Virus record (IMG/VR): IMGVR_UViG_3300017963_000048 | Span: 1 to 62,290 of that record | Reading direction: 5' to 3' (one strand) | Length of the DNA stretch: 62,290 nucleotides | From: a virus | In this document: positions 1 through 62,290 of the stretch, one piece after another | Numbering within the stretch: the first letter of the stretch is position 1 | Layout of the letters: each line of letters begins with the position of its first letter | Translations under genes and position numbers: made by a program | The notes under the pieces: generated by a model | Told to the model about the DNA's origin: nothing | The model's database searches: none | The model's input: only the letters and a program-made list of their open reading frames with translations

Positions 1-123
1 GCCAGCAAAACACCACTGACACACACACACACATGGCACTGGAGGCCAACTAAAATGACAAACACAACTGACACACTCACCAAAAAAATTGAACTGCTGA
101 ATGAATTAACTGAAGCTTATGAA
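1..123. repeat. Terminal direct repeat, left copy
   Basis: Bases 1-123 are identical to 62168-62290. The repeat covers the CA-rich leader, the GGAGG ribosome-binding site and the first codons of the gene at 55. Its ends fall in the middle of a gene and carry no obvious cut-site structure. This suggests a circular assembly or circularly permuted molecule rather than a physical terminal repeat, so the unique genome is 62,167 bp. Confidence 0.95.
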
Positions 124-486
124 AATATGCTTGAATATAACAGCACACCAGTTGACCACATTGAAGCTGCTTTGGATGAACTGCAAAATGAAATTGACCA
201 GCTGGCCAAAGCTGAAGCACGTGCAGCTGATCAGCACACAGTGCAAATTGAATTGACCAACATCACTGACAAAAACAAAACAGCGCTGCTGCAATTTGCT
301 GACATTATAAAGATCACTTGCTGCCAGTGTAACAGCAGCACCACTGCCAGTGAATTGCTTGACTTTTATTCATTGGTTGAATTGCATGAGCAACTTTTTG
401 ACGTGTTTGACAGCTTTGCTGAATGTGGCAATTGTGGTGCTGATGCTGAAAGCAGCATATTAATTCAACACACAGCACATGCTTGA
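55..486 (+). CDS. Hypothetical early protein with two CxxC pairs (143 aa)
   Basis: Function not recognised. The first 75 residues are charged and probably helical (coiled-coil-like, rich in Glu, Leu and Lys). The second half carries CCQC near residue 89 and CGNC near residue 124, a likely zinc-binding pair. The start is fixed by the ACTGGAGGCCAACTAAA leader just upstream, which recurs before several other genes here. A strong hairpin terminator follows at 527-554. No promoter is seen directly upstream, so it is probably read through from the gene at 61965 across the circle junction. Its 5' part is repeated at the window end. Confidence 0.8.
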   Translation: MTNTTDTLTKKIELLNELTEAYENMLEYNSTPVDHIEAALDELQNEIDQLAKAEARAADQHTVQIELTNITDKNKTALLQFADIIKITCCQCNSSTTASELLDFYSLVELHEQLFDVFDSFAECGNCGADAESSILIQHTAHA

Positions 487-526
487 CACTAATTTGATCA
501 ACGCATAGCACCAGCACCACCAAGTG

Positions 527-554
527 AGCGCTGCCAGTTGGCAGCGCTTTTTTT
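527..554 (+). terminator. Intrinsic terminator after first gene
   Basis: Near-perfect 22-nt inverted repeat (AGCGCTGCCAG / TTGGCAGCGCT) followed by seven T. The same stem sequence is reused at 1485, 61820 and, with variation, at 2026 and 60287. Confidence 0.9.
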
Positions 555-617
555 GTGCCTGCTGTGGGCAGCTTTATGGCTATAAAATTATGATGCAAAG
601 TTTATCTTGTCCAAACC

Positions 618-646
618 TTGTCAAATTGTAAAGCTGGCTTTATAAT
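618..646 (+). promoter_or_regulatory. Sigma70-type promoter with palindromic operator
   Basis: TTGTCA, 17-bp spacer, TATAAT. The spacer and -10 contain the imperfect palindrome TGTAAAGCTGGCTTTATA (627-644). The same promoter is found at 60352-60380, and a near copy at 1540 and 61876. A repressor bound here would block RNA polymerase directly. It drives the SWIM-domain gene at 697. Confidence 0.85.
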
Positions 647-696
647 GCTGTTGTAACACTTGACACACACACACACTGGCACTGGAGGCCAAGAAA

Positions 697-1101
697 ATGG
701 CAAGCATAGTCAACGCAAAGCAACTGCACAATAAAGCCAAAGCACATGAAGTCAAACCACTTTCAAGCTGGTCATATAGCGTGATCAGTGGCACCAGTGG
801 CACACGTTATGTGGTGCGCATGGTTGACAAGCAAAGTGCCAGCTGCACATGTGAGTGGGGGGGATATCGGAAGTCAGCTAATGGCAAGCGCTCAGCATGC
901 AGCCACGTGCAAGCAGTCATGCAATTCACAGCCAACCACGTGCAGCGCAGCACAGCAGCATGGTCAAGCACTGAAGCTGCTGAGCGCCAAAAACGTCACA
1001 TGGTCAAGCTTGGTGATGGTGTCACCATCACCACACGCAAAAAAAACACCACTGCTGATGACTTCAGCGTGGAGCAAACACTCAAAGACTTAGGATTTTA
1101 G
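697..1101 (+). CDS. SWIM zinc-finger protein (134 aa)
   Basis: Residues about 50-75 read CTC, about 17 residues, then CSHVQAV, matching the SWIM zinc-finger pattern CxCx(n)CxHxxA. SWIM fingers bind DNA or proteins and occur in bacterial ATPase partners, MuDR-type transposases and many phage proteins. No other domain is visible. The C-terminal tail is basic, then acidic. The start follows the repeated ACTGGAGGCCAA leader, and the promoter at 618 lies 50 bases upstream. The gene at 1114 follows after 12 bases, so they probably form a two-gene early unit ended at 1485. Confidence 0.8.
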   Translation: MASIVNAKQLHNKAKAHEVKPLSSWSYSVISGTSGTRYVVRMVDKQSASCTCEWGGYRKSANGKRSACSHVQAVMQFTANHVQRSTAAWSSTEAAERQKRHMVKLGDGVTITTRKKNTTADDFSVEQTLKDLGF

Positions 1102-1113
1102 GAGATCAAAAAC

Positions 1114-1473
1114 ATGCAAACCACATATATTGAAAAGTCAAAATTTAAAGCATGGCTGCAAGCGCAGCATGGCCACCAAACCATTGAACACAAAAATACA
1201 TTTTATAAAGTTTGTCACATCAATTTGATCAATGGTGCTAAGCTTGATCTGCGCTTTCAGTTGACCACCATCAAGGTTGGTGAAATGGTGCTTGGGCACC
1301 AGGCATATGGCTTTGCTGAAACATTTGAAGCTGCCACGCATTTGAGATTTGATCCAGAGCATGGCAATATTTGGGTGTTTCCTGGTGATGGTGACATTTT
1401 CAGAACTGATGCACAGCGCCAAGCCAGCGTGCAAGTGGCTGCTGAAGCCATTCAAGCATTGATTGCAGCGTAA
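1114..1473 (+). CDS. Hypothetical early protein (119 aa)
   Basis: No family recognised. It is a mixed alpha/beta, mildly basic protein with no membrane segment or cysteine cluster. The start is supported by TTAGGAGATCAAAAAC directly upstream. It lies 12 bases after the SWIM-finger gene and before a strong terminator, so it shares that promoter and is presumably expressed early. Confidence 0.75.
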   Translation: MQTTYIEKSKFKAWLQAQHGHQTIEHKNTFYKVCHINLINGAKLDLRFQLTTIKVGEMVLGHQAYGFAETFEAATHLRFDPEHGNIWVFPGDGDIFRTDAQRQASVQVAAEAIQALIAA

Positions 1474-1484
1474 AACAAAACCAA

Positions 1485-1512
1485 AGCGCTGCCAGCTGGC
1501 AGCGCTTTTTTT
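1485..1512 (+). terminator. Intrinsic terminator
   Basis: Perfect 22-nt inverted repeat AGCGCTGCCAG / CTGGCAGCGCT followed by seven T. It ends the 697-1473 unit. Confidence 0.92.
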
Positions 1513-1539
1513 ATCCCCGAATAATACGGGGGTATTGCC

Positions 1540-1568
1540 TTGACAACCTATAAAGCCAGCTTTATAAT
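1540..1568 (+). promoter_or_regulatory. Consensus sigma70 promoter with 18-bp operator palindrome
   Basis: Perfect TTGACA, 17-bp spacer, perfect TATAAT. The palindrome TATAAAGCCAGCTTTATA (1549-1566, 8-bp arms) fills the spacer and overlaps the -10. An inverted repeat CCCC-N9-GGGG lies about 8-24 bases upstream of the -35. It drives the gene at 1628 through a CA-repeat leader. Confidence 0.92.
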
Positions 1569-1627
1569 TACACTTGTAAGTCAAAACACACTCACACACA
1601 CACACATGGCACTGGAGGCCAACTAAA

Positions 1628-2002
1628 ATGACCACAAACTTGATCCCACAACTGACTGACACCAACATTAATGACAAACTTTCACGCTTGTGCAGCGCAC
1701 TGCTGCAAAACCACTTTCACACTGCTGCTGCTTTTGATGACTTGCGCTTGTTTGGCGCACCAACTGAGTGTGGCAGCATAATCAATCGAGCACACCAATC
1801 ACGCATGGCTGAAGCACTTGAAATGTTGGGCTTAGAAGCTTATGAAGCACACCAGCTGCTGGTGTCACGTGTAGATGCACGCTGGCTGCACTTTGTGGGC
1901 TGTGACATTGACAATGACATTGCTGAAATGGCTGAAGCTGATGACACCATGCGGTGGGATTGGAAAAATAATAATTGGTTATACTGGCCATTTGGCTGCT
2001 GA
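1628..2002 (+). CDS. Hypothetical early protein (124 aa)
   Basis: No family recognised. It is acidic and mostly helical, and ends in an aromatic, Asn-rich tail (WDWKNNNWLYWPFGC). The start follows the TGGCACTGGAGGCCAACTAAA leader, the same as before gene 55. It is a single-gene transcription unit between the promoter at 1540 and the terminator at 2026. Confidence 0.75.
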   Translation: MTTNLIPQLTDTNINDKLSRLCSALLQNHFHTAAAFDDLRLFGAPTECGSIINRAHQSRMAEALEMLGLEAYEAHQLLVSRVDARWLHFVGCDIDNDIAEMAEADDTMRWDWKNNNWLYWPFGC

Positions 2003-2025
2003 TCACCAGACACCACGCACCACTA

Positions 2026-2057
2026 AGCGCTGCATACACGTGCAGCGCTGTTTTTTT
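2026..2057 (+). terminator. Intrinsic terminator
   Basis: Stem AGCGCTGCA / TGCAGCGCT with a 6-nt loop, then G and eight T. It follows the gene at 1628. Confidence 0.88.
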
Positions 2058-2126
2058 TAGGACCGTTCACACTTTGACCTGGCTATGGCTGCCACTCGCA
2101 GGAAAATGGCTGTGTGTGGCTTTATC

Positions 2127-2156
2127 TTGACAGCTTTGTAAAATGCGCTTTATAAT
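2127..2156 (+). promoter_or_regulatory. Promoter for 2163 gene cluster
   Basis: TTGACA, 18-bp spacer, TATAAT. The spacer shares TGTAAAATGCGCTTTATA with the operator palindromes of the other early promoters. The expected start of transcription coincides with the ATG at 2163. Confidence 0.85.
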
Positions 2157-2162
2157 GCCAGT

Positions 2163-2492
2163 ATGCACGCTTCACTGCAAACCACAGCCAGCATCATGAA
2201 AGCACAACTCGAAGCTGAGCGCCTCACCGTGGTGCTGGTGCCAGCCAAGCATGGTGCTGGCATGTTGCGTGCAGTGCAAAACCAAAACCCGCAATGGTAT
2301 CAAGAGTTCTGTGCTCAGTATGAGAGTCAACGCAGCAAACCACGCAAGCGCAAGCATTTTGACACCAAGATCAAACGAGCACACACGCTGCGTGCCCTGG
2401 CTGAATTAAGCACTGGCCAAGTCAAAAGCAAGTATGCACAGCGCTTGCTGCCATATGTGGAAGATTATCATGTCGGAAAACTCGGATACTAG
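2163..2492 (+). CDS. Basic hypothetical protein, apparently leaderless mRNA (109 aa)
   Basis: No family recognised. It is basic, with a KPRKRKHFDTKIKR cluster near residue 60, which suggests nucleic-acid binding. The only promoter in reach places the transcription start at or within a base or two of this ATG, and no ribosome-binding site precedes it. It would therefore be translated from a leaderless message. The next in-frame Met (residue 12) also lacks a ribosome-binding site. Two small membrane-protein genes follow and probably share the transcript. Confidence 0.7.
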   Translation: MHASLQTTASIMKAQLEAERLTVVLVPAKHGAGMLRAVQNQNPQWYQEFCAQYESQRSKPRKRKHFDTKIKRAHTLRALAELSTGQVKSKYAQRLLPYVEDYHVGKLGY

Positions 2493-2610
2493 AAACCAAG
2501 CTTTTTGCAAGCGCGAGCGCAAACGCATGTGCGCTTTGTTTTATGTGCTCACAGCCGAACTGCTGTGCTTGCTCATTGCAGTGGGGTGGTGGTTGGTGAC
2601 TGAGTTATAA
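2470..2610 (+). CDS. Small single-pass membrane protein (46 aa)
   Basis: Overlaps the end of the previous gene by 23 bases in another frame. It is preceded by GTGGAAGATTATC as ribosome-binding site. The N-terminus is basic (about 20 residues with CKRERKR), followed by one hydrophobic segment (LFYVLTAELLCLLIAVGWWL). Such overlapping small membrane proteins are common in phages as holin-like or superinfection-exclusion proteins. The exact role is not visible. Confidence 0.6.
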   Translation: MSENSDTRNQAFCKRERKRMCALFYVLTAELLCLLIAVGWWLVTEL

Positions 2611-2639
2611 AGTTTTTCAGATTCAAAGGAGTAGAGATC

Positions 2640-2789
2640 ATGCAAAACCAAACGCAAAACCAAAAGCAAAACCAAACACGCAAACCACGCAAGCGCATCA
2701 GGCTGCTGGGCTGGCTGATCATTTTCAGCAGCAGCTGCTGTGGGTGCATGGGCATCATGGCTGCTGGCCAGTATTTTAGAGCATTTTGA
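2640..2789 (+). CDS. Small membrane protein with basic N-terminus (49 aa)
   Basis: Start supported by AAAGGAGTAGAGATC upstream. The N-terminus is an Asn/Gln/Lys repeat (QNQTQNQKQNQ) followed by an Arg/Lys stretch, then one hydrophobic segment with four cysteines. It resembles the 2470 product in layout (basic head, one membrane span). Function unknown; a membrane-acting early peptide is possible. Confidence 0.6.
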   Translation: MQNQTQNQKQNQTRKPRKRIRLLGWLIIFSSSCCGCMGIMAAGQYFRAF

Positions 2790-2845
2790 CATTTTTCACC
2801 GTCAAAGTATTTTTTGCTTTCGATAACTAACATTATCAGAAGCAT

Positions 2846-3274
2846 ATGAAACTACCCAAAGCAGCACCAGTGCTGCCCCTCACCCACGAATATATCACTT
2901 GCTTGCAGTGTGGCTTCAACTATCTTTGGCGCATTTGTGGCCAGATTGGTGATTGCATCAATTGCAACTGTGGCAGCTTCACACTGCGTGAAGGCGAGAT
3001 CAAAATCAATTTCAGGAGCACAAATATCATGGTAGCAAATCACACAGGCCAGCGTGTTGGGCTGGTCAAATACCTACAAGATGAAATGGCAGGTGCCACC
3101 ACCATGCACCCGCAAGACCTGCACCAGCTGTGCGAGCGCTTGGCACCCCGTTTTCAAAAGCAACCTTTTGAAGTGCGCAGAGCAGCACAGTTTGTCATGC
3201 ACAAAAACAAAACAGCTGCGCGGCCCAAACCGACCACCCACCAAGCCACGCAGCGTGCTACTAAGAGCACTTGA
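2846..3274 (+). CDS. Zinc-ribbon hypothetical protein (142 aa)
   Basis: The first 50 residues contain CLQCG and CINCNCG, a treble-clef or zinc-ribbon-like pair. The middle is helical, and the tail is basic and Thr/Pro-rich. No specific family recognised. The ribosome-binding site is weak (ATCAGAAGCAT), so the exact start is not certain. It is followed by a strong terminator. Confidence 0.7.
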   Translation: MKLPKAAPVLPLTHEYITCLQCGFNYLWRICGQIGDCINCNCGSFTLREGEIKINFRSTNIMVANHTGQRVGLVKYLQDEMAGATTMHPQDLHQLCERLAPRFQKQPFEVRRAAQFVMHKNKTAARPKPTTHQATQRATKST

Positions 3275-3296
3275 CGTTTTCAAGGCCATCACAGCC

Positions 3297-3338
3297 AACT
3301 GCCAGGAAAAACGCACACAGCGCTTCCTGGCAGTTTTG
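3297..3338 (+). terminator. Intrinsic terminator
   Basis: Twelve-bp perfect stem AACTGCCAGGAA / TTCCTGGCAGTT, then TTGCTT. It closes the 2163-3274 cluster. A 14-bp palindrome TTAATCCGGATTAA lies just after it at 3340-3353. Confidence 0.85.
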
Positions 3339-3490
3339 CTTAATCCGGATTAATCAACATGGCCACAGCTTATGCTTCACAGCTTCAGCCATTTGCCGGT
3401 GCTTATAATTCCCGTCCTGCAGCTGCTTATAATCTTTGCATAATAACTTTATCACTTGACACTGCGTGCATTTTACGGTAAACCTAAGTC

Positions 3491-3841
3491 ATGATGACCA
3501 TTTCTAATTTGTCACCACTGCTGCACAACTTGCAGCACAAAGCAGTGCACAGCGCACCCATAGAACAGCATCTTGATCTGTCAGATGGTTTGCGTGTTTC
3601 GCTGCGCTTCGAAGATGGTCAAAGCTGGCTCTACTTGTCACGTCCTGGCGTATGCCCCTCCCTAGTTGAAGCGCATACCATCTTTAAACACTACCCGGGC
3701 AGCAAACCAACACAAGTGACTTTTCGAGAACCACAGCAGCAGCCACTAGCAGATGGCCGTTTTTATCTGTTAACCAGCTGGTCATTAAACGACTGTGCTG
3801 AAGCTGAAGCTGAAGCCATTCCGCTGACTCTGGTGTTCTAG
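3491..3841 (+). CDS. Hypothetical protein (116 aa)
   Basis: No family recognised. It is beta-rich, with repeated Glu-Ala near the C-terminus. A TTGACA at 3456 with an imperfect -10 about 17 bases later could be its promoter. No clear ribosome-binding site precedes ATGATG, so the 5' leader would be very short. It is the last plus-strand gene before the convergent terminator at 3876-3908. Confidence 0.65.
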   Translation: MMTISNLSPLLHNLQHKAVHSAPIEQHLDLSDGLRVSLRFEDGQSWLYLSRPGVCPSLVEAHTIFKHYPGSKPTQVTFREPQQQPLADGRFYLLTSWSLNDCAEAEAEAIPLTLVF

Positions 3842-3875
3842 CAAAACTGCTTGCATTTTCCTTTGCGATCGTTTA

Positions 3876-3908
3876 ATAAAAAGTGCCAGTGCAATTGCAC
3901 TGGCACTT
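3876..3908 (-). terminator. Terminator of the late operon at the convergent junction
   Basis: A perfect 28-bp palindrome (AAGTGCCAGTGCAA and its complement, 3881-3908) with a T-run on the minus strand. It separates the plus-strand early genes from the roughly 30-kb leftward late operon and may work in both directions. Confidence 0.9.
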
Positions 3909-3949
3909 GCCAAATATAAAGTTAAAATCTAATTTGCGGGGCTCTCCTT

Positions 3950-4165
3950 TCAGATTTTCAAAGCTTCATTGCTTAATTCAGGACTTGGATATAAATTGAT
4001 CATGTCAAGTGCATTGTGCGCATTATATTGACGTTGCTCTAGCTGTGCAGCCAGATCAACCAATTGGGGCTGCACAGCGCTGCTGAGCGCTCCACAGTCG
4101 GTCAATACTGTCACACGTATGGCTTGTTTAATCTCTGGTGCGTGAGGTGATTTTTTTGTAATCAT
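3950..4165 (-). CDS. Small protein at end of lysis cassette (71 aa)
   Basis: The ATG at 4165 is chosen because the longer reading frame runs into the previous gene. The overlap with the holin-like gene (4128-4165) indicates translational coupling. The product is soluble and helical with no recognised family. As the last gene of the late operon, next to the holin and endolysin, a lysis-accessory role is an inference from position only. Confidence 0.55.
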   Translation of the reverse strand: MITKKSPHAPEIKQAIRVTVLTDCGALSSAVQPQLVDLAAQLEQRQYNAHNALDMINLYPSPELSNEALKI

Positions 4166-4451
4166 AATATCCTGACGCAGTAAGAGCAGAGCCAAGCAAA
4201 AAGACAAACGACATCAAAATGTCAACTGGCAGCGCACTGGCAGTGGCACGTGTGGCAAAATGTGCCCACAAGATCAAACCACCAAGCACACCACCAATGA
4301 CAAAACTGGCCAGGCGTGTTTTGGTGCCTTCGAGATTAAAAGCTTCTTTCAAAAAAGCAGTGCCAGCAGCAACCAAGCCAGTTTGCGTCAAAAATATGGC
4401 AATTAAGCTGGCCACAGTTGTGAAAGTTTGGGTCAATGGTGTTTGCTCCAT
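4128..4451 (-). CDS. Holin-like membrane protein (107 aa)
   Basis: Three predicted membrane spans (about residues 12-32, 46-66 and 75-95) and a short charged C-terminus, the layout of class I holins. It sits two genes downstream of the GH25 endolysin. The ribosome-binding site is AAAGGAGGAATACTG. Holins assemble in the inner membrane and release the endolysin. The assignment rests on size, topology and position, not on a recognised sequence motif. Confidence 0.65.
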   Translation of the reverse strand: MEQTPLTQTFTTVASLIAIFLTQTGLVAAGTAFLKEAFNLEGTKTRLASFVIGGVLGGLILWAHFATRATASALPVDILMSFVFLLGSALTASGYYDYKKITSRTRD

Positions 4452-4482
4452 CAGTATTCCTCCTTTCTATTCAAATTCCAAG

Positions 4483-4926
4483 TCATCGCGGTATGGGTAT
4501 CGCTGAGATGACTACATAAGTTAAAAGCAGGATCAATGCCCACCGTAAAATGGGCACCAATATGTTTTCCAAAAGCCACGGCCAGCTGACAAACTGCTTA
4601 AGCACTTCCTCAGTGCTGCGTGGCTTGCCATTCATTTCTAACGCTTGCAAATGCGTGGTCAAAGCTAATCTCAATTCGGTGATCTGATCTTGCTGGTCAT
4701 GTATTTCACTATCCATTGCACTCATTTTTTCTGCACCCTGACTTAAACGAATGTTTACATTGTCACGCCACTTGCTGAATGCTTCCCATTTGGTGCTTTC
4801 TGATGACACTAAAGATGCCAGCATATTGGTCAACGTGCTGACTTTGGTGTTAATCTCGCCCATCCAAAATGCCAACTGCGTGGGAGAAATTTCATCGTCA
4901 AACGGCCTGCCGGGATTGTCACTCAT
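4483..4926 (-). CDS. Coiled-coil protein with C-terminal membrane anchor (147 aa)
   Basis: Residues 20-105 are helical or coiled-coil, followed by one C-terminal membrane span (about 118-141). This is the layout of XhlA-like lysis proteins and some tail-associated lysis factors. Its start overlaps the endolysin stop almost exactly (TGA-C-ATG), so the two are co-translated. A role in lysis with the holin-like protein is likely but inferred. Confidence 0.6.
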   Translation of the reverse strand: MSDNPGRPFDDEISPTQLAFWMGEINTKVSTLTNMLASLVSSESTKWEAFSKWRDNVNIRLSQGAEKMSAMDSEIHDQQDQITELRLALTTHLQALEMNGKPRSTEEVLKQFVSWPWLLENILVPILRWALILLLTYVVISAIPIPR

Positions 4927-4927
4927 G

Positions 4928-6340
4928 TCACACTCTCAATACACGTTTTTTGGGCACCAGATGGCCATCAAATTGGCCACCAGCCACCATATAATAATCG
5001 CCATAACCAGTTTTGACCACCGGCGTGCTGGCACTATCAATGCAGCTGACCGCGGCACTGGCATACACTTCAAAACGCTCTCCCAATTTAAACACATGGA
5101 CTTTGTTTTCGGGAATCGGCTTGCCGGGGGGATTTTCACCCGGGCATTCAGTGCCATAATTGTCAATCTTGTACACACTACAGTTGGCCTCACTGTCATT
5201 GGCCACTAGCACCGTGAAAGTCTCATCTGCTGGTGGTGGCTCTATGGGTGGTGGTGTTTCACCATCATGACTGTGGTGCGCATCAGGATTGCCCAGGTGC
5301 TTAGCAAAATCAGCTTCTAAGTTTGACACTACACCAGACACGTTTTGCAGCTGTGTGGCTTGCACGTCAAGCTGTGTGGTGTTTGAACTGGTTTGGGCTT
5401 CAACATGCACCAGCTGCCCACTTAATTCATCCACTCTAGTGCTCAGCACCGTGATCTGCGCTTGCAGTTCTTCACAGCAGTCATCAGTGGGCGGGGGTGC
5501 TTCAGTCAGACCATAATGCTTTTCAAATGCGGTCCAATCACCTTTGAATAATCCGAGGTCAATACTTAGCGCACCAGTGCTGCCAAAGTAGCTGCCCAAG
5601 CCATTGCCATCTGCTGAGTATTGCCATTCTTCAAACTCTTGCAAGCCAAATGGCCAATCTAGGGGCACATATTGGCCATCTGACCACGGTGACTGCAAGC
5701 CCAAATGATAACGCGCAGCCATCAGGCCAATGTCATTTTGCATCCAATACTGGCTGCGTGCCACGTAGGGATTAAAGAAGCTTAAGCGTGTGTAAACTTG
5801 CAGCATGCGGTTGGTCAAGCCTCCAAAGTGATCACACCAGCGCTTGCAATAGCTGAGCAAACCCGCAGGTGTTAGATTACCGCTGCGCTCCACATCCAGC
5901 CACACTGACAACCGGCCAGCACCACTGATCATGTCAGCTGCTTGCTGTGCAGCTTGCTCTGGTGTGACACTGGTTTGTGCAGGATCCGCAAAATGGTAGA
6001 AACCAATTTCCATGTTCGCATCTTCCGCAGCTTTTAAGTTGTTTTCAAATTGGCTATCTGGCCACAAACCCTGATTGACTTTGATCCACACAGCTCTGAT
6101 GCCACGCTCTCTGGCTGTGTGATAATTCATAGGCCAATTCCATTTGCTGGTGTCTAAGTGCAGCACAGTTGGCCCAATCACAGGTGGCATGGGCACCACT
6201 GGAGCCACATTCACCAAACGCAAAACACCACGCACCGCAGTTTGCAGCAATGGTGTTTCGTTCGGAAAAGCCCCCATTCCGTTTTCATCACGCAAATTGA
6301 TTAAGCGTATATCGGTCAAGTCAGCTTGTTTTGGTTCCAT
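4928..6340 (-). CDS. GH25 lysozyme endolysin with coiled-coil C-terminus (470 aa)
   Basis: Glycoside hydrolase family 25 muramidase that cuts peptidoglycan. Visible signatures: LDTSKW (residues 62-67), the WIKVNQG segment, FYHFADP, catalytic WLDVE (147-151) and a late QEFEEWQYS/DLGLFKG end of the barrel. After residue about 300 comes a paired-Cys segment, a coiled coil (330-380), a His/Asp patch, a Pro-rich linker and a C-terminal beta domain of about 90 residues, possibly cell-wall binding. The ATG at 6340 is chosen because AAGGAGATATTTTAAT precedes it; an upstream extension would be unsupported. The gene lies directly before the holin-like genes. Confidence 0.88.
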   Translation of the reverse strand: MEPKQADLTDIRLINLRDENGMGAFPNETPLLQTAVRGVLRLVNVAPVVPMPPVIGPTVLHLDTSKWNWPMNYHTARERGIRAVWIKVNQGLWPDSQFENNLKAAEDANMEIGFYHFADPAQTSVTPEQAAQQAADMISGAGRLSVWLDVERSGNLTPAGLLSYCKRWCDHFGGLTNRMLQVYTRLSFFNPYVARSQYWMQNDIGLMAARYHLGLQSPWSDGQYVPLDWPFGLQEFEEWQYSADGNGLGSYFGSTGALSIDLGLFKGDWTAFEKHYGLTEAPPPTDDCCEELQAQITVLSTRVDELSGQLVHVEAQTSSNTTQLDVQATQLQNVSGVVSNLEADFAKHLGNPDAHHSHDGETPPPIEPPPADETFTVLVANDSEANCSVYKIDNYGTECPGENPPGKPIPENKVHVFKLGERFEVYASAAVSCIDSASTPVVKTGYGDYYMVAGGQFDGHLVPKKRVLRV

Positions 6341-6378
6341 ATTAAAATATCTCCTTGTTATCATTTTTTGTGCTCCCT

Positions 6379-6392
6379 GTTGCTGTAGCAAC
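6379..6392. repeat. parS-like palindrome site 1
   Basis: GTTGCTGTAGCAAC flanked by T and A (16-bp palindrome), between the endolysin and the next tail gene. Confidence 0.9.
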
Positions 6393-6453
6393 AGCACCAG
6401 CTGCTGCAAGATTTTTATGCGCACCAGGTGCGCTTAATTCAAAAAGTTTTGCG

Positions 6454-7242
6454 TCAACTTTTGAAGGTGTTATAACTCATTTCGCGGGTTTGAAAGACAA
6501 ATTGATTAGCATGAAAAGCACCATGCACTGAGCACCAAGCCATCCTCATTTCGCTTTCTTGGCCACCAGAATATTCACGGCCAATGCTGATGCCGGTGAA
6601 TGCACTGGTATAGAGTGAAGCGGGCACGCCAACCAGATTGCTGTCAGTGACTTCATTGACGGTGATATATAAACCAGCACCAGGGTCAAAGCGCCCACAG
6701 ACATAATAGAAATCACCTTCAGCAATGACCACGCTGCTGGTCACACTGACAATGTTGATGCCATCAGTGGTGACTTGAAAAATTGGCTGGTTTGCAGGAG
6801 TCATCGCAATGCGATAAGATCGGCTAGAAGCTTCACCCCATTTGCCAAAAGTGTGTGAAATTGCCCCACCAGTATTGACCAAACCGAAAAATCCAGTCAA
6901 TGTCAAACCACGTCTGGGAATTTCAATGTAGCTTTCAGTGCCAGTCACATTATATAGATTAGTTGCGCCCTGGTGATCACCGTCAAGATATTCAACATAA
7001 GGCCAATAATCGGGTTGATAAAAACCAACATCGTCATTTAATGACAATGGTGCATCGACTCCATTTTCATTAAATAGCTGACCAGCTTCATCAAAGTAAC
7101 CCGCCCACCAGCTGGCCAAGTGGGCCAGCTGTGTTTTCAGCAGTGGTGGCATGTGCGCCAAAGCCATTGAAGGATTATCTTTACTAAAGAAGTGGGTAGA
7201 CAATAATGCAGTCAGCTGGTCATTTTCTTTCTGTGCTGTCAT
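6454..7242 (-). CDS. Tail or fibre protein with LamG/ConA-like fold (262 aa)
   Basis: Residues 95-250 have the pattern of concanavalin-like (LamG) domains seen in phage fibres: YIEIPRRGLTLTGFFGLV, FQVTTDGI, DFYYVCGRFDPG and YTSAFTGISIG. Such domains bind sugars or complete fibre tips. The start overlaps the previous gene by four bases (ATGA). It is encoded between the tail-tip protein and the endolysin, where receptor-binding proteins usually lie. Confidence 0.65.
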   Translation of the reverse strand: MTAQKENDQLTALLSTHFFSKDNPSMALAHMPPLLKTQLAHLASWWAGYFDEAGQLFNENGVDAPLSLNDDVGFYQPDYWPYVEYLDGDHQGATNLYNVTGTESYIEIPRRGLTLTGFFGLVNTGGAISHTFGKWGEASSRSYRIAMTPANQPIFQVTTDGINIVSVTSSVVIAEGDFYYVCGRFDPGAGLYITVNEVTDSNLVGVPASLYTSAFTGISIGREYSGGQESEMRMAWCSVHGAFHANQFVFQTREMSYNTFKS

Positions 7243-8444
7243 TTGATGCCTTTCAAGCCCATGCGAGCAATCATCTGTGATAATCTTTGGATCTTAACAC
7301 CATTGACACTGTAATCGTAAGGCGCAGTATAGCTGGCCGTTTCAATAAACATCACGCGCCGATCATCAGTCAAAACTGTTGCATCTAACAGTGGTGTGGC
7401 CGGAAAAGCGTTGCGTGCTATCAGCCATTTTCCTGGCAATACGTTCCACGGCTCTACTACATGATCAGTGCCAAAGTCAAGCAGCCTAGATTCCTCACCA
7501 ATTCTTAAAGCATATTCGGCCTGTGTCGGAATTGGTTTATAACGTGCCACCCGATTGGCAAAAATGCCAAATGTCCAGCGCTCGAAGCTGGCACCACCCT
7601 GTGTTAACAGTTCACTGATGATCGTTTGACCAGTGCGCGACTTGTCATCAAGCCTGCGCACCAGAACTGGATTAGTGTCAAAGTCAGTGCTGTCCACAAT
7701 GCCATTTGGATCAGCTGCCAAAACTAACTCTAGCTTGCTGGTGGGTGTGCCACTGATGGTGGTGACTCCTGGTGTGTTGTCATTATAGTAAAATTTTTCT
7801 AAGTAATGACGCAGCCCCAAACACTCTAACTGAATGCTAACTTGACCAGCTGAGAACTGCACACTTTTTTGGTCGTCATTTGGCCAAGCATTTTCCAATA
7901 GATAAGTATCTCTGGCTTGCTCAGCTTCATTGTAAACTGGTGTGGCTGTGGTATCCACCAAAGCCTCGCCTGCATTCAACACCAGCATGTGAGTGCCATA
8001 TTTCGCAATCGAGTCAGTGTCTTGCACAATGATTGTAAAGCGCTGCGCACCTTTCAGAAAAGGAGTGTGCTCAACATAGATAGGCGTATAAGTGGCAATA
8101 ATGTCATTAGAAATGTCTAGCAGTGGCCCAATGGTGCTGGTCAATTCACTCTGCACAAACGTGATCTGGTTGACAATGCCAAGCCAAATCTCATTACCTA
8201 ATTCATCCGTTACCTGAATGATGTAACCAAGCCCTTTCTCATACCAGTCAGAAGCTGTGAAAACATCAGTGCTGAAACCCATGCTGGCAGCATCAAAACC
8301 ACCATCAGCCAAAATGCTGTGGGTGTATGAGGCCAGCTTTTCAGCTAAGCTGTTATCAATCTCTTTGGCAAAAGGGTCAAAGGTGGGATACCAGCTTGGC
8401 TGGTAGACTTTGACAATGATGCCTGTGTTCTTCAAAATGGCCAT
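7239..8444 (-). CDS. Tail-tip / baseplate hub-like protein (401 aa)
   Basis: Follows the two large tail genes after the tape measure, the usual place of the siphovirus hub (Tal/gp27-like) protein. It is beta-rich, with a repeated GIVNQITFVQSE-type strand pattern and a DDKSRTGQTIISELLTQGG helix typical of hub proteins. No catalytic residues seen. The stop of the previous gene abuts this ATG (TAGATG). The call is by position and overall pattern. Confidence 0.55.
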   Translation of the reverse strand: MAILKNTGIIVKVYQPSWYPTFDPFAKEIDNSLAEKLASYTHSILADGGFDAASMGFSTDVFTASDWYEKGLGYIIQVTDELGNEIWLGIVNQITFVQSELTSTIGPLLDISNDIIATYTPIYVEHTPFLKGAQRFTIIVQDTDSIAKYGTHMLVLNAGEALVDTTATPVYNEAEQARDTYLLENAWPNDDQKSVQFSAGQVSIQLECLGLRHYLEKFYYNDNTPGVTTISGTPTSKLELVLAADPNGIVDSTDFDTNPVLVRRLDDKSRTGQTIISELLTQGGASFERWTFGIFANRVARYKPIPTQAEYALRIGEESRLLDFGTDHVVEPWNVLPGKWLIARNAFPATPLLDATVLTDDRRVMFIETASYTAPYDYSVNGVKIQRLSQMIARMGLKGIK

Positions 8445-11174
8445 CTAAACACCTGGGGGAATACTAGATAAATATAACTCGTTTCCATCCATTACAGTTT
8501 CAAACAGCAAACGATGATCACTAAAATCTTCGCCACTTGCGCCGGTGCTCATATAAGGCCAATTGCCTATGAAAAGTACCGTCACCATGTGCCGGTCAGT
8601 AGCTGGCAGCCAGAAACGTCTTTGACAGAAATAATCCATCTGTTCAACCACTACATCGCTGTTGTTGATTATGCGTGCCAGCAAATTCCTGGTCAAAGTT
8701 TTCACGCTGCCTATTTCGATGGTGTCAGTGAAGTCAGCACCAGTGCCTTTGTGCCTTTGTGTCAAATAAGCATCCAGATAGACTTCATCAGCTGGCATGA
8801 AAATGATGTCCACCAGTTTGATGGTGCCCGGCGTGTTGCACGTGCAACTGACTGTGACCCATGTCGGTGGCTGTGCTTCAGTACCCACCAGCAAGCCAGC
8901 ATCCAGCACTGGCAGCTGCATGGTGCCCAAATTATAGGTGAGCACACCATAAGGCGTGCCTGACTGCAAAATGTTGTCAAAGCCTATTACTTTGTTTTGA
9001 CTGGCATAAGAGCCATAGATGTCAAAGCCACCCGCAGCCACATCAGTTTTGACACGCACAAACACATTAAATCTGCCATTGTATTGACTGGCCACACTAC
9101 TAGATATATTGATGGCAGCTAAGCTGGCCTGCTGCGTGGCGATCATCGTTTTTTGCACCACTCTGCCGGTGGGTGCATCAGCATCAGCGCCAAAAGCACC
9201 ACCTAGCAAACCCACCGACAAATCAGCACCACCCACAAAAACATCACTGAAGTTTGCCGTAGCTTGAAAATCTGGCGCCTCACCAATGTTTTTGACACCT
9301 AAGATCATTCGGTAAGTTTTTGACGAAAAATAAGCAGTCAATTTTTCATACTTTGATTCAAAGCGCAGCTGCGTTTCTACACCAATATCACCACCGAGAT
9401 CATCAATCAGAAACCAGTTTTTGTTTTGGGCTTGCACATGGTCAATGGCCATCTTAGGCACTGACGGCATGGCCGCGACTGTGAGTGTCCAGCGCACCCA
9501 ATAAGCATTCACACCATTGATGGTGGTTTTGGTCAGTGTGTTGGCTTGATTCAGATAGAACAGATTCCTGCCCAACTCTGTGAATCCATTAGTATTGTCA
9601 GTCATTGTGGGTGCGATGTTTGTCCAGGCACCAGTATAAGCCTCATAATTCATGCCCCAACCTGGTGGGGCTGCTGTGGCCAAGTTAAACAAAAGCACGT
9701 CAATGGGCACATCTGTGTGGCCGATGTATAGTATGTCACCAGCACCACTGGGAAAGGTGAAAAGATCAATGCCGGTATTTTCCACTTGGTTGGTGCTGAA
9801 AGCAGCTGCTGAAGCATCGTATCTGAAAATGTGCGTCAAGTTTGGCAAATTGCCATTGCGCAAAGCAATTGCAGCACAGTCACGCACATCGCTGGGCAAT
9901 CCAATGGCTTCATTACAAATGGCCAAAATTTCGACATTGGTCATCGTCAAATCCCACCCCACCAGCAAGTCAGTTAAATTGGTGCCTTCACCAACTTCAT
10001 GCTGCCAAGCAGCCACCACAGCACCAGCAAATGGCCCATCTGGTGTGAAGCAGAGCGCCTCATAATCAATTGGTTCGGGGTCACTATAGAACCAATTGGT
10101 CTGCCACAAACGCTGCCATCCCATCTTTAAGCCTGCCGTTTCATCATAGCTGGCATAATTACCCACCACGAAATTGGCAGTGCTGCCCACTGGTGTGTAG
10201 CCTGAATTTTGATACCCATACAAGGGCACCAGATAACCATTCACAAACAGCCTACAAGCAGTCCAGCCAGAATTGGTGCTCAGTGCCATGTGGAACCAGT
10301 CACCCTTGATAGATGACGGCAGCTCCCAAAAGCTGATCTTTTCACCAGTGTTGCCGATAGCTGGACCGTCCTGATAAGCCCACAATGACACTAAAATTTG
10401 ACCACGAGAATCTTCCTCGATGATATATTTCCAACCTTCATAAACAGTGCCACTGTCCCACATGCCACAGATAGGTGCAGTCACGCTGCCAACAGCAGGT
10501 GTGGCCCAATCAATCTTATACCAACCATCCCAAGCAAACTGATCTTCATACTTGTCAAGCGTGGCATGATAGGCACGCTCTGCACGTGCATCAGTTTGAT
10601 CAAACACAAGTGCGTCACGCCTTTCATCACGGTCAACAGCTTCATGATAAAACTCTAAGCACTCATCTAATCCAGGGGGCTGCTTGCGCCATCCTGAGCG
10701 CTCGATCTGCACCAGGTATTCTTCAGATACCAAACCAAGTGGTGAATCTTGTTTGATGGTGTCACCATCAGCAGGTGTTTCAAAGTTATGAATGAGCGCA
10801 TATCTGGTGACACTTTCACCCAACTTTTTTCGAGCCATAAACACTGGCCTGATCTTACTTGGTGCCAGCCAAAATGAACGTGCACGCAGCAGCACGCGGC
10901 GCATTTCTCTGATCTGTGCAGCCAGGGAATCATCGTCTTTGGCACTGGCATTGATCTCAAATTCTTCGAGCACTGTTGACCAGCGAAAATCTACTAAGTG
11001 CCGATCATCAGCCAGCGGGGAATCTTGCCACACTCCACCATCTTTCATGGTTTGAATGGCACGCGGCCACGCCTCGAGAGAAAAATTTCCTAAGATGTCA
11101 AACGTGTTCTCACGCGTGCCATCTGAAATATAAAATACTTGCAAGCCATCTATGATAGGCACATAATCAGTCAT
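8445..11174 (-). CDS. Large distal tail protein with LamG-like insert (909 aa)
   Basis: Encoded immediately downstream of the tape measure gene, where distal tail (Dit) proteins lie. The N-terminal 170 residues look Dit-like, with a ring-type beta domain followed by a LamG/ConA-like domain at about 180-380 (WFHMALSTNSG, LFVNGYLVPLYGY, FVVGNYASY). The remainder is beta-rich and could hold further carbohydrate-binding modules. The length suggests an evolved Dit that takes part in host recognition. The ribosome-binding site is weak; the spacing of three bases to the tape measure stop suggests coupling. Confidence 0.6.
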   Translation of the reverse strand: MTDYVPIIDGLQVFYISDGTRENTFDILGNFSLEAWPRAIQTMKDGGVWQDSPLADDRHLVDFRWSTVLEEFEINASAKDDDSLAAQIREMRRVLLRARSFWLAPSKIRPVFMARKKLGESVTRYALIHNFETPADGDTIKQDSPLGLVSEEYLVQIERSGWRKQPPGLDECLEFYHEAVDRDERRDALVFDQTDARAERAYHATLDKYEDQFAWDGWYKIDWATPAVGSVTAPICGMWDSGTVYEGWKYIIEEDSRGQILVSLWAYQDGPAIGNTGEKISFWELPSSIKGDWFHMALSTNSGWTACRLFVNGYLVPLYGYQNSGYTPVGSTANFVVGNYASYDETAGLKMGWQRLWQTNWFYSDPEPIDYEALCFTPDGPFAGAVVAAWQHEVGEGTNLTDLLVGWDLTMTNVEILAICNEAIGLPSDVRDCAAIALRNGNLPNLTHIFRYDASAAAFSTNQVENTGIDLFTFPSGAGDILYIGHTDVPIDVLLFNLATAAPPGWGMNYEAYTGAWTNIAPTMTDNTNGFTELGRNLFYLNQANTLTKTTINGVNAYWVRWTLTVAAMPSVPKMAIDHVQAQNKNWFLIDDLGGDIGVETQLRFESKYEKLTAYFSSKTYRMILGVKNIGEAPDFQATANFSDVFVGGADLSVGLLGGAFGADADAPTGRVVQKTMIATQQASLAAINISSSVASQYNGRFNVFVRVKTDVAAGGFDIYGSYASQNKVIGFDNILQSGTPYGVLTYNLGTMQLPVLDAGLLVGTEAQPPTWVTVSCTCNTPGTIKLVDIIFMPADEVYLDAYLTQRHKGTGADFTDTIEIGSVKTLTRNLLARIINNSDVVVEQMDYFCQRRFWLPATDRHMVTVLFIGNWPYMSTGASGEDFSDHRLLFETVMDGNELYLSSIPPGV

Positions 11175-11177
11175 TGG

Positions 11178-13877
11178 TTATCTCATCTCACTTCTAATGA
11201 CACGCCTGACCACACTTTCAACTTGCGCAGGGGTCATGCCAGCAAAGCTGTTTTGCATGCTAATGTTGGCAGTGCGGTTGCTGACATTGGTGGTGGTCAC
11301 TGGTGCCAAGCCATTTTGGGGCTGCAAACGATTCAAGCTTTGTGCTAATGCTGGCATGTTGCTCTTAGCAAGAATATTCATTTGGGCATTGATCTCTTTG
11401 ATACCTTCAGCCAAAGGCACTGGTGACTCTTTAGTATAGTCTGTTAGTTTGGGCATGTTTCTAATGCGGGTGGCAATAGTGCTCAACCAGCTTGCAAAAG
11501 TGCTCAATAAACCATTGATGGTTTTGATTCCTTCTTGTAGTCCAGCAAGAACACCATCACGCAGCCATTCAATTGCTGGTGACAAGTCTAGATCAATTTT
11601 CTCCCAAACATCATTCAGCCAGCCCCAAACTTCCTCAGCTGCTAAGCTCCAATTATTGAAATAAGCGATCAAGTTTTCGCTGACATAATCACCCAAAGCT
11701 GTGGCCACTTCAATCAACCCTTCCACCGCTGGTGTGACATAAGTATTTAACCAGTCAGTGAAGCCTTCCCACATGGGCACAATTTTTTCGTCATACCACT
11801 GTTTCGCAGTGTCAACTAAAGTTGTCCACGCTTCACTGATTTTTGCAAAGCTTTCACCCGTAGTTGTATCCCACTTGGTCACAATGCTATCCCAAAGCGT
11901 TGAAAGCTTTTCCACGATAGCAGCTTTCATGGCTGCCACCTTTTCAGTCATCATGGTGGTTATGCCATCCATGCCTGTGCTGAGCGCATCACCCAAGCCA
12001 CCTAACGGCCCACCACCAGCACCAGCACCACCACCACCACCAGCAGCACCAGCCGCGGCCGTGGGCGCATCACCCATCAATTCACGATACAGTTGCAACA
12101 TTTGGTTGACCGCATTTTCTTGACTGGTCAATGAATCTTCCGCAGCTTGCTGCTGCTCTTTGGCCAGTTGCAAAGCATCTTCAGCTGCTGCTGTTTCGGC
12201 AATCGCGGCTTGCTCAGCTGCACCTGATGCCGTTACCATTGCAAGTTTATCATTCAGCTCTTGCTTGGTGCCACCTTCCCGCAACAGTTTGTTATATTCG
12301 GAAACTTGCTTCAGAGTTTCATCTGTGGCTGCATTTTCACTTTGACGTGCAGCAGCTAAGCGCTGCTCTGCTGAAGTCACGGCATCTGTTGCTGTAGCAA
12401 CGGCAAGCTGACCTTCAGCCAGCTTGACCAGTTCAGGCCCAAATTCACCAGCTGATTTTCCTAAGCTTTCAAAAGCACTGGTCAAGTCACCACTGTCAAT
12501 GCCAGCAGCAATTTGTTTGCTAATGTTTGCAAATATGCCACCAGCAGCACCTTCACCAATGCCACCAGTTTGCTCGAGGAACCCCAAAGCTTGCTTAAGT
12601 GGTGATTGTAAATCTTTCAGCATGCCAAACTCAGCATCAGTCATGCCTTTCACATATTCATTCATCGCACCCATGCCCCACTTGTCAATATCGGGGGCCA
12701 CTTTAGGTGGTGATCCTGGTGCCATCCAGCCAGTCAGCATGCTGGTCAAAGCATTCATAGCCCACACCAGCACGCTGCTGATCGCGTCCATGATGCCACC
12801 CGCAAACTGCTCGATTAAGTTGAACCCCCATTCAAAAGCACTGTCAAGCGTGCCACTGAAAGCACCATCCACAGTGGTCACTAATGACTGCATGACATCA
12901 CCCACCAAGCCAATGGCAGCAGCCACTCCATCAGCCATGAAGCTGGCTGCGGTGCCAATCTTCACAAAAATGTTTTGGACCTCACCACCTTGCAAAGCAC
13001 TGTCAGCAAACTTTTGCAGCAAGTCAGCCCAAGCACCTTGCACTGTGGCCAGTGCAGGCTGAAGTGCAGTGCCTAGAGTATTTTTCAAATTGGCACTTTG
13101 GGCATCTACCCTGGCCATCTGCTCGGCAGCAGTCAGCTGGTCACTGCCGTAATCTTTCATCAGCTGCTGACTGGCTTCAACCGTAGCATTCAGCACTGCA
13201 ATCTGCTCTTGTTCGCTGCTCAGTTGGTCTACAGTGATACCTAATTCAGTGGCCAGCTTATCTTTAGCAGCAGCCATGTCAAGCACTAATCCAGTATTGT
13301 CAATCAGCAGAGGCGAGCTGCGTTTGATGCCTGTCACCAGTGACTGGAACATGAAGTCAAACTCTTGGCCAGTGTTACGTGCTGCAACTCTGGCACCACC
13401 AATCAAAGCAGGAAGCGCATTGCCAAACTCTTGGCCGAAGGTTTGGGTGGCACCAGTCAGAGCCACATTTGCCTTTTGCATCAATTCCCAATCATTCAGC
13501 ATGCCACCAGACGCAGCGCGCATCTTGTCAATACTGACACCATATTTGCCCGCGTTAGCTTCAAACCCCAAACCAATGCCGTAGAGTGGAGCAGTTTCTT
13601 TGGCAATGTTGTTAAGCGTTGAAATGACTTTGATGCCCCCGGCTACAATCGCAGCAAAACCAGCCACCACAGCCACTGTAGCCGCGGCAGCCACTGCAAA
13701 GCCACTGCTGAGTGATCCACTCGCGATTTTTCCAATGCCACTAAAAGAGCTTTGCGCTTTTTTTCCAATGCCCATCGTTTCAGCCATTTTTGCAGCCCAC
13801 TTAGCTTGGCCAGGTAGAAATCTTTGGTTCTGCCAAATCGCGGCCACACCAACTTCGTTAGGTTTTTGGCTTGTCAT
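11178..13877 (-). CDS. Tape measure protein (899 aa)
   Basis: Sets tail length and is ejected during infection. Evidence: the longest helical protein in the tail region, directly downstream of the two overlapping chaperone frames. A hydrophobic segment at about 55-85 is rich in Ala, Val and Gly. Long Gln/Ala-rich coiled coils and Trp-rich repeats (residues 640-760) alternate with a Gly/Ala linker (AGGGGGAGAGGG). The ATG at 13877 is preferred because CGAGGTTGAAA precedes it. A parS-like palindrome lies inside the gene at 12388. No lysozyme or peptidase domain was recognised. Confidence 0.88.
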   Translation of the reverse strand: MTSQKPNEVGVAAIWQNQRFLPGQAKWAAKMAETMGIGKKAQSSFSGIGKIASGSLSSGFAVAAAATVAVVAGFAAIVAGGIKVISTLNNIAKETAPLYGIGLGFEANAGKYGVSIDKMRAASGGMLNDWELMQKANVALTGATQTFGQEFGNALPALIGGARVAARNTGQEFDFMFQSLVTGIKRSSPLLIDNTGLVLDMAAAKDKLATELGITVDQLSSEQEQIAVLNATVEASQQLMKDYGSDQLTAAEQMARVDAQSANLKNTLGTALQPALATVQGAWADLLQKFADSALQGGEVQNIFVKIGTAASFMADGVAAAIGLVGDVMQSLVTTVDGAFSGTLDSAFEWGFNLIEQFAGGIMDAISSVLVWAMNALTSMLTGWMAPGSPPKVAPDIDKWGMGAMNEYVKGMTDAEFGMLKDLQSPLKQALGFLEQTGGIGEGAAGGIFANISKQIAAGIDSGDLTSAFESLGKSAGEFGPELVKLAEGQLAVATATDAVTSAEQRLAAARQSENAATDETLKQVSEYNKLLREGGTKQELNDKLAMVTASGAAEQAAIAETAAAEDALQLAKEQQQAAEDSLTSQENAVNQMLQLYRELMGDAPTAAAGAAGGGGGAGAGGGPLGGLGDALSTGMDGITTMMTEKVAAMKAAIVEKLSTLWDSIVTKWDTTTGESFAKISEAWTTLVDTAKQWYDEKIVPMWEGFTDWLNTYVTPAVEGLIEVATALGDYVSENLIAYFNNWSLAAEEVWGWLNDVWEKIDLDLSPAIEWLRDGVLAGLQEGIKTINGLLSTFASWLSTIATRIRNMPKLTDYTKESPVPLAEGIKEINAQMNILAKSNMPALAQSLNRLQPQNGLAPVTTTNVSNRTANISMQNSFAGMTPAQVESVVRRVIRSEMR
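12388..12401. repeat. parS-like palindrome site 2
   Basis: GTTGCTGTAGCAAC inside the tape measure gene. Confidence 0.9.
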
Positions 13878-14166
13878 TTTCAACCTCGATTATAAACATC
13901 TCAACTGCTTCCATCATCCGAATGGTGTCAGCATAAGCAATGACTATCGCAATATCATCAGCTGGATCACAGATACCAAAATCACTGGGCATAAAGCCAT
14001 GCTTCAGCGCGATATCAACCAGCGTGAAGCTTTCATTGTGCTGCCACTTGCCCGGCTTTTTCGTTTTGTTGACTGCTTCCAGATACACTTGTTTCAGGGG
14101 CACTGTCACTGCTGGCTTGCGCTGCTGCGTTTGTTTGTCTCTGCTCCATTTCTTGATATATTGCAC
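13858..14166 (-). CDS. Tail assembly chaperone, downstream frame (T-like, 102 aa)
   Basis: Overlaps the 3' end of the upstream chaperone gene by 134 bases in another frame and ends inside the tape measure start region. This is the G/GT arrangement of siphoviruses, where a fusion made by programmed frameshift binds the tape measure. Here the required shift is +1 (or -2), not the lambda -1. Its own GTG start at 14166 has only a weak ribosome-binding site, which favours expression by frameshifting. Candidate slip region: the GAAAAAGCC near the end of the upstream frame. Confidence 0.7.
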   Translation of the reverse strand: MQYIKKWSRDKQTQQRKPAVTVPLKQVYLEAVNKTKKPGKWQHNESFTLVDIALKHGFMPSDFGICDPADDIAIVIAYADTIRMMEAVEMFIIEVENDKPKT

Positions 14167-14986
14167 CGAGAAACATTTCGCCTGAAGCAGCGATCACCTC
14201 CCGGCTGACTGAGCCCTCACCTGAGATATACATCACTTCAGTTTGCAGGCGCACCAGTTCTGACGGTAACACGCACACCACAGTGGCAAGCCAGTAAAAC
14301 CACAGATCAAAGCGCTGCGTGCGTGTCAAGCTGCCCACACGCTTTGTGACCTGTTTTAAATTCAAGTCAGCCTCATCAGGATGATCTTCAAACCAAGTTT
14401 CAAAGCCAGGGATATCCTCAATGCCAATGTACAAACGTTCTAACAGCCATTCATGATCTGCCGGTAAGTCATCAGTGACACCACGCAGCAGCACTTTGGT
14501 GGTTTCTCGATTGATCTCACCATTCATTTCATCAGTGTCAGTTAAATGCTGCTCCCACTGCTCCACCACGCGCTGCACTTCAGCACGAATGGTCTTACTC
14601 GTGAAAGATTTGTCAGCTAATTGCTTTTTAAAAGTCACCACCATTTTGGAAGTCACCATTGATTCCTGCACACCACCACCAGCCAACGGCATTTTGATCA
14701 CGGGCGGGTCAATGGCTTTGCCTTGCCTGACGTGCTTGCTTCTAATGGCATTTGACACGCGCCCAATGTCTAGCATGGTGATGGCACGCAATGTCAAAGT
14801 GATACCGCTGACAGTTTTGAAGGGGTGCGCTTTGGGATCGTAATCTAATTTAAATAATGGAGCAACTTCTTCAGCAGCTTCAGCTTGGCCATTGCCATCT
14901 GGTGCTTCAACAGCTTCATCTGGTGCTTCAGCAACAGCTGTTTTTTTGTTGCGTGATCTTTTTCTTTTAGGTGTTTCAGTAGTCAT
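14033..14986 (-). CDS. Tail assembly chaperone, upstream frame (G-like, 317 aa)
   Basis: Lies between the tail tube gene and the tape measure gene, with the frameshift partner overlapping its end; this position defines the G-type chaperone. The N-terminal 40 residues are basic, then acidic (low complexity). The core from about 45 is alpha/beta, with a predicted region FKTVSGITLTLRAITMLD. The ATG at 14986 is chosen from the GGGAGCAGAAAATC ribosome-binding site. A structured 3'/5' UTR (15032-15124) separates it from the tail tube gene. Confidence 0.72.
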   Translation of the reverse strand: MTTETPKRKRSRNKKTAVAEAPDEAVEAPDGNGQAEAAEEVAPLFKLDYDPKAHPFKTVSGITLTLRAITMLDIGRVSNAIRSKHVRQGKAIDPPVIKMPLAGGGVQESMVTSKMVVTFKKQLADKSFTSKTIRAEVQRVVEQWEQHLTDTDEMNGEINRETTKVLLRGVTDDLPADHEWLLERLYIGIEDIPGFETWFEDHPDEADLNLKQVTKRVGSLTRTQRFDLWFYWLATVVCVLPSELVRLQTEVMYISGEGSVSREVIAASGEMFLGAIYQEMEQRQTNAAAQASSDSAPETSVSGSSQQNEKAGQVAAQ

Positions 14987-15031
14987 GATTTTCTGCTCCC
15001 TGTAGAGATAATCTTGTGATTGTAATTTTAT

Positions 15032-15075
15032 AAAAACGGGACGGCTGCACAGCACTTTCAAATGCTATGCAGCCG
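15032..15075 (-). terminator. Hairpin terminator between tube and chaperone genes
   Basis: Thirteen-bp stem with one mismatch (CGGCTGCA.AGCA and its complement, 15042-15075), then TCCCG and five T on the minus strand. Probably partial, so that tail tube protein is made in excess of the chaperones. Confidence 0.65.
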
Positions 15076-15076
15076 C

Positions 15077-15124
15077 GGGGCGTGTGGTGGAACTGCCAGG
15101 GAGCAGTCGCCCCGAAACTGCTCC
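15077..15124 (-). ncRNA. Pseudoknot-forming RNA element A
   Basis: Two interleaved stems: GGGGCG (15077-15082) with CGCCCC (15108-15113), and GGAGCAGT with ACTGCTCC (15117-15124). The crossing order gives an H-type pseudoknot. The motif shares AGGGAG..., ACTGC-CCACTC blocks with a second element at 39414-39465. Function unknown. Confidence 0.45.
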
Positions 15125-15133
15125 ACTCAGCTG

Positions 15134-16609
15134 CTAGGTATAATGCGGAATGATCGCATTCAGTTCATTATTTCCTGAAGTGAAAAAACCGCCTTTTGTC
15201 CAACTGCCAAGCAGCACATAGCTTGTAGGTCCAGCAGTCAAGCCAGCTGGTATCTGAAATTCTAGCCACTCGTCACCACCGTCAATGGTCTGGTACATCT
15301 TGTCTGCATCTGTCAAAATGACACCTTCGAAACTGTTTATGAAAGATGAGGCATAAACGGTATCGGTGGTGCTGCCACTGAAGAAGCGCTCTTGATAAGT
15401 TTCACCACCGTCATAGGTCATTTGCACTGAGGAGCCAGCACCATTGTCACCAAATAGCATGAAGATATATTGACTGAAAATGGCAGCATCATAAAGCACA
15501 CCAAAAGCGGGAAGTGTTGCAGTAATATCAATCCAGTTTTCACCATCACTGGTGATGGCTGCTGAGGCTGCATCTGTGACAATAATGCCATGATATTCGT
15601 TAGGAGAACCAGCAAAGCGCACAGCTTGAATGACATTGCCTGCCACCGCAGCGGGTGTGGCTTGCTGTGTCCACGTAACACCACCATTGCTGCTGAAGTA
15701 GACAATACCCTGATCAGTGCCAACCCAAATGTGGCGACTGTCACCGACAAACACGCAGCGCTGATTTTCCAAATATTCGCCATTGGTGCTGCCAATGTCA
15801 ATGATGGCCCATGTGGCACCATTGTCGTCACTAATGGCAACTTGCAATGGATTGCCAGCTTGCGTGTCAGCAAACGCTAACACTCGATCAACACCACTGC
15901 TGATCTCAAACATGGCCAGCGCTTGGATGTCAATATTGATGCCAAAAGGACTGGTCACAGCTGTCCAGGTAACACCGTAATCGGTACTACGCTTCACAAT
16001 GGCAGCAGCAGCAGCGATTAAAGTTTCAGCAGCAAACCAAGTATGATAACGCTCGCGGGGTGGAGCACCTGCACACGCACCGGATTCACGATTCATGCAC
16101 AATGCTTGAATGGGGCGCACATAGGCTGGATCACGCTCCACACCACGCAAGTGTAAGAAGTCATAACGCGGGGGTGGCCCACTTAAGCTGTATTCGTGCA
16201 TGATGTCACCATCTTCAGCATGCGCTGCAAAAGCAGTGAAAGGATCATCATCTTTTTGAATCTCCTCATAGGCCGCGGCGCGTGACCAGTTGCCAAATAC
16301 TTCTGGCGTGCTGCACTCAGCGATGACACCATAAAATCTGAAAGTGTCCCAATCTAACGTGTGCAAGAAACTGGCTTGCGTTTCCAGCAAGTGAGATAGG
16401 GTAAATTCCACATCACCTGGCGTGGTTTTGCGCCTGCCACGTGCTTGAAAACCTTTTCGACCTGGTGCCCAGCAGAATATAGTTTCACCACCTTGCCGGG
16501 GGTTTGGTAAGCTGTCAAGATCAATGCAATTACCTAAGAAATGCTTTTCCATTCCAGGCAGCCATTGCACATAAACACCAGCATCACCTTGTGTTAAAGT
16601 TTCAGTCAT
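15134..16609 (-). CDS. Major tail protein with C-terminal BNR/sortilin-like beta-propeller (491 aa)
   Basis: Placed directly before the tail chaperones, the standard location of the tail tube protein. The first 190 residues are the likely tube domain. From about 200 onward, Asp-box (BNR) motifs appear at regular intervals: STDYGVTW, SDDNGATW, SSNGGVTW, TYDGGETY and TIDGGDEW. This is the pattern of sialidase/Vps10-type propellers. The product would decorate the tail surface with a carbohydrate-binding propeller. The ATG at 16609 follows GGAGGCTTCAA. Confidence 0.65.
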   Translation of the reverse strand: MTETLTQGDAGVYVQWLPGMEKHFLGNCIDLDSLPNPRQGGETIFCWAPGRKGFQARGRRKTTPGDVEFTLSHLLETQASFLHTLDWDTFRFYGVIAECSTPEVFGNWSRAAAYEEIQKDDDPFTAFAAHAEDGDIMHEYSLSGPPPRYDFLHLRGVERDPAYVRPIQALCMNRESGACAGAPPRERYHTWFAAETLIAAAAAIVKRSTDYGVTWTAVTSPFGINIDIQALAMFEISSGVDRVLAFADTQAGNPLQVAISDDNGATWAIIDIGSTNGEYLENQRCVFVGDSRHIWVGTDQGIVYFSSNGGVTWTQQATPAAVAGNVIQAVRFAGSPNEYHGIIVTDAASAAITSDGENWIDITATLPAFGVLYDAAIFSQYIFMLFGDNGAGSSVQMTYDGGETYQERFFSGSTTDTVYASSFINSFEGVILTDADKMYQTIDGGDEWLEFQIPAGLTAGPTSYVLLGSWTKGGFFTSGNNELNAIIPHYT

Positions 16610-17018
16610 TTGAAGCCTCCTCAATATGAGATTTTAATTTGCCAATGATTAAACGGCCAAGATTGATCAATGTAGGATTAAGCGCGTTGGGGTTGTCAAA
16701 GTCAGCTGACTCCCAGATCCCATATTGGTGACAGACTTGCTCAATCTCGGACGCATTCAACGTGATTGATTGTAGATCAGCAAACGGAATGCCGTAAGCT
16801 GGTGACTCGTCAAGTTCGCTTTGCTTGATCAGCGCTTGTGCAGTAGGGATTGATCGATTCACAATGCAGCGCTGCACTTGACCATTTTGGTCAACATATT
16901 GCACTAATGACATATTGCCTTCTCGGCGCAAAACTTTGACTTTGAAACTGGCCTCAGCTTTGGTGGTGCGCTTCTTGGGGGGTGTTGCTTCAATTTCTTT
17001 TTCAGTTTGATCAGACAT
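16602..17018 (-). CDS. Small tail/connector-region protein (138 aa)
   Basis: Encoded between the HK97 gp10-like gene and the tail tube gene. The N-terminus is charged; the C-terminal half is mixed helical. By position it may be a tail terminator-type or tube-associated protein, but no family was recognised. The ATG at 17018 is supported by ATCAGGAGACAAAAATATA. It overlaps both neighbours by eight bases. Confidence 0.6.
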   Translation of the reverse strand: MSDQTEKEIEATPPKKRTTKAEASFKVKVLRREGNMSLVQYVDQNGQVQRCIVNRSIPTAQALIKQSELDESPAYGIPFADLQSITLNASEIEQVCHQYGIWESADFDNPNALNPTLINLGRLIIGKLKSHIEEASND

Positions 17019-17538
17019 TATATTTTTGTCTCCTGATAGCTTTTTTGAGGGCTGCATTATAGTATTCGGTCAACTTGGCCAGTCCTCGATTCAATAAGTT
17101 TTCACGCCAATTTCGGGCCTTTATGCCCGGGTGCTGCACTTTTTTGGTGCGCACCCAATTTCCGGTGCCCCGCTTAGCAGCATGACTGATCAAAACTCCT
17201 GGCCTGCTGCCAGCTTTGCCACCGGCCCGAAATGCCAAGTATGGTGCATTTTTTGGCATGATCGGATAAGACTTGGTGCCATCACTAATCCAGTGCCAAA
17301 TTTGCAGTGACTTGCGCGGCCCTGACATTTTCAGCTTGGCCACTGCCAATGCTTCAGCAGTGGGCTTGACCGTCACCTGAAAGCGTGGCCTGCGGACTGT
17401 AGTCCAGCCACGTGTGGTGCGATTAGCTGAGCGCGGCCAATAACTTTTCATCTTAGCACGTGTTTCACGCACAGCTTCAGCATTTGCCTTTTGCCAGTTG
17501 AATTTTTTAGGTAAGGTCACTTCTAATGTGGTTGGCAT
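17011..17538 (-). CDS. HK97 gp10-like head-tail joining protein (175 aa)
   Basis: Shows the gp10-like signature: GTKSYPIMPKNAPYLAFRA around residue 87 and a later RTKKVQHPGIKARNW. In HK97-type phages this family forms part of the neck or tail completion. It lies in the expected order between the connector and the tail tube genes. No strong ribosome-binding site is visible, so the start is less certain than the family. Confidence 0.75.
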   Translation of the reverse strand: MPTTLEVTLPKKFNWQKANAEAVRETRAKMKSYWPRSANRTTRGWTTVRRPRFQVTVKPTAEALAVAKLKMSGPRKSLQIWHWISDGTKSYPIMPKNAPYLAFRAGGKAGSRPGVLISHAAKRGTGNWVRTKKVQHPGIKARNWRENLLNRGLAKLTEYYNAALKKAIRRQKYNV

Positions 17539-17556
17539 AATATTGTGATGTTAAAT

Positions 17557-18579
17557 TTATATCGAAGCGCTGCGATATAAAACCATGTCACTGATGGCAT
17601 TCCACACAAACCAAGCACCATCAGACAAACCAAAGGGACACGCTTCACGCTCCGGTGTGTAGTTGGTGGGCGTGTTGCGATCACGTTCCCATAAAGCTTT
17701 GATGCCTCGACAACCACAAATAGGATTAGGCATCAAAGTGTGCGCCAAACGTATAATCAGATCAGCTGTGGCACTGTCAAGCACTTGCAAGCCAGCCTGA
17801 TAATTGACACTCAATTTGTCACCAGGAGGGCAGCTGCATATGGGAATGACATCAATGGTGCCTAAATAGCTGTTACGGATATAAACACAGGCGCGGCTGC
17901 TAGATTCAATACAGCTGCAATCATGGCCAAGCAATGTGGCTTGCGTGGTGGTGTCACAGCTTTCTAGTCTGACATCTAATTCGTCAGCAAAGTTGTTGAG
18001 ATCAGTATAATCTAATCCACTGATGCCATTATTCCAAAAAGCTGGCTTGACCAAACGGCAGCGGGGAATGCTGAAAACATAAGTATCGTTTACTCCACCT
18101 GCGTTAAACACCACGCTGCTGGCTTGTACCTCATAATCACTATTAGGATGAAAAATGTGCATGTCATTTTCAGCACCAGCTGCATAGGTGCCAGCTGGAA
18201 CACTGATGGTGATGGTGGCCGGATCAGCTGCATGATTGACTGGTGTTGCTGTAGCAACACCAGCCCAAGCTTGCTGACCAATGCACGTGACCATGCCCCA
18301 TTTCAAATTTAAGCGTGGCCGGTAGATAGATTCTTCAGCCACAAACCATTTGGGGCTGAGTGGATAATTTAATTGTCGTTCAATCTTTAGTTGGGCATCA
18401 TCCAGATAAGCGCTCAAAGCATTGCGCTGCGCTTGCGTCCAAATGTCAGGACAGGCAGCATCTTCACCAGCTTTGGCCACACCAAAAAACGCGCATTCAG
18501 GAATACCATTGATTAGCGCATAGAGCGAGATCGGAATACCAGCGTGAGGCGTGATGTCAAGTGCACTTGGTACAATCAT
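17557..18579 (-). CDS. Head-tail connector-like protein (340 aa)
   Basis: The N-terminal half has the helical start (DIWTQAQRNALSAYLDDAQ) seen in gp6-type adaptor proteins. It is interrupted by a beta-rich insertion (about 105-165, encoding the parS-like palindrome as VATATP). The Cys-rich C-terminal part contains CSCIESSSRACVY, CSCPPGD and CGCRG. The Cys pairs could bind zinc or form disulphides. Assigned from gene order (before gp10-like) and length; the large insert and cysteines are unusual for adaptors. Confidence 0.5.
   Translation of the reverse strand: MIVPSALDITPHAGIPISLYALINGIPECAFFGVAKAGEDAACPDIWTQAQRNALSAYLDDAQLKIERQLNYPLSPKWFVAEESIYRPRLNLKWGMVTCIGQQAWAGVATATPVNHAADPATITISVPAGTYAAGAENDMHIFHPNSDYEVQASSVVFNAGGVNDTYVFSIPRCRLVKPAFWNNGISGLDYTDLNNFADELDVRLESCDTTTQATLLGHDCSCIESSSRACVYIRNSYLGTIDVIPICSCPPGDKLSVNYQAGLQVLDSATADLIIRLAHTLMPNPICGCRGIKALWERDRNTPTNYTPEREACPFGLSDGAWFVWNAISDMVLYRSASI
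18245..18258. repeat. parS-like palindrome site 3
   Basis: GTTGCTGTAGCAAC within a longer perfect palindrome (CTGGT and ACCAG arms), inside the connector gene. Confidence 0.9.
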
Positions 18580-18678
18580 CGTTTTCCTTTTTCCTGCGTT
18601 TTCAAGCGTTGCTCTAAGTCAATATATGTGAAGTGGCTGCAAAATGCGGGAAACCTGCGGTTTTGTGCTTCACAGCCA

Positions 18679-19479
18679 TCACCAGCACTCTTGGCCTTTC
18701 AAACTATCAGCCAAACTTTGGCCCAAAACATCATTGAAATCTTGCGGTGGATATTCAACTTTTGGCCTGATGGTGTGCAATTCAAACCAACCATGCACGC
18801 GATCATCTTCAGTGGTGAATTGCTGCACATTGTCAAAGTCATGCACAAAATTTGGCTGCTCAATGAAATTATAGATTCCTTCCAGCGTGGCCTTTGGTGC
18901 TTGACACAGATATTTATAATCTACAAAGTGCATGCGATCACCTAAGTGCTGCTCTTGTGCTGCTCTAATCAAATTTAAGCAACTACCAACCAAGTTGCGA
19001 CCATCAGCCCAAAATGTCACGCGTGTTTGAACGTTGATGAAATGCTGAGGATATTGCAGTTGACCTGGCACCACTGAAAGAGCATCAGTTTTGCGATATA
19101 ATTTTTCCACTGAAGCCATCACACCGCGCAAGTCCCGCACAGTTACGATGATCTTTGCTTTCTGGCCAGTGATTGCCTCAATGGTGGGAATGAATGCCAG
19201 CCAGCCGCGTGACTTGTCAATGATGACTGACTCTTGCTGGTTGGCATAATAACCATAGAGCAGACTAAGCAGAGCATTTTTCAAGTGCTGATTGCTTTTC
19301 TCTATTGACATGGCTCGCATGCCAGCAAGCTGGTTCCAGCCATTTTTGATTGATGTCACCACGTCAATTAAACTGCTCGTGGCACTGGTAAAGATTTCCG
19401 GATTTTGGGCCAATATATTACAAAGCAATGTTGACCCAGAACGGGGCAAACCTGACATGAAGATCATTTGCTTTTCCAT
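18679..19479 (-). CDS. Sulfotransferase family protein (266 aa)
   Basis: P-loop sulfotransferase that would move sulfate from PAPS to a sugar or other acceptor. The 5'-phosphosulfate loop GLPRSGSTLL is at residues 10-19. The 3'-phosphate motif VRDLRGVMAS is at about 113-122. Length fits the family (250-300). The start follows CAGGGAGCAGCAAAA. It lies among fibre and head genes in the late operon, so it may modify the virion, the host surface or a glycan shared with the adhesin. No structural role is suggested by its sequence; it is an accessory gene of the phage. Confidence 0.85.
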   Translation of the reverse strand: MEKQMIFMSGLPRSGSTLLCNILAQNPEIFTSATSSLIDVVTSIKNGWNQLAGMRAMSIEKSNQHLKNALLSLLYGYYANQQESVIIDKSRGWLAFIPTIEAITGQKAKIIVTVRDLRGVMASVEKLYRKTDALSVVPGQLQYPQHFINVQTRVTFWADGRNLVGSCLNLIRAAQEQHLGDRMHFVDYKYLCQAPKATLEGIYNFIEQPNFVHDFDNVQQFTTEDDRVHGWFELHTIRPKVEYPPQDFNDVLGQSLADSLKGQECW

Positions 19480-19503
19480 TTTTGCTGCTCCCTGGTGATT
19501 AAT

Positions 19504-19692
19504 TTAATTTGCTTCAGCTTCAGCTTGCTGCTTAGCAAGCTGCTCTAAGTGTATTCTGCGCATTTGCACATTTAACTCATTGCGCAAACTACGTCTGGTT
19601 TCACCTTGCTCCATTGGCCGTAAAACTTCAGCACGAAATTTTCGCGCTTCTTCAATGGTGGTGATGTCAGACACTTTCATTTGCTTAGTCAT
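19504..19692 (-). CDS. Small charged helical protein (62 aa)
   Basis: Start supported by GCAGGAGCAGAAAA. Helical throughout, rich in Arg, Glu and Gln, with a QQAEAEAN tail. Co-transcribed between the adhesin and sulfotransferase genes. No family recognised; a small fibre chaperone or scaffold is possible. Confidence 0.6.
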   Translation of the reverse strand: MTKQMKVSDITTIEEARKFRAEVLRPMEQGETRRSLRNELNVQMRRIHLEQLAKQQAEAEAN

Positions 19693-19747
19693 TTTTCTGC
19701 TCCTGCTGATTAATTGGATATATGGTTTGCATGACAATTTTATCTCA

Positions 19748-21103
19748 TTAAGGAATCGCTTCCAACGGAATCTTATAACGACCCGCATTAAACTCAACTA
19801 TAAAATAATGCCCTGGAGTCGTTGCAGCCGCGACGGGAGTAAAATCATCGAAATGGATAAAACTTGTTGATCCAACGCCCAATCTTACCGATGAAGCAAC
19901 GGAATTTGAAACGCGATATCCTAACGCTGTTGAGTTTGTGGCAGAAACCGTAGCTCCGTAACCTATTGCCATTGCATAAGTGCCACCCGCTGCGACATTG
20001 GCAGACGGCCCGATGGCTATGCCGTAAGGATAACCGCTTATAGCATTTGCACCAACAGCAAGCGCTCCTGGAAAGTTTGCACGAGCATTGATACCAATCC
20101 CAACGCCAAAAGTGCCAGTGGCCTGTGCGTTTTGGCCTAACGCTAACCCATTTGAAATTCCAACAGATGTCGAAGGCCCGATAGCAATCCCGTTAAGACC
20201 GGCATCCGCAGCGCGACCAATAGCGAGAGCATCATTACCGTCTGCATTCGCAGTATATCCCAACGCAATTGCTCCATGCGAGGCATATGCTGAAACTCCA
20301 ATTGCAATTCCTTGACCACTGCCACCAACACCACCCAACGCCTCAGCCGATGCACCAATCGCAATCGCACCACCGTAAGCCGACGAATTCGCAAACGCAT
20401 TTTTCCCGATTGCAATTGACGGATATATTGGAAATACACCAGGGAGCGCGCTTATAGCGCCGTACCCGATAGCAATCCCGTCATTTGCATCCGCCTTATA
20501 TCCGATCGCAATTGCTCCACCAGTTGGAGAAAAAGAATACGAATATTGACCAATCGCAATTCCACCATAAGTGTATCCTGGCCCTGCCGATTCCGCATCA
20601 TAACCAATTGCAATCCTGTTAGGACCAGCAATCGCTTGACGACCAACAGCAACGCCGCGAGTATTAGACTCCGAAAATGCGCCAATCGCCACGGAGGGAA
20701 ATCCCGGCTTTGTTTCCGCATCATAACCAACTGCCACAGAGAAAGCATTAGCAGCGATTGAATTATGACCAATCGACACCCCACTGTCCCCACCTGCGGA
20801 GGCAGTATTGCCAATTTGAATCGCATTATTCGCTAAAGGTTGTGCCACATTATTAGGCCCATAAAGTGAATTATAGGGAGTATAAGCAAACACACCCGCA
20901 GCCGCGTTAGGTTGCCAACTCGCGCCCCCGTATCCGTCTGCCGTTGCGACTTGTCCCGCGGGAGCTGCTCCACTCCAAATGTGACCAACCTTTAGCTGTT
21001 CGACAGATTGGTGCTGGTCTGATCTAATGTCTTCAGGTGTGCCACGCTTTCTGTTTAAGCGTGCACTTGGCTTGCTCAGATCGTTTCTGTTTTTCATTTC
21101 CAT
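19748..21103 (-). CDS. YadA-head-like trimeric adhesin / tail fibre (451 aa)
   Basis: Residues about 95-400 are built from repeats of AIG-x-x-A-x-A or VAVG/IAIG, 14-16 residues apart. These form the left-handed parallel beta-roll of trimeric autotransporter heads (YadA, Hia), also used by phage fibres for receptor binding. There is no membrane anchor. The N-terminal 60 residues carry a motif (KVGHIWSGAAP) that may attach to the virion. Base and codon use is clearly unlike the neighbours: CCG, CGC and TCC are common, and the CAG-type codons typical of this genome are scarce. This points to recent transfer. The start follows GAGGAGTGAGTT. Confidence 0.85.
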   Translation of the reverse strand: MEMKNRNDLSKPSARLNRKRGTPEDIRSDQHQSVEQLKVGHIWSGAAPAGQVATADGYGGASWQPNAAAGVFAYTPYNSLYGPNNVAQPLANNAIQIGNTASAGGDSGVSIGHNSIAANAFSVAVGYDAETKPGFPSVAIGAFSESNTRGVAVGRQAIAGPNRIAIGYDAESAGPGYTYGGIAIGQYSYSFSPTGGAIAIGYKADANDGIAIGYGAISALPGVFPIYPSIAIGKNAFANSSAYGGAIAIGASAEALGGVGGSGQGIAIGVSAYASHGAIALGYTANADGNDALAIGRAADAGLNGIAIGPSTSVGISNGLALGQNAQATGTFGVGIGINARANFPGALAVGANAISGYPYGIAIGPSANVAAGGTYAMAIGYGATVSATNSTALGYRVSNSVASSVRLGVGSTSFIHFDDFTPVAAATTPGHYFIVEFNAGRYKIPLEAIP

Positions 21104-21148
21104 AACTCACTCCTCATATGCTTATAATCATAAACACATGGCAACATG

Positions 21149-22252
21149 CTAGGCAACTTTAATATAATAGTTCCAGTCATTGTCACCAGTCAGTGATGGC
21201 AATTCCAAATCAGCTGTCAAACTGGTGGTGCCTGTGTTAGCGACAGCAATCCAGCGCCCACCATAGTTTGCAATCTCATTGACTGCGGTACTTGGATCCG
21301 TTGCTATTTGGTGCCATGTGATGCCGTCAGTAGAGACAAACGCCTCCGGAAGGTCGTCAATAGCCAAAAACGCGTGACCGTTCCAATCAACTGATTTAAA
21401 GTCATCAATACTAAAGCCCGGAGTTATTGTAGTCCAGTTAATTGCATCATAAGAATAGGCACAAATACCACTATTGCCCACGGCCACAAATACGCCATTC
21501 CCATAAGTGACATCGTTCCATGCACCTAATCCAATCGAACGGCTTGTCCAGGTCACGCCATCCGGTGAGGTTGCAACGACTGAAACTCCCACAGCGACAT
21601 ATTTTCCAGCTCCATAAACCACAGACAAATAAGCACCCGCGGGGATAGTTTGCTCTGTCCAGTTTATACCATCAGGTGACGTGGCACAAATATCAGTGCC
21701 CACGGCCACAAATAAACCATTCCCAAAGCTTATGTAATCCCAAGCACCAGCGGGAATTGTCCGGCTCGTCCAGGTGGCACCATCTGGGGAAGTGTAGCAG
21801 CTGTCTGTGTAAACGAGCACAAACAAACCAGCTCCAAAAGCTAAGCAGTGCCTTGCTAATGCAGCCGCGGGAATGGCAGCAGCTTGTGCAGCCCAGGTTT
21901 CGCCATCACTTGACGTTTGTGCTACGACATCATTATTTGCAACTGTCACCATTAGGCCAGCATCACTGACCGCTAACCCTCGATAAGATTTATCTAAAAT
22001 CGTTTGATCAGCGAAAACATATGCCGGGGGCAATTGGGGATAGATTAGCGGGTTGGCCACAGAGCCATCTGCCAGTGCAAATTTTGACGTGTTTGGATTG
22101 AACGGCCAAAGCACAACACCACCAATGCGCAAATCAGCCAGGGCATAATCTTCCACTGATTGACTTGGCTGCGCTTCGAGTGCATCAGGATCAGCCAAGT
22201 GACGATTGTTCCACAGAGTGGAACCACCTAAAATTGTGTGTTGATTAGTCAT
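21149..22252 (-). CDS. Beta-propeller fibre protein (367 aa)
   Basis: Contains at least six repeats with TSPDG-x-(T/N)-W and GxGxFVAVG strands, typical of propellers that bind glycans. The N-terminal 100 residues include the ADGSVANPLIYPQLP segment, reminiscent of tail-collar-type domains. With the adjacent adhesin it forms a likely receptor-binding set. Like the adhesin gene, parts use more CCG/CGG codons than neighbouring genes. The start is supported by GAGGAGAGAATGAA. Confidence 0.7.
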   Translation of the reverse strand: MTNQHTILGGSTLWNNRHLADPDALEAQPSQSVEDYALADLRIGGVVLWPFNPNTSKFALADGSVANPLIYPQLPPAYVFADQTILDKSYRGLAVSDAGLMVTVANNDVVAQTSSDGETWAAQAAAIPAAALARHCLAFGAGLFVLVYTDSCYTSPDGATWTSRTIPAGAWDYISFGNGLFVAVGTDICATSPDGINWTEQTIPAGAYLSVVYGAGKYVAVGVSVVATSPDGVTWTSRSIGLGAWNDVTYGNGVFVAVGNSGICAYSYDAINWTTITPGFSIDDFKSVDWNGHAFLAIDDLPEAFVSTDGITWHQIATDPSTAVNEIANYGGRWIAVANTGTTSLTADLELPSLTGDNDWNYYIKVA

Positions 22253-22288
22253 TTCATTCTCTCCTCTTATAAACTTATGATCTAAACT

Positions 22289-23605
22289 TTATCTAATTTC
22301 TTTGAAATTGATGCTCGCACCCACATCAGCATCGCTGGTGCTAACTCTGACAGCAGCTAAAGTCAAAATGTCACTGACACCCGCAGCATTTAAATGAATT
22401 TCGCCTTTGCCAGCAATACCATGATCACTGCCAGCAGCGCGGTTGTTGCCCGTACCAGAATAACCTGTAATGAGCGCACGACCACCAGTCACCACAGTGG
22501 CTGCGATGTCAAATTCACAAATGCTGTTAGCATCCACGCTTGACCAGCTGGCACCAGTCAACGTGGTTGGATTTTTTAATATCTTCCAATGAATGCTGTT
22601 ATCAGTCACAATTTGCAAGCCAACTGGCACCACCAAGCCACGATTAGAAAAGGTATTGTAAGTTGCTTTTAAGCGCAAGCTGAGCACCGGCACCAGCGTG
22701 GTGCTGACTGTTTTCAGGCTGCCTGCACGTGTAGCAGAAAACGCAAAGCCGGGCAGGTCCTGCAAGTCTGGTGCCCCTTCAGATTTTACAGTCACACAAA
22801 TGGCCAGCACACGTGCCACTGCATTGGCAGTGCCTATGTTTTTGACCGACCAGAAAGGTGGCAAGGTGGCCAGCTGCCAATAAGGACCAATCCGCAAATT
22901 GTCATTATGAATTTCGTGCAATAAAACAGCAACACCGTTGCGGTCAAGATAAAAACGAATACGGCCAACAGCCAGTGACTGAAAATCAATCATAAAAATT
23001 TGACTTTTTGTCCAGTCGGTATCCAGTAACTGATTTTCATTCCAGAAAGCTTGGTCAACATTCACCAAGTCAACTGCTGCCCCACTGATGCTGCTGCGCA
23101 AAAATATGCTGGCTCCATCTTCATCAAGCCTAAAGCCCACGGCATTGGCTGCGTCACCATAGCCAATTTCAGCCACCACATTGGTGAAATCCACTCCATC
23201 TGGATTCAAGTTACCTGTAATCACAATTTGCTGACTGTTACCGGGGGTATAAGGTGTGTATTGACTGGCTTGCAAAGTGGCTGCTGCTGCGTTGACAGTG
23301 CCACCTGTTGACAAATAAACTGCACGCAAGTTGCTATTATGTGTTAAAGCACCCGTGCCAGACACCACTTCATCAAACAGCAAGGGCATTTTGTCGTATG
23401 TGAAAGTATTGTCAAGCCTAAAACCCTGCATGCTGACACGTGAGCGCCCAAAAGCATCTTGCGCAGCAGTGTCACCTGGCACCACCACCACTGGCTCTGA
23501 CGATGGAGCACCACCAACCGGCAGTGGGTGTGTGGCATCCACGTCAACAAAATCACCAATGCTTTCATCGAAATAAACCACGCGAATTGGATCACTGACT
23601 TTCAT
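22289..23605 (-). CDS. Phage virion fibre/decoration protein (438 aa)
   Basis: Carries the AFGRSRVSMQGFRLDNTF... and PLLFDEV motif block, followed by YTPYTPGNSQQIVITGN. These are recognisable in a widespread family of phage structural proteins encoded near capsid genes and often annotated as head fibre or minor structural protein. All-beta. The start follows AGGAGAGAAGC. Its neighbour at 23615 has a matching N-terminal SDPVRIV segment, so they may assemble together. Confidence 0.65.
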   Translation of the reverse strand: MKVSDPIRVVYFDESIGDFVDVDATHPLPVGGAPSSEPVVVVPGDTAAQDAFGRSRVSMQGFRLDNTFTYDKMPLLFDEVVSGTGALTHNSNLRAVYLSTGGTVNAAAATLQASQYTPYTPGNSQQIVITGNLNPDGVDFTNVVAEIGYGDAANAVGFRLDEDGASIFLRSSISGAAVDLVNVDQAFWNENQLLDTDWTKSQIFMIDFQSLAVGRIRFYLDRNGVAVLLHEIHNDNLRIGPYWQLATLPPFWSVKNIGTANAVARVLAICVTVKSEGAPDLQDLPGFAFSATRAGSLKTVSTTLVPVLSLRLKATYNTFSNRGLVVPVGLQIVTDNSIHWKILKNPTTLTGASWSSVDANSICEFDIAATVVTGGRALITGYSGTGNNRAAGSDHGIAGKGEIHLNAAGVSDILTLAAVRVSTSDADVGASINFKEIR

Positions 23606-23614
23606 GCTTCTCTC

Positions 23615-24502
23615 CTATGGTGCTGTTTGCGTGGTGACTTGGCCACCCACCGTGCACGTGGCACGTGTCAAAGCAGACAGATCATCTTGCACTAAAATTT
23701 CAACATAATCACCCGGGTAGATTCGCAGGGGTACACCATACCAATCTTCCCAAAGAATTTCCACACCAAAGCCATAATCACCACCACCACCACTGCGATC
23801 ATCATATGCCCCGCGCCCAATATGCTTTAAGTCACCATTGGTTTTGGCATTGAAAATGCTGTTGATCCCATCTGGCCTATGATGGTGAAGCACAATCCCA
23901 TTGGTCAAAGCAGCAATACCACCAAACTTGCCATCATCCATTGCAACATCATCCAGCAATATGATTTTCATAAAGGTAATATCAAGCACAACTGGTGTGC
24001 TTTGTGCCAATGGTGGTGGCATGACAAACTCTAAGTGACTACCTAAGCTGCCCCCCGCTTTGGCGAAATTGATGGTGGTGCGTTTGATCTCAGTGGGTGT
24101 GGCTGCTGCATAAGTTTTTGGGAGAGGCGAGTCAATCACCACATCATCGTAACCGACCTGTGCTGTCACGCTGATCACTTCCAATTGCTCAGCACCAAAG
24201 CCATCAAACACGAATAGAGTTTCACCAGCATTGATGCTGCCAGTGGGGTGTGTGCCATCCACCACAATTTGCAGCGTGGTGGCACCGGCCACTGCGTCAA
24301 CGTTCAAGCTGTAAGTTAACGCATCTAAATCTTGCGCCAAGAAATTATTGAACACGCGGGTATCTTGGCTGCTGATCGTGACATGCAGTGGATTATCGTC
24401 ACCCACTGGGTTTTGATTGCCATCAGAGTCAAACTGCAATAGCTCCACGCCACCATCGACAATGCGCACCGGGTCTGAGGGATATTTGCCGTCAATACTC
24501 AT
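23615..24502 (-). CDS. Virion structural protein (295 aa)
   Basis: Begins with a YPSDPVRIVDGG motif like that of the next gene (SDPIRVVYFDE). The middle (AGATTLQIVVDGTHP) has a beta-sandwich look, and a His/Gly-rich segment follows. All-beta, no catalytic residues. Probably a head- or fibre-associated protein. The ATG at 24502 is supported by TGGGAGGTTATATCTCGA and overlaps the membrane-protein gene by 11 bases. Confidence 0.6.
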   Translation of the reverse strand: MSIDGKYPSDPVRIVDGGVELLQFDSDGNQNPVGDDNPLHVTISSQDTRVFNNFLAQDLDALTYSLNVDAVAGATTLQIVVDGTHPTGSINAGETLFVFDGFGAEQLEVISVTAQVGYDDVVIDSPLPKTYAAATPTEIKRTTINFAKAGGSLGSHLEFVMPPPLAQSTPVVLDITFMKIILLDDVAMDDGKFGGIAALTNGIVLHHHRPDGINSIFNAKTNGDLKHIGRGAYDDRSGGGGDYGFGVEILWEDWYGVPLRIYPGDYVEILVQDDLSALTRATCTVGGQVTTQTAP

Positions 24503-24830
24503 TCGAGATATAACCTCCCACCGTTTGCAAAAACGCTTGGCCACCAGCAATGGCCAGCCACATCAGCAGCCAGTTGAAGCTGTCAAACTGCGTGACATAA
24601 TACCAAGCAGCCAGTGCTGCAAACCACACGCCCAAGCAATACGGACAGGTAATTAATTCGTAAAATAACTCTATAAACTTGTTAACCAAACTGTATCTAA
24701 ATTGTGTGGCACCAAGCCTGCCAATGCCTTTTCTCAAACTGGCACTGATCGAGTCACTCGCCATGATCAGTGCCAGCCGATAGACTGCGAAACTCAGCAG
24801 CAAAAACATGAAAGCTGCTGAAGCTGTCAA
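24492..24830 (-). CDS. DUF1360-like membrane protein (112 aa)
   Basis: Three membrane spans (about 5-25, 65-85 and 90-108) with the family hallmark CPYCLGVW at about 62-69. The role of DUF1360 proteins is unknown; they also occur in phages near capsid genes. The TTG at 24830 is used because GGAGCAATTGAC is correctly placed before it and it overlaps the previous stop. The first internal ATG (24809) has no ribosome-binding site. Confidence 0.75.
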   Translation of the reverse strand: MTASAAFMFLLLSFAVYRLALIMASDSISASLRKGIGRLGATQFRYSLVNKFIELFYELITCPYCLGVWFAALAAWYYVTQFDSFNWLLMWLAIAGGQAFLQTVGGYISNEY

Positions 24831-25432
24831 GTCAATTGCTCCTCAAGCCAACTGATTAATGTGCTCCGCTGCTGGCCTGCTTGCTCAGCAACTAACAGCG
24901 CGGCATAATCTTCTTTGGAAAAATGGTCTAGCAGTTTGATCTTGGTCACGCTTAGCTCTAAGGTGGCTTCAACTGCCAAATCAACGTCCTCAGCGGGGGG
25001 TGTTGCTACAGCAACAGCATTGGCTGTGCTGACGGCTTCAGCTGCACCAGTTTCAGTTTCGGGGCTGGGCGCTTCAATTTCGGGGGTTTCCTGCGCTTCA
25101 ACTGCTTCAGATAATTCAAACACCAGCAAGCCATGTTTGCGCAGCTGCAACAGTCCTGGTTGGTTTGAACGTGCAGTCTCTAAATCTTCATTCTTGACTT
25201 GCACCTGAGCGCGTGACAAACCTGCACGATATCTGGTGCCACTCACCGGCCCGAAATAAGTTTGCGTGCCCCAACTGCGCCCCACATATTTCAAAACTGT
25301 GTGACCATCTTCAACTTCGTCCACAGTAGGCACTGCTTGCTGGCCATCGTAGATTGTATTCATAACACTGCTCCTTGAATCATTTGATCTAACAGTGGGC
25401 GCACTGCGCACACCACCACCACAACACGGCAT
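24827..25432 (-). CDS. Capsid-adjacent protein with Cys/Gly N-terminus (201 aa)
   Basis: Starts MPCCGGG, a short N-terminal motif seen in many phage proteins encoded next to the capsid gene. Then comes a beta domain (TYFGPVSGTRYRAG), an acidic Ala/Glu/Pro linker that contains a parS-like palindrome (coded VAVATP), and a C-terminal helix similar to helix-extension domains (SWLEEQL). Two possible starts both have ribosome-binding sites: 25432 (GAGGAGTTTTATC) and 25366 (AAGGAGCAGTGTT). The longer is given. Function unknown. Confidence 0.6.
   Translation of the reverse strand: MPCCGGGVRSAPTVRSNDSRSSVMNTIYDGQQAVPTVDEVEDGHTVLKYVGRSWGTQTYFGPVSGTRYRAGLSRAQVQVKNEDLETARSNQPGLLQLRKHGLLVFELSEAVEAQETPEIEAPSPETETGAAEAVSTANAVAVATPPAEDVDLAVEATLELSVTKIKLLDHFSKEDYAALLVAEQAGQQRSTLISWLEEQLT
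25002..25015. repeat. parS-like palindrome site 4
   Basis: GTTGCTACAGCAAC with flanking T/A, inside the linker of the capsid-adjacent gene. Confidence 0.9.
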
Positions 25433-25445
25433 GATAAAACTCCTC

Positions 25446-25476
25446 AAGCGTGGTGCTATTGATTAGCACCACGCTT
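25446..25476 (-). promoter_or_regulatory. Stem-loop after the capsid gene
   Basis: Perfect 13-bp stem (AAGCGTGGTGCTA / TAGCACCACGCTT) with a 5-nt loop just after the capsid stop codon, and no T-run on the minus strand. Likely an mRNA-stabilising or processing hairpin rather than a terminator. Confidence 0.6.
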
Positions 25477-25497
25477 GCCATTAATTTGATCTATTTT

Positions 25498-26877
25498 TTA
25501 TTGGATTTCTTCTTCTTCACATTCAGCAGCAGTGAAAGCACCATCTAGCGGATGGAAACCACTAGAAGGATCAGGGCTGATCACACCACCTGGCGTGTCA
25601 CACACCACGTTTTGGAAGCGCGCTTGTGCCCATGGAGCACGACAGAACAAACGGGGGTGCATCCAAGCTTTCAGAGTGCGACATTCGTTTTCAGTGTCAA
25701 TGCGACCAAGTAAACGGCCACCATCTAAACTGAAGTAACCATTTTCGGGTGCTTGGCTGATGGCATTCATGGCACTGATATGCTGGCCTTGCCATAAGCG
25801 CACACTGCCGACTGCACGTGTCAGCACATAGAAGTCAAAATTGTCAACAGCATTGATTAATGACCAGTCATAAGCAAGCACCGGAATTTCAAAGCCATCC
25901 AGCATAATCTTGCCATAGCCAAACGAGCCACCTAGCAAGCCAGTGCGGAAAGTGCGTGCTTCGAGGGATTGCAGAGCGACTTCATTGTATTGACTGCCGT
26001 CACAAACTGACCAGCAAGTGAAGTGATCTAACAAACAGGGGATCATGCCGTAAGGCATCAAAATGATCATGTCGCCCACATTCATGGGCTGCACTTTCAA
26101 GCGGTTTGACCAGCTGATCCGCTGCTTAATTCGGCGCACAGTCGCCAAGAGCACGTCCACCAAATTGGCCGTGGCTGAAACCGCGGCACCATTCCAAGTG
26201 ATGCCTGCACCACCAGTCATGGGGTTGCTATTCCAATCAATCACAATCGAGTCTTGCATGGCTGAAGCATAACCAGTGGAAACCCATTGCTGCAAGCCAT
26301 CAAACTGACCGGCCACAGCATCAGAGCCCACGACTACCAAGTTATTGACATCCGTCAAAATCTGGTCAACTGCAAAACGCAAATCCCACTCACGTTCATC
26401 TGTGATCTGCGTGCCATCCAAGCGCCAAATTGGATCACTGGCACAATACTTTTTGGGCTTCATTAAGTCGCGGGTTGGTCCCATGCGACCAATGCGCCCA
26501 AAATCTTCTGTCTCAATTTTGCTGGTGCCATATTCAACACCATAGGGATCAGCACAAGGATCACCAAGATAGCCGGGGGTATCCGCGGCTTCACTCTGCG
26601 CTGGACGCACATAGTCAATGTATTCACTGACCAGCTTGCACTCGTCAGAAACATCAAAGCCAACCCAATCAAGGAAAGGCAATTGACCATTGAAGTGCAA
26701 TGACATTAAATCACCATCACCACACACATCAAAGAAATTGCAGCAGCCAAATGGTGTGGCTGCTGTGCTGACAGTCATGGCACGCTGCACAGCTAAGTTG
26801 GAAACCCCAAGCCCACCGGGGTTTGCCATTTGCGCAAAAGTCTGCGCCATCGTAGCAAAAAGTTCTTCTTGATTCAT
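25498..26877 (-). CDS. Major capsid protein (459 aa)
   Basis: Assigned as the capsid from gene order (portal, MuF, protease/scaffold, then this), size, absence of enzyme motifs and a very strong ribosome-binding site (CGGAGGTATGAAAA) flanked by hairpins on both sides. The sequence is mixed, with a long N-terminal helix and a Cys-rich character (about 14 Cys), unusual for HK97-fold capsids and possibly stabilising disulphides. A conserved-looking core segment, PMNVGDMIILMPYGMIP, is at about 265-281. Confidence 0.75.
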   Translation of the reverse strand: MNQEELFATMAQTFAQMANPGGLGVSNLAVQRAMTVSTAATPFGCCNFFDVCGDGDLMSLHFNGQLPFLDWVGFDVSDECKLVSEYIDYVRPAQSEAADTPGYLGDPCADPYGVEYGTSKIETEDFGRIGRMGPTRDLMKPKKYCASDPIWRLDGTQITDEREWDLRFAVDQILTDVNNLVVVGSDAVAGQFDGLQQWVSTGYASAMQDSIVIDWNSNPMTGGAGITWNGAAVSATANLVDVLLATVRRIKQRISWSNRLKVQPMNVGDMIILMPYGMIPCLLDHFTCWSVCDGSQYNEVALQSLEARTFRTGLLGGSFGYGKIMLDGFEIPVLAYDWSLINAVDNFDFYVLTRAVGSVRLWQGQHISAMNAISQAPENGYFSLDGGRLLGRIDTENECRTLKAWMHPRLFCRAPWAQARFQNVVCDTPGGVISPDPSSGFHPLDGAFTAAECEEEEIQ

Positions 26878-26904
26878 TTTTCATACCTCCGAAAAGTATT
26901 TAAT

Positions 26905-26928
26905 TTAATCCGATGGGATCGGAATTAA
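26905..26928 (-). promoter_or_regulatory. Hairpin between protease/scaffold and capsid genes
   Basis: Stem of about 10 bp (TTAATCCGAT / ATCGGAATTAA, one bulge) covering the stop codon of the upstream gene. Could limit read-through or act as an mRNA processing site ahead of the capsid gene. Confidence 0.5.
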
Positions 26929-28322
26929 TAGGCGGGTAAGCGCTCTAACGCTTTGGCTGCTTTGTCCTCTTCGGGATCTTCATTGGTTTGGTTTTCAGCT
27001 GCACGCTGGACAGCAGGCCGGAAAGTCAGTGTCAAAGCACTGGCCACCGGCGAGTCAACTTGGTTGGCAGCTGCAACTGCACGCTGGACATCAGCTTGCT
27101 GCTGGTTGATCGCACCAACTTCAGCCAGCTGTGTGGCAATGGTGGCCAGCTGCGCCTGCATCTCATTCAGCACTTCACTGACGATGGCCAAGTCAGCTGT
27201 GTTTTGGGCAGAGCGCTGCTGCAAATCACCTATGGGTGCCAAGCGCTCTGCAACACCATTCATGAAAGCTGCATTCTCAGATAGCGCTTCCATAAATTCT
27301 TCAGTGACTTCCACTTGCGTGACAGCTTCAACACTTTCAGCAGCTTCAGCCTCAGCTGTAACTTCTTCAGTGGTTTCGTCCTCGGCAGCTTCAGTTTCCA
27401 CTTCAGCTGTGCGTGTTACGGCAGTGGGGTCATCATCTAACGCACGATTGATGGCATTTGGATTGTCATCCAACCATGCTTGTGCTTTGCTTTCATCACC
27501 ACCAAATAATTTGACAAAAGCAGCTTTCTGTTTTGCATTCATACGGGTAACCTCCTCGAATTGCAAACTTGTTTTGGCTGTGAATAAAGCTGATGCCTCA
27601 TCTTCAGGGCATGTGGCAATTTCAAACATTATGCCCGCACGTCTGATGGGCATCAGCACACCACCAATTTCTTCAAACTCCGGTGCCTGGGTAGGCACAT
27701 AACCGACAGATTCACCCCAATAATCGGGGTCAGCTTCACGTGCAGCAATTTCAGCCCGGGCAATTTCACTGTCATCGTATAAGCCTGACGTGATCAGCGT
27801 GTGACCAGCTCTGGCCACGAAGTCAGCTTGACCAGTGCGCAAACCAGCACCCAAATGATAGAAGTTGCGAATGGGGTAATTGCCGGTACGCTCTATATGC
27901 TCTACAAAGCTGTCAAACAAGTCACCACTGTCAATTTGGTGATCACGATTGATGGTAGCCGTGCAGCTGACTGAAAACCAGCGCACTTGCTCTTTGCCAT
28001 TCACCTGGCTGCGCTGAATGGTGGTGCGAGCAACTTCAGGAAATTCAAATTCAACTTCCATCGGTTCACCTAATTCAACTTGGCCAGCATCAATCATGAC
28101 CGGATATTTTTTGAGTAACCCACCACCCATAGTGACTGCATAAACTTCACCAGCATCATAGAAAACATCTATCAGCCATTCGCCCCACACATCCATAGCC
28201 CATAACGCGCTCTCAACTTGGGTGGAAATTTGGCCACTGCTAATGGCACGCTGCACAGCTTCAGCTTCGAGCACTTCAGTGCCCTGTTGGAAAACGCTTA
28301 ACAGTTTTTCTAGTAAATTCAT
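26925..28322 (-). CDS. Prohead protease-scaffold fusion (465 aa)
   Basis: The N-terminal ~260 residues resemble XkdF-type prohead proteases: GAGLRTGQADFVARAGHTL, TSGLYDD and WGESVGYVP motifs, with a candidate His at HTLIT. The second half is acidic and coiled-coil, rich in Glu, Ala and Thr (270-430), as expected for internal scaffold. A fused protease-scaffold before the capsid gene is common. The ATG at 28322 follows TTGGAGGATTCAAA. A T-rich terminator sits just upstream (28345-28376). Confidence 0.72.
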   Translation of the reverse strand: MNLLEKLLSVFQQGTEVLEAEAVQRAISSGQISTQVESALWAMDVWGEWLIDVFYDAGEVYAVTMGGGLLKKYPVMIDAGQVELGEPMEVEFEFPEVARTTIQRSQVNGKEQVRWFSVSCTATINRDHQIDSGDLFDSFVEHIERTGNYPIRNFYHLGAGLRTGQADFVARAGHTLITSGLYDDSEIARAEIAAREADPDYWGESVGYVPTQAPEFEEIGGVLMPIRRAGIMFEIATCPEDEASALFTAKTSLQFEEVTRMNAKQKAAFVKLFGGDESKAQAWLDDNPNAINRALDDDPTAVTRTAEVETEAAEDETTEEVTAEAEAAESVEAVTQVEVTEEFMEALSENAAFMNGVAERLAPIGDLQQRSAQNTADLAIVSEVLNEMQAQLATIATQLAEVGAINQQQADVQRAVAAANQVDSPVASALTLTFRPAVQRAAENQTNEDPEEDKAAKALERLPAY

Positions 28323-28344
28323 TTTGAATCCTCCAATTTTTTTT

Positions 28345-28376
28345 AAAAAAAAAGGCCACGAAAATGGATTCGTGCC
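28345..28376 (-). terminator. Intrinsic terminator before protease gene
   Basis: Stem GGCACGAA / TTCGTGGCC (one bulge) followed by nine T on the minus strand. It would lower read-through from the portal region or separate it from a capsid-region transcript. Confidence 0.75.
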
Positions 28377-28440
28377 TCTCTGGGCTATGATCTTTTTATG
28401 CAATTGTGATGTTAACTTTATATCTGCCACTTCCATCTTA

Positions 28441-28689
28441 TCATGTTTTGTTTCTAATTTCAATAAGGCAATCAACTTGGTCATATTCGCAGAGCGCTTG
28501 CACCAGCTCTGTGACTGGTATTTCCACAAACTCACTCCCACGCTTGGCAGCTTGCCAACGGTTCTTGTCCAGCAGCTGCAAACACACAGTGCCTGACTCG
28601 TCTTTCACCAGCTTGGCAATGGTGATGCCATCTAGCTTTATAATGTGATTGCATGGATTCACGTTGATCTGCTCCCTGGTGATTTTCAT
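28441..28689 (-). CDS. Hypothetical small protein (82 aa)
   Basis: Overlaps the stop of the MuF-like gene by one base (TGATG). A weak AGGAG precedes it at 12 bases. Mixed alpha/beta; no family recognised. Lies at the end of the packaging/portal unit, before a terminator. Confidence 0.6.
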   Translation of the reverse strand: MKITREQINVNPCNHIIKLDGITIAKLVKDESGTVCLQLLDKNRWQAAKRGSEFVEIPVTELVQALCEYDQVDCLIEIRNKT

Positions 28690-29612
28690 CAGCTGAAGAT
28701 TTCTCCTGTTTCACTGTTGCGATAGCTGACTGAGCACCGGCAATTGGTCAAGCATTCACTGTCACCCTTGCCAGGGACAGTTTCAATGCCTAAATCTGGG
28801 TCAAAGTATAGGCCACGCTCGCCCACTGGCACCCAACCAAGCGCACCACGCCTTAAGCACGTGTCACAGTTTTCAGCCAGTTCGTCAACGTCCCAAAAGC
28901 CTTCATCCACACCCCACTCTTTGGCCAGTTTTGCATAAGCACGTTCATTCATGTAATTAGCTGAATTAACATACATCTGCATTCTGGCTCTAATAGCAGC
29001 TTCAGACATGCCAGGCACCGCATTTTCAAAGCCATCCAAAAAAGCATATTGATCTTGCAGTGCACGCCCAATCACGCCCCAATCACTTTGTGTCATGCGC
29101 TCGCGGCCACCAATGGCAGACAAGTATTGTCTAACATATTCATCTTTGATGGTTTGGCGAAATGAGTTTTTCCAGTCAGTGATGCTGAGCACACCATCTG
29201 CCACATATTGTGCCAAAATTTCAGTGCTGGCATTGGTGGCATCTATAGATTCCCAAGCCATTTGCAAAGCCACGGCACGTGACAAAAACCTACCATCTTG
29301 ATCGCGATAACGTTTGGCAGCTTCATCCCAATACCACGTGGTATCTGTCTGTCTGAAAATGGACAAAACATCTAACTCTTTGGGTGGCCAGCTGCGCACA
29401 CCACGCAAAATCTCCTGCCATGCTTCAGCTGCTTGGTTAAATTGCGCAGCAGCACGCCTGACGCTCTCAGCATCTAAGGCAATATCATAGGCACTGCGCT
29501 GAAAATAAGGTGAATAATCATTTTTTAACTTGGTCAAAAATTCATCTTGCTCTGGGCCTTGCCAACCACTGACATCTATCAACTTGGCTGCTGGCTGCTT
29601 AGGTTTGGTCAT
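28689..29612 (-). CDS. MuF/SPP1 gp7-like minor head protein (307 aa)
   Basis: Follows the portal gene and ends with a Cys pattern (CDTC near 250, CLTNCRCSVSY near 290) that is the hallmark of the MuF C-terminal zinc domain. MuF proteins bind the portal inside the head and may be ejected with DNA. The N-terminal 230 residues are helical. The ATG at 29612 is supported by GTGGGAGGCTGACG and overlaps the portal stop by 14 bases. Confidence 0.78.
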   Translation of the reverse strand: MTKPKQPAAKLIDVSGWQGPEQDEFLTKLKNDYSPYFQRSAYDIALDAESVRRAAAQFNQAAEAWQEILRGVRSWPPKELDVLSIFRQTDTTWYWDEAAKRYRDQDGRFLSRAVALQMAWESIDATNASTEILAQYVADGVLSITDWKNSFRQTIKDEYVRQYLSAIGGRERMTQSDWGVIGRALQDQYAFLDGFENAVPGMSEAAIRARMQMYVNSANYMNERAYAKLAKEWGVDEGFWDVDELAENCDTCLRRGALGWVPVGERGLYFDPDLGIETVPGKGDSECLTNCRCSVSYRNSETGEIFS

Positions 29613-31281
29613 CGTCAGCCTCCCACGCAGGCGGGTCAAGCAGCTGTGCAAATTCTGGTGTCTGCCGGTTGGCTGTGGCCACCGCTCGATTGACATCTGC
29701 TTCCGTGATGTCAAAATCTTCACCTTCATAAAGCGCCTCAGTTTCAGCTTGACGTTGCACCACATAAGACGGCACCGCGTGGCTGCGTCTTTGTAGTAAG
29801 TTTTCCCCACTTTCCCAGAGCACCTGCACCCTGCGCTGTGGATAATGATAACGCACCACTTGTTCGTGCGGGAAAAGCTCAGCAGCACGATGAATGCGTG
29901 GGCTGCTGAGCAATTCATCACGCTTGCGCCTAAGTGCCATTTGTGACTTTGTTGCTACAGCAACAGCTGCATGTGCACGCTCCACAGCCCCACCTTCATC
30001 ATCGTCAATGATGGAAGGTTCCTCTTCCTCGGTCCAAGCCGGGTCAATAATGTTTTTAGATGCCAGCAAAATGCGAAACTCCTCACGTGAGATACCACCC
30101 TGGCCATCATTGCCAATGGCCGCTTCGCGCACAGTTCTGAAAGCTGTGGCCCAAGCTTGCGTCACTGCCGCGGCACTTATTTCACTATCATCGTCTCGGT
30201 CATCAAATTCAAACACCACGCTGCTGGGCGCAATGTCGGGGCGCATGATCGCATCTGTGAATGCCAGCGTGACATTTTTGGCACCCTTGCCACTAGCTTT
30301 GACGTGCTGAATGTCTGACTCGCCTGATCTACCCAGACCACCATATTTGACCGGGTAAAATTCGCTCGCATCATAGCCGAAAGCCAAAGCATATCCGTAC
30401 ATTAACAAACTGGTGAATACTTCACGATCAAAGTCACGTGGCAACTGACTGAGGGCCAATAGCTTGCCATCAATGTCTCGGTCACCACTGGCCAGCACAG
30501 CCACCGAGTCATAATATTGCCAGTTCTCACCCTCTAAATCTTGTTTACGCCCTAGCATAGCAGTTTTAAATTGCATTTCGGTGATGCCCTTCAGTAGCAT
30601 GATGCCGCGGGGTGCTTGGGCACCTAATTCTTCTTTGTCATGCAAGTGCACTGCGATCATGATCTGTGCCAAGTCAATGCAGCGTGACACTGCACAATAG
30701 CCTAAACCATTGTATTTCTCATCAGTGCTGACCTGACTGGCTGTTCTCAGATAATCGGTCGCCTTCCATTTTTGCAACTTGCCTTTTTGCGGTTTATATT
30801 TAATAGGATATTCGACATCACCAGTCAAAGCACAACGCGAAGAGTCAAGATGAAATAAACCACGCAGCGCGCCCATTTCACCAGCGCGCCCCAATTCAGC
30901 AGCCCCACCGAAATCTGTATTGTAGTAATTCTGCGCAAACGCCCCAAACCCCATGCGCCAACCAATCAAATCTGGAAACAGCACCCAATTGTGCAGCGCA
31001 TTGCTGAAGCGTATCGCTTGATTCCTGCCACCAGTCACCGACCACCCTCGATTGGCATCTATACTGGTGGCACCCAATAACACACCCCCCAAATGTGGTT
31101 CTAGCTTGGGGAAGTCTAGCAGCCAGCTGTCACGCTTGCGCGAGTCAGCTGCATAATCTGGCACGTCCATGCCTTTGATGTTTTTCTTGTACCATTGCAA
31201 AGTGCTGGTGAAAAATTCGTCAGCTTGCACGTCAACAGAAAAGCGTGGCTGCTTGGTATCTTGATAGTTTTGGTCACTCAT
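29599..31281 (-). CDS. Portal protein (560 aa)
   Basis: Located between the large terminase and MuF genes, with the length and mixed layout of siphovirus portals. Segments LRGLFHLDSSRCALTGDVEYPI, YALAFGYDASEFYPV and the helical GISREEFRILLASKNIID match the portal wing, crown and clip areas. It forms the dodecameric DNA gate at one capsid vertex. The acidic C-terminal tail (about 390-560) contains the parS-like palindrome as codons for VATK. The ATG at 31281 is preceded by GATGAGGTGCAAA. Confidence 0.82.
   Translation of the reverse strand: MSDQNYQDTKQPRFSVDVQADEFFTSTLQWYKKNIKGMDVPDYAADSRKRDSWLLDFPKLEPHLGGVLLGATSIDANRGWSVTGGRNQAIRFSNALHNWVLFPDLIGWRMGFGAFAQNYYNTDFGGAAELGRAGEMGALRGLFHLDSSRCALTGDVEYPIKYKPQKGKLQKWKATDYLRTASQVSTDEKYNGLGYCAVSRCIDLAQIMIAVHLHDKEELGAQAPRGIMLLKGITEMQFKTAMLGRKQDLEGENWQYYDSVAVLASGDRDIDGKLLALSQLPRDFDREVFTSLLMYGYALAFGYDASEFYPVKYGGLGRSGESDIQHVKASGKGAKNVTLAFTDAIMRPDIAPSSVVFEFDDRDDDSEISAAAVTQAWATAFRTVREAAIGNDGQGGISREEFRILLASKNIIDPAWTEEEEPSIIDDDEGGAVERAHAAVAVATKSQMALRRKRDELLSSPRIHRAAELFPHEQVVRYHYPQRRVQVLWESGENLLQRRSHAVPSYVVQRQAETEALYEGEDFDITEADVNRAVATANRQTPEFAQLLDPPAWEADDDQT
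29951..29964. repeat. parS-like palindrome site 5
   Basis: GTTGCTACAGCAAC with flanking T/A, inside the portal gene. Confidence 0.9.
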
Positions 31282-31513
31282 TTTGCACCTCATCAAAAAT
31301 CACTTCTTCGGGGTTGGGTGGTGGTGATCCAGCCTGCGTTTCTAAGTGCGTCTCAAATATAATGGCTGGTGGTGCATACTCTTTTTTCTCTGGCATAATT
31401 TTTCTCCTCAATCTAAACTGCTGTCCACTTGATTCAATGGCCAGCAAAATGAGCGCTGCACGCAAACAGCGCTTGACAGGACTTTGACCATAATCGACTG
31501 GTGTGCCATTCAT
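31274..31513 (-). CDS. Small protein between terminase and portal (79 aa, or 40 aa from inner start)
   Basis: Ends eight bases into the portal gene. Two starts are possible: 31513 (AAAGGATATAGTCTA) and 31396 (GAGGAGAAAAATT, stronger). The inner product is a 40-residue acidic, Pro-rich peptide (MPEKKEYAPPAI). No family recognised. The double start may couple translation. Confidence 0.5.
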   Translation of the reverse strand: MNGTPVDYGQSPVKRCLRAALILLAIESSGQQFRLRRKIMPEKKEYAPPAIIFETHLETQAGSPPPNPEEVIFDEVQNE

Positions 31514-31565
31514 TAGACTATATCCTTTTTATCATAATTTTATAGCTCATTCAATTATATCTTGC

Positions 31566-33116
31566 CTACATGGCCCAACCACCAGCACCTAAAAGATGAT
31601 ACCAGCCCCAATAGGCTGCATCTGCCAAGTCAAATGGCTTGGTTTTTGGGAAGCGCTCTAAAGCAGATTCTAGTGCATGCGTGGTGCCAATCACGTGGAT
31701 GACTTCACCGCGCTCGTAAGCGTGCAGCATCTGCTGACTCCTGTGCACTTTGCTACCGTGACCAGCACCAGCTTTGGCCTGAGCAAAACCAACACCATGA
31801 TTTTCTGGTATCTCACCAGCTTCAATCATAGTGACTAGCAGCTTCTCAAAAATAGATTCCCACGTGTCACCACCCTGGTCAGTTTCCACGCCTACAGTGC
31901 TGAAGCCATATTCCACAGCCTTCAAAATGGCTCTGCGTAAAACATCATCTGGGGTTGTAATGGATTCCCAACTGAAAAGCCGATAGAGTGTGCCAGTTGC
32001 GTCAACACCATCAGCTTGAATGCCCATGCTGTCACTGTCATCAGTGCTGGTGACAGCGGGGTCACACCACACCGAACCATAGACTAGATCAGGCAATTCT
32101 TTGAACGTGCAGCGCTGCCATTCAATGTGGTTCCAAATGCCACCTGGGGGTGCTTTCACTTCATGCTGTGACTCTTGTTTGAAGCTGGTCAAGCCATCAC
32201 GATTTATGATGTTTTGACAATCTTCAATGCTCTGCCCTTCCCACGTGGCACTGCCACCCATGATGACATATTTTCGCCGGTTTGTTTGTGGATCCGTCTG
32301 GATTTCAGTCACCAAATTATCAACAGCTTTGTGTGGCCCATTCACAGTTCGATCAAGCAAAAATTCAGCGCGCCCATCCACCAGCTGTGAAGCAATTGAA
32401 TTAGGATGAATGAGGTTTTGCACAAACATCACCGCAGCATTATTGCTGGCTGCTGGCAGCAGCGTGCGTGTGAGAGTTTCAATTTTTTTGGTGACAGTTT
32501 TCACACTGTCATGCTTGCCGTCAATGTCATCAATGATTAACCAGTCAGGACGGGCATCACCCACCTTTGACGAGCGCGCAGCTTTGTCAAGTCCCACAGC
32601 TTCAACCACAAAGCCACTGGCAGTGCGCAGAAAGTTACGTGTCCAACCACGTGACTGGCCAAACTTACCGACCTCGCGCCTGCTCATACTTGGATAGTAA
32701 TATTCCATCAATGGTGTTTCTAGCATGTCCGCAATATTAATGATGCGCTTGTCAGCTTGGTCTTGTGTCTCTTGAATATACCAACCGTACCGGCGTGCAG
32801 CCAAACATCCAATCATGACAGTGGCAGCTTCACAGATGGTGGTTTTACCACCACCACGCGGCCAAATGGCCACATAAGGAAAGGGGCGCACATCGGGTTG
32901 AATTGACCAAACATGCTTGACCAATGACTCGTGACGCGCCGCGAATGGTTTGCGTTTGATGTTTGGCAAGACTTTTTCCAGCCAATCGTCATAACCCGCA
33001 AAGCGCGTGTCTTTGTCATTCAAGTCAGGCACTTCTAGTGCGTCAACTACCAACTGACGAAGTGATTGAAATGAAGTCTCCTTGGATGGCTTGTAAAGCT
33101 GATCTATCTCGAACAT
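31566..33116 (-). CDS. terL: Terminase large subunit (516 aa)
   Basis: Packaging motor and nuclease. Walker A WPRGGGKT at residues 85-92, Walker B WLIIDD at 192-197, followed by the coupling region. The nuclease domain has acidic residues in VWCDPAVTSTDDSD, VETDQGG and the C-terminal FDLADAAYWG, matching the RNase H-like fold. Length is in the normal range. It overlaps the small terminase gene by 74 bases. Together they start the late operon. Confidence 0.95.
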   Translation of the reverse strand: MFEIDQLYKPSKETSFQSLRQLVVDALEVPDLNDKDTRFAGYDDWLEKVLPNIKRKPFAARHESLVKHVWSIQPDVRPFPYVAIWPRGGGKTTICEAATVMIGCLAARRYGWYIQETQDQADKRIINIADMLETPLMEYYYPSMSRREVGKFGQSRGWTRNFLRTASGFVVEAVGLDKAARSSKVGDARPDWLIIDDIDGKHDSVKTVTKKIETLTRTLLPAASNNAAVMFVQNLIHPNSIASQLVDGRAEFLLDRTVNGPHKAVDNLVTEIQTDPQTNRRKYVIMGGSATWEGQSIEDCQNIINRDGLTSFKQESQHEVKAPPGGIWNHIEWQRCTFKELPDLVYGSVWCDPAVTSTDDSDSMGIQADGVDATGTLYRLFSWESITTPDDVLRRAILKAVEYGFSTVGVETDQGGDTWESIFEKLLVTMIEAGEIPENHGVGFAQAKAGAGHGSKVHRSQQMLHAYERGEVIHVIGTTHALESALERFPKTKPFDLADAAYWGWYHLLGAGGWAM

Positions 33117-33825
33117 TGGCTTGAATACTCGACATGAGGGCTGACAGCATCAGCGTGACTGCACTGACTTGAATCAACACTCCTTGATCAATTTCAAGTT
33201 GCCTTTCAACTTGAATTAAATTTCTCTTATGCTTTTGGAATTTTTCAATCTCAATCCACTGCTGATAATCTTTGCTTCCTAAGCGTACCAAGTCAAAAAT
33301 TTCAGCCACCAGCTCTGTGGTTTTGTCACGTGCAGCTGCCACACGTTTAACGCGCTCAGTAGCATCATCCAAACGATTGGCACGTTCAATAGCTTTTTGC
33401 AATCGATCAATGTGATCCAAGCGTGTTTGCATTTGCAAAAATATTTCTTCACTACTTGACCCATTCAAATTGCGATAGAGTTCACTTAAGCGTGCTTCAG
33501 TGATCGCAATTTCATTTTGCAGCTGCATGACATCACCACGCTGCAAAGCAGACTCATAATCTTGGGCATAGCGTTTGGGGAGATAGGCCGAGTGTATGCC
33601 AGTTTTTGTGGCTGGTGCTGCAATGCCTTTCAAAGCAGTGCCCCCATGTGCTCTGCACTTTTGCTTGTCACCACTTTGTTTGGTGGCCAGCCCCATGCAC
33701 TGCCGTTTGTTGCGTCCACTCCAAGCTGTGCACCTACGCTTCCCAAAAAAACGGTGATTTTTGGGGAAATCTTTTTCGGGCACAAAATCTTTGGGCTTGG
33801 TGGTTTTACCTGTTTTTTTTGCCAT
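33043..33825 (-). CDS. terS: Terminase small subunit-like protein with HGG motif (260 aa)
   Basis: N-terminal residues 30-75 carry CTAWSGRNKRQCMG and KCRAHGGTALKG, then a SAYLPKRY segment. This is the Cys/HGG pattern found in phage proteins encoded just before the large terminase. The remainder (100-250) is coiled-coil. The overlap with the large terminase supports the small-subunit (DNA recognition) role, though HGG proteins have not all been shown to be terminases. The start follows CAGAGGTAAAC. Confidence 0.7.
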   Translation of the reverse strand: MAKKTGKTTKPKDFVPEKDFPKNHRFFGKRRCTAWSGRNKRQCMGLATKQSGDKQKCRAHGGTALKGIAAPATKTGIHSAYLPKRYAQDYESALQRGDVMQLQNEIAITEARLSELYRNLNGSSSEEIFLQMQTRLDHIDRLQKAIERANRLDDATERVKRVAAARDKTTELVAEIFDLVRLGSKDYQQWIEIEKFQKHKRNLIQVERQLEIDQGVLIQVSAVTLMLSALMSSIQANVRDRSALQAIQGDFISITSSVGS

Positions 33826-33870
33826 GTTTACCTCTGAGGGTTATCTAAAGCGCCCACGCTGCGTGCTGGT

Positions 33871-33884
33871 GTTGCTACAGCAAC
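33871..33884. repeat. parS-like palindrome site 6
   Basis: GTTGCTACAGCAAC with flanking T/A, at the tip of a long imperfect inverted repeat (AAAG.GCCCA.GCTGC arms, about 33846-33918) between the small terminase and transporter genes. Confidence 0.9.
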
Positions 33885-33958
33885 AGCTGAGCAACGCAGG
33901 GCAGCATGGGCACTTTGGGCAAGTCAATTCATGGGCTTTTCGCAGCCCATAGGATTTT

Positions 33959-34606
33959 TCAAGCTTCTAAGATACTTTCATCTTTCACCAAGTAGATGGC
34001 TGGCAAGCTGATCACGGTGACAATGGCTTTGAAGATGATCTGGCCACTGGTCAATTGAAGTGCAGCCCATACTGGCATGCTGTCACCACCAAAAAATGGT
34101 GGTAAGAGCACAAAGGCCAGCAGCGCAAATGTGAGCGAGTCAATGGGCAAAGATACTGCATTTGACATCAATACCCTTGACCATTGAGGCATGCGCGGCA
34201 ATTTCATTTTGACCACGTGAAAAATCTCAGTGTCTATGCTTTCACTTAAAATTTCAGCTGTGATGCTGCCAATGGTGATGGCTGGCACAATGGCAAAGAT
34301 GGCACCCCACGATTCAGCCAAACCATAAAAGGCTGGTGCTGGCAGCTGGCCAATGGCCCACAGATAGGCTGCTTGCACCACATTCAGGACACCAGCAGTT
34401 AAAATGGCTGCGCGTGCCCAATCACGTCCCAAGCGCTTATGGATGACATCGCGCAGCGTGAAAGTGAAGGCAAAAATGAACGTGCCTCCGGGAATCACAA
34501 TGCCCCACAACTCCACCAGCTTGGTGGCACCAATGTCAGCAATGGCTTGGCAAATGACATAAGCACCAATTAAATACACAATCGTTCTAATCGTTTTTCG
34601 ATTCAT
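33959..34606 (-). CDS. yhhQ: YhhQ/VUT-family queuosine precursor transporter (215 aa)
   Basis: Six hydrophobic segments and the family-typical GGTFIFAFTFTLRDVIHKRLG stretch near residue 40, SITAEILSESIDT near 117 and LPIDSLTF near 155. YhhQ imports preQ0/preQ1 across the inner membrane. In a phage with QueC and DpdA, it would feed extra 7-deazaguanine precursor to DNA modification. The start follows TTAAAGGAGTTTT. It is the last gene of the 39-34 kb operon. Confidence 0.88.
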   Translation of the reverse strand: MNRKTIRTIVYLIGAYVICQAIADIGATKLVELWGIVIPGGTFIFAFTFTLRDVIHKRLGRDWARAAILTAGVLNVVQAAYLWAIGQLPAPAFYGLAESWGAIFAIVPAITIGSITAEILSESIDTEIFHVVKMKLPRMPQWSRVLMSNAVSLPIDSLTFALLAFVLLPPFFGGDSMPVWAALQLTSGQIIFKAIVTVISLPAIYLVKDESILEA

Positions 34607-34615
34607 AAAACTCCT

Positions 34616-34987
34616 TTAAAATATAATCTCAATCTGGCCGTGGTTGGCAGACTTGCCCGTTAAACTAAAAACTCCTATGCGTGCCTCATCAATCACACTA
34701 CACACATAGTTGAAAATCGTCAAAGCTAATTCTTCAAGCGTAGTGGGTTCATCTGTAATCATGTGCAAAGCTTGGTCAAACTCTGCCCAATCTGGCACCA
34801 ATGACCAATCAGCATCTTTTGACTCTTTGGCAGCCGGGTGCATGCACACAAATGACACCAACAGCAGCGCAGAAATGGCCGGATCATGCTGGTTTGGATC
34901 AGTCAGCTTGCAAGTGGCTTGCAGCTCTGTTTGGTATTCAATCATGGGTGCAGTGTTGTGGGGAATTTCTAACTTAATATATTTCAT
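34616..34987 (-). CDS. Possible T-fold protein (FolB/QueD-like?) (123 aa)
   Basis: The second half (VPDWAEFDQAL...TTLEELALTIFNYV...ARIGVFSLTGKSANHG) has the helix-strand pattern of T-fold enzymes such as dihydroneopterin aldolase and 6-carboxytetrahydropterin synthase. The zinc-binding HxH of QueD is not visible. It overlaps the glycosyltransferase gene by ATGA and sits in the deazaguanine cluster, where a pterin-type enzyme would make sense. Treat as a hypothesis; a structure prediction would decide. Confidence 0.4.
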   Translation of the reverse strand: MKYIKLEIPHNTAPMIEYQTELQATCKLTDPNQHDPAISALLLVSFVCMHPAAKESKDADWSLVPDWAEFDQALHMITDEPTTLEELALTIFNYVCSVIDEARIGVFSLTGKSANHGQIEIIF

Positions 34988-36030
34988 CTATGTCTGCTCC
35001 TGCGTACACTTTTGAAAGTGAGCATCTGGTTAAAAACCAAGTCCACACCAGCCAGCTCTGTGGCCAGCGCATGGGCATTGGGTGCGTGCAGTTGCACAAA
35101 GTCATGCCATTCATCATCTGTGAATGTCAAACCACTTAAAATGGCATCTAGCATTTGATTGTAATCTGCAAAGCGGTATCGTTTAGGCAAGCCAAACACA
35201 TCATAGATTGGCTGATCAGCCAGCAGTGGTGTCAAGCCAAAAAAAAGCGCATTGACAACACTATATGGAAACACTTCTTGGCGTGCATCAGCCCACAAAT
35301 AACCCCCACCACTGCACAGCTGCTTTAAGCGTGACAGAGGCATGAAGCCAGTGAAGGTGATATTTGGATAAAGGCCATTCAGCGCTTGACTCCCTGTTGC
35401 CAAACATTCAATGTTTTCTCTTGCAGCCAGCTTTGCAAACTCAATAAAACGATCTTTGCCTTTGTCATAATCCCACCGGGCAGCATAGATCACGCGCTTA
35501 GCTGCACGCCAATTGACTGGCTTCACGCTGAAGTCAATGGGGTAGGGTTTTACCACTGGCCTGGCATAATCGGGCAGCAAGCTGGCTGCATGTTGACTGC
35601 CCACTATAATCTTGTCATAGCAATGGCATAGATACTCGTCAAAATTAGCAGCATGGGGAATCTGCTCAGCAACGTCACCCACCATGTGTGTGCTGCCATG
35701 ATATAAGGCCACCAGCTGTTTGTTGCTCAGGTCTAATCCAGCTGTGAAAATCTTATACATCAGCAAGGGCAGGAAGGGTGCCCAATAATCTGTGCATAAA
35801 ATCACGTCTGCCCATTCTAGCATTTGACAACTTGGCACTGAAGCAGACCAGTTTTGCACTTGCGTGCGGAAGTTTTCAGGCTTGTAGAATGTTTGATCAT
35901 AACCAAAGCGCTGCACATAAACATTTTTCGCAGCTGCCAGCACTTCCATGACTGGCTGCATGACCAATTCTTCACTGTGGCCAATTTTGCCTAACATTAA
36001 AATATTGACATCATTTTGCTTGGTTGGCAT
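34984..36030 (-). CDS. GT-B glycosyltransferase-like protein (348 aa)
   Basis: Pattern of a family GT4-type enzyme: N-terminal strand (NILMLGKIGHSEE), LVALYHGSTHM, DKIIVGSQHAASL. The C-terminal nucleotide-binding half has RVIYAARWDYDKGKDRFIEFAKL, NITFTGFMP and WADARQEVFPYSVVNAL, including an expected E-x7-E-like end. The ATG at 36030 has a perfect CGGAGGTGATTGAAT ribosome-binding site inside the end of gat-queC. Translationally coupled to gat-queC and DpdA, it may add a sugar to the modified base, or glycosylate another target. Confidence 0.72.
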   Translation of the reverse strand: MPTKQNDVNILMLGKIGHSEELVMQPVMEVLAAAKNVYVQRFGYDQTFYKPENFRTQVQNWSASVPSCQMLEWADVILCTDYWAPFLPLLMYKIFTAGLDLSNKQLVALYHGSTHMVGDVAEQIPHAANFDEYLCHCYDKIIVGSQHAASLLPDYARPVVKPYPIDFSVKPVNWRAAKRVIYAARWDYDKGKDRFIEFAKLAARENIECLATGSQALNGLYPNITFTGFMPLSRLKQLCSGGGYLWADARQEVFPYSVVNALFFGLTPLLADQPIYDVFGLPKRYRFADYNQMLDAILSGLTFTDDEWHDFVQLHAPNAHALATELAGVDLVFNQMLTFKSVRRSRHR

Positions 36031-37375
36031 ATTCAATCACCTCCGAAAACTCATTCATCGCAAATGCAGTTTGACGCATAAAACAAGGCCCACATTCACC
36101 ACAGTGCAGTGGCCCATCTTCATAGCATGACCACGTTTTGTGCATAGGCGCATTCAGTTGCACACCCAATCGCACGATTTCATGCTTCATCAAATTGCCC
36201 ACAGGCATCTCAACATCTATTCTGGTGTTGACGTTCACACTGTAGGGCACCAAGTCAGCAAACAGCTTGGTGAAAATCATTTCATTGTCGGGGTACGCGC
36301 CGGCCTCTTCCAAATTATTGCCCAGCGCAATGACATCATAATGATTAGATTCCGCATAAGCCAAAGCCATTGCATAGAAAATCAGATTCCTGGCCGGTAC
36401 CCATTCATGCGCAAATTCAGCACCAGCAGCACCATGCTTCACAATGCTGGCTGCTGGATTGATCAAGCTGGTTTCCATGCCAGCAAAGACGGCCCGGGTA
36501 TCCACAAAGTCACAAGAGCAGCCCATTTCAAGTGCACAAGCCACCACTGCCTCACGCTCTCTGGCACTGGCTTTGCAGTCATAACCAAAGTGGAGCAAGC
36601 ACACATCATGCCCCGCGTGCACATATTGCTTGGCCGTCACCACTGAATCCAAGCCACCACTGCAAATGACCACCACACGTTTGACACCCGTTTTCTCTGG
36701 CAGCAGTGGAGTTTGCACGATTGACAAATCTGGCTGCACGTCAATGTAGGTATAAGCTGGCAGCTTTTGAATGTTGTCAGCTTCAGATTCCCGCAAGTAT
36801 TCTGGCAAGCTGGCGAATAATAAGAAACCAGCACCACGCAGCATATAGAGTGGTTTATAGTTGCAGGCCAAACTTAAAATACTAAGTTCTGGTGTTGACT
36901 TCATGATGGCCAATGCAAAGCTGCCCACAATTTCATTAGTGAGTGACAGATAAGGGTCATGCTGCAAAAACCAATAAGGCAACACCGCACTGTCAATATC
37001 TGATGTAGGATCTCTGTCAAGCTGCGCCCATAATTGCTTGTCATTGGCAATGATGCCATTATGACTGACGGCCACATGCCCCACAGCACTTTTTGCTGTA
37101 AAGGGCTGCACGTCATTCAGTGTTTTGGTTTTCACAAATTCGGTGGTGGGCTCAGCCCGCGTGTTGGCTATGATGATGTCAGGCACGCCAAGGTAATCAG
37201 CTGCCAAGCCACATGCAGCCAGGTCACTGCCAATGTGCTTGATCTCTTGGCCATCGCTGGTGATCAGTCCCACGCTGTCACGTCCGCGATCATTGGCACG
37301 CTGCAAAGTGCGCAAAAATCTTGCATAAACTTCAATATCTTTGTGATTAGTCTGTAAAGCCACTATACTGCACAT
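36011..37375 (-). CDS. queC: Gat-QueC: class II amidotransferase fused to QueC (454 aa)
   Basis: N-terminal class II glutamine amidotransferase: the nucleophile Cys2 follows the initiator Met (MCSIVAL), then RGRDSVG, IIANTRAEPT and SHNGII. From about 230 comes QueC: PP-loop CSGGLDSVVTAK, LHFGYDCKAS and the zinc site HCGECGPC near 425. QueC makes preQ0 from 7-carboxy-7-deazaguanine. Gat-QueC fusions are known from archaea, where they replace ArcS, and from phages whose DNA carries 2'-deoxyarchaeosine (as in Enterobacteria phage 9g). The start follows TCAGGAGTTGTTAGC. All key motifs are intact. Confidence 0.92.
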   Translation of the reverse strand: MCSIVALQTNHKDIEVYARFLRTLQRANDRGRDSVGLITSDGQEIKHIGSDLAACGLAADYLGVPDIIIANTRAEPTTEFVKTKTLNDVQPFTAKSAVGHVAVSHNGIIANDKQLWAQLDRDPTSDIDSAVLPYWFLQHDPYLSLTNEIVGSFALAIMKSTPELSILSLACNYKPLYMLRGAGFLLFASLPEYLRESEADNIQKLPAYTYIDVQPDLSIVQTPLLPEKTGVKRVVVICSGGLDSVVTAKQYVHAGHDVCLLHFGYDCKASAREREAVVACALEMGCSCDFVDTRAVFAGMETSLINPAASIVKHGAAGAEFAHEWVPARNLIFYAMALAYAESNHYDVIALGNNLEEAGAYPDNEMIFTKLFADLVPYSVNVNTRIDVEMPVGNLMKHEIVRLGVQLNAPMHKTWSCYEDGPLHCGECGPCFMRQTAFAMNEFSEVIEYANQAK

Positions 37376-38298
37376 GCTAACAACTCCTGATAACGTTTCT
37401 CCACATTCAAAAAACCTTCTACAGCTGAAGCCACATAAGGAAATGAAGCGACAACCATGTACATTTTAGGACCAACCCCACGCGGACCAATCATTTCACC
37501 ATAATTTTTTTGCATCCATTTGATCATCAGCCAATAGGCCATGCTTGAAAGATAGGCATAATAATAATGTGCATCTTTGGTTTTACTGTGCTCAAAAAAT
37601 TCAGTAAGGTCAACGCCGAGGGGTTCGAGCAAGTGCCACAGCTGCAAAAACTTGTTTCTGTCAAAGTCACGATTCCTGCGCTGCATGGTGAATTGATTCA
37701 TGGTGCCAAACTTATAATCAAAAACCTGAATGCGCCCGAATACCGGCGCACTCATCCACGTGCTGCTGTCAAAACTATACCAAGGGAAGCGCTTCAAAAT
37801 CTCCCAAGTAGTCACGCCGAATGCGTGATATTTGCAGCCCGTTTCTTCAGCAATTCTGAAAGCATCCACAAAGCGTGACTGCGCACCTTTCGACATCAAA
37901 CTGGTGCCTGCAATGCCACCAATCGCAATGTAGTCAGTTTGGGCAGCATATTTTTTTAACCATTTTATATCTTCACCAGCATGGTAGACTGGCAGCGTAT
38001 GCACCCCCATATCTTTTAAAATCAGCCAATTGTCAAATGACTTGGCTGCACTTGTAACCACATCTAAATTCGATATCGCAGTGAAATAACCATCCCACTT
38101 GGTCAACCAAATTGCATAATCTTTGGGCGAAATGTGAAACCCCTGATTCCCGGCTGTGAAAGCACCACTGTCAGCAAACAAGTCAAAGTCAACATGATCA
38201 CGGAATGGGTCAAAAATTTCACTGAGATTTTTGTTCTTAGCATAATGATATGAAATTAGGATGCTAACTTTAGGCTTAACTGGTGGTGTGCTAGTCAT
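37363..38298 (-). CDS. dpdA: DpdA-like DNA tRNA-guanine transglycosylase homologue (311 aa)
   Basis: TGT-fold enzyme that swaps guanine in DNA for a 7-deazaguanine. Phage DpdA hallmarks are visible: LISYHYAK near 15, DLFADSGAF at 39-47 (catalytic Asp), a second Asp in ISNLDVV, VYHAGED, YIAIGGIAG and YHAFGVTTWEILKRFPWYSFDSSTW. The zinc site of tRNA TGTs is absent, as in phage DpdA. Overlaps gat-queC by 13 bases. With Gat-QueC and YhhQ it forms a compact DNA-modification module. Confidence 0.88.
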   Translation of the reverse strand: MTSTPPVKPKVSILISYHYAKNKNLSEIFDPFRDHVDFDLFADSGAFTAGNQGFHISPKDYAIWLTKWDGYFTAISNLDVVTSAAKSFDNWLILKDMGVHTLPVYHAGEDIKWLKKYAAQTDYIAIGGIAGTSLMSKGAQSRFVDAFRIAEETGCKYHAFGVTTWEILKRFPWYSFDSSTWMSAPVFGRIQVFDYKFGTMNQFTMQRRNRDFDRNKFLQLWHLLEPLGVDLTEFFEHSKTKDAHYYYAYLSSMAYWLMIKWMQKNYGEMIGPRGVGPKMYMVVASFPYVASAVEGFLNVEKRYQELLACAV

Positions 38299-38300
38299 GC

Positions 38301-39149
38301 TTAGCTCAGATCAAGGTCAATGCTGTCAGCTGAGATGTCAGCATTTTCTAGGCTGTGCGCACCTGGTGCGCCAATTTGCTTGGCAGCTGCCAGCAGCACT
38401 GCATGAAACTTGTGCCCTTCTTCCTGGCCTTCAACTTGCTCCATCAGATCAGCCAATAATTCTTCTGCCTCTTGGGGCACACTCATGCGCAAAATTGGCC
38501 AGCGGTCACTATCCACTACTTGGCCAATTTTACGACTGGTTTCTTCTAATTCCGGAAACTCAAAATTTTTCAAAGTTTGCAAGCGCTGCAAATCTTCCAC
38601 ATTTAAGCTGATGATCGCACCACCAGCATCAGCTGTTTTGCCAACTATCTCGGTATATTTGTCAAAATCCCACATGCGTGCCATGTCAGAAAAGGCAAAG
38701 TCACCACCCCCCATTGTCAAGTTATTGCTGTCAATTGCATAGGCCATTGCAGCTGCGCGGCTGACAGCATCAGTGCCAAAGAGAATAGACATCACCCACA
38801 GCCCGTTGCTTTTCAAGCTGGCCACACCGCGTGGGGTGTCTTTGCGCTCAGCTTTGCGCCACTCCTTTTGCAATAAGTGCAAAGCTTCAATGCGCCCATT
38901 TCCAGCTTTGATGGCACCTAATTCACCTTTGACATTAGTCAAATTGCCGTCAAATTTTGGCAACTCTTGAAAACCATGTTCTATAATAGATGCTTGCACT
39001 TGCTTTATATTGTGCAGTTTGGGATTATCTTCCCAAAGCAGCTTGACAGCATCATTGACTTTGACCAGCCCAATCCAGGGCATGTCATTTTCAATGATGT
39101 CATCTTTTTGAATGTTAGTGAATGAAAGATCAGCGACCAAGCTTGACAT
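38301..39149 (-). CDS. ParB/sulfiredoxin-fold domain protein (282 aa)
   Basis: The N-terminal ~110 residues show the ParB-N pattern: LWEDNPKLHNIKQVQASIIEHGFQ followed by AIKAGNGRIEALHLL, i.e. the nucleotide-binding GxGR box. No KorB-type HTH is seen; the rest is helical, ending in a short acidic tail. Such stand-alone ParB-N proteins often accompany DNA-modification genes. The ATG at 39149 follows GTGGAGGCACAAAAA; the long upstream extension is non-coding. A separate full-size ParB is encoded at 51813. Confidence 0.75.
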   Translation of the reverse strand: MSSLVADLSFTNIQKDDIIENDMPWIGLVKVNDAVKLLWEDNPKLHNIKQVQASIIEHGFQELPKFDGNLTNVKGELGAIKAGNGRIEALHLLQKEWRKAERKDTPRGVASLKSNGLWVMSILFGTDAVSRAAAMAYAIDSNNLTMGGGDFAFSDMARMWDFDKYTEIVGKTADAGGAIISLNVEDLQRLQTLKNFEFPELEETSRKIGQVVDSDRWPILRMSVPQEAEELLADLMEQVEGQEEGHKFHAVLLAAAKQIGAPGAHSLENADISADSIDLDLS

Positions 39150-39228
39150 TTTTTGTGCCTCCACACTGTTAGGTATTCTTGATCTTACTATAAAACCAGC
39201 ACAACATGCAAGCGCTGACCAATAAAAT

Positions 39229-39242
39229 GTTGCTATAGCAAC
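39229..39242. repeat. parS-like palindrome site 7 (TA centre)
   Basis: GTTGCTATAGCAAC with flanking T/A; the only copy with a TA centre, hence a perfect self-complementary 16-mer. Confidence 0.9.
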
Positions 39243-39254
39243 ACCAGTGAAGCA

Positions 39255-39277
39255 CAAAAATGCGGTTTTCCCGCATT
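39255..39277 (-). terminator. Intrinsic terminator in the 39.15-39.56 kb gap
   Basis: Perfect 8-bp stem (AAATGCGG / CCGCATTT) with four-nt loop and T-run on the minus strand. A related sequence (GTGAAGCACAAAA..GCGG..CCCGCATTT) occurs at 18630-18670 downstream of the sulfotransferase gene. Confidence 0.75.
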
Positions 39278-39377
39278 TACAGCAGCACACTCTAATGCTG
39301 CATAGAGTGGCCACCACTGCGCTGCACTGGCTGCTTAAAATGTTGAAGCCAAGCACTTGGCTTGGCTTCAATGAATG

Positions 39378-39470
39378 AAAGGGTGAATGGGGGGCACCCT
39401 TTTATTTTAGGTTGGGCAGCTGGTTACAAATCCTGGAGGGAGTCTGCTTCCGCACTGCCCCACTCGACAC
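39378..39470 (-). ncRNA. Candidate structured small RNA (pseudoknot element B)
   Basis: The 412-base gap between genes 39149 and 39562 holds a promoter (39477-39505) firing into this element. Stems GGGCAG (39414-39419) with CTGCCC (39455-39460), and GAGT with ACTC (39462-39465), interleave as in element A at 15077. A hairpin AAAGGGTG / CACCCTTT (39378-39402) and a second (GAAGCCAAG, 39345-39369) follow. No convincing reading frame. Confidence 0.5.
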
Positions 39471-39476
39471 TTCAAT

Positions 39477-39505
39477 ATCTTACCGCACGTTCACACCAGT
39501 GTCAA
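39477..39505 (-). promoter_or_regulatory. Promoter upstream of element B / DNA-modification operon
   Basis: Minus strand TTGACA (39500-39505), 17-bp spacer, TAAGAT (39477-39482). It could drive the structured RNA and, on read-through, the ParB-DpdA-QueC operon. Confidence 0.7.
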
Positions 39506-39561
39506 GCTAATTTTATACTACACCTCCAAAGTTCCATCTGGTGATAATTGTGCTTTCATTG

Positions 39562-40155
39562 TCAAGCTTTCACCTCTCTGAAGTTTTCACCATCGTACAA
39601 ACCAATTTTTGCACCAGCTTCAGTGGCACGTTTCCACAGCATGCTGCTGGCAATTGGTTTGTAACTGAAATTATCTTTGGGATTGATCACGCCTTTTCTG
39701 ACAGCTTGCTCAGCTTGCCATTTGCGTGGGAATACTGCAATCATGCCATTATAAGCCGCGGCACTGCCATTGCCATTGGCCACAATCCACACCTGCATGT
39801 GCTCAGCAAGCACACCGGGTGCAGTCAATTGCTCTACTGCAACGGCTGATGCACTTTCAGCTGCAAACGCTTCAGCCATTGCAACTGGATCAACTTCAGC
39901 CAAACGTGACAGCACACGCCGATTTTTTGGCCTGATGTCATGCTCTTGCAATTCACCAATTTCTTCAGCTAAGCTGGCAGCTTTGACCACCAACCTGTGC
40001 AGCGCTGCCAAAGCAGCGCTGCTGGTCATCCGACGGCTGGCAATAATGCTTTGATCAGTTTCAGCAATATTGCGGAGATATACTGTCATAGTGCCTATAT
40101 ATATATTCCAGGTCAACACTTTATTTTTGCGGTTTTGCTTTTTGTCAGTGGTCAT
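39562..40155 (-). CDS. Hypothetical protein (197 aa)
   Basis: No family recognised. The middle is helical and Ala/Glu-rich; the C-terminal part (VWIVANGNGSAAAYNGMIAVFPRKWQAE) suggests a small alpha/beta domain. The ATG at 40155 nearly abuts the previous stop (TAAcATG). A second possible start at 40089 would remove a basic N-terminus. Last gene of the accessory operon that begins at 42.37 kb. Confidence 0.6.
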   Translation of the reverse strand: MTTDKKQNRKNKVLTWNIYIGTMTVYLRNIAETDQSIIASRRMTSSAALAALHRLVVKAASLAEEIGELQEHDIRPKNRRVLSRLAEVDPVAMAEAFAAESASAVAVEQLTAPGVLAEHMQVWIVANGNGSAAAYNGMIAVFPRKWQAEQAVRKGVINPKDNFSYKPIASSMLWKRATEAGAKIGLYDGENFREVKA

Positions 40156-40156
40156 G

Positions 40157-41557
40157 TTACACACCCACCATGTTGACTGCTGGCTCTAGTTGGGCAGCAC
40201 GTGGCTTGCGCCTGCTGACTGGCATGGTCAACTGGTCACTGTCAATCTCACCTGACAAATGCTTGCGCGCACGTTTGCGCTGTGCGTTGCTTGGCAGCAA
40301 TTCAGCAGTGGCTGCTTTACCGCTGCGTGTGTATTGACCCAACTCCATCAAAGCTGACTTGCTGAGCACTTCAACTGCTTCTAAGTTGCGGGTGATTTTT
40401 GCCACTGCTTCTTTGTCACGTGTTTGACTGCGAATGTCCACGAGTGAAGCTTGCATACTCTGCACCATCAAATCTATATCTGGCATCTGGCCACCAGCAC
40501 CCCGCACTTGCTCAGCAAGTTTGATCATGTTTTCAAGCTGCAAAACGCTGCGAGGATGAAAGTATTGATTTTTCTGGGTAGTTTTCAGCATGCTGCTGGT
40601 GGCTTCATTGAAAATACTGTGCAGCCTGGTCACGTAATTGACCATAAACTCGTCAACGATAGCACTTTGCTTTTCACGGGCTTCATTGAAAACTCGCTCG
40701 TGCATTTTACGCTTGGCGAAAACTTCAGCTTCAGCCACTTCACGTGCAGCCCAAATTTGATCTTGCTTTTCACGCTCTGCTAAGTTTTGCATGCGCTTTG
40801 CATGCGCTGCACGTTCATACTCTGTGTCTAACTCCAAGCGTGCTGCTGCTTGCTCAGCTTGACTGGCAGCAATGGCTGCTTTCTCACCTTCAATCAATGA
40901 TGGTAGAGGCACATAAGTCAATTCCCAAGTCACACTGAAACTGTCTCTGACTTCTTCACGTGGTGGCAGGGCATCAATTTTGGCTTGGGCATAATTGGCT
41001 GCAAATTCAGCCTCAGTCATATCTGGCTGCACTTTCATGGTGCGAAACGCTTGTGTGCCAGCAGCCAGTGACTCGTCATACAAGTCATTTTGAAACTGCT
41101 CCCAACCAGCTTCGCTGCACATGTCATCTGCCCACGTGTAAACTTGGCTCTGAATGCTGTCAAGTTCTTCAATTGCATCAGCAAAACTTTGTGCTGTCAA
41201 AAAATCCCCATAATGTGTGTGGATACTGCCATATTTTTTGGGCACATTGCGCACACGTGTTTCTGCTGACTGATAACGCTTAGACCAAGCGCTTGGCATG
41301 TTTAAGCGATAGCCAAGCTTGATCTGCTTGGCAGCTTCACGCTCTAGTGCTTTGTCAGTGCTGGTGATGCCTAAATCAGCCAGAGTCAATTTTTGAGTGG
41401 CTCGCCAGCGTGACACGTGCACCGTGAGCAATACGCCTTCATCCATAAACTTCAACCATTGGGGATCTAACGTTTGAATGTCATCAGCTGCCACACCAAG
41501 CTGCGTGGCCAGTGCTAAGCGTTGCTCTCTAGTTACTTCTTGAATTTTCTCAATCAT
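40157..41557 (-). CDS. DUF3150-like protein (466 aa)
   Basis: Residues 45-180 fit the DUF3150 pattern: VHVSRWRATQKLTLADLG, then LGYRLNMPSAWSKRYQSAETRVRNVPKKYG and HTHYGDFLTAQSF. The rest is long coiled coil (250-330) and a basic Arg/Lys-rich tail. DUF3150 proteins are commonly encoded next to AAA ATPases in phages and plasmids; their biochemical function is not known. Overlaps the gene before it by four bases (ATGA). The start is supported by GAGATAAAATC. Confidence 0.65.
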   Translation of the reverse strand: MIEKIQEVTREQRLALATQLGVAADDIQTLDPQWLKFMDEGVLLTVHVSRWRATQKLTLADLGITSTDKALEREAAKQIKLGYRLNMPSAWSKRYQSAETRVRNVPKKYGSIHTHYGDFLTAQSFADAIEELDSIQSQVYTWADDMCSEAGWEQFQNDLYDESLAAGTQAFRTMKVQPDMTEAEFAANYAQAKIDALPPREEVRDSFSVTWELTYVPLPSLIEGEKAAIAASQAEQAAARLELDTEYERAAHAKRMQNLAEREKQDQIWAAREVAEAEVFAKRKMHERVFNEAREKQSAIVDEFMVNYVTRLHSIFNEATSSMLKTTQKNQYFHPRSVLQLENMIKLAEQVRGAGGQMPDIDLMVQSMQASLVDIRSQTRDKEAVAKITRNLEAVEVLSKSALMELGQYTRSGKAATAELLPSNAQRKRARKHLSGEIDSDQLTMPVSRRKPRAAQLEPAVNMVGV

Positions 41558-41880
41558 GATTTTATCTCCGACAAACCAGCTGTGGCAGCTTCACGCAAAA
41601 AGCGTGCTGCATTGTCACGTGACCAGACTGACTCCTCTTGCATTTTAATGATCTCAATTTGGTATGCGTTTGCACGCTCAGCTCTAATCATGAAATCAAG
41701 TATAACCGGGTCAGTGGCTTCATGATCACCAGCACATGGTGTGGTGACAATTTCACCAATGCAAAGCTGATAGCCTGCATCTAGCAGCTGCAAAATCAGC
41801 GCTTCAATGGCAGCCTGATCAGCTTCACCAACGATGAATGGTATGGCATTTTCGTTTTGATCAATTGCGTAAAATTTCAT
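41554..41880 (-). CDS. Hypothetical protein (108 aa)
   Basis: No family recognised. Soluble, acidic alpha/beta protein. Start set by TGGAGGCCAAACAAA, the same leader type as in the early genes. Shares the transcript with the DUF3150-like gene. Confidence 0.65.
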   Translation of the reverse strand: MKFYAIDQNENAIPFIVGEADQAAIEALILQLLDAGYQLCIGEIVTTPCAGDHEATDPVILDFMIRAERANAYQIEIIKMQEESVWSRDNAARFLREAATAGLSEIKS

Positions 41881-41927
41881 TTTGTTTGGCCTCCAGACCT
41901 TCAAAAAGTGTGTCAAGTGTGTGAGTG

Positions 41928-42269
41928 TTATTTAGTGGCAGCTTCAGCCACAGCGAGTGCTTCAGCTTCAGTGAGTGGTGCCCAATAACCAATGGGATCA
42001 ACGTCAGGAAAGCGCACAGTCAAACGTGCTTGAATGGCTGCAAAGCGTGTGCTGCTTTTCAAGTTGGCCATGATCAAATCATGCAGTGGCTGCTGTGGTG
42101 GCAATTCACCAGCCCACATGTCAGCTGACAGTGCATCAGGATCATCACGATACACCAATGGCATGCAGTGCAAAAACTGCTCCCACTTTTGGCAAAAGCG
42201 CTCGGCGTGCTGGTGTGCATCACTAAGCTGTTTTTCAGTTGGTTGGTTGGTGCTTTCAATGATTAGCAT
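41928..42269 (-). CDS. Hypothetical protein (113 aa)
   Basis: No family recognised; helical, mildly acidic. First gene of the unit driven by the promoter at 42344-42373, with the ACTGGAGGTCAAAAAA leader typical of this genome. Confidence 0.65.
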   Translation of the reverse strand: MLIIESTNQPTEKQLSDAHQHAERFCQKWEQFLHCMPLVYRDDPDALSADMWAGELPPQQPLHDLIMANLKSSTRFAAIQARLTVRFPDVDPIGYWAPLTEAEALAVAEAATK

Positions 42270-42343
42270 TTTTTTGACCTCCAGTCAAATGTGTGCGCAG
42301 CAGTGTGTCAGTGCTGCGTGTGTGAGTGCTTGAACGCGATGCC

Positions 42344-42373
42344 ATTATAATGCAAACTTTATAACACTGTCAA
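42344..42373 (-). promoter_or_regulatory. Promoter for the 42.3-39.6 kb operon
   Basis: Minus strand TTGACA, 18-bp spacer, TATAAT, with an operator-like TATAAAGTTTGCATTATA in spacer and -10, similar to the palindromes of the early promoters. Confidence 0.85.
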
Positions 42374-42409
42374 GCCAGCTAATGTGCCAATTTAAACGCT
42401 TGGCAAGAC

Positions 42410-42450
42410 AAAAAAAAGCTGCACTGACTACGGAACAAAGTCAGTGCAGC
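42410..42450 (-). terminator. Terminator of the Ycf35/radical SAM operon
   Basis: Twelve-bp perfect stem (GCTGCACTGACT and complement) followed by seven T on the minus strand. Confidence 0.9.
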
Positions 42451-42486
42451 AACACGCTGTGGGATACGAGTCACAGCAGCAGTGTT

Positions 42487-43101
42487 TTATGTGATCAGCT
42501 TCAGCAGTTCATCTGCTCCTTCAGGGCCAACACCAGTGATGCGAATGACACCATCACCACTGAAACCTACCTCCCACTCTGGCACGCTTTCAAATTCATG
42601 CAATTGATGTTTGCGCGTGACCATGATGATCTCTTTATTATGACTTCCAATGTAACCAGCAGCAGCACGCTGCGTGACATCGTACCGGCCAGCAATGACC
42701 ACATCCACATGCTGCATGATATAGGCCACATGCTGGTTGGTATTAATCATGGATTCAAGTTGCAAGCTGTTGAAGCCAGTCAGCACAATGATTGACAGGT
42801 CAGGATGATAATTGCGCAAAGCTTCAACCAGTTCGGCCACAGCTTCAGCTTGCTGCAATGGTTCGCCACCACTGATGGTGATGCCATCCAAGCCAGCACT
42901 GCGCTGTGCTGGTGACTGCAAATTCAGCATGGCCAGTAGTTCGCCAGTGCTCAGCACATCACCACCAGCTTGGCTGTGTGTTGGTTTATTGAAGCAAAAC
43001 GCACAGCCAAGCGTGCAGCCTTGATACCAAACTACCATGCGCTTCCCGGGTCCATTGGCCACGCTGCGTGGCATGATGTCATGAATATTGTGGGTCACCA
43101 T
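42487..43101 (-). CDS. Radical SAM / single 4Fe-4S cluster protein, NrdG-like (204 aa)
   Basis: CTLGCAFC gives the CX3CX2C cluster site at C29, C33 and C36. ISGGEPL (SAM-binding GGE) is near residue 77. VVIAGRYDVTQR and GSHNKEIIMVTRKH match the small activating-enzyme branch (NrdG, and the stand-alone proteins encoded beside DUF1257). It could activate a glycyl-radical enzyme, but no such partner is encoded here. It overlaps the DUF1257-DUF2997 gene, so the two probably act together. The start follows TTGGAGCAAACCAC. Confidence 0.8.
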   Translation of the reverse strand: MVTHNIHDIMPRSVANGPGKRMVVWYQGCTLGCAFCFNKPTHSQAGGDVLSTGELLAMLNLQSPAQRSAGLDGITISGGEPLQQAEAVAELVEALRNYHPDLSIIVLTGFNSLQLESMINTNQHVAYIMQHVDVVIAGRYDVTQRAAAGYIGSHNKEIIMVTRKHQLHEFESVPEWEVGFSGDGVIRITGVGPEGADELLKLIT

Positions 43102-43727
43102 GTGGTTTGCTCCAAGTCAGCACCAAACTGGTCAACTTGAAAATATTCCGGCTTGGCTTGAAAATCAATTTGACCATCTAACAGCTGGTCAAATGCACTG
43201 GTGATGCTCTGACACTCAGCACCAGTGACACCAGTCACGTGCTCGATGACTTCACCATCTGCATCCACGATAATTTCAACACGTGCCAAGGCTTTGACAT
43301 CAGCACGCTGCATGTCAATCTGATAACCGGCACCCACCATGTCAGCACCAACTTGGTCAAATTGCTGCTGCGCATAAACCATTGCAGCTGCTTGGCCCAC
43401 ATAGCGCTGCGTCACTTCAACCATCAGCTGTTTAGCAGTTTTGTTGGTAGCATAGCAGTCAGCTTGCAATTCATAATACACGCCTTTGTCATCATGCTTG
43501 GCCACAAAACCAAAATTGCGCAATTCAGCTTTGGCTGCTTTGTTGCGCTTTTCAATTTGGTATGCTGCCAAAATGTTGACTGGTGTTTTTTGCCAGGGAG
43601 TGACTGCGGTCAAGCTGTTCTCATCAGTCAAGCTGGCTTCAATGAAATAACCAAGCTCCAAAAGTGCTTGCACCAGCAAATCTTTACTGCGCAATTTTGC
43701 GCCTTTGATCTTTGTAATGTGTGACAT
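43095..43727 (-). CDS. Ycf35 (DUF1257)-DUF2997 fusion protein (210 aa)
   Basis: Residues 1-120 follow DUF1257/Ycf35: MSHITKIKGAKLRSKDLLVQ, LGY, then GFVAKHDDKGVYYELQAD, and a QRYVGQ helix. Residues about 150-186 match DUF2997 (VEIIVDADGEVIEHVTGVTG, AECQSITSAFDQLL, G). The two domains are normally separate neighbouring genes in cyanobacteria, actinobacteria and plastids (Ycf35); fusion here supports physical interaction. Function unknown in all organisms. The start follows GGGAGAGCATAAA. Confidence 0.8.
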   Translation of the reverse strand: MSHITKIKGAKLRSKDLLVQALLELGYFIEASLTDENSLTAVTPWQKTPVNILAAYQIEKRNKAAKAELRNFGFVAKHDDKGVYYELQADCYATNKTAKQLMVEVTQRYVGQAAAMVYAQQQFDQVGADMVGAGYQIDMQRADVKALARVEIIVDADGEVIEHVTGVTGAECQSITSAFDQLLDGQIDFQAKPEYFQVDQFGADLEQTTW

Positions 43728-43728
43728 T

Positions 43729-44121
43729 TTATGCTCTCCCGTTTGCTTGCCAGCTGTATTGGTTGGCTTTGATCACTGTCAAGTGCAAACCAAACGCACG
43801 CACAGTGCCAGCAAACTGACCAGCTGCATTGATGTGTAAATTGCGCACAGTCCTGATGGCTGTGCGTGTGCCATTGCTGCCACTGTTGAACTGATACCCA
43901 ATATCATCACCATTGATGACAATGAATTGATCACCAATGCGATCAGCTTCAGCTTCAACGATTCTATACTTGGCAGCTTCAGCGCTTTTGCTCAGCATGC
44001 CATTGCCCGTGAGCAAGTCAACTGTATAATCCAACTGGCTTTGGGCAGCTTCAGCAGTCAGTTTGGCATTGCCACCAATCAGCTGACCACTTTGCTTTTC
44101 AATCACTTTGAAAACTTTCAT
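43729..44121 (-). CDS. Hypothetical protein (130 aa)
   Basis: No family recognised. Mixed alpha/beta, with GGNAKLTAEAAQSQLDYTV and a positively charged C-terminus. Driven by its own promoter at 44161-44190 with the ACTGGAGGTCAAAAA leader. It is the first gene of the unit that continues into the DUF1257-DUF2997 and radical SAM genes. Confidence 0.65.
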   Translation of the reverse strand: MKVFKVIEKQSGQLIGGNAKLTAEAAQSQLDYTVDLLTGNGMLSKSAEAAKYRIVEAEADRIGDQFIVINGDDIGYQFNSGSNGTRTAIRTVRNLHINAAGQFAGTVRAFGLHLTVIKANQYSWQANGRA

Positions 44122-44160
44122 TTTTTGACCTCCAGTCAAATGTGTGTGAGTGTTGGTAAC

Positions 44161-44190
44161 ATTATAAAGCTAACTTTATAGAATGGTCAA
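44161..44190 (-). promoter_or_regulatory. Internal promoter of the Ycf35 operon
   Basis: Minus strand TTGACC, 18-bp spacer, TATAAT, with the near-palindrome TATAAAGTTAGCTTTATA (44163-44180), the same operator type as the early plus-strand promoters. Confidence 0.87.
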
Positions 44191-44726
44191 GATACAAAAA
44201 ACAAATGGCTGATATTTTCGCCCATCTTCAGTGTGTCAGTGGTTTGAATGCAGGTCAGTGGAAATCTGCTGCGCAGCCAGTCATGCCCAACTGCATTCAA
44301 AGGCAAACTGTGCAGCGCTTGACCAGCTGCATTGTACATTTCCAGCAGATAACCATTTTCGTCACCACGCAAACCATCTATGCTATCCAGCCAACTGACC
44401 AAATTTTGCAGCTGATGGTTTGCAATTTCAGCACCATCACCATTAAGCACCACAGCCAGTGGCAGTGCATCACAGCCATTGACGTGCAGCTTAAGCAGCA
44501 GCATCTGCACAGCCTCAGCTGGCACACTTGGCTGCTGATCAGCTGCACGTGTGTCATGCTTGCAAACCAGTTGCACCACCACTGACCAAAACAAAGTGCG
44601 CCAAACTTGCTGTGGCTTTAATGTGGCACCTTTGTCAATCAACCACGCTGGCCCACTCCAACGGTGCTGCTGGCCATCTGTACAGGATATCCATAATGTT
44701 TTTTTATACTCCCATTTATTGCTCAT
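44187..44726 (-). CDS. Hypothetical protein (179 aa)
   Basis: No family recognised. Trp-rich N-terminus (WEYKKTLWISCTDGQQHRW), helical middle, beta C-terminus. Overlaps the preceding zinc-ribbon gene by 11 bases and lies between the AAA ATPase and the Ycf35 genes, so it is probably part of the same complex. Confidence 0.6.
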   Translation of the reverse strand: MSNKWEYKKTLWISCTDGQQHRWSGPAWLIDKGATLKPQQVWRTLFWSVVVQLVCKHDTRAADQQPSVPAEAVQMLLLKLHVNGCDALPLAVVLNGDGAEIANHQLQNLVSWLDSIDGLRGDENGYLLEMYNAAGQALHSLPLNAVGHDWLRSRFPLTCIQTTDTLKMGENISHLFFVS

Positions 44727-44919
44727 TTTTTTGCTCCTCGATTAGGTAAGTTTGAAAATGCAAGCGCACACGCTCGATATAAAAGCAGTTTGCGCATTTA
44801 ATAGTGACTGCCAAGCAGTCAAATATTCTGTCAAAGCCTAGCAGATCCGGCTGGCCTAGTTCAATGGTGAAACTTTCACCACACATGCTGCACGTCACTT
44901 GCAAATTGCCTGCAATCAT
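44716..44919 (-). CDS. Small zinc-ribbon protein (67 aa)
   Basis: CSMC and CANC pairs, about 31 residues apart, make a single zinc ribbon. The start is set by GAGGAGAAAAATT. It is encoded 75 bases after the AAA ATPase, with the parS-like palindrome at 44956 between them. Likely an adaptor or nucleic-acid-binding component. Confidence 0.65.
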   Translation of the reverse strand: MIAGNLQVTCSMCGESFTIELGQPDLLGFDRIFDCLAVTIKCANCFYIERVRLHFQTYLIEEQKNEQ

Positions 44920-44955
44920 AATTTTTCTCCTCACTTGGTGGTGTTGCTCAGCTGC

Positions 44956-44969
44956 GTTGCTGTAGCAAC
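44956..44969. repeat. parS-like palindrome site 8
   Basis: GTTGCTGTAGCAAC between the AAA ATPase and zinc-ribbon genes. Confidence 0.9.
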
Positions 44970-44993
44970 ACCACCAAAATTGACATCATAATT

Positions 44994-46823
44994 TTATAGC
45001 TTGCGCCCACCAGTTCTGCGTTCCACTTCCAGTGCTTCAGTTATGCGTGCATCCACTTCAGCCCGATTTTCAGCAATTTCAGCACGATACTGTGGTGGCA
45101 AGTAGTCAATATCGTTGACAGCTGCAATGGCCAAATCTTCAAAAAGTTGGTTTTCACGCTGATCTGGCACTACAATTTTAGTGCTGGCCTCTGTCATGAA
45201 TTGAATGAAGTCAGCAGCTGTGCAAGTTTCCAGCGTTTGACCGGCTTTATACATGATGCTCTTGGCTTTGTTAGCGCTGCGCTCTATATAAGCACCAGTC
45301 CACTTGTCGGTGTTATCCAAGTATGCTGCTGTAATGTCATTCGTCACAAAAGTGCGCTGCGCAGCTTTGCTGGCCATCACAGCTGCAATGCTGGCACGTT
45401 CTTCAGCAGCTGGCACTGTGAAAGCTTGCACCACGTCAAAACGTCCTGGCCTTTTCAAAGCACCATCAATATAATCTGGCCGGTTGGTGGCTGCCAGGAA
45501 AATGATGTCACCACGATGACTGGTGTCACCAATAAATTCAAGCCAGCCAGCAAACATGCCTTTTTCTGTTTCATGACTGTCAGCACCACCACGCCCCATT
45601 TGCTGGTCAATTTCATCCAAAAACACCACGCATGGTGCAAAAGCACGCAGCGCTCTGAATAGCTTTTCCTGATTTCGTCCAGTGCTGCCCACATATTTGT
45701 CACGCAGCTTGCGCAAGTTGACTTTGACTGCATTGATCTTGGCTTCAAAGGCAATCGCTTCAGCCATGATTGACTTGCCAGTTCCAGGTGCTCCCGCAAA
45801 CAGCACCCCCATTGGTACGATGCTTTTCATTTCACTGTCACCACTCAGCATTGGTGCAATGACATCAGTTTCAAAGTAATCTTTGATCCACTGCAAGCCA
45901 CCAATGTGATCAAAGCCAAAGCGTGGATACCAGACTTCCAAAACTTCACCATATTCTGACTTAATGATCTCTTGTTTGCGTGCAGCCACGTGTGCAGCAT
46001 CCAACCAGCCCACCTCATCAGCACGCATGAAAATATCTTCAATGTGCAAGCACTGCAAGCCACTGGTGAGCGCTGCAATTTGGTGGTCACTCATTTCAGT
46101 TGAAAATCCAAAGCTGCCAGTATCTTTGTACCAGTCAATGAAGTGCAAGCGCTCATTATAGTCAGGCATGCACATTTCAATCAGTTCAATGCGTGATGAA
46201 GCACTCTGCAAGTTGCTGTGAATATCAGCCAAGTTTTGTGTAATCAAGCACACCACATTGGCACTGGCTGCAATAGTTTTGTCGCGCCCCCAAGTCAGCG
46301 CTGTGGCCAAATTGATGCGATCACCAGCGTTGCCACTGTTGCCAGCTGGAAATAATAAGTCAGCATTTTTCACAATGACAGCTGCTTTTTTGGGTGTTGA
46401 AGCCTCACCAGCTGCAATGGCTTTGGCCAAGTCAGCATCAATGTCAGCTGTGCAGCGCAGCAAACGTGTGATCAACATCAAAGCCACGCCAGGATTATGC
46501 TGCATTGGTCCTTGCTGGCCCATGATCACACCAGCTGCTTGGGCTTGCGGTCTGTTTTGCGTGGCCTCCAAACCAAGCGCCTGCAAAAATGCACGCTTAT
46601 TAGGTTCTTCTGGCTGGCCACTGTCAAACGGAAAGCTGAAGCCTTCAGCAATGTCGTACACGACTGTAATTTCGGCGTGCAGCAAGTTGATTAAAGCAGT
46701 TTCCAGTGGCAAGCCTGGCACTGCAAAATCCTGCGTATTGCCATGCAGCAAAAAAGCATGCGCAATTGAAGCACCATACTTTTCACTTAAGTCACTTGCC
46801 CAATTTGGTTGATAAGTAGTCAT
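44994..46823 (-). CDS. Ycf46-like tandem AAA ATPase (609 aa)
   Basis: The C-terminal AAA module is complete: FDHIGGLQWIKDYF entry, Walker A GAPGTGKS near 345, Walker B VVFLDEID near 397, and second region of homology ATNRPDYIDGALKRPGRFD near 450 with an arginine finger. The N-terminal ~320 residues look like a degenerate AAA domain (KAAVIVKNADLLFP, VVCLITQNLADIHSN, IELIEMCMPDYNER) without a usable P-loop, as in plastid/cyanobacterial Ycf46. Expected to remodel a protein target. The start follows AACTGGAGGCAAAAAA. It is the first gene of the operon with the Ycf35 fusion. Confidence 0.85.
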   Translation of the reverse strand: MTTYQPNWASDLSEKYGASIAHAFLLHGNTQDFAVPGLPLETALINLLHAEITVVYDIAEGFSFPFDSGQPEEPNKRAFLQALGLEATQNRPQAQAAGVIMGQQGPMQHNPGVALMLITRLLRCTADIDADLAKAIAAGEASTPKKAAVIVKNADLLFPAGNSGNAGDRINLATALTWGRDKTIAASANVVCLITQNLADIHSNLQSASSRIELIEMCMPDYNERLHFIDWYKDTGSFGFSTEMSDHQIAALTSGLQCLHIEDIFMRADEVGWLDAAHVAARKQEIIKSEYGEVLEVWYPRFGFDHIGGLQWIKDYFETDVIAPMLSGDSEMKSIVPMGVLFAGAPGTGKSIMAEAIAFEAKINAVKVNLRKLRDKYVGSTGRNQEKLFRALRAFAPCVVFLDEIDQQMGRGGADSHETEKGMFAGWLEFIGDTSHRGDIIFLAATNRPDYIDGALKRPGRFDVVQAFTVPAAEERASIAAVMASKAAQRTFVTNDITAAYLDNTDKWTGAYIERSANKAKSIMYKAGQTLETCTAADFIQFMTEASTKIVVPDQRENQLFEDLAIAAVNDIDYLPPQYRAEIAENRAEVDARITEALEVERRTGGRKL

Positions 46824-46897
46824 TTTTTTGCCTCCAGTTTGCAAAAAGTGTGTCACGTGCAGTGTGTCAGCTGCACTGTGTAAAATTGTGTAAAATC

Positions 46898-46927
46898 ATT
46901 ATAAAGTCAAAAGCTGCAATGTGTCAA
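46898..46927 (-). promoter_or_regulatory. Promoter of the AAA ATPase operon
   Basis: Minus strand TTGACA, 18-bp spacer, TATAAT, about 75 bases before the ATG at 46823. It reads away from the candidate origin. Confidence 0.82.
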
Positions 46928-47086
46928 GCTGGTTTTATAGCTTTATGATGTCAAGTTTTTAGGATGTGGATACTAACTAGCTTGCTTAAAGCATAATTTA
47001 ACAGTTAAGTAGTTATGCAACTTAATTGAAACTACTTACTTAACTTAACGTGCAGTCAGTGCACAGCTGCACGCTTCAAACCAGTG

Positions 47087-47166
47087 CAAGCAGTGCACAG
47101 TTGGCTGCTGTCACGTTGCAAGCAGTGCACAGTTGGCTGCTGTCACGTTGCAAGCAGTGCACAGTT
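47087..47166. repeat. 32-bp tandem direct repeats (iteron-like)
   Basis: Units start at 47087 and 47119 (both complete, identical) and 47151 (first 16 bases). Each contains the self-complementary GTGCAC. A further CAGTGCACAG lies at 47057. Confidence 0.9.
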
Positions 47167-47180
47167 AAAAGCAAATGCCC

Positions 47181-47194
47181 GTTGCTGTAGCAAC
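47181..47194. repeat. parS-like palindrome site 9
   Basis: GTTGCTGTAGCAAC extended by ATGCCC / GGGCAT arms into a 26-bp perfect palindrome next to the tandem repeats. Confidence 0.9.
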
Positions 47195-47265
47195 GGGCAT
47201 GCACGCCTATTCGATAACGATCAAGTACCCAATCGGGTGGAGGATCGGCGCGTTTGAATTGTACC

Positions 47266-47427
47266 TCAAATCTTGCTAAAAGCAGCCAGCACAATGGCAA
47301 TGACCACAGCCATGCCTAGCAAGAAAAAACCAGTGCCATTGCTCAGCGGGTGAAATAACAAAATGCAGCCACACACCAAGCAAGTGGCCAAAGCCAGCAC
47401 CAAAACACCTTTGACAAAATTAAACAT
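47266..47427 (-). CDS. Small two-span membrane protein (53 aa)
   Basis: Two hydrophobic segments (about 5-26 and 33-50) with a short Pro/Ser loop. The ribosome-binding site is GAGGAGTAAAGATC. No family recognised. Membrane-located; the role is not visible. Confidence 0.6.
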   Translation of the reverse strand: MFNFVKGVLVLALATCLVCGCILLFHPLSNGTGFFLLGMAVVIAIVLAAFSKI

Positions 47428-47432
47428 GATCT

Positions 47433-47660
47433 TTACTCCTCAATCAATTCAATTGGTTGGTAAGTTTTCCAGTATTGGCCAGTCATTGACCACGGGAAGG
47501 GCTGACTGACATCAAACACCACTTGACCAATGATGACCCGTATCTCACCGTCGGGCACTTCAGCTGGAAAAAATGTGGCCAGCAGAAAGCAGCTGCCCTG
47601 CTCGTCAAACACTGGTGGCCACACATAACGCAGCAAGTCAAGCGTAGTCATAATATCCAT
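47433..47660 (-). CDS. Hypothetical protein (75 aa)
   Basis: Overlaps the end of the RDF-like gene by 23 bases and has no ribosome-binding site of its own, so it is likely translationally coupled; Met at 47651 is an alternative start. Beta-rich and acidic. Function unknown. Confidence 0.55.
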   Translation of the reverse strand: MDIMTTLDLLRYVWPPVFDEQGSCFLLATFFPAEVPDGEIRVIIGQVVFDVSQPFPWSMTGQYWKTYQPIELIEE

Positions 47661-48540
47661 CTGTCAAGTCATGCAGCAAGCTGGCTGCATGATCAGATTC
47701 AACTTCAACACTGAGCAGCCAATCTAACACGCGCGTGGGCTTGCCATCAATTTCTTTGGTGATCTCCTCTTGTCTACGCTTCAGCACCAGTGGCATTTTA
47801 ATCATGGGCGTGCATGACAGTTTTGCCATGCGCATGATGCCTAGTAACTGGTTTTCAACTCCACGCGCATCATTATTGCTGGTGCTGACTAAGCGCAAAT
47901 GTGCAATCTCGCCCAAGTATGGCAAAAAGCAGCGCAAGTGCATGCTGAGTGCTGGCACCAGTGGTGCGTCATTGTACACAAACACAGCATCATAGGGCTT
48001 GATTAATCGGCGCTCTCCTGGTTGGTATTCAACACCATCCAAGTCAATATGCGGTTGTACTACACGGCCATCTGTGACCAGCACTTGCAGCGTGCTAGGA
48101 TGACGCAGCCATTCCCAATGCTTGCGTGTGCTGTCACTGTGCCCCACGTGAAATGAAAGTTCTACATTATATCTGGCACCAAATTGTGACAAGTCATCAA
48201 AGGGCATGCGGAAGGGCACTTCACTGACAACATATTCACCCGCACGCAGCTGATGTATATCCAATTGCTTGGCTGCGTAAAATGCAGCAAACTTGCCAGC
48301 TAAGCTGCCGGCATCTTTGTGGTGCTGGTAAAACTTCACGCGCAAGTTACTATTTAAGTCTTTGCCACGTCCCCCAAAGCCAGTGCCTTTTTGATCACCT
48401 TTGCGAATAGTTCCAATCATTCGGTAAGTGTCTCGCTCTTGATCAGTCAACCAGTCCCAACTCTCATCAGCTGCGTGCTGGTTGGTGGTGGGTAGATCAT
48501 CATTATTTAATAAAGCTTGTTTTATCATTTCTTCATTCAT
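47638..48540 (-). CDS. RDF / Gp3-like fold protein (300 aa)
   Basis: The overall pattern resembles the recombination directionality factor-like family (phage Gp3-like; also named hydrolase or metal-binding protein). It has an early IGTIRKGD...GRGKDLN segment, VVSEVPFRMPF, and a late AHLRLVSTSNNDARGVENQLL with a conserved-looking RPVLDWLLSVE-type end. In many phages this family is encoded near replication genes and acts in a role other than excision. No integrase is encoded here. The start is supported by AGGATTTTGAC. Confidence 0.45.
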   Translation of the reverse strand: MNEEMIKQALLNNDDLPTTNQHAADESWDWLTDQERDTYRMIGTIRKGDQKGTGFGGRGKDLNSNLRVKFYQHHKDAGSLAGKFAAFYAAKQLDIHQLRAGEYVVSEVPFRMPFDDLSQFGARYNVELSFHVGHSDSTRKHWEWLRHPSTLQVLVTDGRVVQPHIDLDGVEYQPGERRLIKPYDAVFVYNDAPLVPALSMHLRCFLPYLGEIAHLRLVSTSNNDARGVENQLLGIMRMAKLSCTPMIKMPLVLKRRQEEITKEIDGKPTRVLDWLLSVEVESDHAASLLHDLTDGYYDYA

Positions 48541-48541
48541 G

Positions 48542-48988
48542 TCAAAATCCTAATTCCTTGAGTGCTTCAGCTTCATTGAATGGTTTGTCTTTTAATTCAG
48601 CCAAGCGTGCTGAGTGCCACGGCTCAATCTCATGCCAGCGGATTGCTCTGTCAATGTGGAACCATTCTTCATGTGCTCTTTGTTTATGATATTCACGCGT
48701 TATGCGTGAAATGAAGTAAGGCCGGTCAGCATGCTCTTTGCAATATACCAGCCACAGGTCATGATCACCAGCAGCGCGTTTGGCTTGCAAAAAGTCACCA
48801 CAGTGCGCGCAGCAATAGTGATCGGTTAAGCGCACCATCACTGCACGTGTAAACACTGTGGGCTTGATTTCTTCATTAGCAGCTGACTGGCCACGCTTGG
48901 TGTGCTCAACTACTCTGCCAGTGGTGAATCTAGTCAAGCGCAAATTCTGTTTGCTTTGCTTTGGTTTTTGGTTTGGTTTGGTTTCCAT
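48542..48988 (-). CDS. Zinc-finger hypothetical protein (148 aa)
   Basis: CCAHCGDF near residue 65 and a later CKEHAD make a CxxC/CxxH-type zinc site; the N-terminus is basic. The ATG at 48988 is chosen because GGAGGCAATAAAAACGGAA precedes it; a longer TTG-start version overlaps the methylase-like gene further. Possibly nucleic-acid binding. Confidence 0.6.
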   Translation of the reverse strand: METKPNQKPKQSKQNLRLTRFTTGRVVEHTKRGQSAANEEIKPTVFTRAVMVRLTDHYCCAHCGDFLQAKRAAGDHDLWLVYCKEHADRPYFISRITREYHKQRAHEEWFHIDRAIRWHEIEPWHSARLAELKDKPFNEAEALKELGF

Positions 48989-49934
48989 TTCCGTTTTTAT
49001 TGCCTCCAGTTGTTTTTTGGTTTTGAAATTTCGTGTCAAGTGATTTTTGCATAACTCCTTTCATTAACAGCATGCGCTTGGTGGTGTCACGGCGCTTGCG
49101 TTCTTGCTCAGTCAGCTGCTTGGCCAGGGCTTCAGCTTGCAGCCATTGACTGTGCGTGATAGGTTTGCGATTCAAACCATATAGCATGCAGTTGACTTTG
49201 GCCATGTTGACGCAATCTAAGTCAATATCTTGACCATAAAATTGAACCAAGCCAAAGTCAATCTGCCAGCGTGGTATCTGCTCAGCAGCTGCCAGCAGCA
49301 GCCTGCCACTGCCAACGGCTGGATCACATATGGAAATTGGTTTTAGATAAGCATGCTGCATGGCCAAAGCTTTTTGCATGCTGCGTGTGGGGTCCAAACT
49401 ACTCAGAAGCACCACGCTTTCAAGTAAAATGCGCTCAGCTGCTGGCATTTTGGCACGTGCATCATCAAACGCTTGCAGCAGCATGGCATGCACGTCATTT
49501 TCACCCATGATGGTGCTGGCCATCATTTTGCACACTGGCCGAGGTGTGAAGTATTGACCAGCGTGTGGATTGGGGTAACCATAATTCATGTACACCTCAC
49601 CCAAATAGTCAATATATTCACCAGCTTTGGCAGCTTCGTCAGCTGCTGTCACCATATAATCAAAAGCACCAATGAAGCGCTGCCAGTGCTCAGCACGTGT
49701 GTACCGTCCACGCAAACGTGCAAACAGCTGCTGCACGTCTTCAGGGTCTTGCTCTGGTGGCAGTGGCACACCATGCTGCTGCATGTGCAGTGCGTGGGCT
49801 GGCAACATGCGCAAATAAGCCTCACATAATGCGATGAAGTCATTGCACAAGTCATAACAGTTAACCCCGCTATTTTCAGTTTTGCTGATAATTTTGACAA
49901 TTTCAGCAGCCACATGTGACTCTGAAAAATTCAT
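48930..49934 (-). CDS. Truncated N6-adenine methylase-like protein (334 aa)
   Basis: The N-terminal helical part leads to GQYFTPRPVCKMMAS and the SAM motif ICDPAVGSGRLLL near 213, then YGQDIDLDCVNMAKVNCMLYGL, all typical of HsdM/N6-methylases. The catalytic (N/D)PP(Y/F) motif expected next is missing; instead the protein ends in a Lys/Asn/Gln-rich tail. It is therefore probably not a methyltransferase, but may bind SAM or DNA. The start follows ACTGGAGGTCAATCA. Confidence 0.75.
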   Translation of the reverse strand: MNFSESHVAAEIVKIISKTENSGVNCYDLCNDFIALCEAYLRMLPAHALHMQQHGVPLPPEQDPEDVQQLFARLRGRYTRAEHWQRFIGAFDYMVTAADEAAKAGEYIDYLGEVYMNYGYPNPHAGQYFTPRPVCKMMASTIMGENDVHAMLLQAFDDARAKMPAAERILLESVVLLSSLDPTRSMQKALAMQHAYLKPISICDPAVGSGRLLLAAAEQIPRWQIDFGLVQFYGQDIDLDCVNMAKVNCMLYGLNRKPITHSQWLQAEALAKQLTEQERKRRDTTKRMLLMKGVMQKSLDTKFQNQKTTGGNKNGNGNQTKPKTKAKQTEFALD

Positions 49935-49975
49935 TGATTGACCTCCAGTGATCAAAATGTGTGTGTGTCAAGCGT

Positions 49976-49989
49976 GTTGCTGTAGCAAC
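49976..49989. repeat. parS-like palindrome site 10
   Basis: GTTGCTGTAGCAAC with flanking T/A, in the divergent promoter region. Confidence 0.9.
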
Positions 49990-50001
49990 AGCAACACTGC
50001 A

Positions 50002-50031
50002 ATTATAACATGGCTTTACAAGTTTATGCAA
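50002..50031 (-). promoter_or_regulatory. Leftward promoter of the divergent region
   Basis: Minus strand TTGCAT, 18-bp spacer, TATAAT, leading to the methylase-like gene. It overlaps the operator-like repeat shared with the rightward promoter. Confidence 0.75.
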
Positions 50032-50049
50032 AACGCTTTACAAGTTTAT
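50012..50049. promoter_or_regulatory. Two direct repeats, possible repressor operators
   Basis: GCTTTACAAGTTTAT occurs twice, 22 bases (two helical turns) apart, between the two divergent promoters. The HTH gene at 50120 is the obvious candidate regulator, giving an early genetic switch. Confidence 0.6.
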
Positions 50050-50065
50050 AAGCACCTGCTACAAT
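50037..50065 (+). promoter_or_regulatory. Rightward promoter of the divergent region
   Basis: TTTACA, 17-bp spacer, TACAAT, about 55 bases before the HTH gene. It drives the 50-57 kb replication and partition genes. Confidence 0.75.
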
Positions 50066-50119
50066 GGCACTAGCACCTGGCACCAGCCAGCTGCACAAAA
50101 AATATGCGGAGGCGTTTTT

Positions 50120-50467
50120 ATGATAAAGAAATATTTTTGTTTCAATGGTAAGCAGCTCTTCGAAATGAGCAAGCGCAGTGGTAGGCGCAGCAGCTTAAAT
50201 GCAGTCAGTGCAGCTGCGGGTGTCAGTTATCCAACTTGCTTGGCATACACCAATGATGACATTAGCAAACCCCAAAATGAAGTGCTAGAGCGTTTATATG
50301 TGCTCATCACTGACGGCATGGGGTTCACGGAAGATGAACTGATGGGCATGCAGCTGGTAGATGTTTTTCAAATTGTGCACAAAACTGATGGCCAAGCTAA
50401 AGTCATCAGCAGCACTGACTTTGACAGCTTGCGCGAAAAGTTGATCAGGGAGGCAATCGAGGCGTGA
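50120..50467 (+). CDS. XRE-type HTH regulator (115 aa)
   Basis: Residues 12-60 fit an XRE/Cro-like helix-turn-helix (LFEMSKRSG, LNAVSAAAGVSYPTCLAY, EVLERLYVL). The C-terminal half is helical, probably for dimers. Its promoter region has paired repeats that could be its operators. The start is supported by GCGGAGGCGTTTTT. Confidence 0.72.
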   Translation: MIKKYFCFNGKQLFEMSKRSGRRSSLNAVSAAAGVSYPTCLAYTNDDISKPQNEVLERLYVLITDGMGFTEDELMGMQLVDVFQIVHKTDGQAKVISSTDFDSLREKLIREAIEA

Positions 50468-50820
50468 AAACTAAGCAAGTTAATTTCAAGATTCACACTA
50501 TGACACGAGCCCAACTTTTTGAAATTTTTGGTGAGGAATTGCCGGTGCAAATGGATGGCGAACATTTCACTTACTTTGAAGTGCCTGCCGAGTTTTCTTT
50601 AAACTATAGCGCGCTCATTAAAATCATGTGTAGCTGTGAGCGCATCCTGGCTGCAAAATTGCCACGTGAGCGCGTCATGCTGATTCCGACTACTTTTGAT
50701 CGACAGCACTTTCAACTGGTGGTGGATGTGCTTATGCAAGCCACCACAGCCACCTTAGCAGTGCAGCTGCATGATGAAGAAATGCAGCTTGACATGTTCG
50801 AGGAGGGCACAGCAGCATGA
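50464..50820 (+). CDS. Hypothetical protein (118 aa)
   Basis: GTG start overlapping the previous stop by four bases, with GGGAGG upstream; an ATG at 50500 is an alternative. Mixed alpha/beta and acidic. Overlaps the next gene by ATGA. Lies in the presumed replication control operon; no family recognised. Confidence 0.6.
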   Translation: MKTKQVNFKIHTMTRAQLFEIFGEELPVQMDGEHFTYFEVPAEFSLNYSALIKIMCSCERILAAKLPRERVMLIPTTFDRQHFQLVVDVLMQATTATLAVQLHDEEMQLDMFEEGTAA

Positions 50821-51737
50821 CTGAAAACACTCGACACTTTGTAGAATCCATCTACTTAAGTAAACAAGTGCCCGTGCCCGCTTTTGTGCTGTTTAATGAA
50901 CAGATTACACCAGCACTGTTGAAGCACTATGCTAGGCTGCGAATTTTGGCATATAGTCATGCTTTTAATCACACTGACTTGCTGGCCGTCAGCTTTGTGG
51001 CCGAGTTTTTAGATATTGACATCAGCACGCTGTCACGTGCCCTGGCCATGCTGCAAAGTGCCAGCGTGCTGACGGCCACTCGACCAAGCAAAGGCAACTT
51101 GGTCATTCACTTTGTAGATGTGCCTGCGGGTGACGTTTATTTGTTACCAGATCATACTTTGACCAATGCACCAGATGTGGCTGCTGAAGCTTTGGCTGAG
51201 GCACAGGTGCACTTCAAAGGCAAAATGAGCACTGAGCAGATGCACGCGTATGCGGAATTAATCAAGCGTGGTGTGTATGCTGCACCCGCATTTGAACTGG
51301 TCAAAAGCTTTGCAGTGCTGACAGTGCTGGAATATTGCGAAATCTATGATTGGGCTTTGCAAGTCAGCTTGGCCAAAGGTGCTGGCTGGCTGCGCAAGGC
51401 GATTAGTGAGCAATGGGAAATGCCTACTGATTATGTGGCACCAGCTGATCGCTGCCAAGAGTGTGGTGGGCCGGTCAGCTTGGCCATTCACCACAAACGC
51501 TGCCAGCTTAACTGGAAACCACTTGGCTTGCGCCACTACCAAGCGCAGCACGACTGCCCCACATGTGCAGCTGACTTGCGCACCATGCAGCATGCCACTG
51601 CATGTTGGCGTGGTTTATACGGTTGGACCTTCGAAACTTTGACAGTGCAAACTTCAAATTTCAAAGCGCAGCCAAATTTGGGCTGGCATAAGAATCAAAT
51701 TAACATTGTGAATGGTTGGCGGGAGGTGGCAGATTGA
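50817..51737 (+). CDS. Winged-helix replication-type protein with C-terminal zinc fingers (306 aa)
   Basis: Residues 20-100 (LLKHYARLRIL, FLDIDISTLSRALAMLQSASVL) have the winged-helix layout of replication initiators or DnaD/O-type loader proteins. The C-terminal part carries CQEC, HHKRC, CPTC and a later CW motif, probably two zinc sites. It is encoded upstream of the DnaC-like loader and ParB genes and not far from the candidate origin. Role as initiator is inferred. Overlaps its neighbour by ATGA. Confidence 0.6.
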   Translation: MTENTRHFVESIYLSKQVPVPAFVLFNEQITPALLKHYARLRILAYSHAFNHTDLLAVSFVAEFLDIDISTLSRALAMLQSASVLTATRPSKGNLVIHFVDVPAGDVYLLPDHTLTNAPDVAAEALAEAQVHFKGKMSTEQMHAYAELIKRGVYAAPAFELVKSFAVLTVLEYCEIYDWALQVSLAKGAGWLRKAISEQWEMPTDYVAPADRCQECGGPVSLAIHHKRCQLNWKPLGLRHYQAQHDCPTCAADLRTMQHATACWRGLYGWTFETLTVQTSNFKAQPNLGWHKNQINIVNGWREVAD

Positions 51738-51812
51738 TCAACAGATAAACTTTTGATGATAATTTTATAATGACCAACTAACTTGACACACACAAACTGA
51801 GAGGAAAACAAA

Positions 51813-53846
51813 GTGAAAACAAAAGATATTCAAATTTCAAAACAGAGCTTGACCAGCATCAAAGAGTCCCGCTATCAGCAGCACCAGCGTGACACCAGCA
51901 CTGAGGAATACAAAACACACTTGGCTGCTGTAGCACTCAGCATTGCCACTGATGGTTTGAAGCAAGTGCCCCAAGCCAGATACAATGCAGCTGGCAGCGG
52001 TGGCCATTATGAATTGGCTTTCGGTAACACACGCTTTGCTGCTTTTAAGTTGCTCGACAGCTTGACAGAGCGCAAGCGCAAAGTGAAAGAAATTGAAGGT
52101 ATCCCTATCAGTGATGAACTCTGGTATGCCACCCGCAAGCGTGAGGCTGAATTTGAAGCCATGCCACTGGTGGTGGCTGAAATGTCAGAGCAAGAATTTT
52201 TTGAAGCTGGCATGATCGAGAATTTGCAGCGCAAAGCACTTGACACACTTGAGGAAGCGCAAGCCTACCAATTTTATATGCAACACTTTGACGCAAACAG
52301 CAATGCTGCTGGTTTGAAGTTTGGCAAAAATCCAAGCACCATCCGTGGCATGGTGCGCTTGCTCAATTTGCCACAGCCAGTGCGTGAAGCGCTGCGTGAT
52401 GGTTATCTGGCACAAGAGACAGCACGAAAGCTGCTGCGCTTGCAAGATATTGTGCCCGGGATGAATACCATCACCAAAACAGTGCTAGAAAAAGCCCGCG
52501 ATGGTGTGATCACACAACCTGAAGTAGATCGGCTCATAATTGGTGGCCTGCAAAATTGTAAACACGTGCAGCTGCTGTGGGGTGACTACACCACCGGCAC
52601 CACTGGCAACCCCAAAGCTGGCAAAGGATTGTGGGAATTGAATTGGCAGCAAAAAGTGGTGCGCAGATGGACGGCCAACAAAGTCATGAAGCTGCTGACT
52701 GAGATCGGCGCAGCGCAGGAAATTTTGCGTGAGATCATCAAAGCTGCACAAGATGAAAGTGCCAATAACAAATGGGCACAAGATATCTTGATTGACATTA
52801 TTGAGGAAGTGCGTGACCACAATGCCACTGATAACGAACTAGAGGAGAGTTTTGGCATTGGCCAAGTCAGCAGCAGAACCATTAGAGCCATGATTAGACC
52901 GATGCCCTGTGACCAGTGTCCGCTGCACGTCAAATTTGACAATTTGCATTTTTGTGGTGCTTCAGTGTGTCACAGCGCAAAAATTGACGAGTTCAAAGCA
53001 TATGAATTGCAGCGGGTAGCTGAGAAACTTGGCTTGCCAGTGTATGACAGCAAAAAAGTGGCCAAGCCACGTGCATTTGAAGTGGCCACAAAACATGTGG
53101 GGCCTAAGTGGATGGGCAAAACAGAAGAAACAGAATATGTGCAATGGTTTGAAGATAAAGCTAAGCACTTATATATCATGGCCACCAGCAAAGCTGCTGA
53201 TCCTTATGACTTCACTAACTCGCACTTTGTGCAGCTGATCAGCATCAGAGATGAATTGCAGCCCGAATACTTAATAGCACAAGCAGAAGCTGCTGGTGAA
53301 ATTGTGCAAGATGTTGAAGTGGTTGGTGGCCAAGTGACTGTGATCACTGAGCAAACCAAAGAAGCTGAAGCGCTTGAAGATGAACATGCACAGCGCATGC
53401 GTGCAGAGCGTGAAGCTAATGAAATGAGGCAACACACGCACGAGCAAGCCACAGCATTGGTGTTCACTGAAGTGGCACCCTGGCTGGCTGCGCAGTTTCC
53501 TGAAGGCACCAGTCACTTTTGGATTAGCTTGCTGGAATACCAAACTGACGACTGGAACGTGCGGGAGATCATGACACCGGATGAAGATCCCGGCGAAATG
53601 ACACCAGCTGAATTAGAGCAATGGCAGCGTGACACAGCGCAAACTTATGTGCTCATGCACATGCTAATCGGTGACATGCAGCAAAAATATGACAATTATG
53701 TTAGCAACATGGCTGAAGTTTACGAGCGCTTAGATGAACTGATTAACCAATATCTGGGTGACACTGGTGTGGTCATACCAGATTGGGCTGAAGTTTGGGA
53801 AGCCAATGAAAACAGTGAAGCTGAAGAGGCTGAAGCCAGTGAATAG
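51813..53846 (+). CDS. parB: Large ParB/Spo0J-family partition protein (677 aa)
   Basis: N-terminal ParB fold, with YHYELAFGNTRFAAFKLL-type box near 72-90 (FGNTRFAA resembles the GxRR/GERR nucleotide box). The canonical IENLQRKALDTLEEAQAY is at about 133-150. Then a KorB-type HTH lies at 165-205 (KFGKNPSTIRGMVRLLNLP, LRDGYLAQETARKLLRL). From about 370 a Cys-rich part (CDQCPLHV, FCGASVCH) is followed by an acidic, coiled C-terminus; this is far longer than chromosomal ParB (about 300). No ParA is encoded. The GTG start follows GAGAGGAAAACAAA. Proposed to bind the dispersed palindromes. Confidence 0.85.
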   Translation: MKTKDIQISKQSLTSIKESRYQQHQRDTSTEEYKTHLAAVALSIATDGLKQVPQARYNAAGSGGHYELAFGNTRFAAFKLLDSLTERKRKVKEIEGIPISDELWYATRKREAEFEAMPLVVAEMSEQEFFEAGMIENLQRKALDTLEEAQAYQFYMQHFDANSNAAGLKFGKNPSTIRGMVRLLNLPQPVREALRDGYLAQETARKLLRLQDIVPGMNTITKTVLEKARDGVITQPEVDRLIIGGLQNCKHVQLLWGDYTTGTTGNPKAGKGLWELNWQQKVVRRWTANKVMKLLTEIGAAQEILREIIKAAQDESANNKWAQDILIDIIEEVRDHNATDNELEESFGIGQVSSRTIRAMIRPMPCDQCPLHVKFDNLHFCGASVCHSAKIDEFKAYELQRVAEKLGLPVYDSKKVAKPRAFEVATKHVGPKWMGKTEETEYVQWFEDKAKHLYIMATSKAADPYDFTNSHFVQLISIRDELQPEYLIAQAEAAGEIVQDVEVVGGQVTVITEQTKEAEALEDEHAQRMRAEREANEMRQHTHEQATALVFTEVAPWLAAQFPEGTSHFWISLLEYQTDDWNVREIMTPDEDPGEMTPAELEQWQRDTAQTYVLMHMLIGDMQQKYDNYVSNMAEVYERLDELINQYLGDTGVVIPDWAEVWEANENSEAEEAEASE

Positions 53847-54063
53847 AGCAGAGCGCATGGTGTGGAAACTGGACAAACTTGGTTATGTGATTCACTGGCC
53901 ACTGCCAGGAGAACACACAGCACACATTTTTCCCAAAGATCGCAGCATTGAAGCTGCCAAACCAGCCTACGAAATCACGCATGCTGGTGAAGCTGAGCGT
54001 GCCCAGCTGGTTGAAAACTTGATTGAAAGATTGACAGCTGAAGCGTTAGAAAAGATCACATAG
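53839..54063 (+). CDS. Hypothetical small protein after ParB (74 aa)
   Basis: GTG start overlapping the ParB stop by eight bases (GTGAATAG); the ATG at 53857 is an alternative. Basic N-terminus, helical C-terminus. No family recognised. Co-translation suggests a ParB accessory role. Confidence 0.55.
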   Translation: MNRAERMVWKLDKLGYVIHWPLPGEHTAHIFPKDRSIEAAKPAYEITHAGEAERAQLVENLIERLTAEALEKIT

Positions 54064-54078
54064 ATTCAAGCCAGTGGT

Positions 54079-54092
54079 GTTGCTACAGCAAC
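54079..54092. repeat. parS-like palindrome site 11
   Basis: GTTGCTACAGCAAC in the centre of a 30-bp perfect palindrome (CCAGTGGT arms), between the ParB operon and the lipoprotein gene; it has no T-run, so it is not a terminator. Confidence 0.92.
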
Positions 54093-54115
54093 ACCACTGG
54101 CCAAGCTGGTGAATT

Positions 54116-55084
54116 ATGAAAAATAGACTTTATGCACTTGCGATCACAATCTTATATCTGGCAGCTGGCTGTGTGCCACTGCCAGAAGCACCACCAGCCA
54201 ATGCAGCTGATGCCGTGGCACGTGTCACGCAGCAAGCTTGGGAACTGAGTGGCACCAGCACTGCGGTCAGTGTCATGCAGCGTGCAGCCACAGGCACTGC
54301 GATCATTGGCACTGCACGTGCTGAAAACCACCACGCCACACAAACCCAAGAAATGATTGACTTCGCTAACGATCAAGCCACCGGCACCGCGGCCAGTGCC
54401 ACACAGCAAGCCCAAGCTGCTTTGAACGTTTTCAACACGCAGCAGGCTGAAGCTGAAGCCACAGCCACACAGCAAGCTAATGAGCAAGCCACAGCCGTGC
54501 AAGCAGTGCAAAGCACGCTGATCAGTGGCCAAGCCACAGCCACAGCTGAAGCTGAAGCACGTGCTGAAGTCAAAAGCAATGTGATAGGCGCACTAGTGGT
54601 GGTGCTCTGCACTGGTTTGGCAATTTTGGGCATTTGGTTTGCGTGGCGATTAAGCCAAGCTAAACTGCGCAAAGCTAACTTGATCTTAGATGCACGTGGC
54701 AATCCCACACACCAGCTGATCAATACCAAAGACGGTTTGACGGTGATCGACTTGCAGCGCAGCGCAGCACCACACTTCACTGTGCAGCGTGATGGCCAAA
54801 TTCTAGTGCCTCCGGGACTCGATGCCCAAGCACAAGCCGAATATCTATACCAGTTGACCATGATAGAGTTGGTCAAAGCAGCCAGTCAACGTGGTGCGGT
54901 TGACTTGCAAACCATGCAAGATATTATGAATAAAGCACGCCAAAACAGCACTGCTGAAGCACCAGCTGAAGCTGTGCACGCTTTACCCGCCAATATCGTC
55001 CCAGTGCCACCAGATGACCAGCGTGTGAGCACTTGGGTGCAAGAAACGATTAATGACCAAGTGATTGAAGGAATGAGCAAATGA
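54116..55084 (+). CDS. Lipoprotein with inner-membrane span and cytoplasmic domain (322 aa)
   Basis: Signal peptide with lipobox LAAGC (Cys19). Next come a long Ala/Thr/Gln linker with ATATQQA repeats (coiled coil, residues 30-155), then one membrane span (about 157-180) and a soluble domain including VIDLQRSAAPHFTVQRDGQ. The lipid anchor plus a second span makes a loop outside the cell. Linkers of this kind are typical of Chloroflexota. Coupled to the FtsK-like gene by ATGA, so it may anchor that ATPase. Confidence 0.7.
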   Translation: MKNRLYALAITILYLAAGCVPLPEAPPANAADAVARVTQQAWELSGTSTAVSVMQRAATGTAIIGTARAENHHATQTQEMIDFANDQATGTAASATQQAQAALNVFNTQQAEAEATATQQANEQATAVQAVQSTLISGQATATAEAEARAEVKSNVIGALVVVLCTGLAILGIWFAWRLSQAKLRKANLILDARGNPTHQLINTKDGLTVIDLQRSAAPHFTVQRDGQILVPPGLDAQAQAEYLYQLTMIELVKAASQRGAVDLQTMQDIMNKARQNSTAEAPAEAVHALPANIVPVPPDDQRVSTWVQETINDQVIEGMSK

Positions 55085-56514
55085 ATACTCAGACGAACTA
55101 TCCCCCAAGCACACCACATGTGCTGCCATTGCAAAAACGTGCAATGGTGCAAGCACACCGCGCAGCCTACAGCTTCAGTGCTGCGCTTAGCAGCATGGGC
55201 TTTGTGCCTGAATATGAGGCACAATATGTCACCAGCATCAATGGAGTAACACTGCTTTTTTTGGTAGTTGATCAAAGACGCGAGAGCAAGCAGCACAGTG
55301 CAGCTGCGCTGCAACTACTCAAAACCCGGGTGCCCTGGCCGGTCACGAAAATCAAGAGCACTGGAAAAGTTGTTTATGCCGTCACACTGCATGGTCAAGC
55401 CACGCTGCCAGATATGCTGCCATTGGTTGACATTCAGCACGATCACGTTTTGTTTGGTGCAAATCCTTGGGGCAAGCAAGTCAGTGAAAGCTGGCAGCGC
55501 TTTGGCCATGCTCTAGTGGTAGGCATGTCACAATATGGCAAAACCAACTTTCTGCGCTTAGTAGTTTTCCAAGCACTGAAACAAGGCCACTTGTGCTGGT
55601 TGGGTGATCAGTCACAAACAGCATTCCCCATGCTGGTCAATGCGCCCCATGTGGCTGCTGTGGCCAAGCGTGACCAATATGAAAACATGGTCATTGAAGT
55701 GCATAACGAAATGCAAAAGCGGGAAGCGCTTTTTGCAGCAGATCAATGGTTCCCTGAAAACTTGCAGCAATATAATCAGCATGCAGAGCAGCACTTGCCA
55801 CGTGTGCTGCTGGTGCTTGACGAGTTCAATGGTGCGGTCAAACATTGGGGCAGCACCAGCACGTTTTTCAAGCTGGTGGATGCGCTTATTTGTGAAGGTT
55901 TGAAATTTGGCATCCACGTGGTGCTGGCCAGTCAAGAGTGGCAAAAATCAACACTGGGCAATCCACGTGAGCAGATGCATACCATTATTGGCTTTCGCAT
56001 GGCCAATGCTAATGTGGAGCACAGCTTAGGCATTGCGGGTGCTGCTAAAATCCCACCAGATGGCAGAGGCATTGCCATCAGTGCGCAGCATGGCATTTTC
56101 AAAGCTTATTTCATGCGCAAAGAAACTTTGGTTAAGTTGGCTGGTCAACTTTTCAGTGATCACATTTTGCAAGTGCTGCAAGCTGCTATTAATCAAGAGG
56201 GGCAGGGGAGTGGAAAGGTCACACAAGCTTTCCTCAAGCTGCATGGTTTTGGCACTGCTGAAGCACGCAACACCATCAATGAATGGGCTGCACGTGGTTG
56301 GCTTGAAAAGCGCAGCGATTTAAATAATGCACATTATATGACCCCTTTGCTGAAGGGTTTGGTGGCTGAAAACCTGAAAACACCACAAACCGTGGAAACC
56401 CAGAAAACCAACTCTGACGATGATGAAATTATGATCACAAACTTATTAGAGCCGATTGACTTTGAAGAAAACCAATCTGAAAACCTGAAAACCTTACCAA
56501 ACATTGAGGAGTAA
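55081..56514 (+). CDS. FtsK/HerA-like DNA translocase ATPase (477 aa)
   Basis: Walker A GMSQYGKTN near 150, sensor-type DQSQTAF, Walker B LLVLDEFN near 245, and a later LASQEWQKSTLG (hexameric FtsK/HerA/VirD4-like family). The N-terminal 100 residues are a separate beta domain; no membrane segments. The C-terminal 100 residues include FLKLHGFGTAEARNTINEW, winged-helix-like, as in the FtsK gamma domain. It could pump DNA for partition, conjugation or packaging-related tasks. The adjacent genes code for membrane proteins. Confidence 0.8.
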   Translation: MNTQTNYPPSTPHVLPLQKRAMVQAHRAAYSFSAALSSMGFVPEYEAQYVTSINGVTLLFLVVDQRRESKQHSAAALQLLKTRVPWPVTKIKSTGKVVYAVTLHGQATLPDMLPLVDIQHDHVLFGANPWGKQVSESWQRFGHALVVGMSQYGKTNFLRLVVFQALKQGHLCWLGDQSQTAFPMLVNAPHVAAVAKRDQYENMVIEVHNEMQKREALFAADQWFPENLQQYNQHAEQHLPRVLLVLDEFNGAVKHWGSTSTFFKLVDALICEGLKFGIHVVLASQEWQKSTLGNPREQMHTIIGFRMANANVEHSLGIAGAAKIPPDGRGIAISAQHGIFKAYFMRKETLVKLAGQLFSDHILQVLQAAINQEGQGSGKVTQAFLKLHGFGTAEARNTINEWAARGWLEKRSDLNNAHYMTPLLKGLVAENLKTPQTVETQKTNSDDDEIMITNLLEPIDFEENQSENLKTLPNIEE

Positions 56515-56518
56515 AGTT

Positions 56519-57226
56519 ATGACTGAAAAACAAGCAGCTGAAGCACGCACCATCACCACAGAGACGATCATCACCATAATTGCCACTTGGCTGCCCTGGC
56601 TGGCACCAGTCTACACCATTTATCTAGTAGTCAGTCACTTATTGCACCAGCAAGTGCCCTGGCCCATTGCAGCTGTGGTGGGAGTGGTCATTGAAGCTTT
56701 GGGCATCATTGTGGTTTTCACAGTGATTGAGATATACACTTACAATACCAACAAACTGAAAAGTGACCAGCACGCGGTCATGTGGCCAGCCCTGGTGGTC
56801 AGTGTGATCTACTTTGGCATTGTGATTGCCGTCACGGTCATGCGTCCAGTGCCAGCTGAGCAAAAAATACTCGACGGCACGCTGGCTGGTTTGTCAGCTG
56901 TCAGTGCGGTTTTAATTGGTTTGCGGGTGCTATTCGAGCGCACCAAACTTGAAAATGCCGAAGCTGGTTTGAAGCGTAGAGCAGCACGCGCAGGCATCAG
57001 TGCTACAGCTTTGACTTTGGCGCAATTGGAAAAAGAAACGGGGGTCAGTGCTGAGCGCTTGCAAGCCCTCAGTGAGGAAAACACCAGCCAAAAACCTGCA
57101 CCCAAAGCACGCAGCGTGCCCACCAATGGCCAAAACCACACAGCTGGCCAAACACATGGCCAGACTGTGAAAGTGCGTACAATGCCACGCGTGATGCCTT
57201 CAGGCCGGAAAGCAGGTGTTAAATGA
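56519..57226 (+). CDS. Multi-pass membrane protein (235 aa)
   Basis: Four membrane spans (about 18-40, 48-75, 90-110 and 120-140), then a cytoplasmic helical tail with an HTH-like AQLEKETGVSAERLQALSEE segment and a basic Ser/Thr/Gln end. The start is set by GAGGAGTAAAGTT. May be the membrane partner of the FtsK-like ATPase. Confidence 0.65.
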   Translation: MTEKQAAEARTITTETIITIIATWLPWLAPVYTIYLVVSHLLHQQVPWPIAAVVGVVIEALGIIVVFTVIEIYTYNTNKLKSDQHAVMWPALVVSVIYFGIVIAVTVMRPVPAEQKILDGTLAGLSAVSAVLIGLRVLFERTKLENAEAGLKRRAARAGISATALTLAQLEKETGVSAERLQALSEENTSQKPAPKARSVPTNGQNHTAGQTHGQTVKVRTMPRVMPSGRKAGVK

Positions 57227-57265
57227 ATGCACAAAAAATATATATATATTCCTTCATAATGTAGC

Positions 57266-57295
57266 TTTACATCCCTATTAACAGAATGATACAAT
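57266..57295 (+). promoter_or_regulatory. Promoter for the 57.3-59.4 kb operon
   Basis: TTTACA, 18-bp spacer, TACAAT. The predicted start of transcription lies only a few bases before the ATG at 57306. Confidence 0.7.
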
Positions 57296-57305
57296 CACAA
57301 AAATT

Positions 57306-57791
57306 ATGCCAAACCACATGACTGATTTTCATTATAGTGATTTCTACTGGCCTATCACCTGGCGTGACCGATCGGTTTTCATACGCGGTGAAGCTGAGCA
57401 AGCCTATACAAATAACCAGCTTGCTGAAGTGCGCGGCCCATGCTGCATGTGCCAAGAAGAATTAGGCATTCAGGCAGAAATAGTGCTCATTCCTAAAAGT
57501 TTTCATATGGTCACACCGTGGGGGGATCCTGGTTTATTTGGTTGGGGTTGCGATACTTGCTTGATTCCTAGCATTGGCATTTTAGCAGTCATGTGTGAAA
57601 ACTGCACTGACTTGCCTACTTCAGAAATCACCATGTACATTTTTGGTCCCCTCGAGTCTGGTTGGCGTGTGCTAGTAGAGCAGGCGCAAAACTTCACGCG
57701 GCCCATTTTTCACTCGCCAGATTTTCACCGAGGTATTTTAGATATTCGCAGCAGTCAAAAAAATTGCTGCGAGACAGGAAGGAATTCATGA
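57306..57791 (+). CDS. Zinc-binding hypothetical protein, nearly leaderless (161 aa)
   Basis: Three CxxC pairs (CCMC, CDTC, CENC) near 46, 82 and 97. The promoter leaves almost no 5' leader and no ribosome-binding site, so this is probably a leaderless message like that of the 2163 gene. A later Met (residue 5) is an alternative. Overlaps the next gene by ATGA. Confidence 0.6.
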   Translation: MPNHMTDFHYSDFYWPITWRDRSVFIRGEAEQAYTNNQLAEVRGPCCMCQEELGIQAEIVLIPKSFHMVTPWGDPGLFGWGCDTCLIPSIGILAVMCENCTDLPTSEITMYIFGPLESGWRVLVEQAQNFTRPIFHSPDFHRGILDIRSSQKNCCETGRNS

Positions 57792-58072
57792 ATATCCCAT
57801 ATCCACCACCAGCCACATTGCCACCATACCCTGGCCCTGTTGCTACAGCAACACCACTGGCCACAGCCACAGCCACCAGCACACCAGTCACGCTGCCCAC
57901 CAGCACGTTTTTGCTGCCAGTTGGCCCACCATCACAAGTGGGCTTGCTAGAGTTCACAGCCAGCAGTGGTGGCTTTGACGTGGCTTTGATCTTTGCAGCT
58001 GGTGTGGTGCTTGGCTTGCTGCTTGGTGCACTGTTTTGGTATCTGCTGAAGCGCAAGTTAAAGAGGTCATGA
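57788..58072 (+). CDS. Pro/Thr-rich single-pass membrane protein (94 aa)
   Basis: The N-terminal 50 residues are a Pro/Thr linker (VATATPLATATATSTP), part of which is written by the parS-like palindrome. One membrane span (about 67-88) and a basic tail follow. There is no signal cleavage site, so the linker is predicted to lie outside. The style is typical of Chloroflexota proteins. The ribosome-binding site is AGGAAGGAATTC. Confidence 0.7.
   Translation: MNIPYPPPATLPPYPGPVATATPLATATATSTPVTLPTSTFLLPVGPPSQVGLLEFTASSGGFDVALIFAAGVVLGLLLGALFWYLLKRKLKRS
57839..57852. repeat. parS-like palindrome site 12
   Basis: GTTGCTACAGCAAC inside the linker of the membrane-protein gene. Confidence 0.9.
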
Positions 58073-58073
58073 A

Positions 58074-58913
58074 ATGAGAAACTCGACACACAAACCACGC
58101 AAAAAAAGTTTGGTGACAGCTAAAAGCATAGCACAAGCGCTGACCAAGCTGCCAGCTTCAGCACCAGCTTCAGCTGCCAAGCAATACCAGTGCAGCATTT
58201 GCCAAGATGTGGGGTATCTGCGCTATGACTTGCCCACTGATCATGCTGACTTTGGCAAATTGCAGCCCTGCCAATGTAAAGCGAAAGCCATTGCTGACTT
58301 CAAAAACAGGAATCTGTTTTCAATTTGTCAGCTGGATGATCTTTATGGCTTGCGCTTTGAAAACTTCAATCCAAATGGCTTGAATGGCTTGACCACTTCA
58401 CAGCGCAAATCTGTCAATGAAGCTTTTCGCAAATGCAATGAATATGCCAAAGAACCTGATGCACCAATGGGGTGGCTGCTGCTGGTGGGCACCTTTGGCT
58501 GTGGCAAAACACATTTGGCTGCTGCTATTGCCAATTTTATGGCTGAGCGCAAACACGTGCAAACGCTGTTTGTGACTGTGCCTGCATTGCTGGATCAGCT
58601 GCGCAACACATATGACACCAAAGAGCAAACCTTCACTGACTTAATGGAACAGATTCAAGCTGTGCAGTTGCTGGTGCTCGATGACTTTGGTGCTGAGCAG
58701 CCCACCGATTGGGCCAAAGAAAAGTTATTTCAAATTTTGAATCGCAGATATATCAGTGCAGCACCCACAGTGATCACCAGCAACTTAGCACAGCAAAAAA
58801 TGGAAAATCTGTATCCGCGTATCTATTCAAGAGTGCGTGACTCTGCACTCAGCACCATTGTCATCATTGAAGCTGATGACCAGCGCACCAAGAAACCAAA
58901 AAGGAAATTATGA
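58074..58913 (+). CDS. DnaC/IstB-like helicase loader ATPase (279 aa)
   Basis: N-terminal zinc finger (CSICQDVGYL..., CQCK) as in DnaC/DnaI-type loaders. Then Walker A VGTFGCGKTHLA near 137, Walker B LLVLDDFGAE near 199, sensor TVITSNLAQ, and a closing VYSRVRDS-type arginine finger. It loads a replicative helicase on DNA; the phage encodes no helicase, so the host one is presumably used. The start follows AAGAGGTCATGAA. Confidence 0.85.
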   Translation: MRNSTHKPRKKSLVTAKSIAQALTKLPASAPASAAKQYQCSICQDVGYLRYDLPTDHADFGKLQPCQCKAKAIADFKNRNLFSICQLDDLYGLRFENFNPNGLNGLTTSQRKSVNEAFRKCNEYAKEPDAPMGWLLLVGTFGCGKTHLAAAIANFMAERKHVQTLFVTVPALLDQLRNTYDTKEQTFTDLMEQIQAVQLLVLDDFGAEQPTDWAKEKLFQILNRRYISAAPTVITSNLAQQKMENLYPRIYSRVRDSALSTIVIIEADDQRTKKPKRKL

Positions 58914-59365
58914 AAAATAAAAAAGTTAAAGTCATTTTCCCGGCTTTGTCACATCAGCACCATAATTTCAAAAAGCAGCGCACAGTGGCCAAACAGAATG
59001 CAGTCACCAGCAAACCACCACCAGTGGCCACCACGCTGTTGCAATGCGCAGTGCTGCATGCGGTCAACTTCTACACTGGCAGCACTGCCAAATGGCAGGC
59101 ATTGGCTGCATGTGGTGCCACTAACTTGCAGATCAGGGAAACTTTTGAAATTAACATGCCAAGCATGGGTGGCGGTAACATCAAATTTGACGGCCAGCAC
59201 GCGTGGGTGCGTGCCACACGCAAACCACCACGTGTGTGGGTGAGCACCACCAGTGTGCTGCCAGACATTGACAAAACCCCGACAATCGCGGGGCTTGACC
59301 TGATCAAAATGGTTCGTGAATTATATGAAATTGGGGCACCACCAAGCTTGGATATCCCATTTTGA
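58910..59365 (+). CDS. Hypothetical basic protein (151 aa)
   Basis: No family recognised. The N-terminal 40 residues are basic; the rest is alpha/beta with a FEINMPSMGGGNIKFDG segment. Overlaps the DnaC-like gene by ATGA. Could help in replication by position. Confidence 0.6.
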   Translation: MKNKKVKVIFPALSHQHHNFKKQRTVAKQNAVTSKPPPVATTLLQCAVLHAVNFYTGSTAKWQALAACGATNLQIRETFEINMPSMGGGNIKFDGQHAWVRATRKPPRVWVSTTSVLPDIDKTPTIAGLDLIKMVRELYEIGAPPSLDIPF

Positions 59366-59415
59366 CTATCCGCACCATAAAATTATGATGACAAGTTTAT
59401 CGAAGGAAGTGCAAG

Positions 59416-59700
59416 ATGAGTTTTGTTAATTGGGTCATTGACAGCTTGGCGAGTGAAGATGTGATTGATCTGTATTTCGTGCTTAGTGACTTAAAAGATA
59501 TTTTCTTGACACCATTGCAATGGGCGCAGCAATGGTGGGGTGACGCGGCCACCAGTCAAGTCAATTGGGAGCACCTTGACCAATATGAATCCATCGAAGC
59601 TGCCTATAATCCTTACCAAGCAGCCCAAGATTTTTATGACCGTACGGGCATTAATCCTTATACTGGTGACGAAACCAGCATAGCCAAAACCGTTTTTTAG
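59416..59700 (+). CDS. Hypothetical acidic protein (94 aa)
   Basis: Soluble and Trp/Tyr-rich with no recognised family. The start is supported by GAAGGAAGTGCAAG. It lies between the replication operon and a lipoprotein gene. Confidence 0.6.
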   Translation: MSFVNWVIDSLASEDVIDLYFVLSDLKDIFLTPLQWAQQWWGDAATSQVNWEHLDQYESIEAAYNPYQAAQDFYDRTGINPYTGDETSIAKTVF

Positions 59701-59710
59701 GAGAATCATC

Positions 59711-59872
59711 ATGCGAAACAAAACTAACAGATTCAAGCAAGCTTTCATTATCTTGTGCGTGCTGCTTAGCATGCTTCTGGCCAGCTGTGAGTGGGGCAAG
59801 TGCAAAAACTGCAACGCAGCTGGCACGCCCATGCCCACACTGGCACCAGCTGAGCAGCCACCAGGATGGTGA
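59711..59872 (+). CDS. Small lipoprotein (53 aa)
   Basis: Signal peptide with lipobox LASC (Cys26), then a short Cys-rich head (CKNC) and a Pro/Thr tail TPMPTLAPAEQPP, again in Chloroflexota style. It would sit on the outer side of the cytoplasmic membrane. Superinfection exclusion is a common role of phage lipoproteins but is not shown here. Confidence 0.65.
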   Translation: MRNKTNRFKQAFIILCVLLSMLLASCEWGKCKNCNAAGTPMPTLAPAEQPPGW

Positions 59873-59875
59873 TCA

Positions 59876-60199
59876 ATGGCACGCGCACGCTCGACACAAC
59901 GCAGACCAGCCATGCCCCAACTGTGGAACATTCAGCGTGCAGTTACTTTTGCTCGTTGGTGGGGCTTTTTGCTTGGTGTGGTGCTGTCACAATTGGTGAC
60001 ACGCTATACTGAAAGCACCATTGATTGGGAGTATATCCCGCTGACCTGGATTGCTTTGTTTGTGGTCACAGTCAGCAATGCAGTGCATTATTTGGTGATT
60101 GCAGAAACTTATACACGTTATAAAATGACCAGAAATTCAATGATGCAACGCATGGCCGACCAGTCAAAGGACAAGAAAGCATGGTGGCGAAAAGGCTGA
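59876..60199 (+). CDS. Small membrane protein (107 aa)
   Basis: Basic N-terminus, two membrane spans (about 26-43 and 54-72), charged helical C-terminus. The start is set by AGGATGGTGATCA, overlapping the lipoprotein end. Followed by a terminator. Confidence 0.62.
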   Translation: MARARSTQRRPAMPQLWNIQRAVTFARWWGFLLGVVLSQLVTRYTESTIDWEYIPLTWIALFVVTVSNAVHYLVIAETYTRYKMTRNSMMQRMADQSKDKKAWWRKG

Positions 60200-60286
60200 C
60201 CAGCTGGCTGCACTTGCGCTGAGCCCACAAAGCTGCTAAGATATTAGGTAGATAGCATTCTGCATGATGCTTATCTCCTTACTTCC

Positions 60287-60320
60287 AAAGCGCTGCTGAC
60301 ATGGCAGCGCTTTGTTTTTA
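60287..60320 (+). terminator. Intrinsic terminator
   Basis: AAAGCGCTGC / GCAGCGCTTT stem, then GTTTTT. It closes the 57-60 kb operon. Confidence 0.88.
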
Positions 60321-60351
60321 AAATTCCCCCGATTCATATGGGGGTAAGCAC

Positions 60352-60380
60352 TTGTCAAATTGTAAAGCTGGCTTTATAAT
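60352..60380 (+). promoter_or_regulatory. Sigma70-type promoter with palindromic operator
   Basis: TTGTCA, 17-bp spacer, TATAAT, with TGTAAAGCTGGCTTTATA at 60361-60378, identical to the operator at 627. The inverted repeat CCCCC-N9-GGGGG lies about 8-26 bases upstream of the -35. Confidence 0.88.
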
Positions 60381-60432
60381 GTCATTTGTAAGTTGAAGCA
60401 CACACACACATAGGCACTGGAGGCCAAAAAAA

Positions 60433-60966
60433 ATGACTGAGATTATCATCACCACACAGCAGTTTGAAAGCTTCATTGAAGCACAGCGCAAGCAGCAAGC
60501 TGGCAGCTGCCATGCTGAGCACTTGCAAGGGTCCAAAGTTGTCATCAGATATATAGAACTTTTCAATGGTGTCAAAGTGCAAGTCAATGCCAACTATTTG
60601 CACAAAGCCAGTGACTATTGCCAAGAGCACGCTGGCCAATGGTATTTTTCTCAATACAGCAGTGAAGCCACACACGTGTGCATAAAGTTGCAGTCCAGCA
60701 CCTACAATTGCTTTGGCACTGGTGCACGCAGTAACGACACACATGAAGCTGCACGCCAAGCCATTGTCAATTTGTGCACACATGGCATGACTAGCACTGA
60801 AGTCATTGAAGCCATGCCACCACTGCAAAACATGTTTGGTGAATGGTCACTTGAATTTAAGTATAAAATTGCCAATCTGCACAATGCTGAAACTGAAGCC
60901 AAGCCAGTCAAAAATTTGAATGACTTTGACAGCGCTGCTGATTACATTGCATATTTGAAAAGCTGA
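60433..60966 (+). CDS. Hypothetical early protein (177 aa)
   Basis: No family recognised. Mixed alpha/beta, with several Cys and His (CQEHAG, CIKL, CFGTG). Start fixed by the GGCACTGGAGGCCAAAAAAA leader. Same regulon as the genes at 697 and 1628. Confidence 0.7.
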   Translation: MTEIIITTQQFESFIEAQRKQQAGSCHAEHLQGSKVVIRYIELFNGVKVQVNANYLHKASDYCQEHAGQWYFSQYSSEATHVCIKLQSSTYNCFGTGARSNDTHEAARQAIVNLCTHGMTSTEVIEAMPPLQNMFGEWSLEFKYKIANLHNAETEAKPVKNLNDFDSAADYIAYLKS

Positions 60967-60994
60967 AGCACTCACAAAAAAAGGAGAAATTATC

Positions 60995-61795
60995 ATGCAA
61001 AATTTTGAAAATCCATACACACTTGATGAAGGTTTTGACGTTGAAGTAGGTGACTTGGTGGCTGAAGTTAACAGCATTAGCTTTGATGTAAAGTCAATCA
61101 GCCGAGTCAAAGCGCTTTGGCGCAATGGCATTGCTGTGCTGGCCAATGGCAAAAAAGTCCGACCATCGAAAACTGGCTTGGCTGGTGAATTTGGTGGCCG
61201 CGGGTGCAATGGCAGTTTCACAAAAGTTGATTGGCAGAAAGAGGACTTGGCACGCGCTAACATGCGCAATTGGCATGAAAAGCGTGAATCCATTGCAGCT
61301 GAAAATGCTGCCAGACGCAAAGCTGCTTTGCAGCGTTATGCTGCACGCGTGGCACATGTGTGGGAACAGTGTGGTAACAGCTTCAATGCAGCCCAAGTGA
61401 TTGTGATTGAAAGCAGTGACACCAAGTTGATTGAGGTGCGCACATTGCCATTTTTGACTTATGCTGAAATTGAAGCATGCAGCACGCTTGACCAAGATGG
61501 TGTCACCAGCACACGCACCACAGTGCGGTTATATGTCAATGTACAAACCATCACACACTTTGACATTGATGACTCTGAGCGCATCATCCAAGTTGATCAC
61601 CATGCTTTAGGCTTCAGTCAATCTATGCTTGAATATGTCACTGAAACTGGTGAAACTTTCAGTGCCCACACTGGCAATAACCTGATCAATGTCAAGCGCA
61701 CTGACACACTTGGCATTGCTCAGCTGTTAGCTGGTGCCAGCTTGACAGTTGACTTTGCTGAAATTGTGTATGCTGCGGTTAGCGCAGCATATTGA
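60995..61795 (+). CDS. Hypothetical early protein (266 aa)
   Basis: No family recognised. The N-terminal beta domain (VGDLVAEVNSISFDVKSI) resembles a small KOW/SH3-like fold, with a Gly-rich stretch and an Arg-rich helix in the middle. The start follows AAAAGGAGAAATTATC. Ended by the palindrome site and a terminator. Confidence 0.65.
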   Translation: MQNFENPYTLDEGFDVEVGDLVAEVNSISFDVKSISRVKALWRNGIAVLANGKKVRPSKTGLAGEFGGRGCNGSFTKVDWQKEDLARANMRNWHEKRESIAAENAARRKAALQRYAARVAHVWEQCGNSFNAAQVIVIESSDTKLIEVRTLPFLTYAEIEACSTLDQDGVTSTRTTVRLYVNVQTITHFDIDDSERIIQVDHHALGFSQSMLEYVTETGETFSAHTGNNLINVKRTDTLGIAQLLAGASLTVDFAEIVYAAVSAAY

Positions 61796-61800
61796 AAAAC

Positions 61801-61814
61801 GTTGCTACAGCAAC
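61801..61814. repeat. parS-like palindrome site 13
   Basis: GTTGCTACAGCAAC just upstream of a terminator. Confidence 0.9.
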
Positions 61815-61819
61815 ACCAA

Positions 61820-61847
61820 AGCGCTGCCAGCTGGCAGCGCTTTTTTT
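61820..61847 (+). terminator. Intrinsic terminator
   Basis: Perfect 22-nt inverted repeat (AGCGCTGCCAG / CTGGCAGCGCT) and seven T, as at 1485. Confidence 0.92.
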
Positions 61848-61875
61848 ATCGCCCGAATAATACGGGGGTATTGCC

Positions 61876-61904
61876 TTGACAACCTATAAAGCCAGCTTTA
61901 TAAT
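61876..61904 (+). promoter_or_regulatory. Consensus promoter with operator palindrome
   Basis: TTGACA, 17-bp spacer, TATAAT, with TATAAAGCCAGCTTTATA over spacer and -10. It drives 61965 and, across the circle junction, probably gene 55. Confidence 0.92.
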
Positions 61905-61964
61905 TACACTTGTAAGTCAAAACACACTCACACACACGCAGCACCAGCTGCCAAGGAGAAAATC

Positions 61965-62159
61965 ATGAATACAAATGAAAATAATTTCAACGCTCAGCGC
62001 ACAGTGGTTGACCAAGCTTTCAGCTTTGCCAGAAAAAAAGCTGAAGCTGGTGAATGGTCATGGGAATTTGCTTTCAATTGGGTGAAAGCTGTCAATGAAA
62101 ATAATGATCAAGTTGTTGACCAAGCTTTCACAGTTGAAAACGTAGGATGGGACGCGTAA
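61965..62159 (+). CDS. Small early protein with repeated VVDQAF motif (64 aa)
   Basis: Contains VVDQAFSFARK and VVDQAFTVEN about 37 residues apart, suggesting an internal repeat. Acidic and aromatic. The start is supported by CCAAGGAGAAAATC. No family recognised. Confidence 0.65.
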   Translation: MNTNENNFNAQRTVVDQAFSFARKKAEAGEWSWEFAFNWVKAVNENNDQVVDQAFTVENVGWDA

Positions 62160-62167
62160 CAGCACCA

Positions 62168-62290
62168 GCCAGCAAAACACCACTGACACACACACACACA
62201 TGGCACTGGAGGCCAACTAAAATGACAAACACAACTGACACACTCACCAAAAAAATTGAACTGCTGAATGAATTAACTGAAGCTTATGAA
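62168..62290. repeat. Terminal direct repeat, right copy
   Basis: Exact copy of bases 1-123; marks circular closure of the assembly. Confidence 0.95.
62222..62290 (+). CDS. Partial second copy of gene 55 (5' end)
   Basis: First 23 codons of the gene at 55, repeated because the window overlaps itself. Not a separate gene. Confidence 0.9.
   Translation, partial: MTNTTDTLTKKIELLNELTEAYE

Follow-up and report, generated by a model that had tools for sequence, protein, structure and literature searches.

Annotation of phage genomes has turned up ParB proteins without an accompanying ParA, a situation that is unexplained; a 2023 paper states that no characterised phage encoding ParB alone was known to its authors (PMC10286716). 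The question is raised acutely by the virus record IMGVR_UViG_3300017963_000048, analysed here over its whole length of 62,290 nt (hereafter the window), which encodes a large ParB and is dotted with a palindrome: does the ParB act on these sites and, if so, what kind of system do they form?

The palindrome array and the ParB protein of the window

The palindrome GTTGCT-RY-AGCAAC (core GTTGCTRYAGCAAC) is present in 13 copies, compared with 0.04 expected by chance and a maximum of one in 100 dinucleotide shuffles of the window, and 59 other permutations of the half-site within the same architecture yield a total of zero copies. All 13 coordinates given in the first-pass annotation are correct (Table 1); the chance expectation of 0.004 given there was approximately tenfold too low, and of the centre dinucleotides listed, GT and AC hold (six copies each) whereas TA does not, the remaining centre being AT, so that the centre is RY in 13 of 13 sites. 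The sites were also said to be mostly longer than the core, and 9 of the 13 indeed reach TGTTGCTNNAGCAACA, with an outer T in 10 and an outer A in 11. By hand calculation, the 3-3-1-3-3 order in which GT and AC centres follow one another falls short of significance (~0.07 for a linear and 0.18 for a circular arrangement).

The genome is circular or circularly assembled, and the 123-bp direct terminal repeat implies a circle of 62,167 bp. On this circle the regular spacing claimed previously is confirmed: the gaps range from 2,225 to 6,757 bp, with a CV of 0.30 (P 1.1e-5 for the CV, 5.6e-4 for the smallest gap and 1.2e-5 for the largest). As also claimed, both coding and non-coding DNA contain sites, six inside ORFs and seven intergenic, the latter being an excess given that the chosen ORFs span 90% of the window (binomial P ~1e-4).

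Table 1. Palindromic sites and selected features of the window
Feature	Position	Strand	Context
Site 1, GTTGCTGTAGCAAC	6379..6392	.	close to 5' end of endolysin-like ORF 4928-6424
Site 2	12388..12401	.	within 901-aa ORF 11178-13883; reading VATAT
Site 3	18245..18258	.	within ORF 17557-18579; reading VATAT
Site 4	25002..25015	.	within ORF 24827-25447; reading VAVAT
Site 5	29951..29964	.	variable part of ORF 29599-31296 (portal-like from its place next to the terminase, no family match); reading VAVAT; L005 residues differ there
Site 6	33871..33884	.	intergenic
Site 7, centre AT	39229..39242	.	within ORF 38301-39371, reading VAIAT; then T-rich minus-strand stretch
Site 8	44956..44969	.	intergenic
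Site 9	47181..47194	.	intergenic; terminator-like score (scan covered 44000-62290)
Site 10	49976..49989	.	divergent intergenic region ahead of early genes
115-aa ORF	50120..50467	+	Cro/CI-type regulator by our reading; no Pfam or PHROGs match
ParB, 677 aa	51813..53846	+	GNTRFAA, ENLQR, ParB helix-turn-helix, four-cysteine finger C366/C369/C381/C386
Site 11	54079..54092	.	past parB; perfect palindrome, 9 further bases each side
FtsK/SpoIIIE-like protein	55081..56514	+	same strand as parB, downstream
Site 12	57839..57852	.	intergenic
DnaC-like helicase loader	58074..58913	+	
Site 13	61801..61814	.	intergenic, adjoins intrinsic terminator at 61818; minus-strand T-run then
Direct terminal repeat of 1-123, 123 bp	62168..62290	.	

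The 677-aa protein encoded at 51813 contains an HTH_ParB domain (PF17762; E 1.1e-14; score 54.8 bits, cut-off 22.6) and a partial match to ParB_N (PF02195) that scores 22.6, under the cut-off of 26.3. Its GNTRFAA and ENLQR sequences are what we take to be the CTP motifs GxxRxxA and ENxxR; all 87 rows of the alignment share residues E67, G71, R74, E136, N137 and R140, as well as the four cysteines of a CxxC...C...C finger downstream of the HTH together with K390. On the strength of the HTH and the motif residues, the window protein is assigned to the ParB CTP-clamp family, with CTP binding and sliding predicted. The initial description of a 677-aa ParB stands, whereas 'KorB-type' is not a wholly accurate label for its HTH, the nearest solved relatives by sequence being Noc, which is the best PDB match, and chromosomal ParB. 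The structure model likewise resembles ParB and Noc (best Foldseek match, Caulobacter ParB, E 2.9e-6), although it is poor overall (mean pLDDT 51.7) and confident only for approximately residues 131-210.

Given that residues reading parS or NBS are changed in the window ParB (173 is P and 178 is G, by hand count on the Noc alignment), the window site is not merely a degenerate parS, and the likeness to parS originally drawn from 10 of 16 matching positions is a weak argument. By the same count, the NBS specificity residues Q173, K179, K184 and R201 (Caulobacter numbering; PMC7383237) are P, M, N and E. The best match to canonical parS in the window, at 8834, has three mismatches. The absence of ParA noted in the first-pass annotation was upheld, the PF13614 and PF01656 profiles matching no ParA-type ATPase in the window. 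The helicase loader at 58074 suggests that parB belongs to an early replication block.

Relatives of the window phage and the VarioGold-type arrays

No relative was found when IMG/VR was searched with the window ParB alone, and a search with the portal-like alignment matched only L005, a 4.7-kb fragment that is the nearest relative found and contains no exact GTTGCT-RY-AGCAAC site. The 18 terminase relatives searched contain neither the palindrome nor HTH_ParB, and among the matches listed in IMG/VR motif scans nearly all are single sites per stretch, by our estimate approximately at chance level. Except for the loci from the terminase search, almost no proteins are common to the window and the compared loci.

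The closest known systems involve the large ParBs of Variovorax phage VarioGold (VG_p35) and Acidovorax phage Aval (gp06c), which are annotated as ParB-like; no ParA is annotated in either phage, and PF13614 has no match in any of the 27 VarioGold-type whole records. The VarioGold-type ParBs resemble the window protein in combining ParB_N and HTH, the CTP-motif residues and the four-cysteine finger (86 of 86 aligned proteins) with several dispersed palindromes; sequence identity to the window ParB is 20-24%. The DNA site is not shared: these phages carry a dispersed 16-bp palindrome of their own, GTGCANACGTNTGCAC versus GTTGCTRYAGCAAC in the window, at a density of ~5 per 40 kb versus 13 per 62 kb, and the commonest recognition helix is GKSRSYVYARLK versus GKNPSTIRGMVR.

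With parB-internal sites counted here and in the 27-record and 8-record tallies below, GTGCANACGTNTGCAC is found at no more than one mismatch in 77 of 87 parB loci (102 exact copies), and 20 permuted palindromes have no copy in these loci. Each of the 27 whole records, which were picked from loci whose piece already contained a site, has 3-8 sites and none of the reversed pattern. Sites inside parB share bases with the codons for A-D-V-C-T in the conserved finger and for that reason were excluded from the tests of evenness and upstream recurrence. The 91 sites in 20 genomes have a mean CV of 0.55 versus 0.85 for random placement, with none of 5000 simulations as even, although single genomes are significant at 0.05 in only 6 of 20. 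In 49 of 69 loci, a site lies 0.9-2.8 kb upstream of parB, and the flanks of locus pairs are unrelated (median identity 29%). Five host genomes (23.8 Mb) contain nine exact copies, eight of which share a contig with a parB locus, the ninth being located 0.7 kb from a contig end that bears phage genes.

Within this family there is no clear link between recognition helix and site presence: phages that lack a recognisable site, 9 of 10 such loci being present in the alignment, mostly have a helix like that of site-bearing phages. Seven of eight records obtained from site-less pieces contain 1-7 matches at no more than two mismatches, a weak signal as the reversed control gives one match in three of the eight. 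The association of ParA-less ParB with dispersed sites extends to a large phage group with the same ParB architecture.

A similar blind search of 65 bacterial parB loci detected repeated palindromes in 26, and the GTTTCA or GTTCCA type of parS leads in 26 of 26. Under a Markov null, 3 of 20 VarioGold-family genomes have no excess palindrome; an excess is seen in 4 of 18 other ParB phages and also in 4 of 7 ParB-less records. On inspection, the ParB-less cases trace to terminators in two near-duplicate records, to a 10-bp word and to one case that is marginal. Those set aside in this way are TCAATTGCAATTGA of G001/G002, located between A- and T-rich tracts in the manner of a bidirectional terminator, the 10-bp CCGAGCTCGG of G008/G013 with unconstrained flanks, and a repeat of G007 with four copies in similar flanks. 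The spacing of the 18 CCGAGCTCGG copies of G008 is even (P 1e-4), an unexplained regularity that does not reach significance in G013 (P 0.34).

Alternative roles for the sites

We infer with fair confidence that a ParA-less ParB clamp encoded by the phage itself nucleates at the 13 palindromes; it would bind them and, one step further from the data, coat the genome. A possible, if rather doubtful, alternative with the same pairing of ParB and sites is that the ParB loads, slides and shuts promoters, yielding long-range repression for lysogeny or timing and not a structural coat. KorB provides the precedent, being a CTP clamp of the ParB family with a 16-bp operator and a reach of kilobases that silences RK2 promoters from proximal or distal sites (PMC11790492), and the intergenic excess fits such a role. 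However, six sites lie within ORFs, no palindrome coincides with any of the four best promoter-like sites within 44000-62290, and promoter-bound operators are not expected to be evenly spaced. In RK2, KorB is locked near promoters by KorA; no KorA-like partner is known here.

True partition, in which ParB with a host ParA or none segregates a plasmid-like prophage and the sites form a dispersed centromere, is unlikely. The contig is circular, and ParA-free ParB-parS segregation is stated for Staphylococcus and Streptococcus (PMC10286716); nevertheless, no ParA was found in the window or in the VarioGold-type records, segregation needs no large, evenly spread set of sites, and VarioGold, with a similar array, has an integrase and attP. 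Accordingly, where a dispersed centromere or genome-organising array was originally proposed, a dispersed ParB-site array without recognisable ParA is the best-supported reading, with parallels in a large phage group, and the segregation centromere is not borne out. Chromosomal ParB-parS shares the motif residues and palindrome size, but canonical parS sites are grouped close to the origin and function together with ParA (PMC7333895), unlike the dispersed window sites, whose ParB has changed recognition residues. Bacillus Noc, a ParB paralogue with binding sites scattered across the chromosome (PMC4331003), is similar in that the window ParB presumably binds scattered sites too; Noc differs in carrying DNA to the membrane and so controlling division.

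Phage precedent exists for an immunity repressor, here a Cro/CI-type protein such as that encoded at 50120, acting on 13 stoperators: in cluster A mycobacteriophages these are numerous repressor sites spread over the phage genome. For these, an asymmetric site and a repressor not described as a ParB are reported (PMC9283540), whereas the window sites are palindromic. Promoter spacers in the window have another palindrome, TAAAGCNNGCTTTA, and a separate repeat, GCTTTACAAGTTTAT, occurs twice upstream of the 50120 ORF, the GCTTTA half being common to both, so that the repressor operators of the window are likely a different motif; given that the VarioGold family also links such arrays to ParB phages, the stoperator role is improbable. 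Finally, terminator hairpins, coding repeats or compositional artefacts are a very remote prospect: the 47181 site is terminator-like, 39229 and 61801 have 5 or 6 T in the next eight bases (minus strand), VA[TVI]AT is encoded in a single phase at five of the six coding sites and terminator-like palindromes exist in two ParB-less relatives, but the other ten sites have no more than two T in those positions on either strand, the coding sites fall in six different ORFs and the half-site permutations give none.

Proposed mechanism and implications

Under the preferred reading, nucleation by the phage's own ParB, dimers would bind the 14-16 bp site via the helix-turn-helix, the 51813 ParB would close as a CTP clamp on TGTTGCTGTAGCAACA, and closed clamps would slide away along the DNA. 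Given loading sites every 2-7 kb round the circle, the clamps could reach the entire phage genome. ParB produced from a gene beside the replication genes would thus form a self-specific coat that may organise, mark or silence phage DNA, with no ParA motor moving it. All of these steps, from binding of the 13 sites by the window ParB through sliding to the timing of its production and the effect of the coat, are inferred. Whether many phages possess such a ParA-free, genome-wide clamp system, with even loading sites, a 'self' coat and a lineage-specific site sequence, is a generalization that we offer tentatively, with slightly more doubt than belief.

No report of dispersed site arrays for ParA-less phage ParBs was found in a search of mainly open-access, published papers. 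If such ParBs do have their own arrays, they would be no remnant of a partition system but would bind DNA throughout the genome, every such phage would supply its own test in the form of a predicted 14-16 bp site, and the ParB-site pairs could serve as orthogonal imaging tags. The ParB of these viruses may be a genome-wide coat rather than a chromosome-sorting device.

Palindromes and gene setting of the window phage

All 13 GTTGCT-RY-AGCAAC palindromes reported in the first-pass annotation are present at exactly the coordinates it gave, and their number is far above chance, although the expected count is 0.04 rather than the 0.004 it proposed; 59 alternative permutations of the half-site letters, summed, yielded no match in the window. 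The consensus is (T)GTTGCT-RY-AGCAAC(A), with the outer T in 10 and the outer A in 11 of the 13 sites; the centres are, as annotated, GT or AC in twelve sites (six of each) and AT, not TA, in the last. Their order along the genome (three GT, three AC, AT, three GT, three AC) is orderly, if not significantly so. Given the 123-bp terminal repeat of the contig, site positions were taken on a 62,167-bp circle, where the claimed regular spacing holds: the gaps span 2,225-6,757 bp with a CV (evenness measure of gaps) of 0.30, matched by about 1 in 100,000 random placements. The claim that coding and non-coding DNA are both occupied likewise stands, with seven sites intergenic, as judged from chosen ORFs that cover about 90% of the window, and six within ORFs; five of these six share one phase, reading VA[TVI]AT. 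Terminator-like traits at three of the 13 sites (47181, 39229 and 61801) count against the reading preferred here, that the sites would load the window's own ParB.

The window has the look of a tailed phage (terminase, endolysin and helicase loader present), with the main ORFs leftward between about 5 and 50 kb and a block right of about 50 kb comprising a regulator-like ORF, ParB, an FtsK-like protein and the helicase loader. A ParA-type ATPase was not found in the window with two Pfam families, a check that matches in 14 of 14 control genomes, in agreement with the first-pass annotation. The phage is isolated, a further point against ParB loading: megablast of its first 25 kb against 50,697 phage records gave no match, and a terminase search of IMG/VR gave 30 loci at 40-56% identity. 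Beyond the terminase, 18 of the records behind these loci have little in common with the window, and neither the exact 13-site motif nor HTH_ParB was found in these 18.

Features of the window
Feature	Position	Observation
Small ORF	50120	Read as regulator
ParB	51813
FtsK-like protein	55081
Helicase loader	58074
Modification protein	36011-38298	Amidotransferase-like and QueC-like PHROGs matches in one protein, adjoining a queuine tRNA-ribosyltransferase-like protein; likely a 7-deazaguanine DNA-modification pair, presumably of DpdA type
Methylase	48930-49955	PF02384 N6 adenine DNA methylase domain
TAAAGCNNGCTTTA	629, 1551, 60363, 61887	Within spacers of strong sigma-70-like promoters (two scored, two by eye); probably operator of an early regulator
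AGCGCTGCCANNTGGCAGCGCTTTTTTT	531, 1489, 61824	Hairpin resembling a terminator, in three near-identical copies
TGTTGCACGTGCAACT	8834-8849	Hybrid of the 13-site motif and canonical parS, three mismatches from parS

The ParB protein and its relatives

The window ParB matches HTH_ParB (E 1.1e-14), and its closest PDB sequences are Noc and ParB. Its AlphaFold model is of low quality as a whole (mean pLDDT 51.7), values over 70 being confined to about residues 131-210; the Foldseek matches of the model are ParB and Noc, with KorB lower. The protein was aligned with 86 VarioGold-type ParBs, large proteins with a four-cysteine finger (those of the Variovorax and Acidovorax phages VarioGold and Aval, plus 84 of 85 ORFs taken from viral (80) and bacterial (5) loci, the one under 500 aa being left out); the four cysteines and the CTP-motif residues are unchanged in all 87 rows. 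The recognition helix of the window ParB differs from that of the family (GKNPSTIRGMVR versus, most commonly, GKSRSYVYARLK), and so does the palindrome. Residues reading parS and the Noc site NBS are known in Caulobacter ParB and Noc (excerpts of PMC7383237); by hand count they are mostly altered in the window ParB, so the 10 of 16 bases shared with parS, which the first-pass annotation had invoked, are not strong evidence.

VarioGold carries GTGCA-N6-TGCAC in six dispersed copies and Aval carries TGCACACGTGTGCA three times, exactly. With an alignment of their ParBs as query, at least 80 viral and at least 80 bacterial loci were obtained, and 87 loci were tested (80 from viruses, the top 5 from bacteria, and those of VarioGold and Aval; some near-duplicates). 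GTGCANACGTNTGCAC occurs in 102 exact copies in these 1.43 Mb, and at one mismatch or fewer in 77 of the 87 loci; each of 20 permuted palindromes gave none. All 27 whole records searched, chosen from loci already holding a site, have 3-8 sites at one mismatch or fewer and none of the pattern read backward; ParA family PF13614 was found in none of the 27. One recurrent site lies within parB, overlapping the conserved-finger codons (A-D-[VL]-C-T); in VarioGold a palindrome with altered centre lies inside parB at 29452-29467. Site presence does not track the recognition helix in this family, which counts against ParB loading.

Evenness was assessed in 20 genomes (18 of the 27 records, by size, plus VarioGold and Aval), excluding in-parB sites and accepting up to one mismatch, with a second tolerated if pairing of the outer arms was kept. 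The 91 sites have a mean CV of 0.55 versus 0.85 for random placement; none of 5000 simulations was as even in the pooled test, which overstates independence because the genomes are related, and, taken singly, six of the 20 genomes reach significance at 0.05. For recurrence upstream of parB, 11 of 80 loci were set aside and the 69 in which the gene sits at a fixed place were compared: 49 of them carry a site 0.9-2.8 kb upstream; flank identity between locus pairs is near random (median 29%), site identity being partly by construction. Nine exact copies exist in five host genomes (23.8 Mb), two of which contain none. Position matching places eight on contigs of the parB locus (with five, two and one copies); the ninth lies 0.7 kb from the end of a contig whose last 10 kb carries genes for a phage-like primase, CII and repressor.

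Specificity of the palindrome search

A similar blind search was made at bacterial parB genes: of 75 loci taken, the 65 that reach 8 kb were scanned, and repeated palindromes turned up in 26 but not in the other 39. In all 26 the top-listed palindrome is of parS type (GTTTCA or GTTCCA), with a second, other palindrome beside it in one locus (L510); therefore, a repeated palindrome standing out near a parB gene tends to be the site of that ParB. The window and 17 of 20 VarioGold-family genomes score above all 20 simulations of a Markov null, as do 4 of 18 phages with other kinds of ParB (Yong-DA, Versailles, Hedwig and, marginally, Ewald) and 4 of 7 ParB-less records; the records G002, G011, G017, Pioen and Taranis were scored on part of their sequence. 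Inspection rejected the ParB-less excesses as comparable arrays (the near-duplicate pair shows terminators, and the others are a 10-bp word and a marginal score), and seven-base arms are absent from the top four palindrome families in each of the 18 terminase relatives. The score by itself is not specific, and these controls count against the preferred reading; accordingly, weight is placed on family site counts, whole records, evenness, host genomes, upstream recurrence and ParA absence.

Two other repeated sequences were observed. CCGAGCTCGG, a 10-bp palindrome, has 18 evenly spaced copies (P 1e-4) with unconstrained flanks in the ParB-less G008 (L317-L319); in G013, a longer record with this palindrome, evenness is not significant. 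GTTCAGACRTCTGAAC occurs five times in L253 (ON073792). This record was entered as an Aphanizomenon phage but looks like a plasmid: besides rep, ParA and ParB, its genes are mostly for polysaccharides.

Possible roles of the ParA-less ParB

ParA-less phage ParBs are already known as annotation: in the portion available of a phage survey of the ParB fold, one alone among the domain fusions is consistently coencoded with a parA homologue (PMC12704722). The VarioGold ParB was annotated without sites, and the available part of that report mentions no palindrome, inverted repeat or operator (PMC9658991). The literature searched, mostly open-access and without preprints, yielded no account of ParBs of this kind having dispersed sites.

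Promoter silencing by ParB from dispersed sites is a serious rival by analogy, because KorB, itself a clamp of the ParB family, is able to shut down promoters far from its binding sites (PMC11790492, in part); whole-genome coverage fits the even spacing better than promoter operators do. Judging from sequence, the window ParB likely loads at the 13 sites and, as expected from its family, would slide from them. With the helicase loader next to it in the genome, it may act around replication, and the proposed coat may serve in compaction, marking, silencing or protection of the phage genome.

Follow-up and report, generated by a model that had tools for sequence, protein, structure and literature searches.

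A putative phage cassette joining archaeosine-type DNA modification genes to a glycosyltransferase

The dG+ system of Enterobacteria phage 9g comprises FolE, QueD, QueE, Gat-QueC and DpdA. The dpdA and gat-queC genes of this phage are alone enough to produce dG+ (2'-deoxyarchaeosine) in plasmid DNA in E. coli, and the pair is active without host queC and inactive without host queD (PMC6884629). A complete precursor route is not obligatory, some phages being thought to draw on host precursor (PMC6884629). Sugars are found on modified bases in two settings. T4-type glucosyltransferases act on 5-hydroxymethylcytosine; they resemble the proposal below in the idea of a post-replicative sugar on a modified DNA base (PMC13216743), the base being a different one. 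A 7-deazaguanine nucleoside bears the sugar in galactosyl- and mannosyl-queuosine of animals, where, unlike in the proposal below, the molecule is tRNA and it is the cyclopentene ring of queuosine that carries the sugar (PMC12518689).

The DNA analyzed here, which we call the window, is IMG/VR record IMGVR_UViG_3300017963_000048, positions 1 to 62,290, possibly a genome fragment. Between 33959 and 38298 it carries five minus-strand genes whose neighbors overlap or lie at most 9 bases apart: a DpdA1-like dpdA of 311 aa (37363 to 38298); a fusion of a class II glutamine amidotransferase with QueC (Gat-QueC, 36011 to 37375), overlapping dpdA by 13 bases; a GT-B/GT4-like glycosyltransferase (GT, 34984 to 36036), overlapping the Gat-QueC gene by up to 26 bases; a gene for a 123-aa protein (34616 to 34987), overlapping the GT gene by 4 bases; and, 9 bases after it, a YhhQ/QPTR-type queuosine-precursor transporter (33959 to 34606). 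The initial annotation of this interval lacked the GT and the 123-aa protein. A ParB-like gene on the same strand (38301 to 39371) lies 2 bases upstream of dpdA and may encode a regulator or companion of the cassette; it matches phrog_723 only at E 0.08 and has a homologue at the equivalent position in a second virus, L140 (31% identity, E 5e-36). The Chloroflexota host initially suggested is not established, the six relatives of the window TerL found in genome contigs bearing six different taxon names (Anaerolineae MAG, Rubrobacter, Acidimicrobiales MAG, Planctomycetota MAG, Gemmatimonadaceae MAG and Sulfuritalea MAG).

Profiles and alignments with 9g, and TIGR00697 for YhhQ, indicate that dpdA, Gat-QueC and yhhQ are real and apparently catalytically intact genes with their key motifs, as first annotated. 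DpdA matches phrog_887 (2e-39) and its L140 counterpart (33% identity, 1e-47). Its DSGAF motif (D43) and D177-S178 are invariant across eight aligned DpdA proteins, that of 9g included, and we take D43 and D177 to be the catalytic aspartate pair; the protein is predicted to insert a 7-deazaguanine base in DNA. Gat-QueC matches Pfam QueC (1e-48), GATase_7 (1e-11) and phrog_10428 (4e-103), scoring 122 bits against the 150-bit cut-off of TIGR00364, a single-domain model. It has an N-terminal class II Gat domain with Cys2 fused to a QueC domain with SGG-DS and the zinc cysteines, and seven Gat-QueC proteins, that of 9g among them, all retain Cys2, SGG-DS and the cysteines of WSCY...HCG-CGPC; it is predicted to be a preQ0/archaeosine synthase. 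YhhQ matches Vut_1 (2e-29), exceeds the cut-off of TIGR00697 ("queuosine precursor transporter"; 84.7 vs 50.95 bits), is 63% identical to its L140 counterpart and would import preQ0 or preQ1. The window therefore holds a DpdA-family gene together with at least one preQ0/G+ synthesis gene, Gat-QueC. Its Gat-QueC and DpdA are 40% and 25% identical to those of 9g with motifs conserved, and insertion of an archaeosine-type base is predicted. The DpdA plus Gat-QueC part is an already-known phage route to 2'-deoxyarchaeosine.

In 9g, genes for FolE, for QueD and for a radical-SAM "organic radical activating enzyme" lie nearby, whereas the window carries YhhQ and a GT and lacks FolE, QueD and QueE. 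Their absence, noted from the start, holds within this 62,290-base record, which may be a fragment: family profiles detected no part of the FolE-QueD-QueE route in these 62 kb apart from the gene at 42487 to 43101, which matches QueE weakly (2e-5). We rejected this gene as a QueE, since it scores 98 bits as an NrdG/activase vs 26 as QueE; the NrdG-type activase is its best-scoring family, yet that score lies under the model's own cut-off. The earlier proposal that precursor comes from the host and through YhhQ is plausible, because the 9g pair can dispense with host queC but not with host queD (PMC6884629).

The 123-aa protein had been considered possibly of T-fold type, and such a fold is still possible, but the QueD, FolE and Tf profiles did not confirm it: hhalign probabilities for the protein alone were 3.1, 0.9 and 0.3, respectively. 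An early motif reading as QueF-like or QueD-like is likewise unsupported by these profiles. L140 encodes a small protein at the equivalent place (phmmer 0.006 vs the window protein) with a weak FolE-family match (E 0.013), and pairing the two raised the probabilities to about 27 for both QueD and FolE. The window protein has no match in Pfam, PHROG or NCBIfam; a direct IMG/VR search with it returned nothing, and phage records gave only non-significant matches, in two records of one phage. No relatives of P0003 were found in IMG/VR. Single-sequence structure prediction gave a mean pLDDT of 40.1 for the 123-aa protein and 39.5 for the GT, both unusable.

The GT is one of the components that set the window apart from the 9g system, 9g not being among the phages with a tblastn match to it. 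It falls under the Pfam Glycos_transf_1 cut-off (17.6 vs 26.4 bits), hence our label GT4-like only, and a search by sequence found no solved relative of its family. We entered that family through the four tblastn matches of the window GT in phages. Against a profile of five Gat-QueC-linked GTs the window GT scores 189 bits (E 1e-57); with a 52-sequence family profile it reaches 20.1 bits, whereas ORFs taken as controls from 30 loci of generic GT4s reach at most 2.9. A set of D, W, H, D, R, K and E positions, drawn from both domains, is common to the window GT, the core GTs and the GT of Xanthomonas phage PhiXhv-15, some of them differing in the GTs of loci L140, L142 and L206. In a tree that predates the finding of these three loci, the window GT is sister to the PhiXhv-15 GT (UFBoot 99, long branches), but the window branch is so long (4.5) that long-branch attraction is possible; the split between the family with the window GT and six generic GT4s has a UFBoot of 72. 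Judged by the profile scores and shared positions, the window GT is a member of a 7-deazaguanine-linked phage GT family, defined here, and not of the generic GT4s.

The tie of this family to 7-deazaguanine genes was observed in loci found by GT sequence alone. A direct IMG/VR search with the window GT gave nothing; GT patterns from three seeds retrieved 50 IMG/VR loci, reduced to 42 by merging near-duplicates at 90% GT identity. DpdA2-type, FolE, QueE or QueD genes are present in 39 of these 42 non-redundant loci and in 1 of 30 TerL-centered control loci, the latter drawn from other contigs and unmatched to the GT loci in genome size and locus length. Counting Tf as well, the 42 loci contain 135 genes of this kind, and all but one of them (134) share the strand of the GT. 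Each seed itself lies in a 7-deazaguanine cluster, so distant, unlinked GT relatives may be missing, and one locus, L094, matches the record of ACP17, one of the three seeds. Among 50,697 phage records, all four GT lineages found lie in 7-deazaguanine clusters (the Erwinia record, which is unannotated, was read directly).

For the most part the family accompanies DpdA2 clusters without QueC: a true QueC occurs in 1 of 26 GT-bearing records, many of which are fragments. The acceptor base would thus differ between clusters, unless the host provides QueC. The PA5oct, ACP17 and Phosso clusters resemble the window in that a member of this GT family adjoins transglycosylase or precursor genes; they differ in being DpdA2-type where the window is DpdA1-like, in having FolE or QueE, and in a QueD-like small protein (Tf) adjoining the GT, with no QueC found in their records. 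PhiXhv-15 shares with the window a Gat-QueC and a same-family GT (cluster Gat-QueC, PIG-L, GT, Gfo/Idh/MocA), and differs as a jumbo phage with a distant DpdA2-like gene and an additional PIG-L deacetylase and oxidoreductase. In jumbo phages, phrog_887 and the window DpdA as query found no DpdA; a DpdA2 query located DpdA2-like genes in PhiXhv-15 and Phosso (sequences checked), and the ACP17 DpdA2-like gene, missed by that query, was recognized by motif.

Viewed from the other side, the GT appears to be an add-on to Gat-QueC systems, since only 3 of 80 Gat-QueC loci (the best 80 of 162) carry it. Exactly these three also carry a Gfo/Idh/MocA oxidoreductase, a gene not found in the window. A GT adjoins Gat-QueC in L142, L206 and Xanthomonas/Erwinia jumbo phages as well. 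In L140 the order is ParB-like, DpdA, Gat-QueC, Gfo, two tandem GTs, small protein and YhhQ; the ParB-like, DpdA, Gat-QueC, GT and YhhQ proteins are 29 to 63% identical to those of the window, and terminase and portal show no significant similarity. This recurrence beside unrelated terminase and portal genes suggests that the cassette is mobile, as part of an overall explanation that we hold to be rather probable.

That explanation is a mobile hypermodification cassette by which an archaeosine-type base would be inserted into viral DNA and then glycosylated, and on balance we favor it. Precursor would come from the host pathway or by import via the phage YhhQ; Gat-QueC would produce both preQ0 and the amidino (archaeosine-type) base; DpdA would exchange some of the guanines in viral DNA for that base; and the GT would place a sugar on it, yielding a glycosylated 7-deazaguanine. 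In related clusters the Gfo/Idh/MocA oxidoreductase and, once, the PIG-L deacetylase would probably tailor the sugar. From the gene content we infer base insertion in this phage, glycosylation and the order of these steps, and equally the acceptor atom, the sugar and any protection from restriction. The initial prediction of dG+ is supported as to 7-deazaguanine insertion and to dG+ as the expected product of Gat-QueC; it is incomplete in that the GT alters the predicted end product. Plain deoxyarchaeosine, with dG+ in the DNA and an unrelated target for the GT, strikes us as unlikely. It would agree with the sufficiency of DpdA and Gat-QueC for dG+ in E. coli (PMC6884629) and with the 77 of 80 Gat-QueC loci (best 80 of 162) that lack this GT family, which make sugarless dG+ the usual case; however, the GT gene overlaps Gat-QueC in the window, was kept in the L140 cassette despite the unrelated terminase and portal, and belongs to a family whose members occur together with 7-deazaguanine genes at 39 of the 42 loci.

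A GT acting on a non-DNA molecule (host tRNA queuosine, lipopolysaccharide or protein) would have precedents in the glycosylated queuosines of animal tRNA (PMC12518689) and in phage GT clusters that can serve surface sugars, such as those of cyanophages (PMC7824862). We nevertheless regard it as improbable: these GTs adjoin genes of DpdA or DpdA2 type, which encode DNA-specific transglycosylases, and none of the 80 Gat-QueC loci (best 80 of 162) yielded a generic GT4 to a bacterial-GT4 profile. A module serving only precursor supply or tRNA modification, leaving virion DNA unmodified, seems very improbable. YhhQ is an importer of queuosine precursor, and DpdA-less phages exist with preQ0/G+ genes whose proposed role is in tRNA (PMC6884629); yet this operon holds a DpdA with both conserved aspartates, and 9g DpdA modified DNA and could not replace E. 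coli tgt (PMC6884629).

Beyond the window, the GT4-like family may represent an unnamed class of phage hypermodification, a reading whose chances we consider even, in which it sugars 7-deazaguanines in two chemical backgrounds and its cassette moves between unrelated phages. One background would be a Gat-QueC archaeosine-type base with DpdA1- or DpdA2-type enzymes, the other a QueC-less, possibly carboxy-deazaguanine-type base with DpdA2-type enzymes. A search of the literature turned up no account of DNA bearing glycosylated 7-deazaguanines, two likely papers lying outside its scope. If the proposal is true, 7-deazaguanines of phage DNA bear sugars as certain modified pyrimidines do, and the rule that Gat-QueC means dG+ may be incomplete. 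The same GT is present in cultured phages (PA5oct-like phages of P. aeruginosa PAO1, ACP17, Phosso and PhiXhv-15), in which the prediction is testable. A glycosylated base would give a role to a hitherto unexplained gene beside DpdA2-type genes in many large phages, could supply new DNA-labeling enzymes and would confer resistance to restriction enzymes, and perhaps to CRISPR nucleases, exceeding that of dG+.

Six tightly packed minus-strand genes span positions 33959-39371 of the window. A ParB-like gene (38301-39371) comes first, and dpdA (37363-38298) starts 2 bases after it; Gat-QueC (36011-37375) overlaps dpdA by 13 bases and is followed by a GT-B/GT4-like glycosyltransferase (GT) gene (34984-36036), with an overlap of up to 26 bases set by the choice of GT start codon. 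The gene for a 123-aa protein (34616-34987) overlaps the GT by 4 bases, and YhhQ (33959-34606) closes the run after a 9-base gap. Upstream of the whole minus-strand gene run leading into the cassette lies a sigma-70-like promoter (42344-42373, minus strand) with 12/12 consensus bases; the total of 14 promoters counted is near the 11.5 expected by chance. The window is a single IMG/VR record of 62,290 bases that may be a fragment; it carries a terminase and further structural genes, and no tRNA genes were found in it. We found no close relatives, the nearest being L005, a 4.7-kb contig whose terminase (TerL) is 50% identical.

DpdA, Gat-QueC, and YhhQ, the three proteins named by the initial annotation, were all confirmed by family matches and motif alignments, and FolE, QueD, and QueE, which it had reported absent, were likewise not found in this possibly fragmentary record. 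The Gat-QueC and DpdA pair is common in phages and is the already-known part of the cassette: in tblastn searches of 50,697 phage records, the window Gat-QueC matched 207 (64 covering at least 80% of Gat-QueC) and the window DpdA matched 233. Passages of one study (PMC6884629) describe that this pair in phage 9g makes 2'-deoxyarchaeosine (dG+), that in E. coli it is active without host queC and inactive without queD, and that some phages carry YhhQ. The initial annotation's predictions of dG+ and of a host-supplied precursor are therefore reasonable, but it overlooked the GT in the same gene run. Among related loci, we noted by eye an intein-like insertion interrupting DpdA immediately ahead of the conserved SVDSSSW motif, which holds the second aspartate (L003:9328-11145, also L002). 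In Microbacterium phage Megan (L138:670-2543), Gat-QueC comes right after a pair of neighboring genes that both carry the annotation queuine tRNA-ribosyltransferase.

A tblastn search with the window GT hit just four phage records (E 3e-5, 24% identity): those of three Xanthomonas jumbo phages and of an Erwinia phage, whose GTs are nearly identical to one another. A second-round search with the Xanthomonas-type GT reached 18 phage records in four lineages, all with the GT in 7-deazaguanine clusters. The gene order is Gat-QueC, PIG-L deacetylase, GT, and Gfo/Idh/MocA oxidoreductase in Xanthomonas phage PhiXhv-15, where a DpdA2-like protein with DSGGFQ is encoded elsewhere in the genome; QueD, FolE, a DpdA2-like gene (4-base overlap), GT, and QueE in ACP17; a DpdA2-like gene overlapping the GT, then QueE, in PA5oct; and GT, FolE, and QueE in Phosso, with DpdA2 far away.

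An IMG/VR scan with three aligned GTs from the 18-record set yielded 50 GT loci, or 42 once merged at 90% GT identity. At least one of DpdA2, FolE, QueE, and QueD was present in 39 of these 42, compared with 1 of 30 control loci centered on TerL (L019). By gene, Tf, a small QueD-like protein, occurred in 34, QueE in 31, FolE in 30, DpdA2 in 27, and QueD in 11, and 134 of 135 such genes, Tf included, lay on the GT's strand. The three exceptions were L087, L089, and the L075-L078 group, which has Tf alone. In profile comparison Tf resembles QueD (hhalign probability 88-90); its members share three invariant histidines, but none matches Pfam. In 45 loci (L054-L103 and L047-L050), recurrent neighbors other than precursor genes, named by eye, included flap-endonuclease-like (27), phosphoribosyltransferase-like (18), zinc alcohol dehydrogenase-like (8), and cupin-like (5) genes.

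Against a 52-sequence family profile, the window GT scored 20.1 bits (E 1e-4 among 6,644 ORFs), whereas no ORF from 30 generic GT4 loci exceeded 2.9 bits; without the Xanthomonas-type members, it stood at E 0.07. A second profile, built from five Gat-QueC-linked GTs with the window GT left out, gave it 189 bits (E 1e-57) and reached all 50 GTs of the IMG/VR loci at E < 1e-3; of the 103 control ORFs it reached a single one (E 5e-4). In profile-profile comparison, the Gat-QueC-linked GTs matched this core family with P 1e-26, against P 4e-9 for generic GT4s. Since a generic GT4 profile gives the window GT 11.4 bits, it retains a trace of the wider GT4 superfamily. Its Pfam match is weak (17.6 bits against a cut-off of 26.4), and Glycos_transf_1 matches 14 of 34 family members (best 1e-6).

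Among the best 80 of 162 Gat-QueC loci from an alignment scan, three (L140, L142, and L206) carry a GT of this family. The same three also have a Gfo/Idh/MocA oxidoreductase, which the remaining 77 all lack, although further cases may be missed where a contig end truncates a locus; by our arithmetic, the coincidence has a chance of 1 in 82,160 if loci are independent. This oxidoreductase, absent from the window, is also present in the Xanthomonas/Erwinia cluster and eight other GT loci. Sugar genes thus appear to follow the GT.

L140 encodes, in order, ParB-like, DpdA, Gat-QueC, Gfo/Idh/MocA, GT, second GT, 105-aa, YhhQ, terminase, and portal proteins, with terminase and portal identified by eye and from their position; FolE, QueD, and QueE were not found within its 12.6 kb. 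Its proteins share 31% (ParB-like), 33% (DpdA), 47% (Gat-QueC), 29% and 30% (GTs), and 63% (YhhQ) identity with their window counterparts, whereas no significant similarity was seen for terminase or portal. L140 thus repeats the window's cassette and is genuinely related to it, and the cassette seems to move in one piece among phages that otherwise differ. The tandem GT genes of L140 (L140:5413-7331), both with roughly 30% identity to the window GT, perhaps serve two sugars or two acceptors.

The GT is the new feature of the cassette, whose known part is an ordinary new member of its kind. In the pathway we propose, the precursor would come from the host route, or as preQ0/preQ1 through YhhQ; Gat-QueC would convert it to the amidino base, DpdA would swap that base into DNA, and the GT would then add a sugar, which in relatives would be altered by the Gfo/Idh/MocA oxidoreductase and, in some cases, by a PIG-L deacetylase. 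For 9g, the passages of PMC6884629 allow Gat-QueC action before or after base insertion. True QueC was found in 1 of 26 GT-bearing records (two more had short, weak matches only), so elsewhere the GT may act on carboxy-deazaguanine or on a base whose synthesis draws on host QueC. In literature on 7-deazaguanine and glycosyltransferases, covered as titles, abstract openings, and passages (including PMC13390438, PMC13329287, PMC7824862, and PMC13216743), we found no description of glycosylated 7-deazaguanine DNA or a window-type GT; the passages of a jumbo-phage survey (PMC7824862) note the PA5oct deazaguanine system with no GT mentioned alongside.

Elsewhere in the window lies an orphan NrdG/glycyl-radical-activase-like radical SAM gene (42487-43101; it scores 98 bits for NrdG, short of the cut-off of 126), with no NrdD noticed among the genes scanned. 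Adjoining it, a DUF2997-containing gene sits beside a CDC48/FtsH-like AAA ATPase (43095-46856), possibly a separate system. Because an N6_Mtase-like gene is present (48930-49955, E 1e-13), the phage may also methylate DNA.

Chloroflexota is a possible host. Across 151 genomes from the phylum to which an Anaerolineae MAG with a TerL relative belongs, QueC exceeds the cut-off in 26 and a YhhQ-type transporter occurs in 52; a GT search of these genomes gave no match, an empty answer that is weak evidence. If the host belongs to this phylum, salvage would matter in many species. A cassette with this GT would predict a sugar-bearing 7-deazaguanine in phage DNA, which is testable.

Follow-up and report, generated by a model that had tools for sequence, protein, structure and literature searches.

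A glycosyltransferase (GT) gene lies within the 7-deazaguanine operon of a virus genome, and its product is very likely to be functionally coupled to the 7-deazaguanine pathway. More specifically, and with a probability of about 0.6, the enzyme adds a sugar to the 7-deazaguanine of the phage, most likely in DNA; in this reading, we infer the acceptor, the sugar, the attachment atom and the order of the reactions. The DNA analyzed here (the window, hereafter) comprises one complete virus record from IMG/VR, with a length of 62,290 bases. The placement of the gene in the operon is considered more than chance because its relatives elsewhere occupy the same kind of cluster.

The operon and its glycosyltransferase

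The genes of the operon follow each other on the minus strand in the order dpdA, gat-queC, GT, a probable T-fold ORF, and yhhQ. The first one (37363..38298) codes for a DNA guanine transglycosylase of 311 aa with the motifs DSGAF and DSSTW, whose identity is supported by phrog_887 in PHROGs (2.1e-39) and by the conservation of DSGA. The second one, gat-queC (36011..37375), codes for a protein of 454 aa that combines a glutamine amidotransferase with QueC, as indicated by PF06508 (9.5e-49) and PF13537 (1.3e-11) in Pfam, and by phrog_10428 (3.9e-103) in PHROGs. In a phage database of 50,697 records, tblastn matched dpdA in 233 records at E<=1e-5 and gat-queC in 85 records at E<=1e-10. The GT gene itself (34984..36030) is an intact ORF of 348 aa, from an ATG at 36030-36028 to a TGA at 34986-34984, with an alternative in-frame TTG start at 36036 that would give 350 aa. 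A start inside gat-queC, with a strong ribosome-binding site, had been proposed from the sequence and is confirmed: the ATG is 20 nt within gat-queC, whose ORF ends at 36011, and it is preceded, after a 6-nt spacer (TTGAAT), by the Shine-Dalgarno sequence GGAGGTGA (36037..36044, minus strand), also inside gat-queC. This exact 8-mer is present twice on the minus strand of the window and is absent from the plus strand. Likewise, the proposed ATGA overlap (34987-34984) between the GT stop codon and the ATG of the next gene is found in the sequence. This next gene (34616..34987) would encode a protein of 123 aa with the fold of QueF-Like, QueD, and FolE, and is followed by the gene of a YhhQ/QueT-type queuosine-precursor transporter (33959..34606; 215 aa; PF02592, 2.2e-29), which has 63% identity to the YhhQ of the related IMG/VR locus L008. 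Beyond the operon, and on the same strand, there are an ORF that occupies the small-terminase position (33043..33825, named by position) and terL (31566..33116; phrog_38).

The fold of the GT product has been examined by modeling. Against Pfam, the protein gave a weak match to PF00534 (17.6 bits, E 0.0028) that does not reach the curated cut-off of 26.4; no match was obtained in PHROGs or NCBIfam, and a sequence search of PDB gave nothing useful. An AlphaFold model built from a five-row alignment (mean pLDDT 74.8, pTM 0.71) has a GT-B fold, and Foldseek retrieved 158 PDB matches to it with E<=0.001. The closest structure is BshA (VIA Z 21.3); the UDP-Glc:tetrahydrobiopterin glucosyltransferase, whose acceptor is guanine-like, and SenB both reach Z 19.5, and the T4 alpha-glucosyltransferase bound to DNA (1y6f) reaches Z 18.1 over 296 residues. 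Identity across these structural alignments is 10-14%. Therefore, the GT-B assignment of the original prediction holds in the model and in its PDB matches, despite the weak Pfam score.

The residues expected of such an enzyme are conserved for the most part. In an alignment of 51 sequences of the GT family (excluding the near-identical contigs L096, L104, L111, and L119-L122, as well as pieces of 300 aa or less, and retaining second GTs), H111, P164, R185, K190, and E252 are invariant (51/51), and D81, D119, and Y276 are each present in 50 sequences. From work on the GT4 enzymes PimA and BshA, H111 is presumably the acceptor-side histidine, R185 and K190 the R..K donor motif, and E252 the first glutamate of the EX7E motif. 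The second acid of this motif is E in 46 of the 51 sequences, D in four, and N (N260) in the window protein alone, on account of which this protein would be best described as GT4-like and not as a GT4 member. The substitution, exclusive to the window, is also what could be expected of a GT-fold relic, or of a DNA-binding factor, lacking transferase activity; this has a very small chance of being the case, as the ORF is intact and has a strong Shine-Dalgarno sequence, and H111, R185, K190, and E252 are all in place.

Genomic neighborhoods of the glycosyltransferase family

According to the original prediction, the GT and the 7-deazaguanine genes form one pathway, and a family commonly found away from such genes would speak against it; this is not how the family is distributed. 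A tblastn search of the phage database with the window GT retrieved four records, those of Erwinia Ep032 and of three PhiXhv phages that infect Xanthomonas, and 20 of the 50,697 records carry the family when queries with GT relatives are added. The eight records that were opened (PhiXhv-15, Ep032, PA5oct, PAC2, ACP17, Phosso, X1, and BUCT-ZZ01), belonging to six groups, all have the GT in preQ0/TGT/Gat-QueC clusters (8/8); the remainder of the 20 comprises PhiXhv-12, PhiXhv-16, a second ACP17 record, and nine PA5oct relatives. For example, in PhiXhv-15 and Ep032 the order is Gat-QueC, a PIG-L deacetylase, the GT (two genes after Gat-QueC), and then a GFO/IDH oxidoreductase, the Gat-QueC of PhiXhv-15 matching PF06508 at 4.4e-49. 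Relatives in bacterial and archaeal metagenome-assembled genome contigs are also in such clusters (2/2).

A profile of the ACP17, PA5oct, and Phosso GTs led to 51 GT loci in IMG/VR. A linked gene was defined as Gat-QueC, QueE, FolE, QueD, DpdA, or TGT2 within 8 kb, detected by means of our own HMMs, the seeds of which include ACP17 (also locus L096). At least one such gene is found in 45 of the 51 loci, or in 41 of 44 once the seven near-identical contigs (L096, L104, L111, and L119-L122) are dropped; four more near-identical contigs (L118-L121) have a QueD-like ORF only, and two loci have no linked gene (L113, which is cut at the GT, and L127, which is uncut). Where a GT was called and a core gene is present (44 loci, near-identical contigs included), the median gap is 600 bp and the largest 3,475 bp, and all 118 core genes are on the strand of the GT. 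In addition, a second ORF of the cluster is weakly matched by the GT HMM in each of L106, L130, L140, and L150, and L142 has two GT pieces. The neighbors found across the 51 loci are the QueD-like p17812 ORF (43), FolE (35), QueE (34), TGT2 (32), QueD (15), and MocA (6). The presence of FolE and QueD/PTPS-like ORFs at both sides of the GT in many large phages, together with the fold match to the tetrahydrobiopterin glucosyltransferase, would also suit the synthesis of a glycosylated small molecule outside DNA, such as a pterin or preQ0 glycoside acting as decoy or inhibitor. This is very unlikely, because the frequency of QueE and TGT2 points to deazaguanine insertion, and FolE and PTPS are both missing from the window.

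TGT2 is called here a transglycosylase on the basis of several indications: the DSGG.Q motif is present in all 30 rows longer than 350 aa, the ACP17 protein matches tgt_general of NCBIfam at 4.6e-7 (below cut-off), the record of phage X1 carries a label of its own that supports this function, and the TGT2 profile aligns weakly with DpdA (probability 56.7%, E 1.1e-4). The PA5oct protein has no NCBIfam match. The TGT family of Pfam had no match in five of the seven records searched, and in PhiXhv-15 and Ep032 it gave a 12.9-bit partial match located elsewhere in the record; the DpdA family phrog_887 is absent from these two phages.

A control within the genomes was also made. In 13 records searched whole with PF00534, 13 matches were obtained, five of them being the family GT and the other eight lying at least about 44 kb away, so that none of the non-family matches (0/8) is near the 7-deazaguanine cluster; in eight of these records the family GT itself escapes PF00534, so the two groups of GTs being contrasted were detected with unequal sensitivity. 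Many phage GTs modify the virion or the host surface, and the window GT might do the same, being in the operon by happenstance. In a paper on vibrio phages, dPreQ1 has been shown by mass, and the passages available mention a GT, for one deazaguanine-bearing clade, only in a different island that holds lipid A genes (PMC12028318). Such a surface role for the window GT, which corresponds to the alternative of a virion sugar considered in the original prediction, is now highly improbable: the linkage in IMG/VR loci and opened phage records contrasts with its absence from the other PF00534 matches, and nothing in the window GT resembles a transmembrane segment (hydropathy over 19 residues is 1.57 at most). 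Furthermore, PF00534 matched nothing besides the GT in the whole window record, and no second glycosyltransferase or sugar-nucleotide gene was found among the 24 proteins outside the operon that were scanned against PHROGs, out of a total of 72 mechanical ORFs of at least 50 aa.

The association recurs when the search departs from gat-queC. The best 80 of 162 relatives from a Gat-QueC profile scan of IMG/VR were kept, and the GT profile was run over 6,442 ORFs in 84 loci (the 80 gat-queC loci plus L003 and L005-L007). The profile is clear, and within the operon each time, in 3 of the 80 gat-queC loci (L008, L010, and L076), and also in L005, itself part of the profile, and L006. The other 77 of the 80, some of them with cut flanks, have no family GT, which counts against a sugar on the deazaguanine. 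Since L008, L010, and L076 were found through a gat-queC query, they show recurrence, but they are not a reverse test. The locus L008 mirrors the window operon, with DpdA, Gat-QueC, a GFO/IDH/MocA-type oxidoreductase, two tandem GTs (29-30% identity to the window GT), a 105-aa ORF where the window has its T-fold ORF, and YhhQ; even the ORF upstream of dpdA is 31% identical to its window equivalent. The order in L010 is FolE, Gat-QueC, oxidoreductase, GT, and DpdA; and in L076 it is DpdA, Gat-QueC, a further ORF, oxidoreductase, GT, QueE, and FolE. The FolE and QueE of these two loci were named by eye, and some of them served as HMM seeds. Regarding other searches for the window type, the window GT retrieved no relative from IMG/VR either as a single sequence or in first profile scans, an alignment of six GTs offered no sufficiently conserved stretch, GT-only profiles of the window type and of the L010/L005 type found again only L008 and L010, none of 51 pattern matches in genome contigs is a relative, and the plasmids searched gave no match. 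In a tree of Gat-QueC built from 84 rows (excluding L001, L002, and L006 as copies), the window and L008 are sisters, and the five tips that bear a GT require four changes, of which starred branches force two or more. GT presence is unclustered on this tree (31 of 500 shuffles are equally low), and this fits repeated gain or loss, on few data. Taken together, the reverse test, the recurrence in gat-queC operons, and the within-genome control strongly support a single pathway for the GT and the 7-deazaguanine genes.

The GTs close to that of the window (L008 and L076) and those of the large-phage type can be aligned as profiles with a probability of 99.1% (E 1.3e-18), across 194 columns in which the conserved motifs are included. 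In a tree, however, a branch of 9.3 changes per column (support 100) sets the window, L076, L008a, and L008b apart from the other GTs. Due to this very long branch, the GTs of small and large phages may have been recruited separately from related GT4 enzymes; two recruitments would not weaken the linkage, but would make it convergent.

The T-fold protein and the source of preQ0

The 123-aa ORF that overlaps the GT gene has no match in Pfam, PHROGs, or NCBIfam. Its five models, made from a two-row alignment, have pLDDT values of 75.1, 66.6, 42.0, 42.0, and 40.2, and the best of them is a T-fold (strand-strand-helix-helix-strand-strand). Among the structures matched, the QueF-Like archaeosine synthase 5jyx ranks first (VIA Z 9.7 over 95 residues, rmsd 3.4; Foldseek E 1.9e-3), there being no Foldseek match at E<=0.001; GTP cyclohydrolase I, PTPS/QueD, DHNA, and QueF come next, with Z 8.0-9.2, that is, within about 1.7 Z of the top. 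Since the modeled T-fold matches QueF-Like and other T-fold enzymes, the protein probably belongs to the chemistry of the 7-deazaguanine pathway. In QueF-Like, Cys21 is presumed to be the catalytic cysteine that forms a thioimide with preQ0; Cys26 of the window protein, common to the L008 ORF in the two-row alignment, would lie opposite this residue on ungapped extension of the alignment start. In sequence searches of PDB, the 123-aa protein matches only GTP cyclohydrolase I (E 0.15), and its 105-aa counterpart from L008 has six matches, including GTP cyclohydrolase I, with E from 0.57 to 2.5. The kinship of these two ORFs is unsure; phmmer with the window protein found no match in the 84 loci, so the two-row alignment used for modeling relies on position and an identity of 26%. 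A plain QueD was considered for the 123-aa ORF and rejected, as PF01242 has no match in the window and the two-row profile matches neither QueD nor p17812.

With respect to the precursor, the FolE and QueD families (PF01227, PF02649, and PF01242) are absent from the window. A radical SAM gene at 42487-43101 was rejected as a confident QueE: it is NrdG-like by NCBIfam, and the QueE HMM matches it weakly (7.6e-6). The YhhQ-type transporter is the candidate source of preQ0 in the window. YhhQ has been described as a preQ0 transporter that some phages carry, in the 2019 work on phage deazaguanines (PMC6884629).

Proposed pathway and comparison with known systems

The proposal is that a soluble GT-B enzyme would be a dedicated step of a phage 7-deazaguanine DNA modification. 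YhhQ would import preQ0, as suggested by the lack of FolE, QueD, and a clear QueE in the record; DpdA would then replace guanines of the phage DNA with the 7-deazaguanine, Gat-QueC would convert the nitrile into an archaeosine- or amide-type group, the T-fold protein may modify the 7-substituent, and the GT would take a hexose or an N-acetylhexosamine from a nucleotide sugar of the host and attach it to the 7-deazaguanine base. Glycosylation would probably occur at the DNA level, as in the action of T4 AGT on hmC; this is favored by the coupling of the GT with transglycosylase genes, which is seen in small-phage and large-phage architectures alike.

The closest precedent for the first steps is phage 9g, where dpdA and gat-queC place dG+ into E. 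coli DNA (PMC6884629). Similarly, DpdA and Gat-QueC are adjacent in the window, and a preQ0/G+-type base is expected in its DNA; the differences are that, in the window, genes for a GT and a T-fold protein separate gat-queC from yhhQ, and that FolE, QueD, and a clear QueE are lacking. The main text of that paper has no word starting with "glycosyl". As for the sugar, the T-even AGT and BGT offer a comparable sugar-on-base role, and the window GT model shares the GT-B fold and resembles T4 AGT on DNA. Phage hydroxymethylases are members of the thymidylate-synthase family. Unlike the T-even phages, the window has no gene of this family (PF00303 gave no match in it, nor in the L008, L010, and L076 contigs, which are possibly incomplete), and the predicted acceptor is a 7-deazaguanine. 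BshA and MshA also deserve mention: the thiol pathways of these GT4 enzymes include the PIG-L deacetylases BshB and MshB, and the GT comes after a PIG-L deacetylase gene in the Xanthomonas and Erwinia jumbo phages. However, a different acceptor is expected for the window GT, and the low identity of the structural alignments applies here.

T4-type DNA glycosyltransferases use the polymer as substrate. Alternatively, the window GT could act on a free 7-deazaguanine base or nucleotide, DpdA inserting the pre-glycosylated base in the way TGT inserts queuine in tRNA. In the huimycin cluster (huiB-huiG), a GT lies by preQ0 synthesis genes (FolE, QueD, QueE, and QueC), and this enzyme, HuiG, has been proposed to attach GlcNAc to a free base derived from preQ0 (PMC7439116). 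This keeps the alternative alive, and the nearest folds include small-molecule GTs (BshA, the tetrahydrobiopterin enzyme, and SenB). Nevertheless, it is unlikely: the GT is coupled not just to base synthesis but also to insertion steps (dpdA/gat-queC and TGT2), FolE and QueD are absent from the window, and the precedent of T4 lies on the polymer side. Moreover, huimycin is an antibiotic built on a free base, with no TGT or DpdA among its seven genes (PMC7439116), and its likeness to the window lies in gene context. Another comparable case is that of QTMAN and QTGAL, which add a sugar to a 7-deazaguanine nucleoside within a nucleic acid, although they act on the cyclopentene hydroxyls of Q in animal tRNA (PMC12518689). 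Unlike QTMAN, the window GT has no QTMAN-type domain, the QTMAN N-terminal domain not being among its three Pfam matches at E<=1.

Regarding previous reports, a review on jumbo-phage genomics covers deazaguanine systems, including that of PA5oct, and discusses GTs for polysaccharide clusters, and its passages on deazaguanine systems do not link these to a GT (PMC7824862, consulted in part). The PhiXhv paper, in its main text, has no word starting with deazaguanine, QueC, or glycosyltransferase. Among the literature matches listed, and as far as their text was available, no GT in a phage 7-deazaguanine cluster is reported; some central recent papers were outside the search. Hence, a sugar-transfer gene in a phage 7-deazaguanine operon would be an addition to a known modification system, and not a categorically new system.

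A broader proposition, whose chances are about even, is that a sugar on 7-deazaguanine constitutes a widespread and hitherto undescribed class of phage DNA hypermodification with at least two architectures, further tailored in some lineages. The small-phage architecture would consist of DpdA, Gat-QueC, a MocA oxidoreductase in some cases, one or two GTs, the T-fold protein, and YhhQ; and the large-phage one of TGT2, a QueD-like T-fold ORF, the GT, FolE, and QueE. The sugar-bearing phage bases known so far are mostly hydroxymethyl-pyrimidines and, to our knowledge, the phage 7-deazaguanines known so far carry small groups. If true, bulky sugar-decorated guanines are predicted in many large phages; they could explain the restriction and CRISPR resistance of such genomes, and would be new substrates for type IV restriction enzymes. 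The reading is directly testable by nucleoside mass spectrometry, and GT-bearing phages include isolates on culturable hosts such as P. aeruginosa PAO1, S. meliloti, which is the host of Sinorhizobium phage Phosso, and Synechococcus elongatus PCC 7942, that of Synechococcus phage BUCT-ZZ01.

Several neighbors are related to sugars, such as the PIG-L deacetylase (L005) and the GFO/IDH/MocA oxidoreductases of several relatives; and in L130 a nucleotide-sugar enzyme of the GDP-mannose-dehydratase family adjoins a second, divergent GT. The deacetylase beside a BshA-like GT suggests a conversion of GlcNAc to GlcN on the base in the jumbo phages PhiXhv and Ep032. Finally, PhiXhv-15 carries a gene of the thymidylate-synthase family (PF00303, 3.1e-98), and because of it the acceptor in this phage may be a hydroxymethyl-pyrimidine.

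Transglycosylase clusters of large phages

A cluster pairing TGT2, a divergent transglycosylase, with a conserved QueD-like ORF has been found in large phages, among the 51 IMG/VR loci retrieved with the glycosyltransferase (GT) profile (L096-L146) and also among loci L093-L095 and L149-L151. In the alignment of TGT2 proteins longer than 350 aa, the DSGG.Q motif is kept in 30 of 30 sequences. The QueD-like ORF, p17812 (phrog_17812), accompanies the GT at 43 of those 51 loci, and its profile matches QueD at 82.7%; its aligned members retain three His residues (38-39 of 39) and the pair E190-D191 (39 of 39). A phage-type TGT2/QueD/p17812/GT/FolE/QueE cluster is also held by L147, a contig filed under a Pacearchaeota MAG, which is probably a mis-binned phage. 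A phosphoribosyltransferase-type gene also recurs around the GT: of the 51 neighbourhoods clustered, 18 contain it (L135:9491-10012 and 17 other loci), PF00156 having been run against a single representative. In Synechococcus phage BUCT-ZZ01, which carries a family GT, a gene close to QueE and QueD is labelled xanthine-guanine phosphoribosyltransferase in the record. A base salvage step is a possible role for this gene.

Additional sugar genes and possible tailoring genes

In L008, a gat-queC locus whose operon resembles that of the window, two tandem GTs sharing 44% identity lie within one deazaguanine operon (L008:5413-7331), and perhaps build a disaccharide. In the deazaguanine cluster of L130, a nucleotide-sugar dehydratase/epimerase gene (PF16363, 1.1e-53) and a second, very divergent GT (7e-6 with the GT HMM built here) overlap each other (L130:10205-12591). 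In Xanthomonas phage PhiXhv-15, three ORFs precede Gat-QueC (L005:438-5603), namely a GNAT acetyltransferase, an ORF labelled leucyl/phenylalanyl-tRNA-protein transferase and one weakly matching DUF5591 (the ArcS domain; E 0.052), which may further tailor the base or the sugar.

Other genes of the window

The window encodes an NrdG-like radical SAM protein (42487-43101, minus strand; TIGR02491, 3.6e-28, below cut-off); a search of the record for NrdD (PF13597) gave no match. Immediately upstream of dpdA, the ORF at 38301-39371 (minus strand) appears ParB-like by eye, with no match in Pfam or PHROG; a homologue 31% identical occupies the same position in L008 (L008:1673-2416), and a gene labelled ParB-like adjoins DpdA in phage Saguaro. 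ParB-like and FtsK/SpoIIIE-like proteins are also encoded at 51813-56514 (plus strand), as they are in phage-plasmids.
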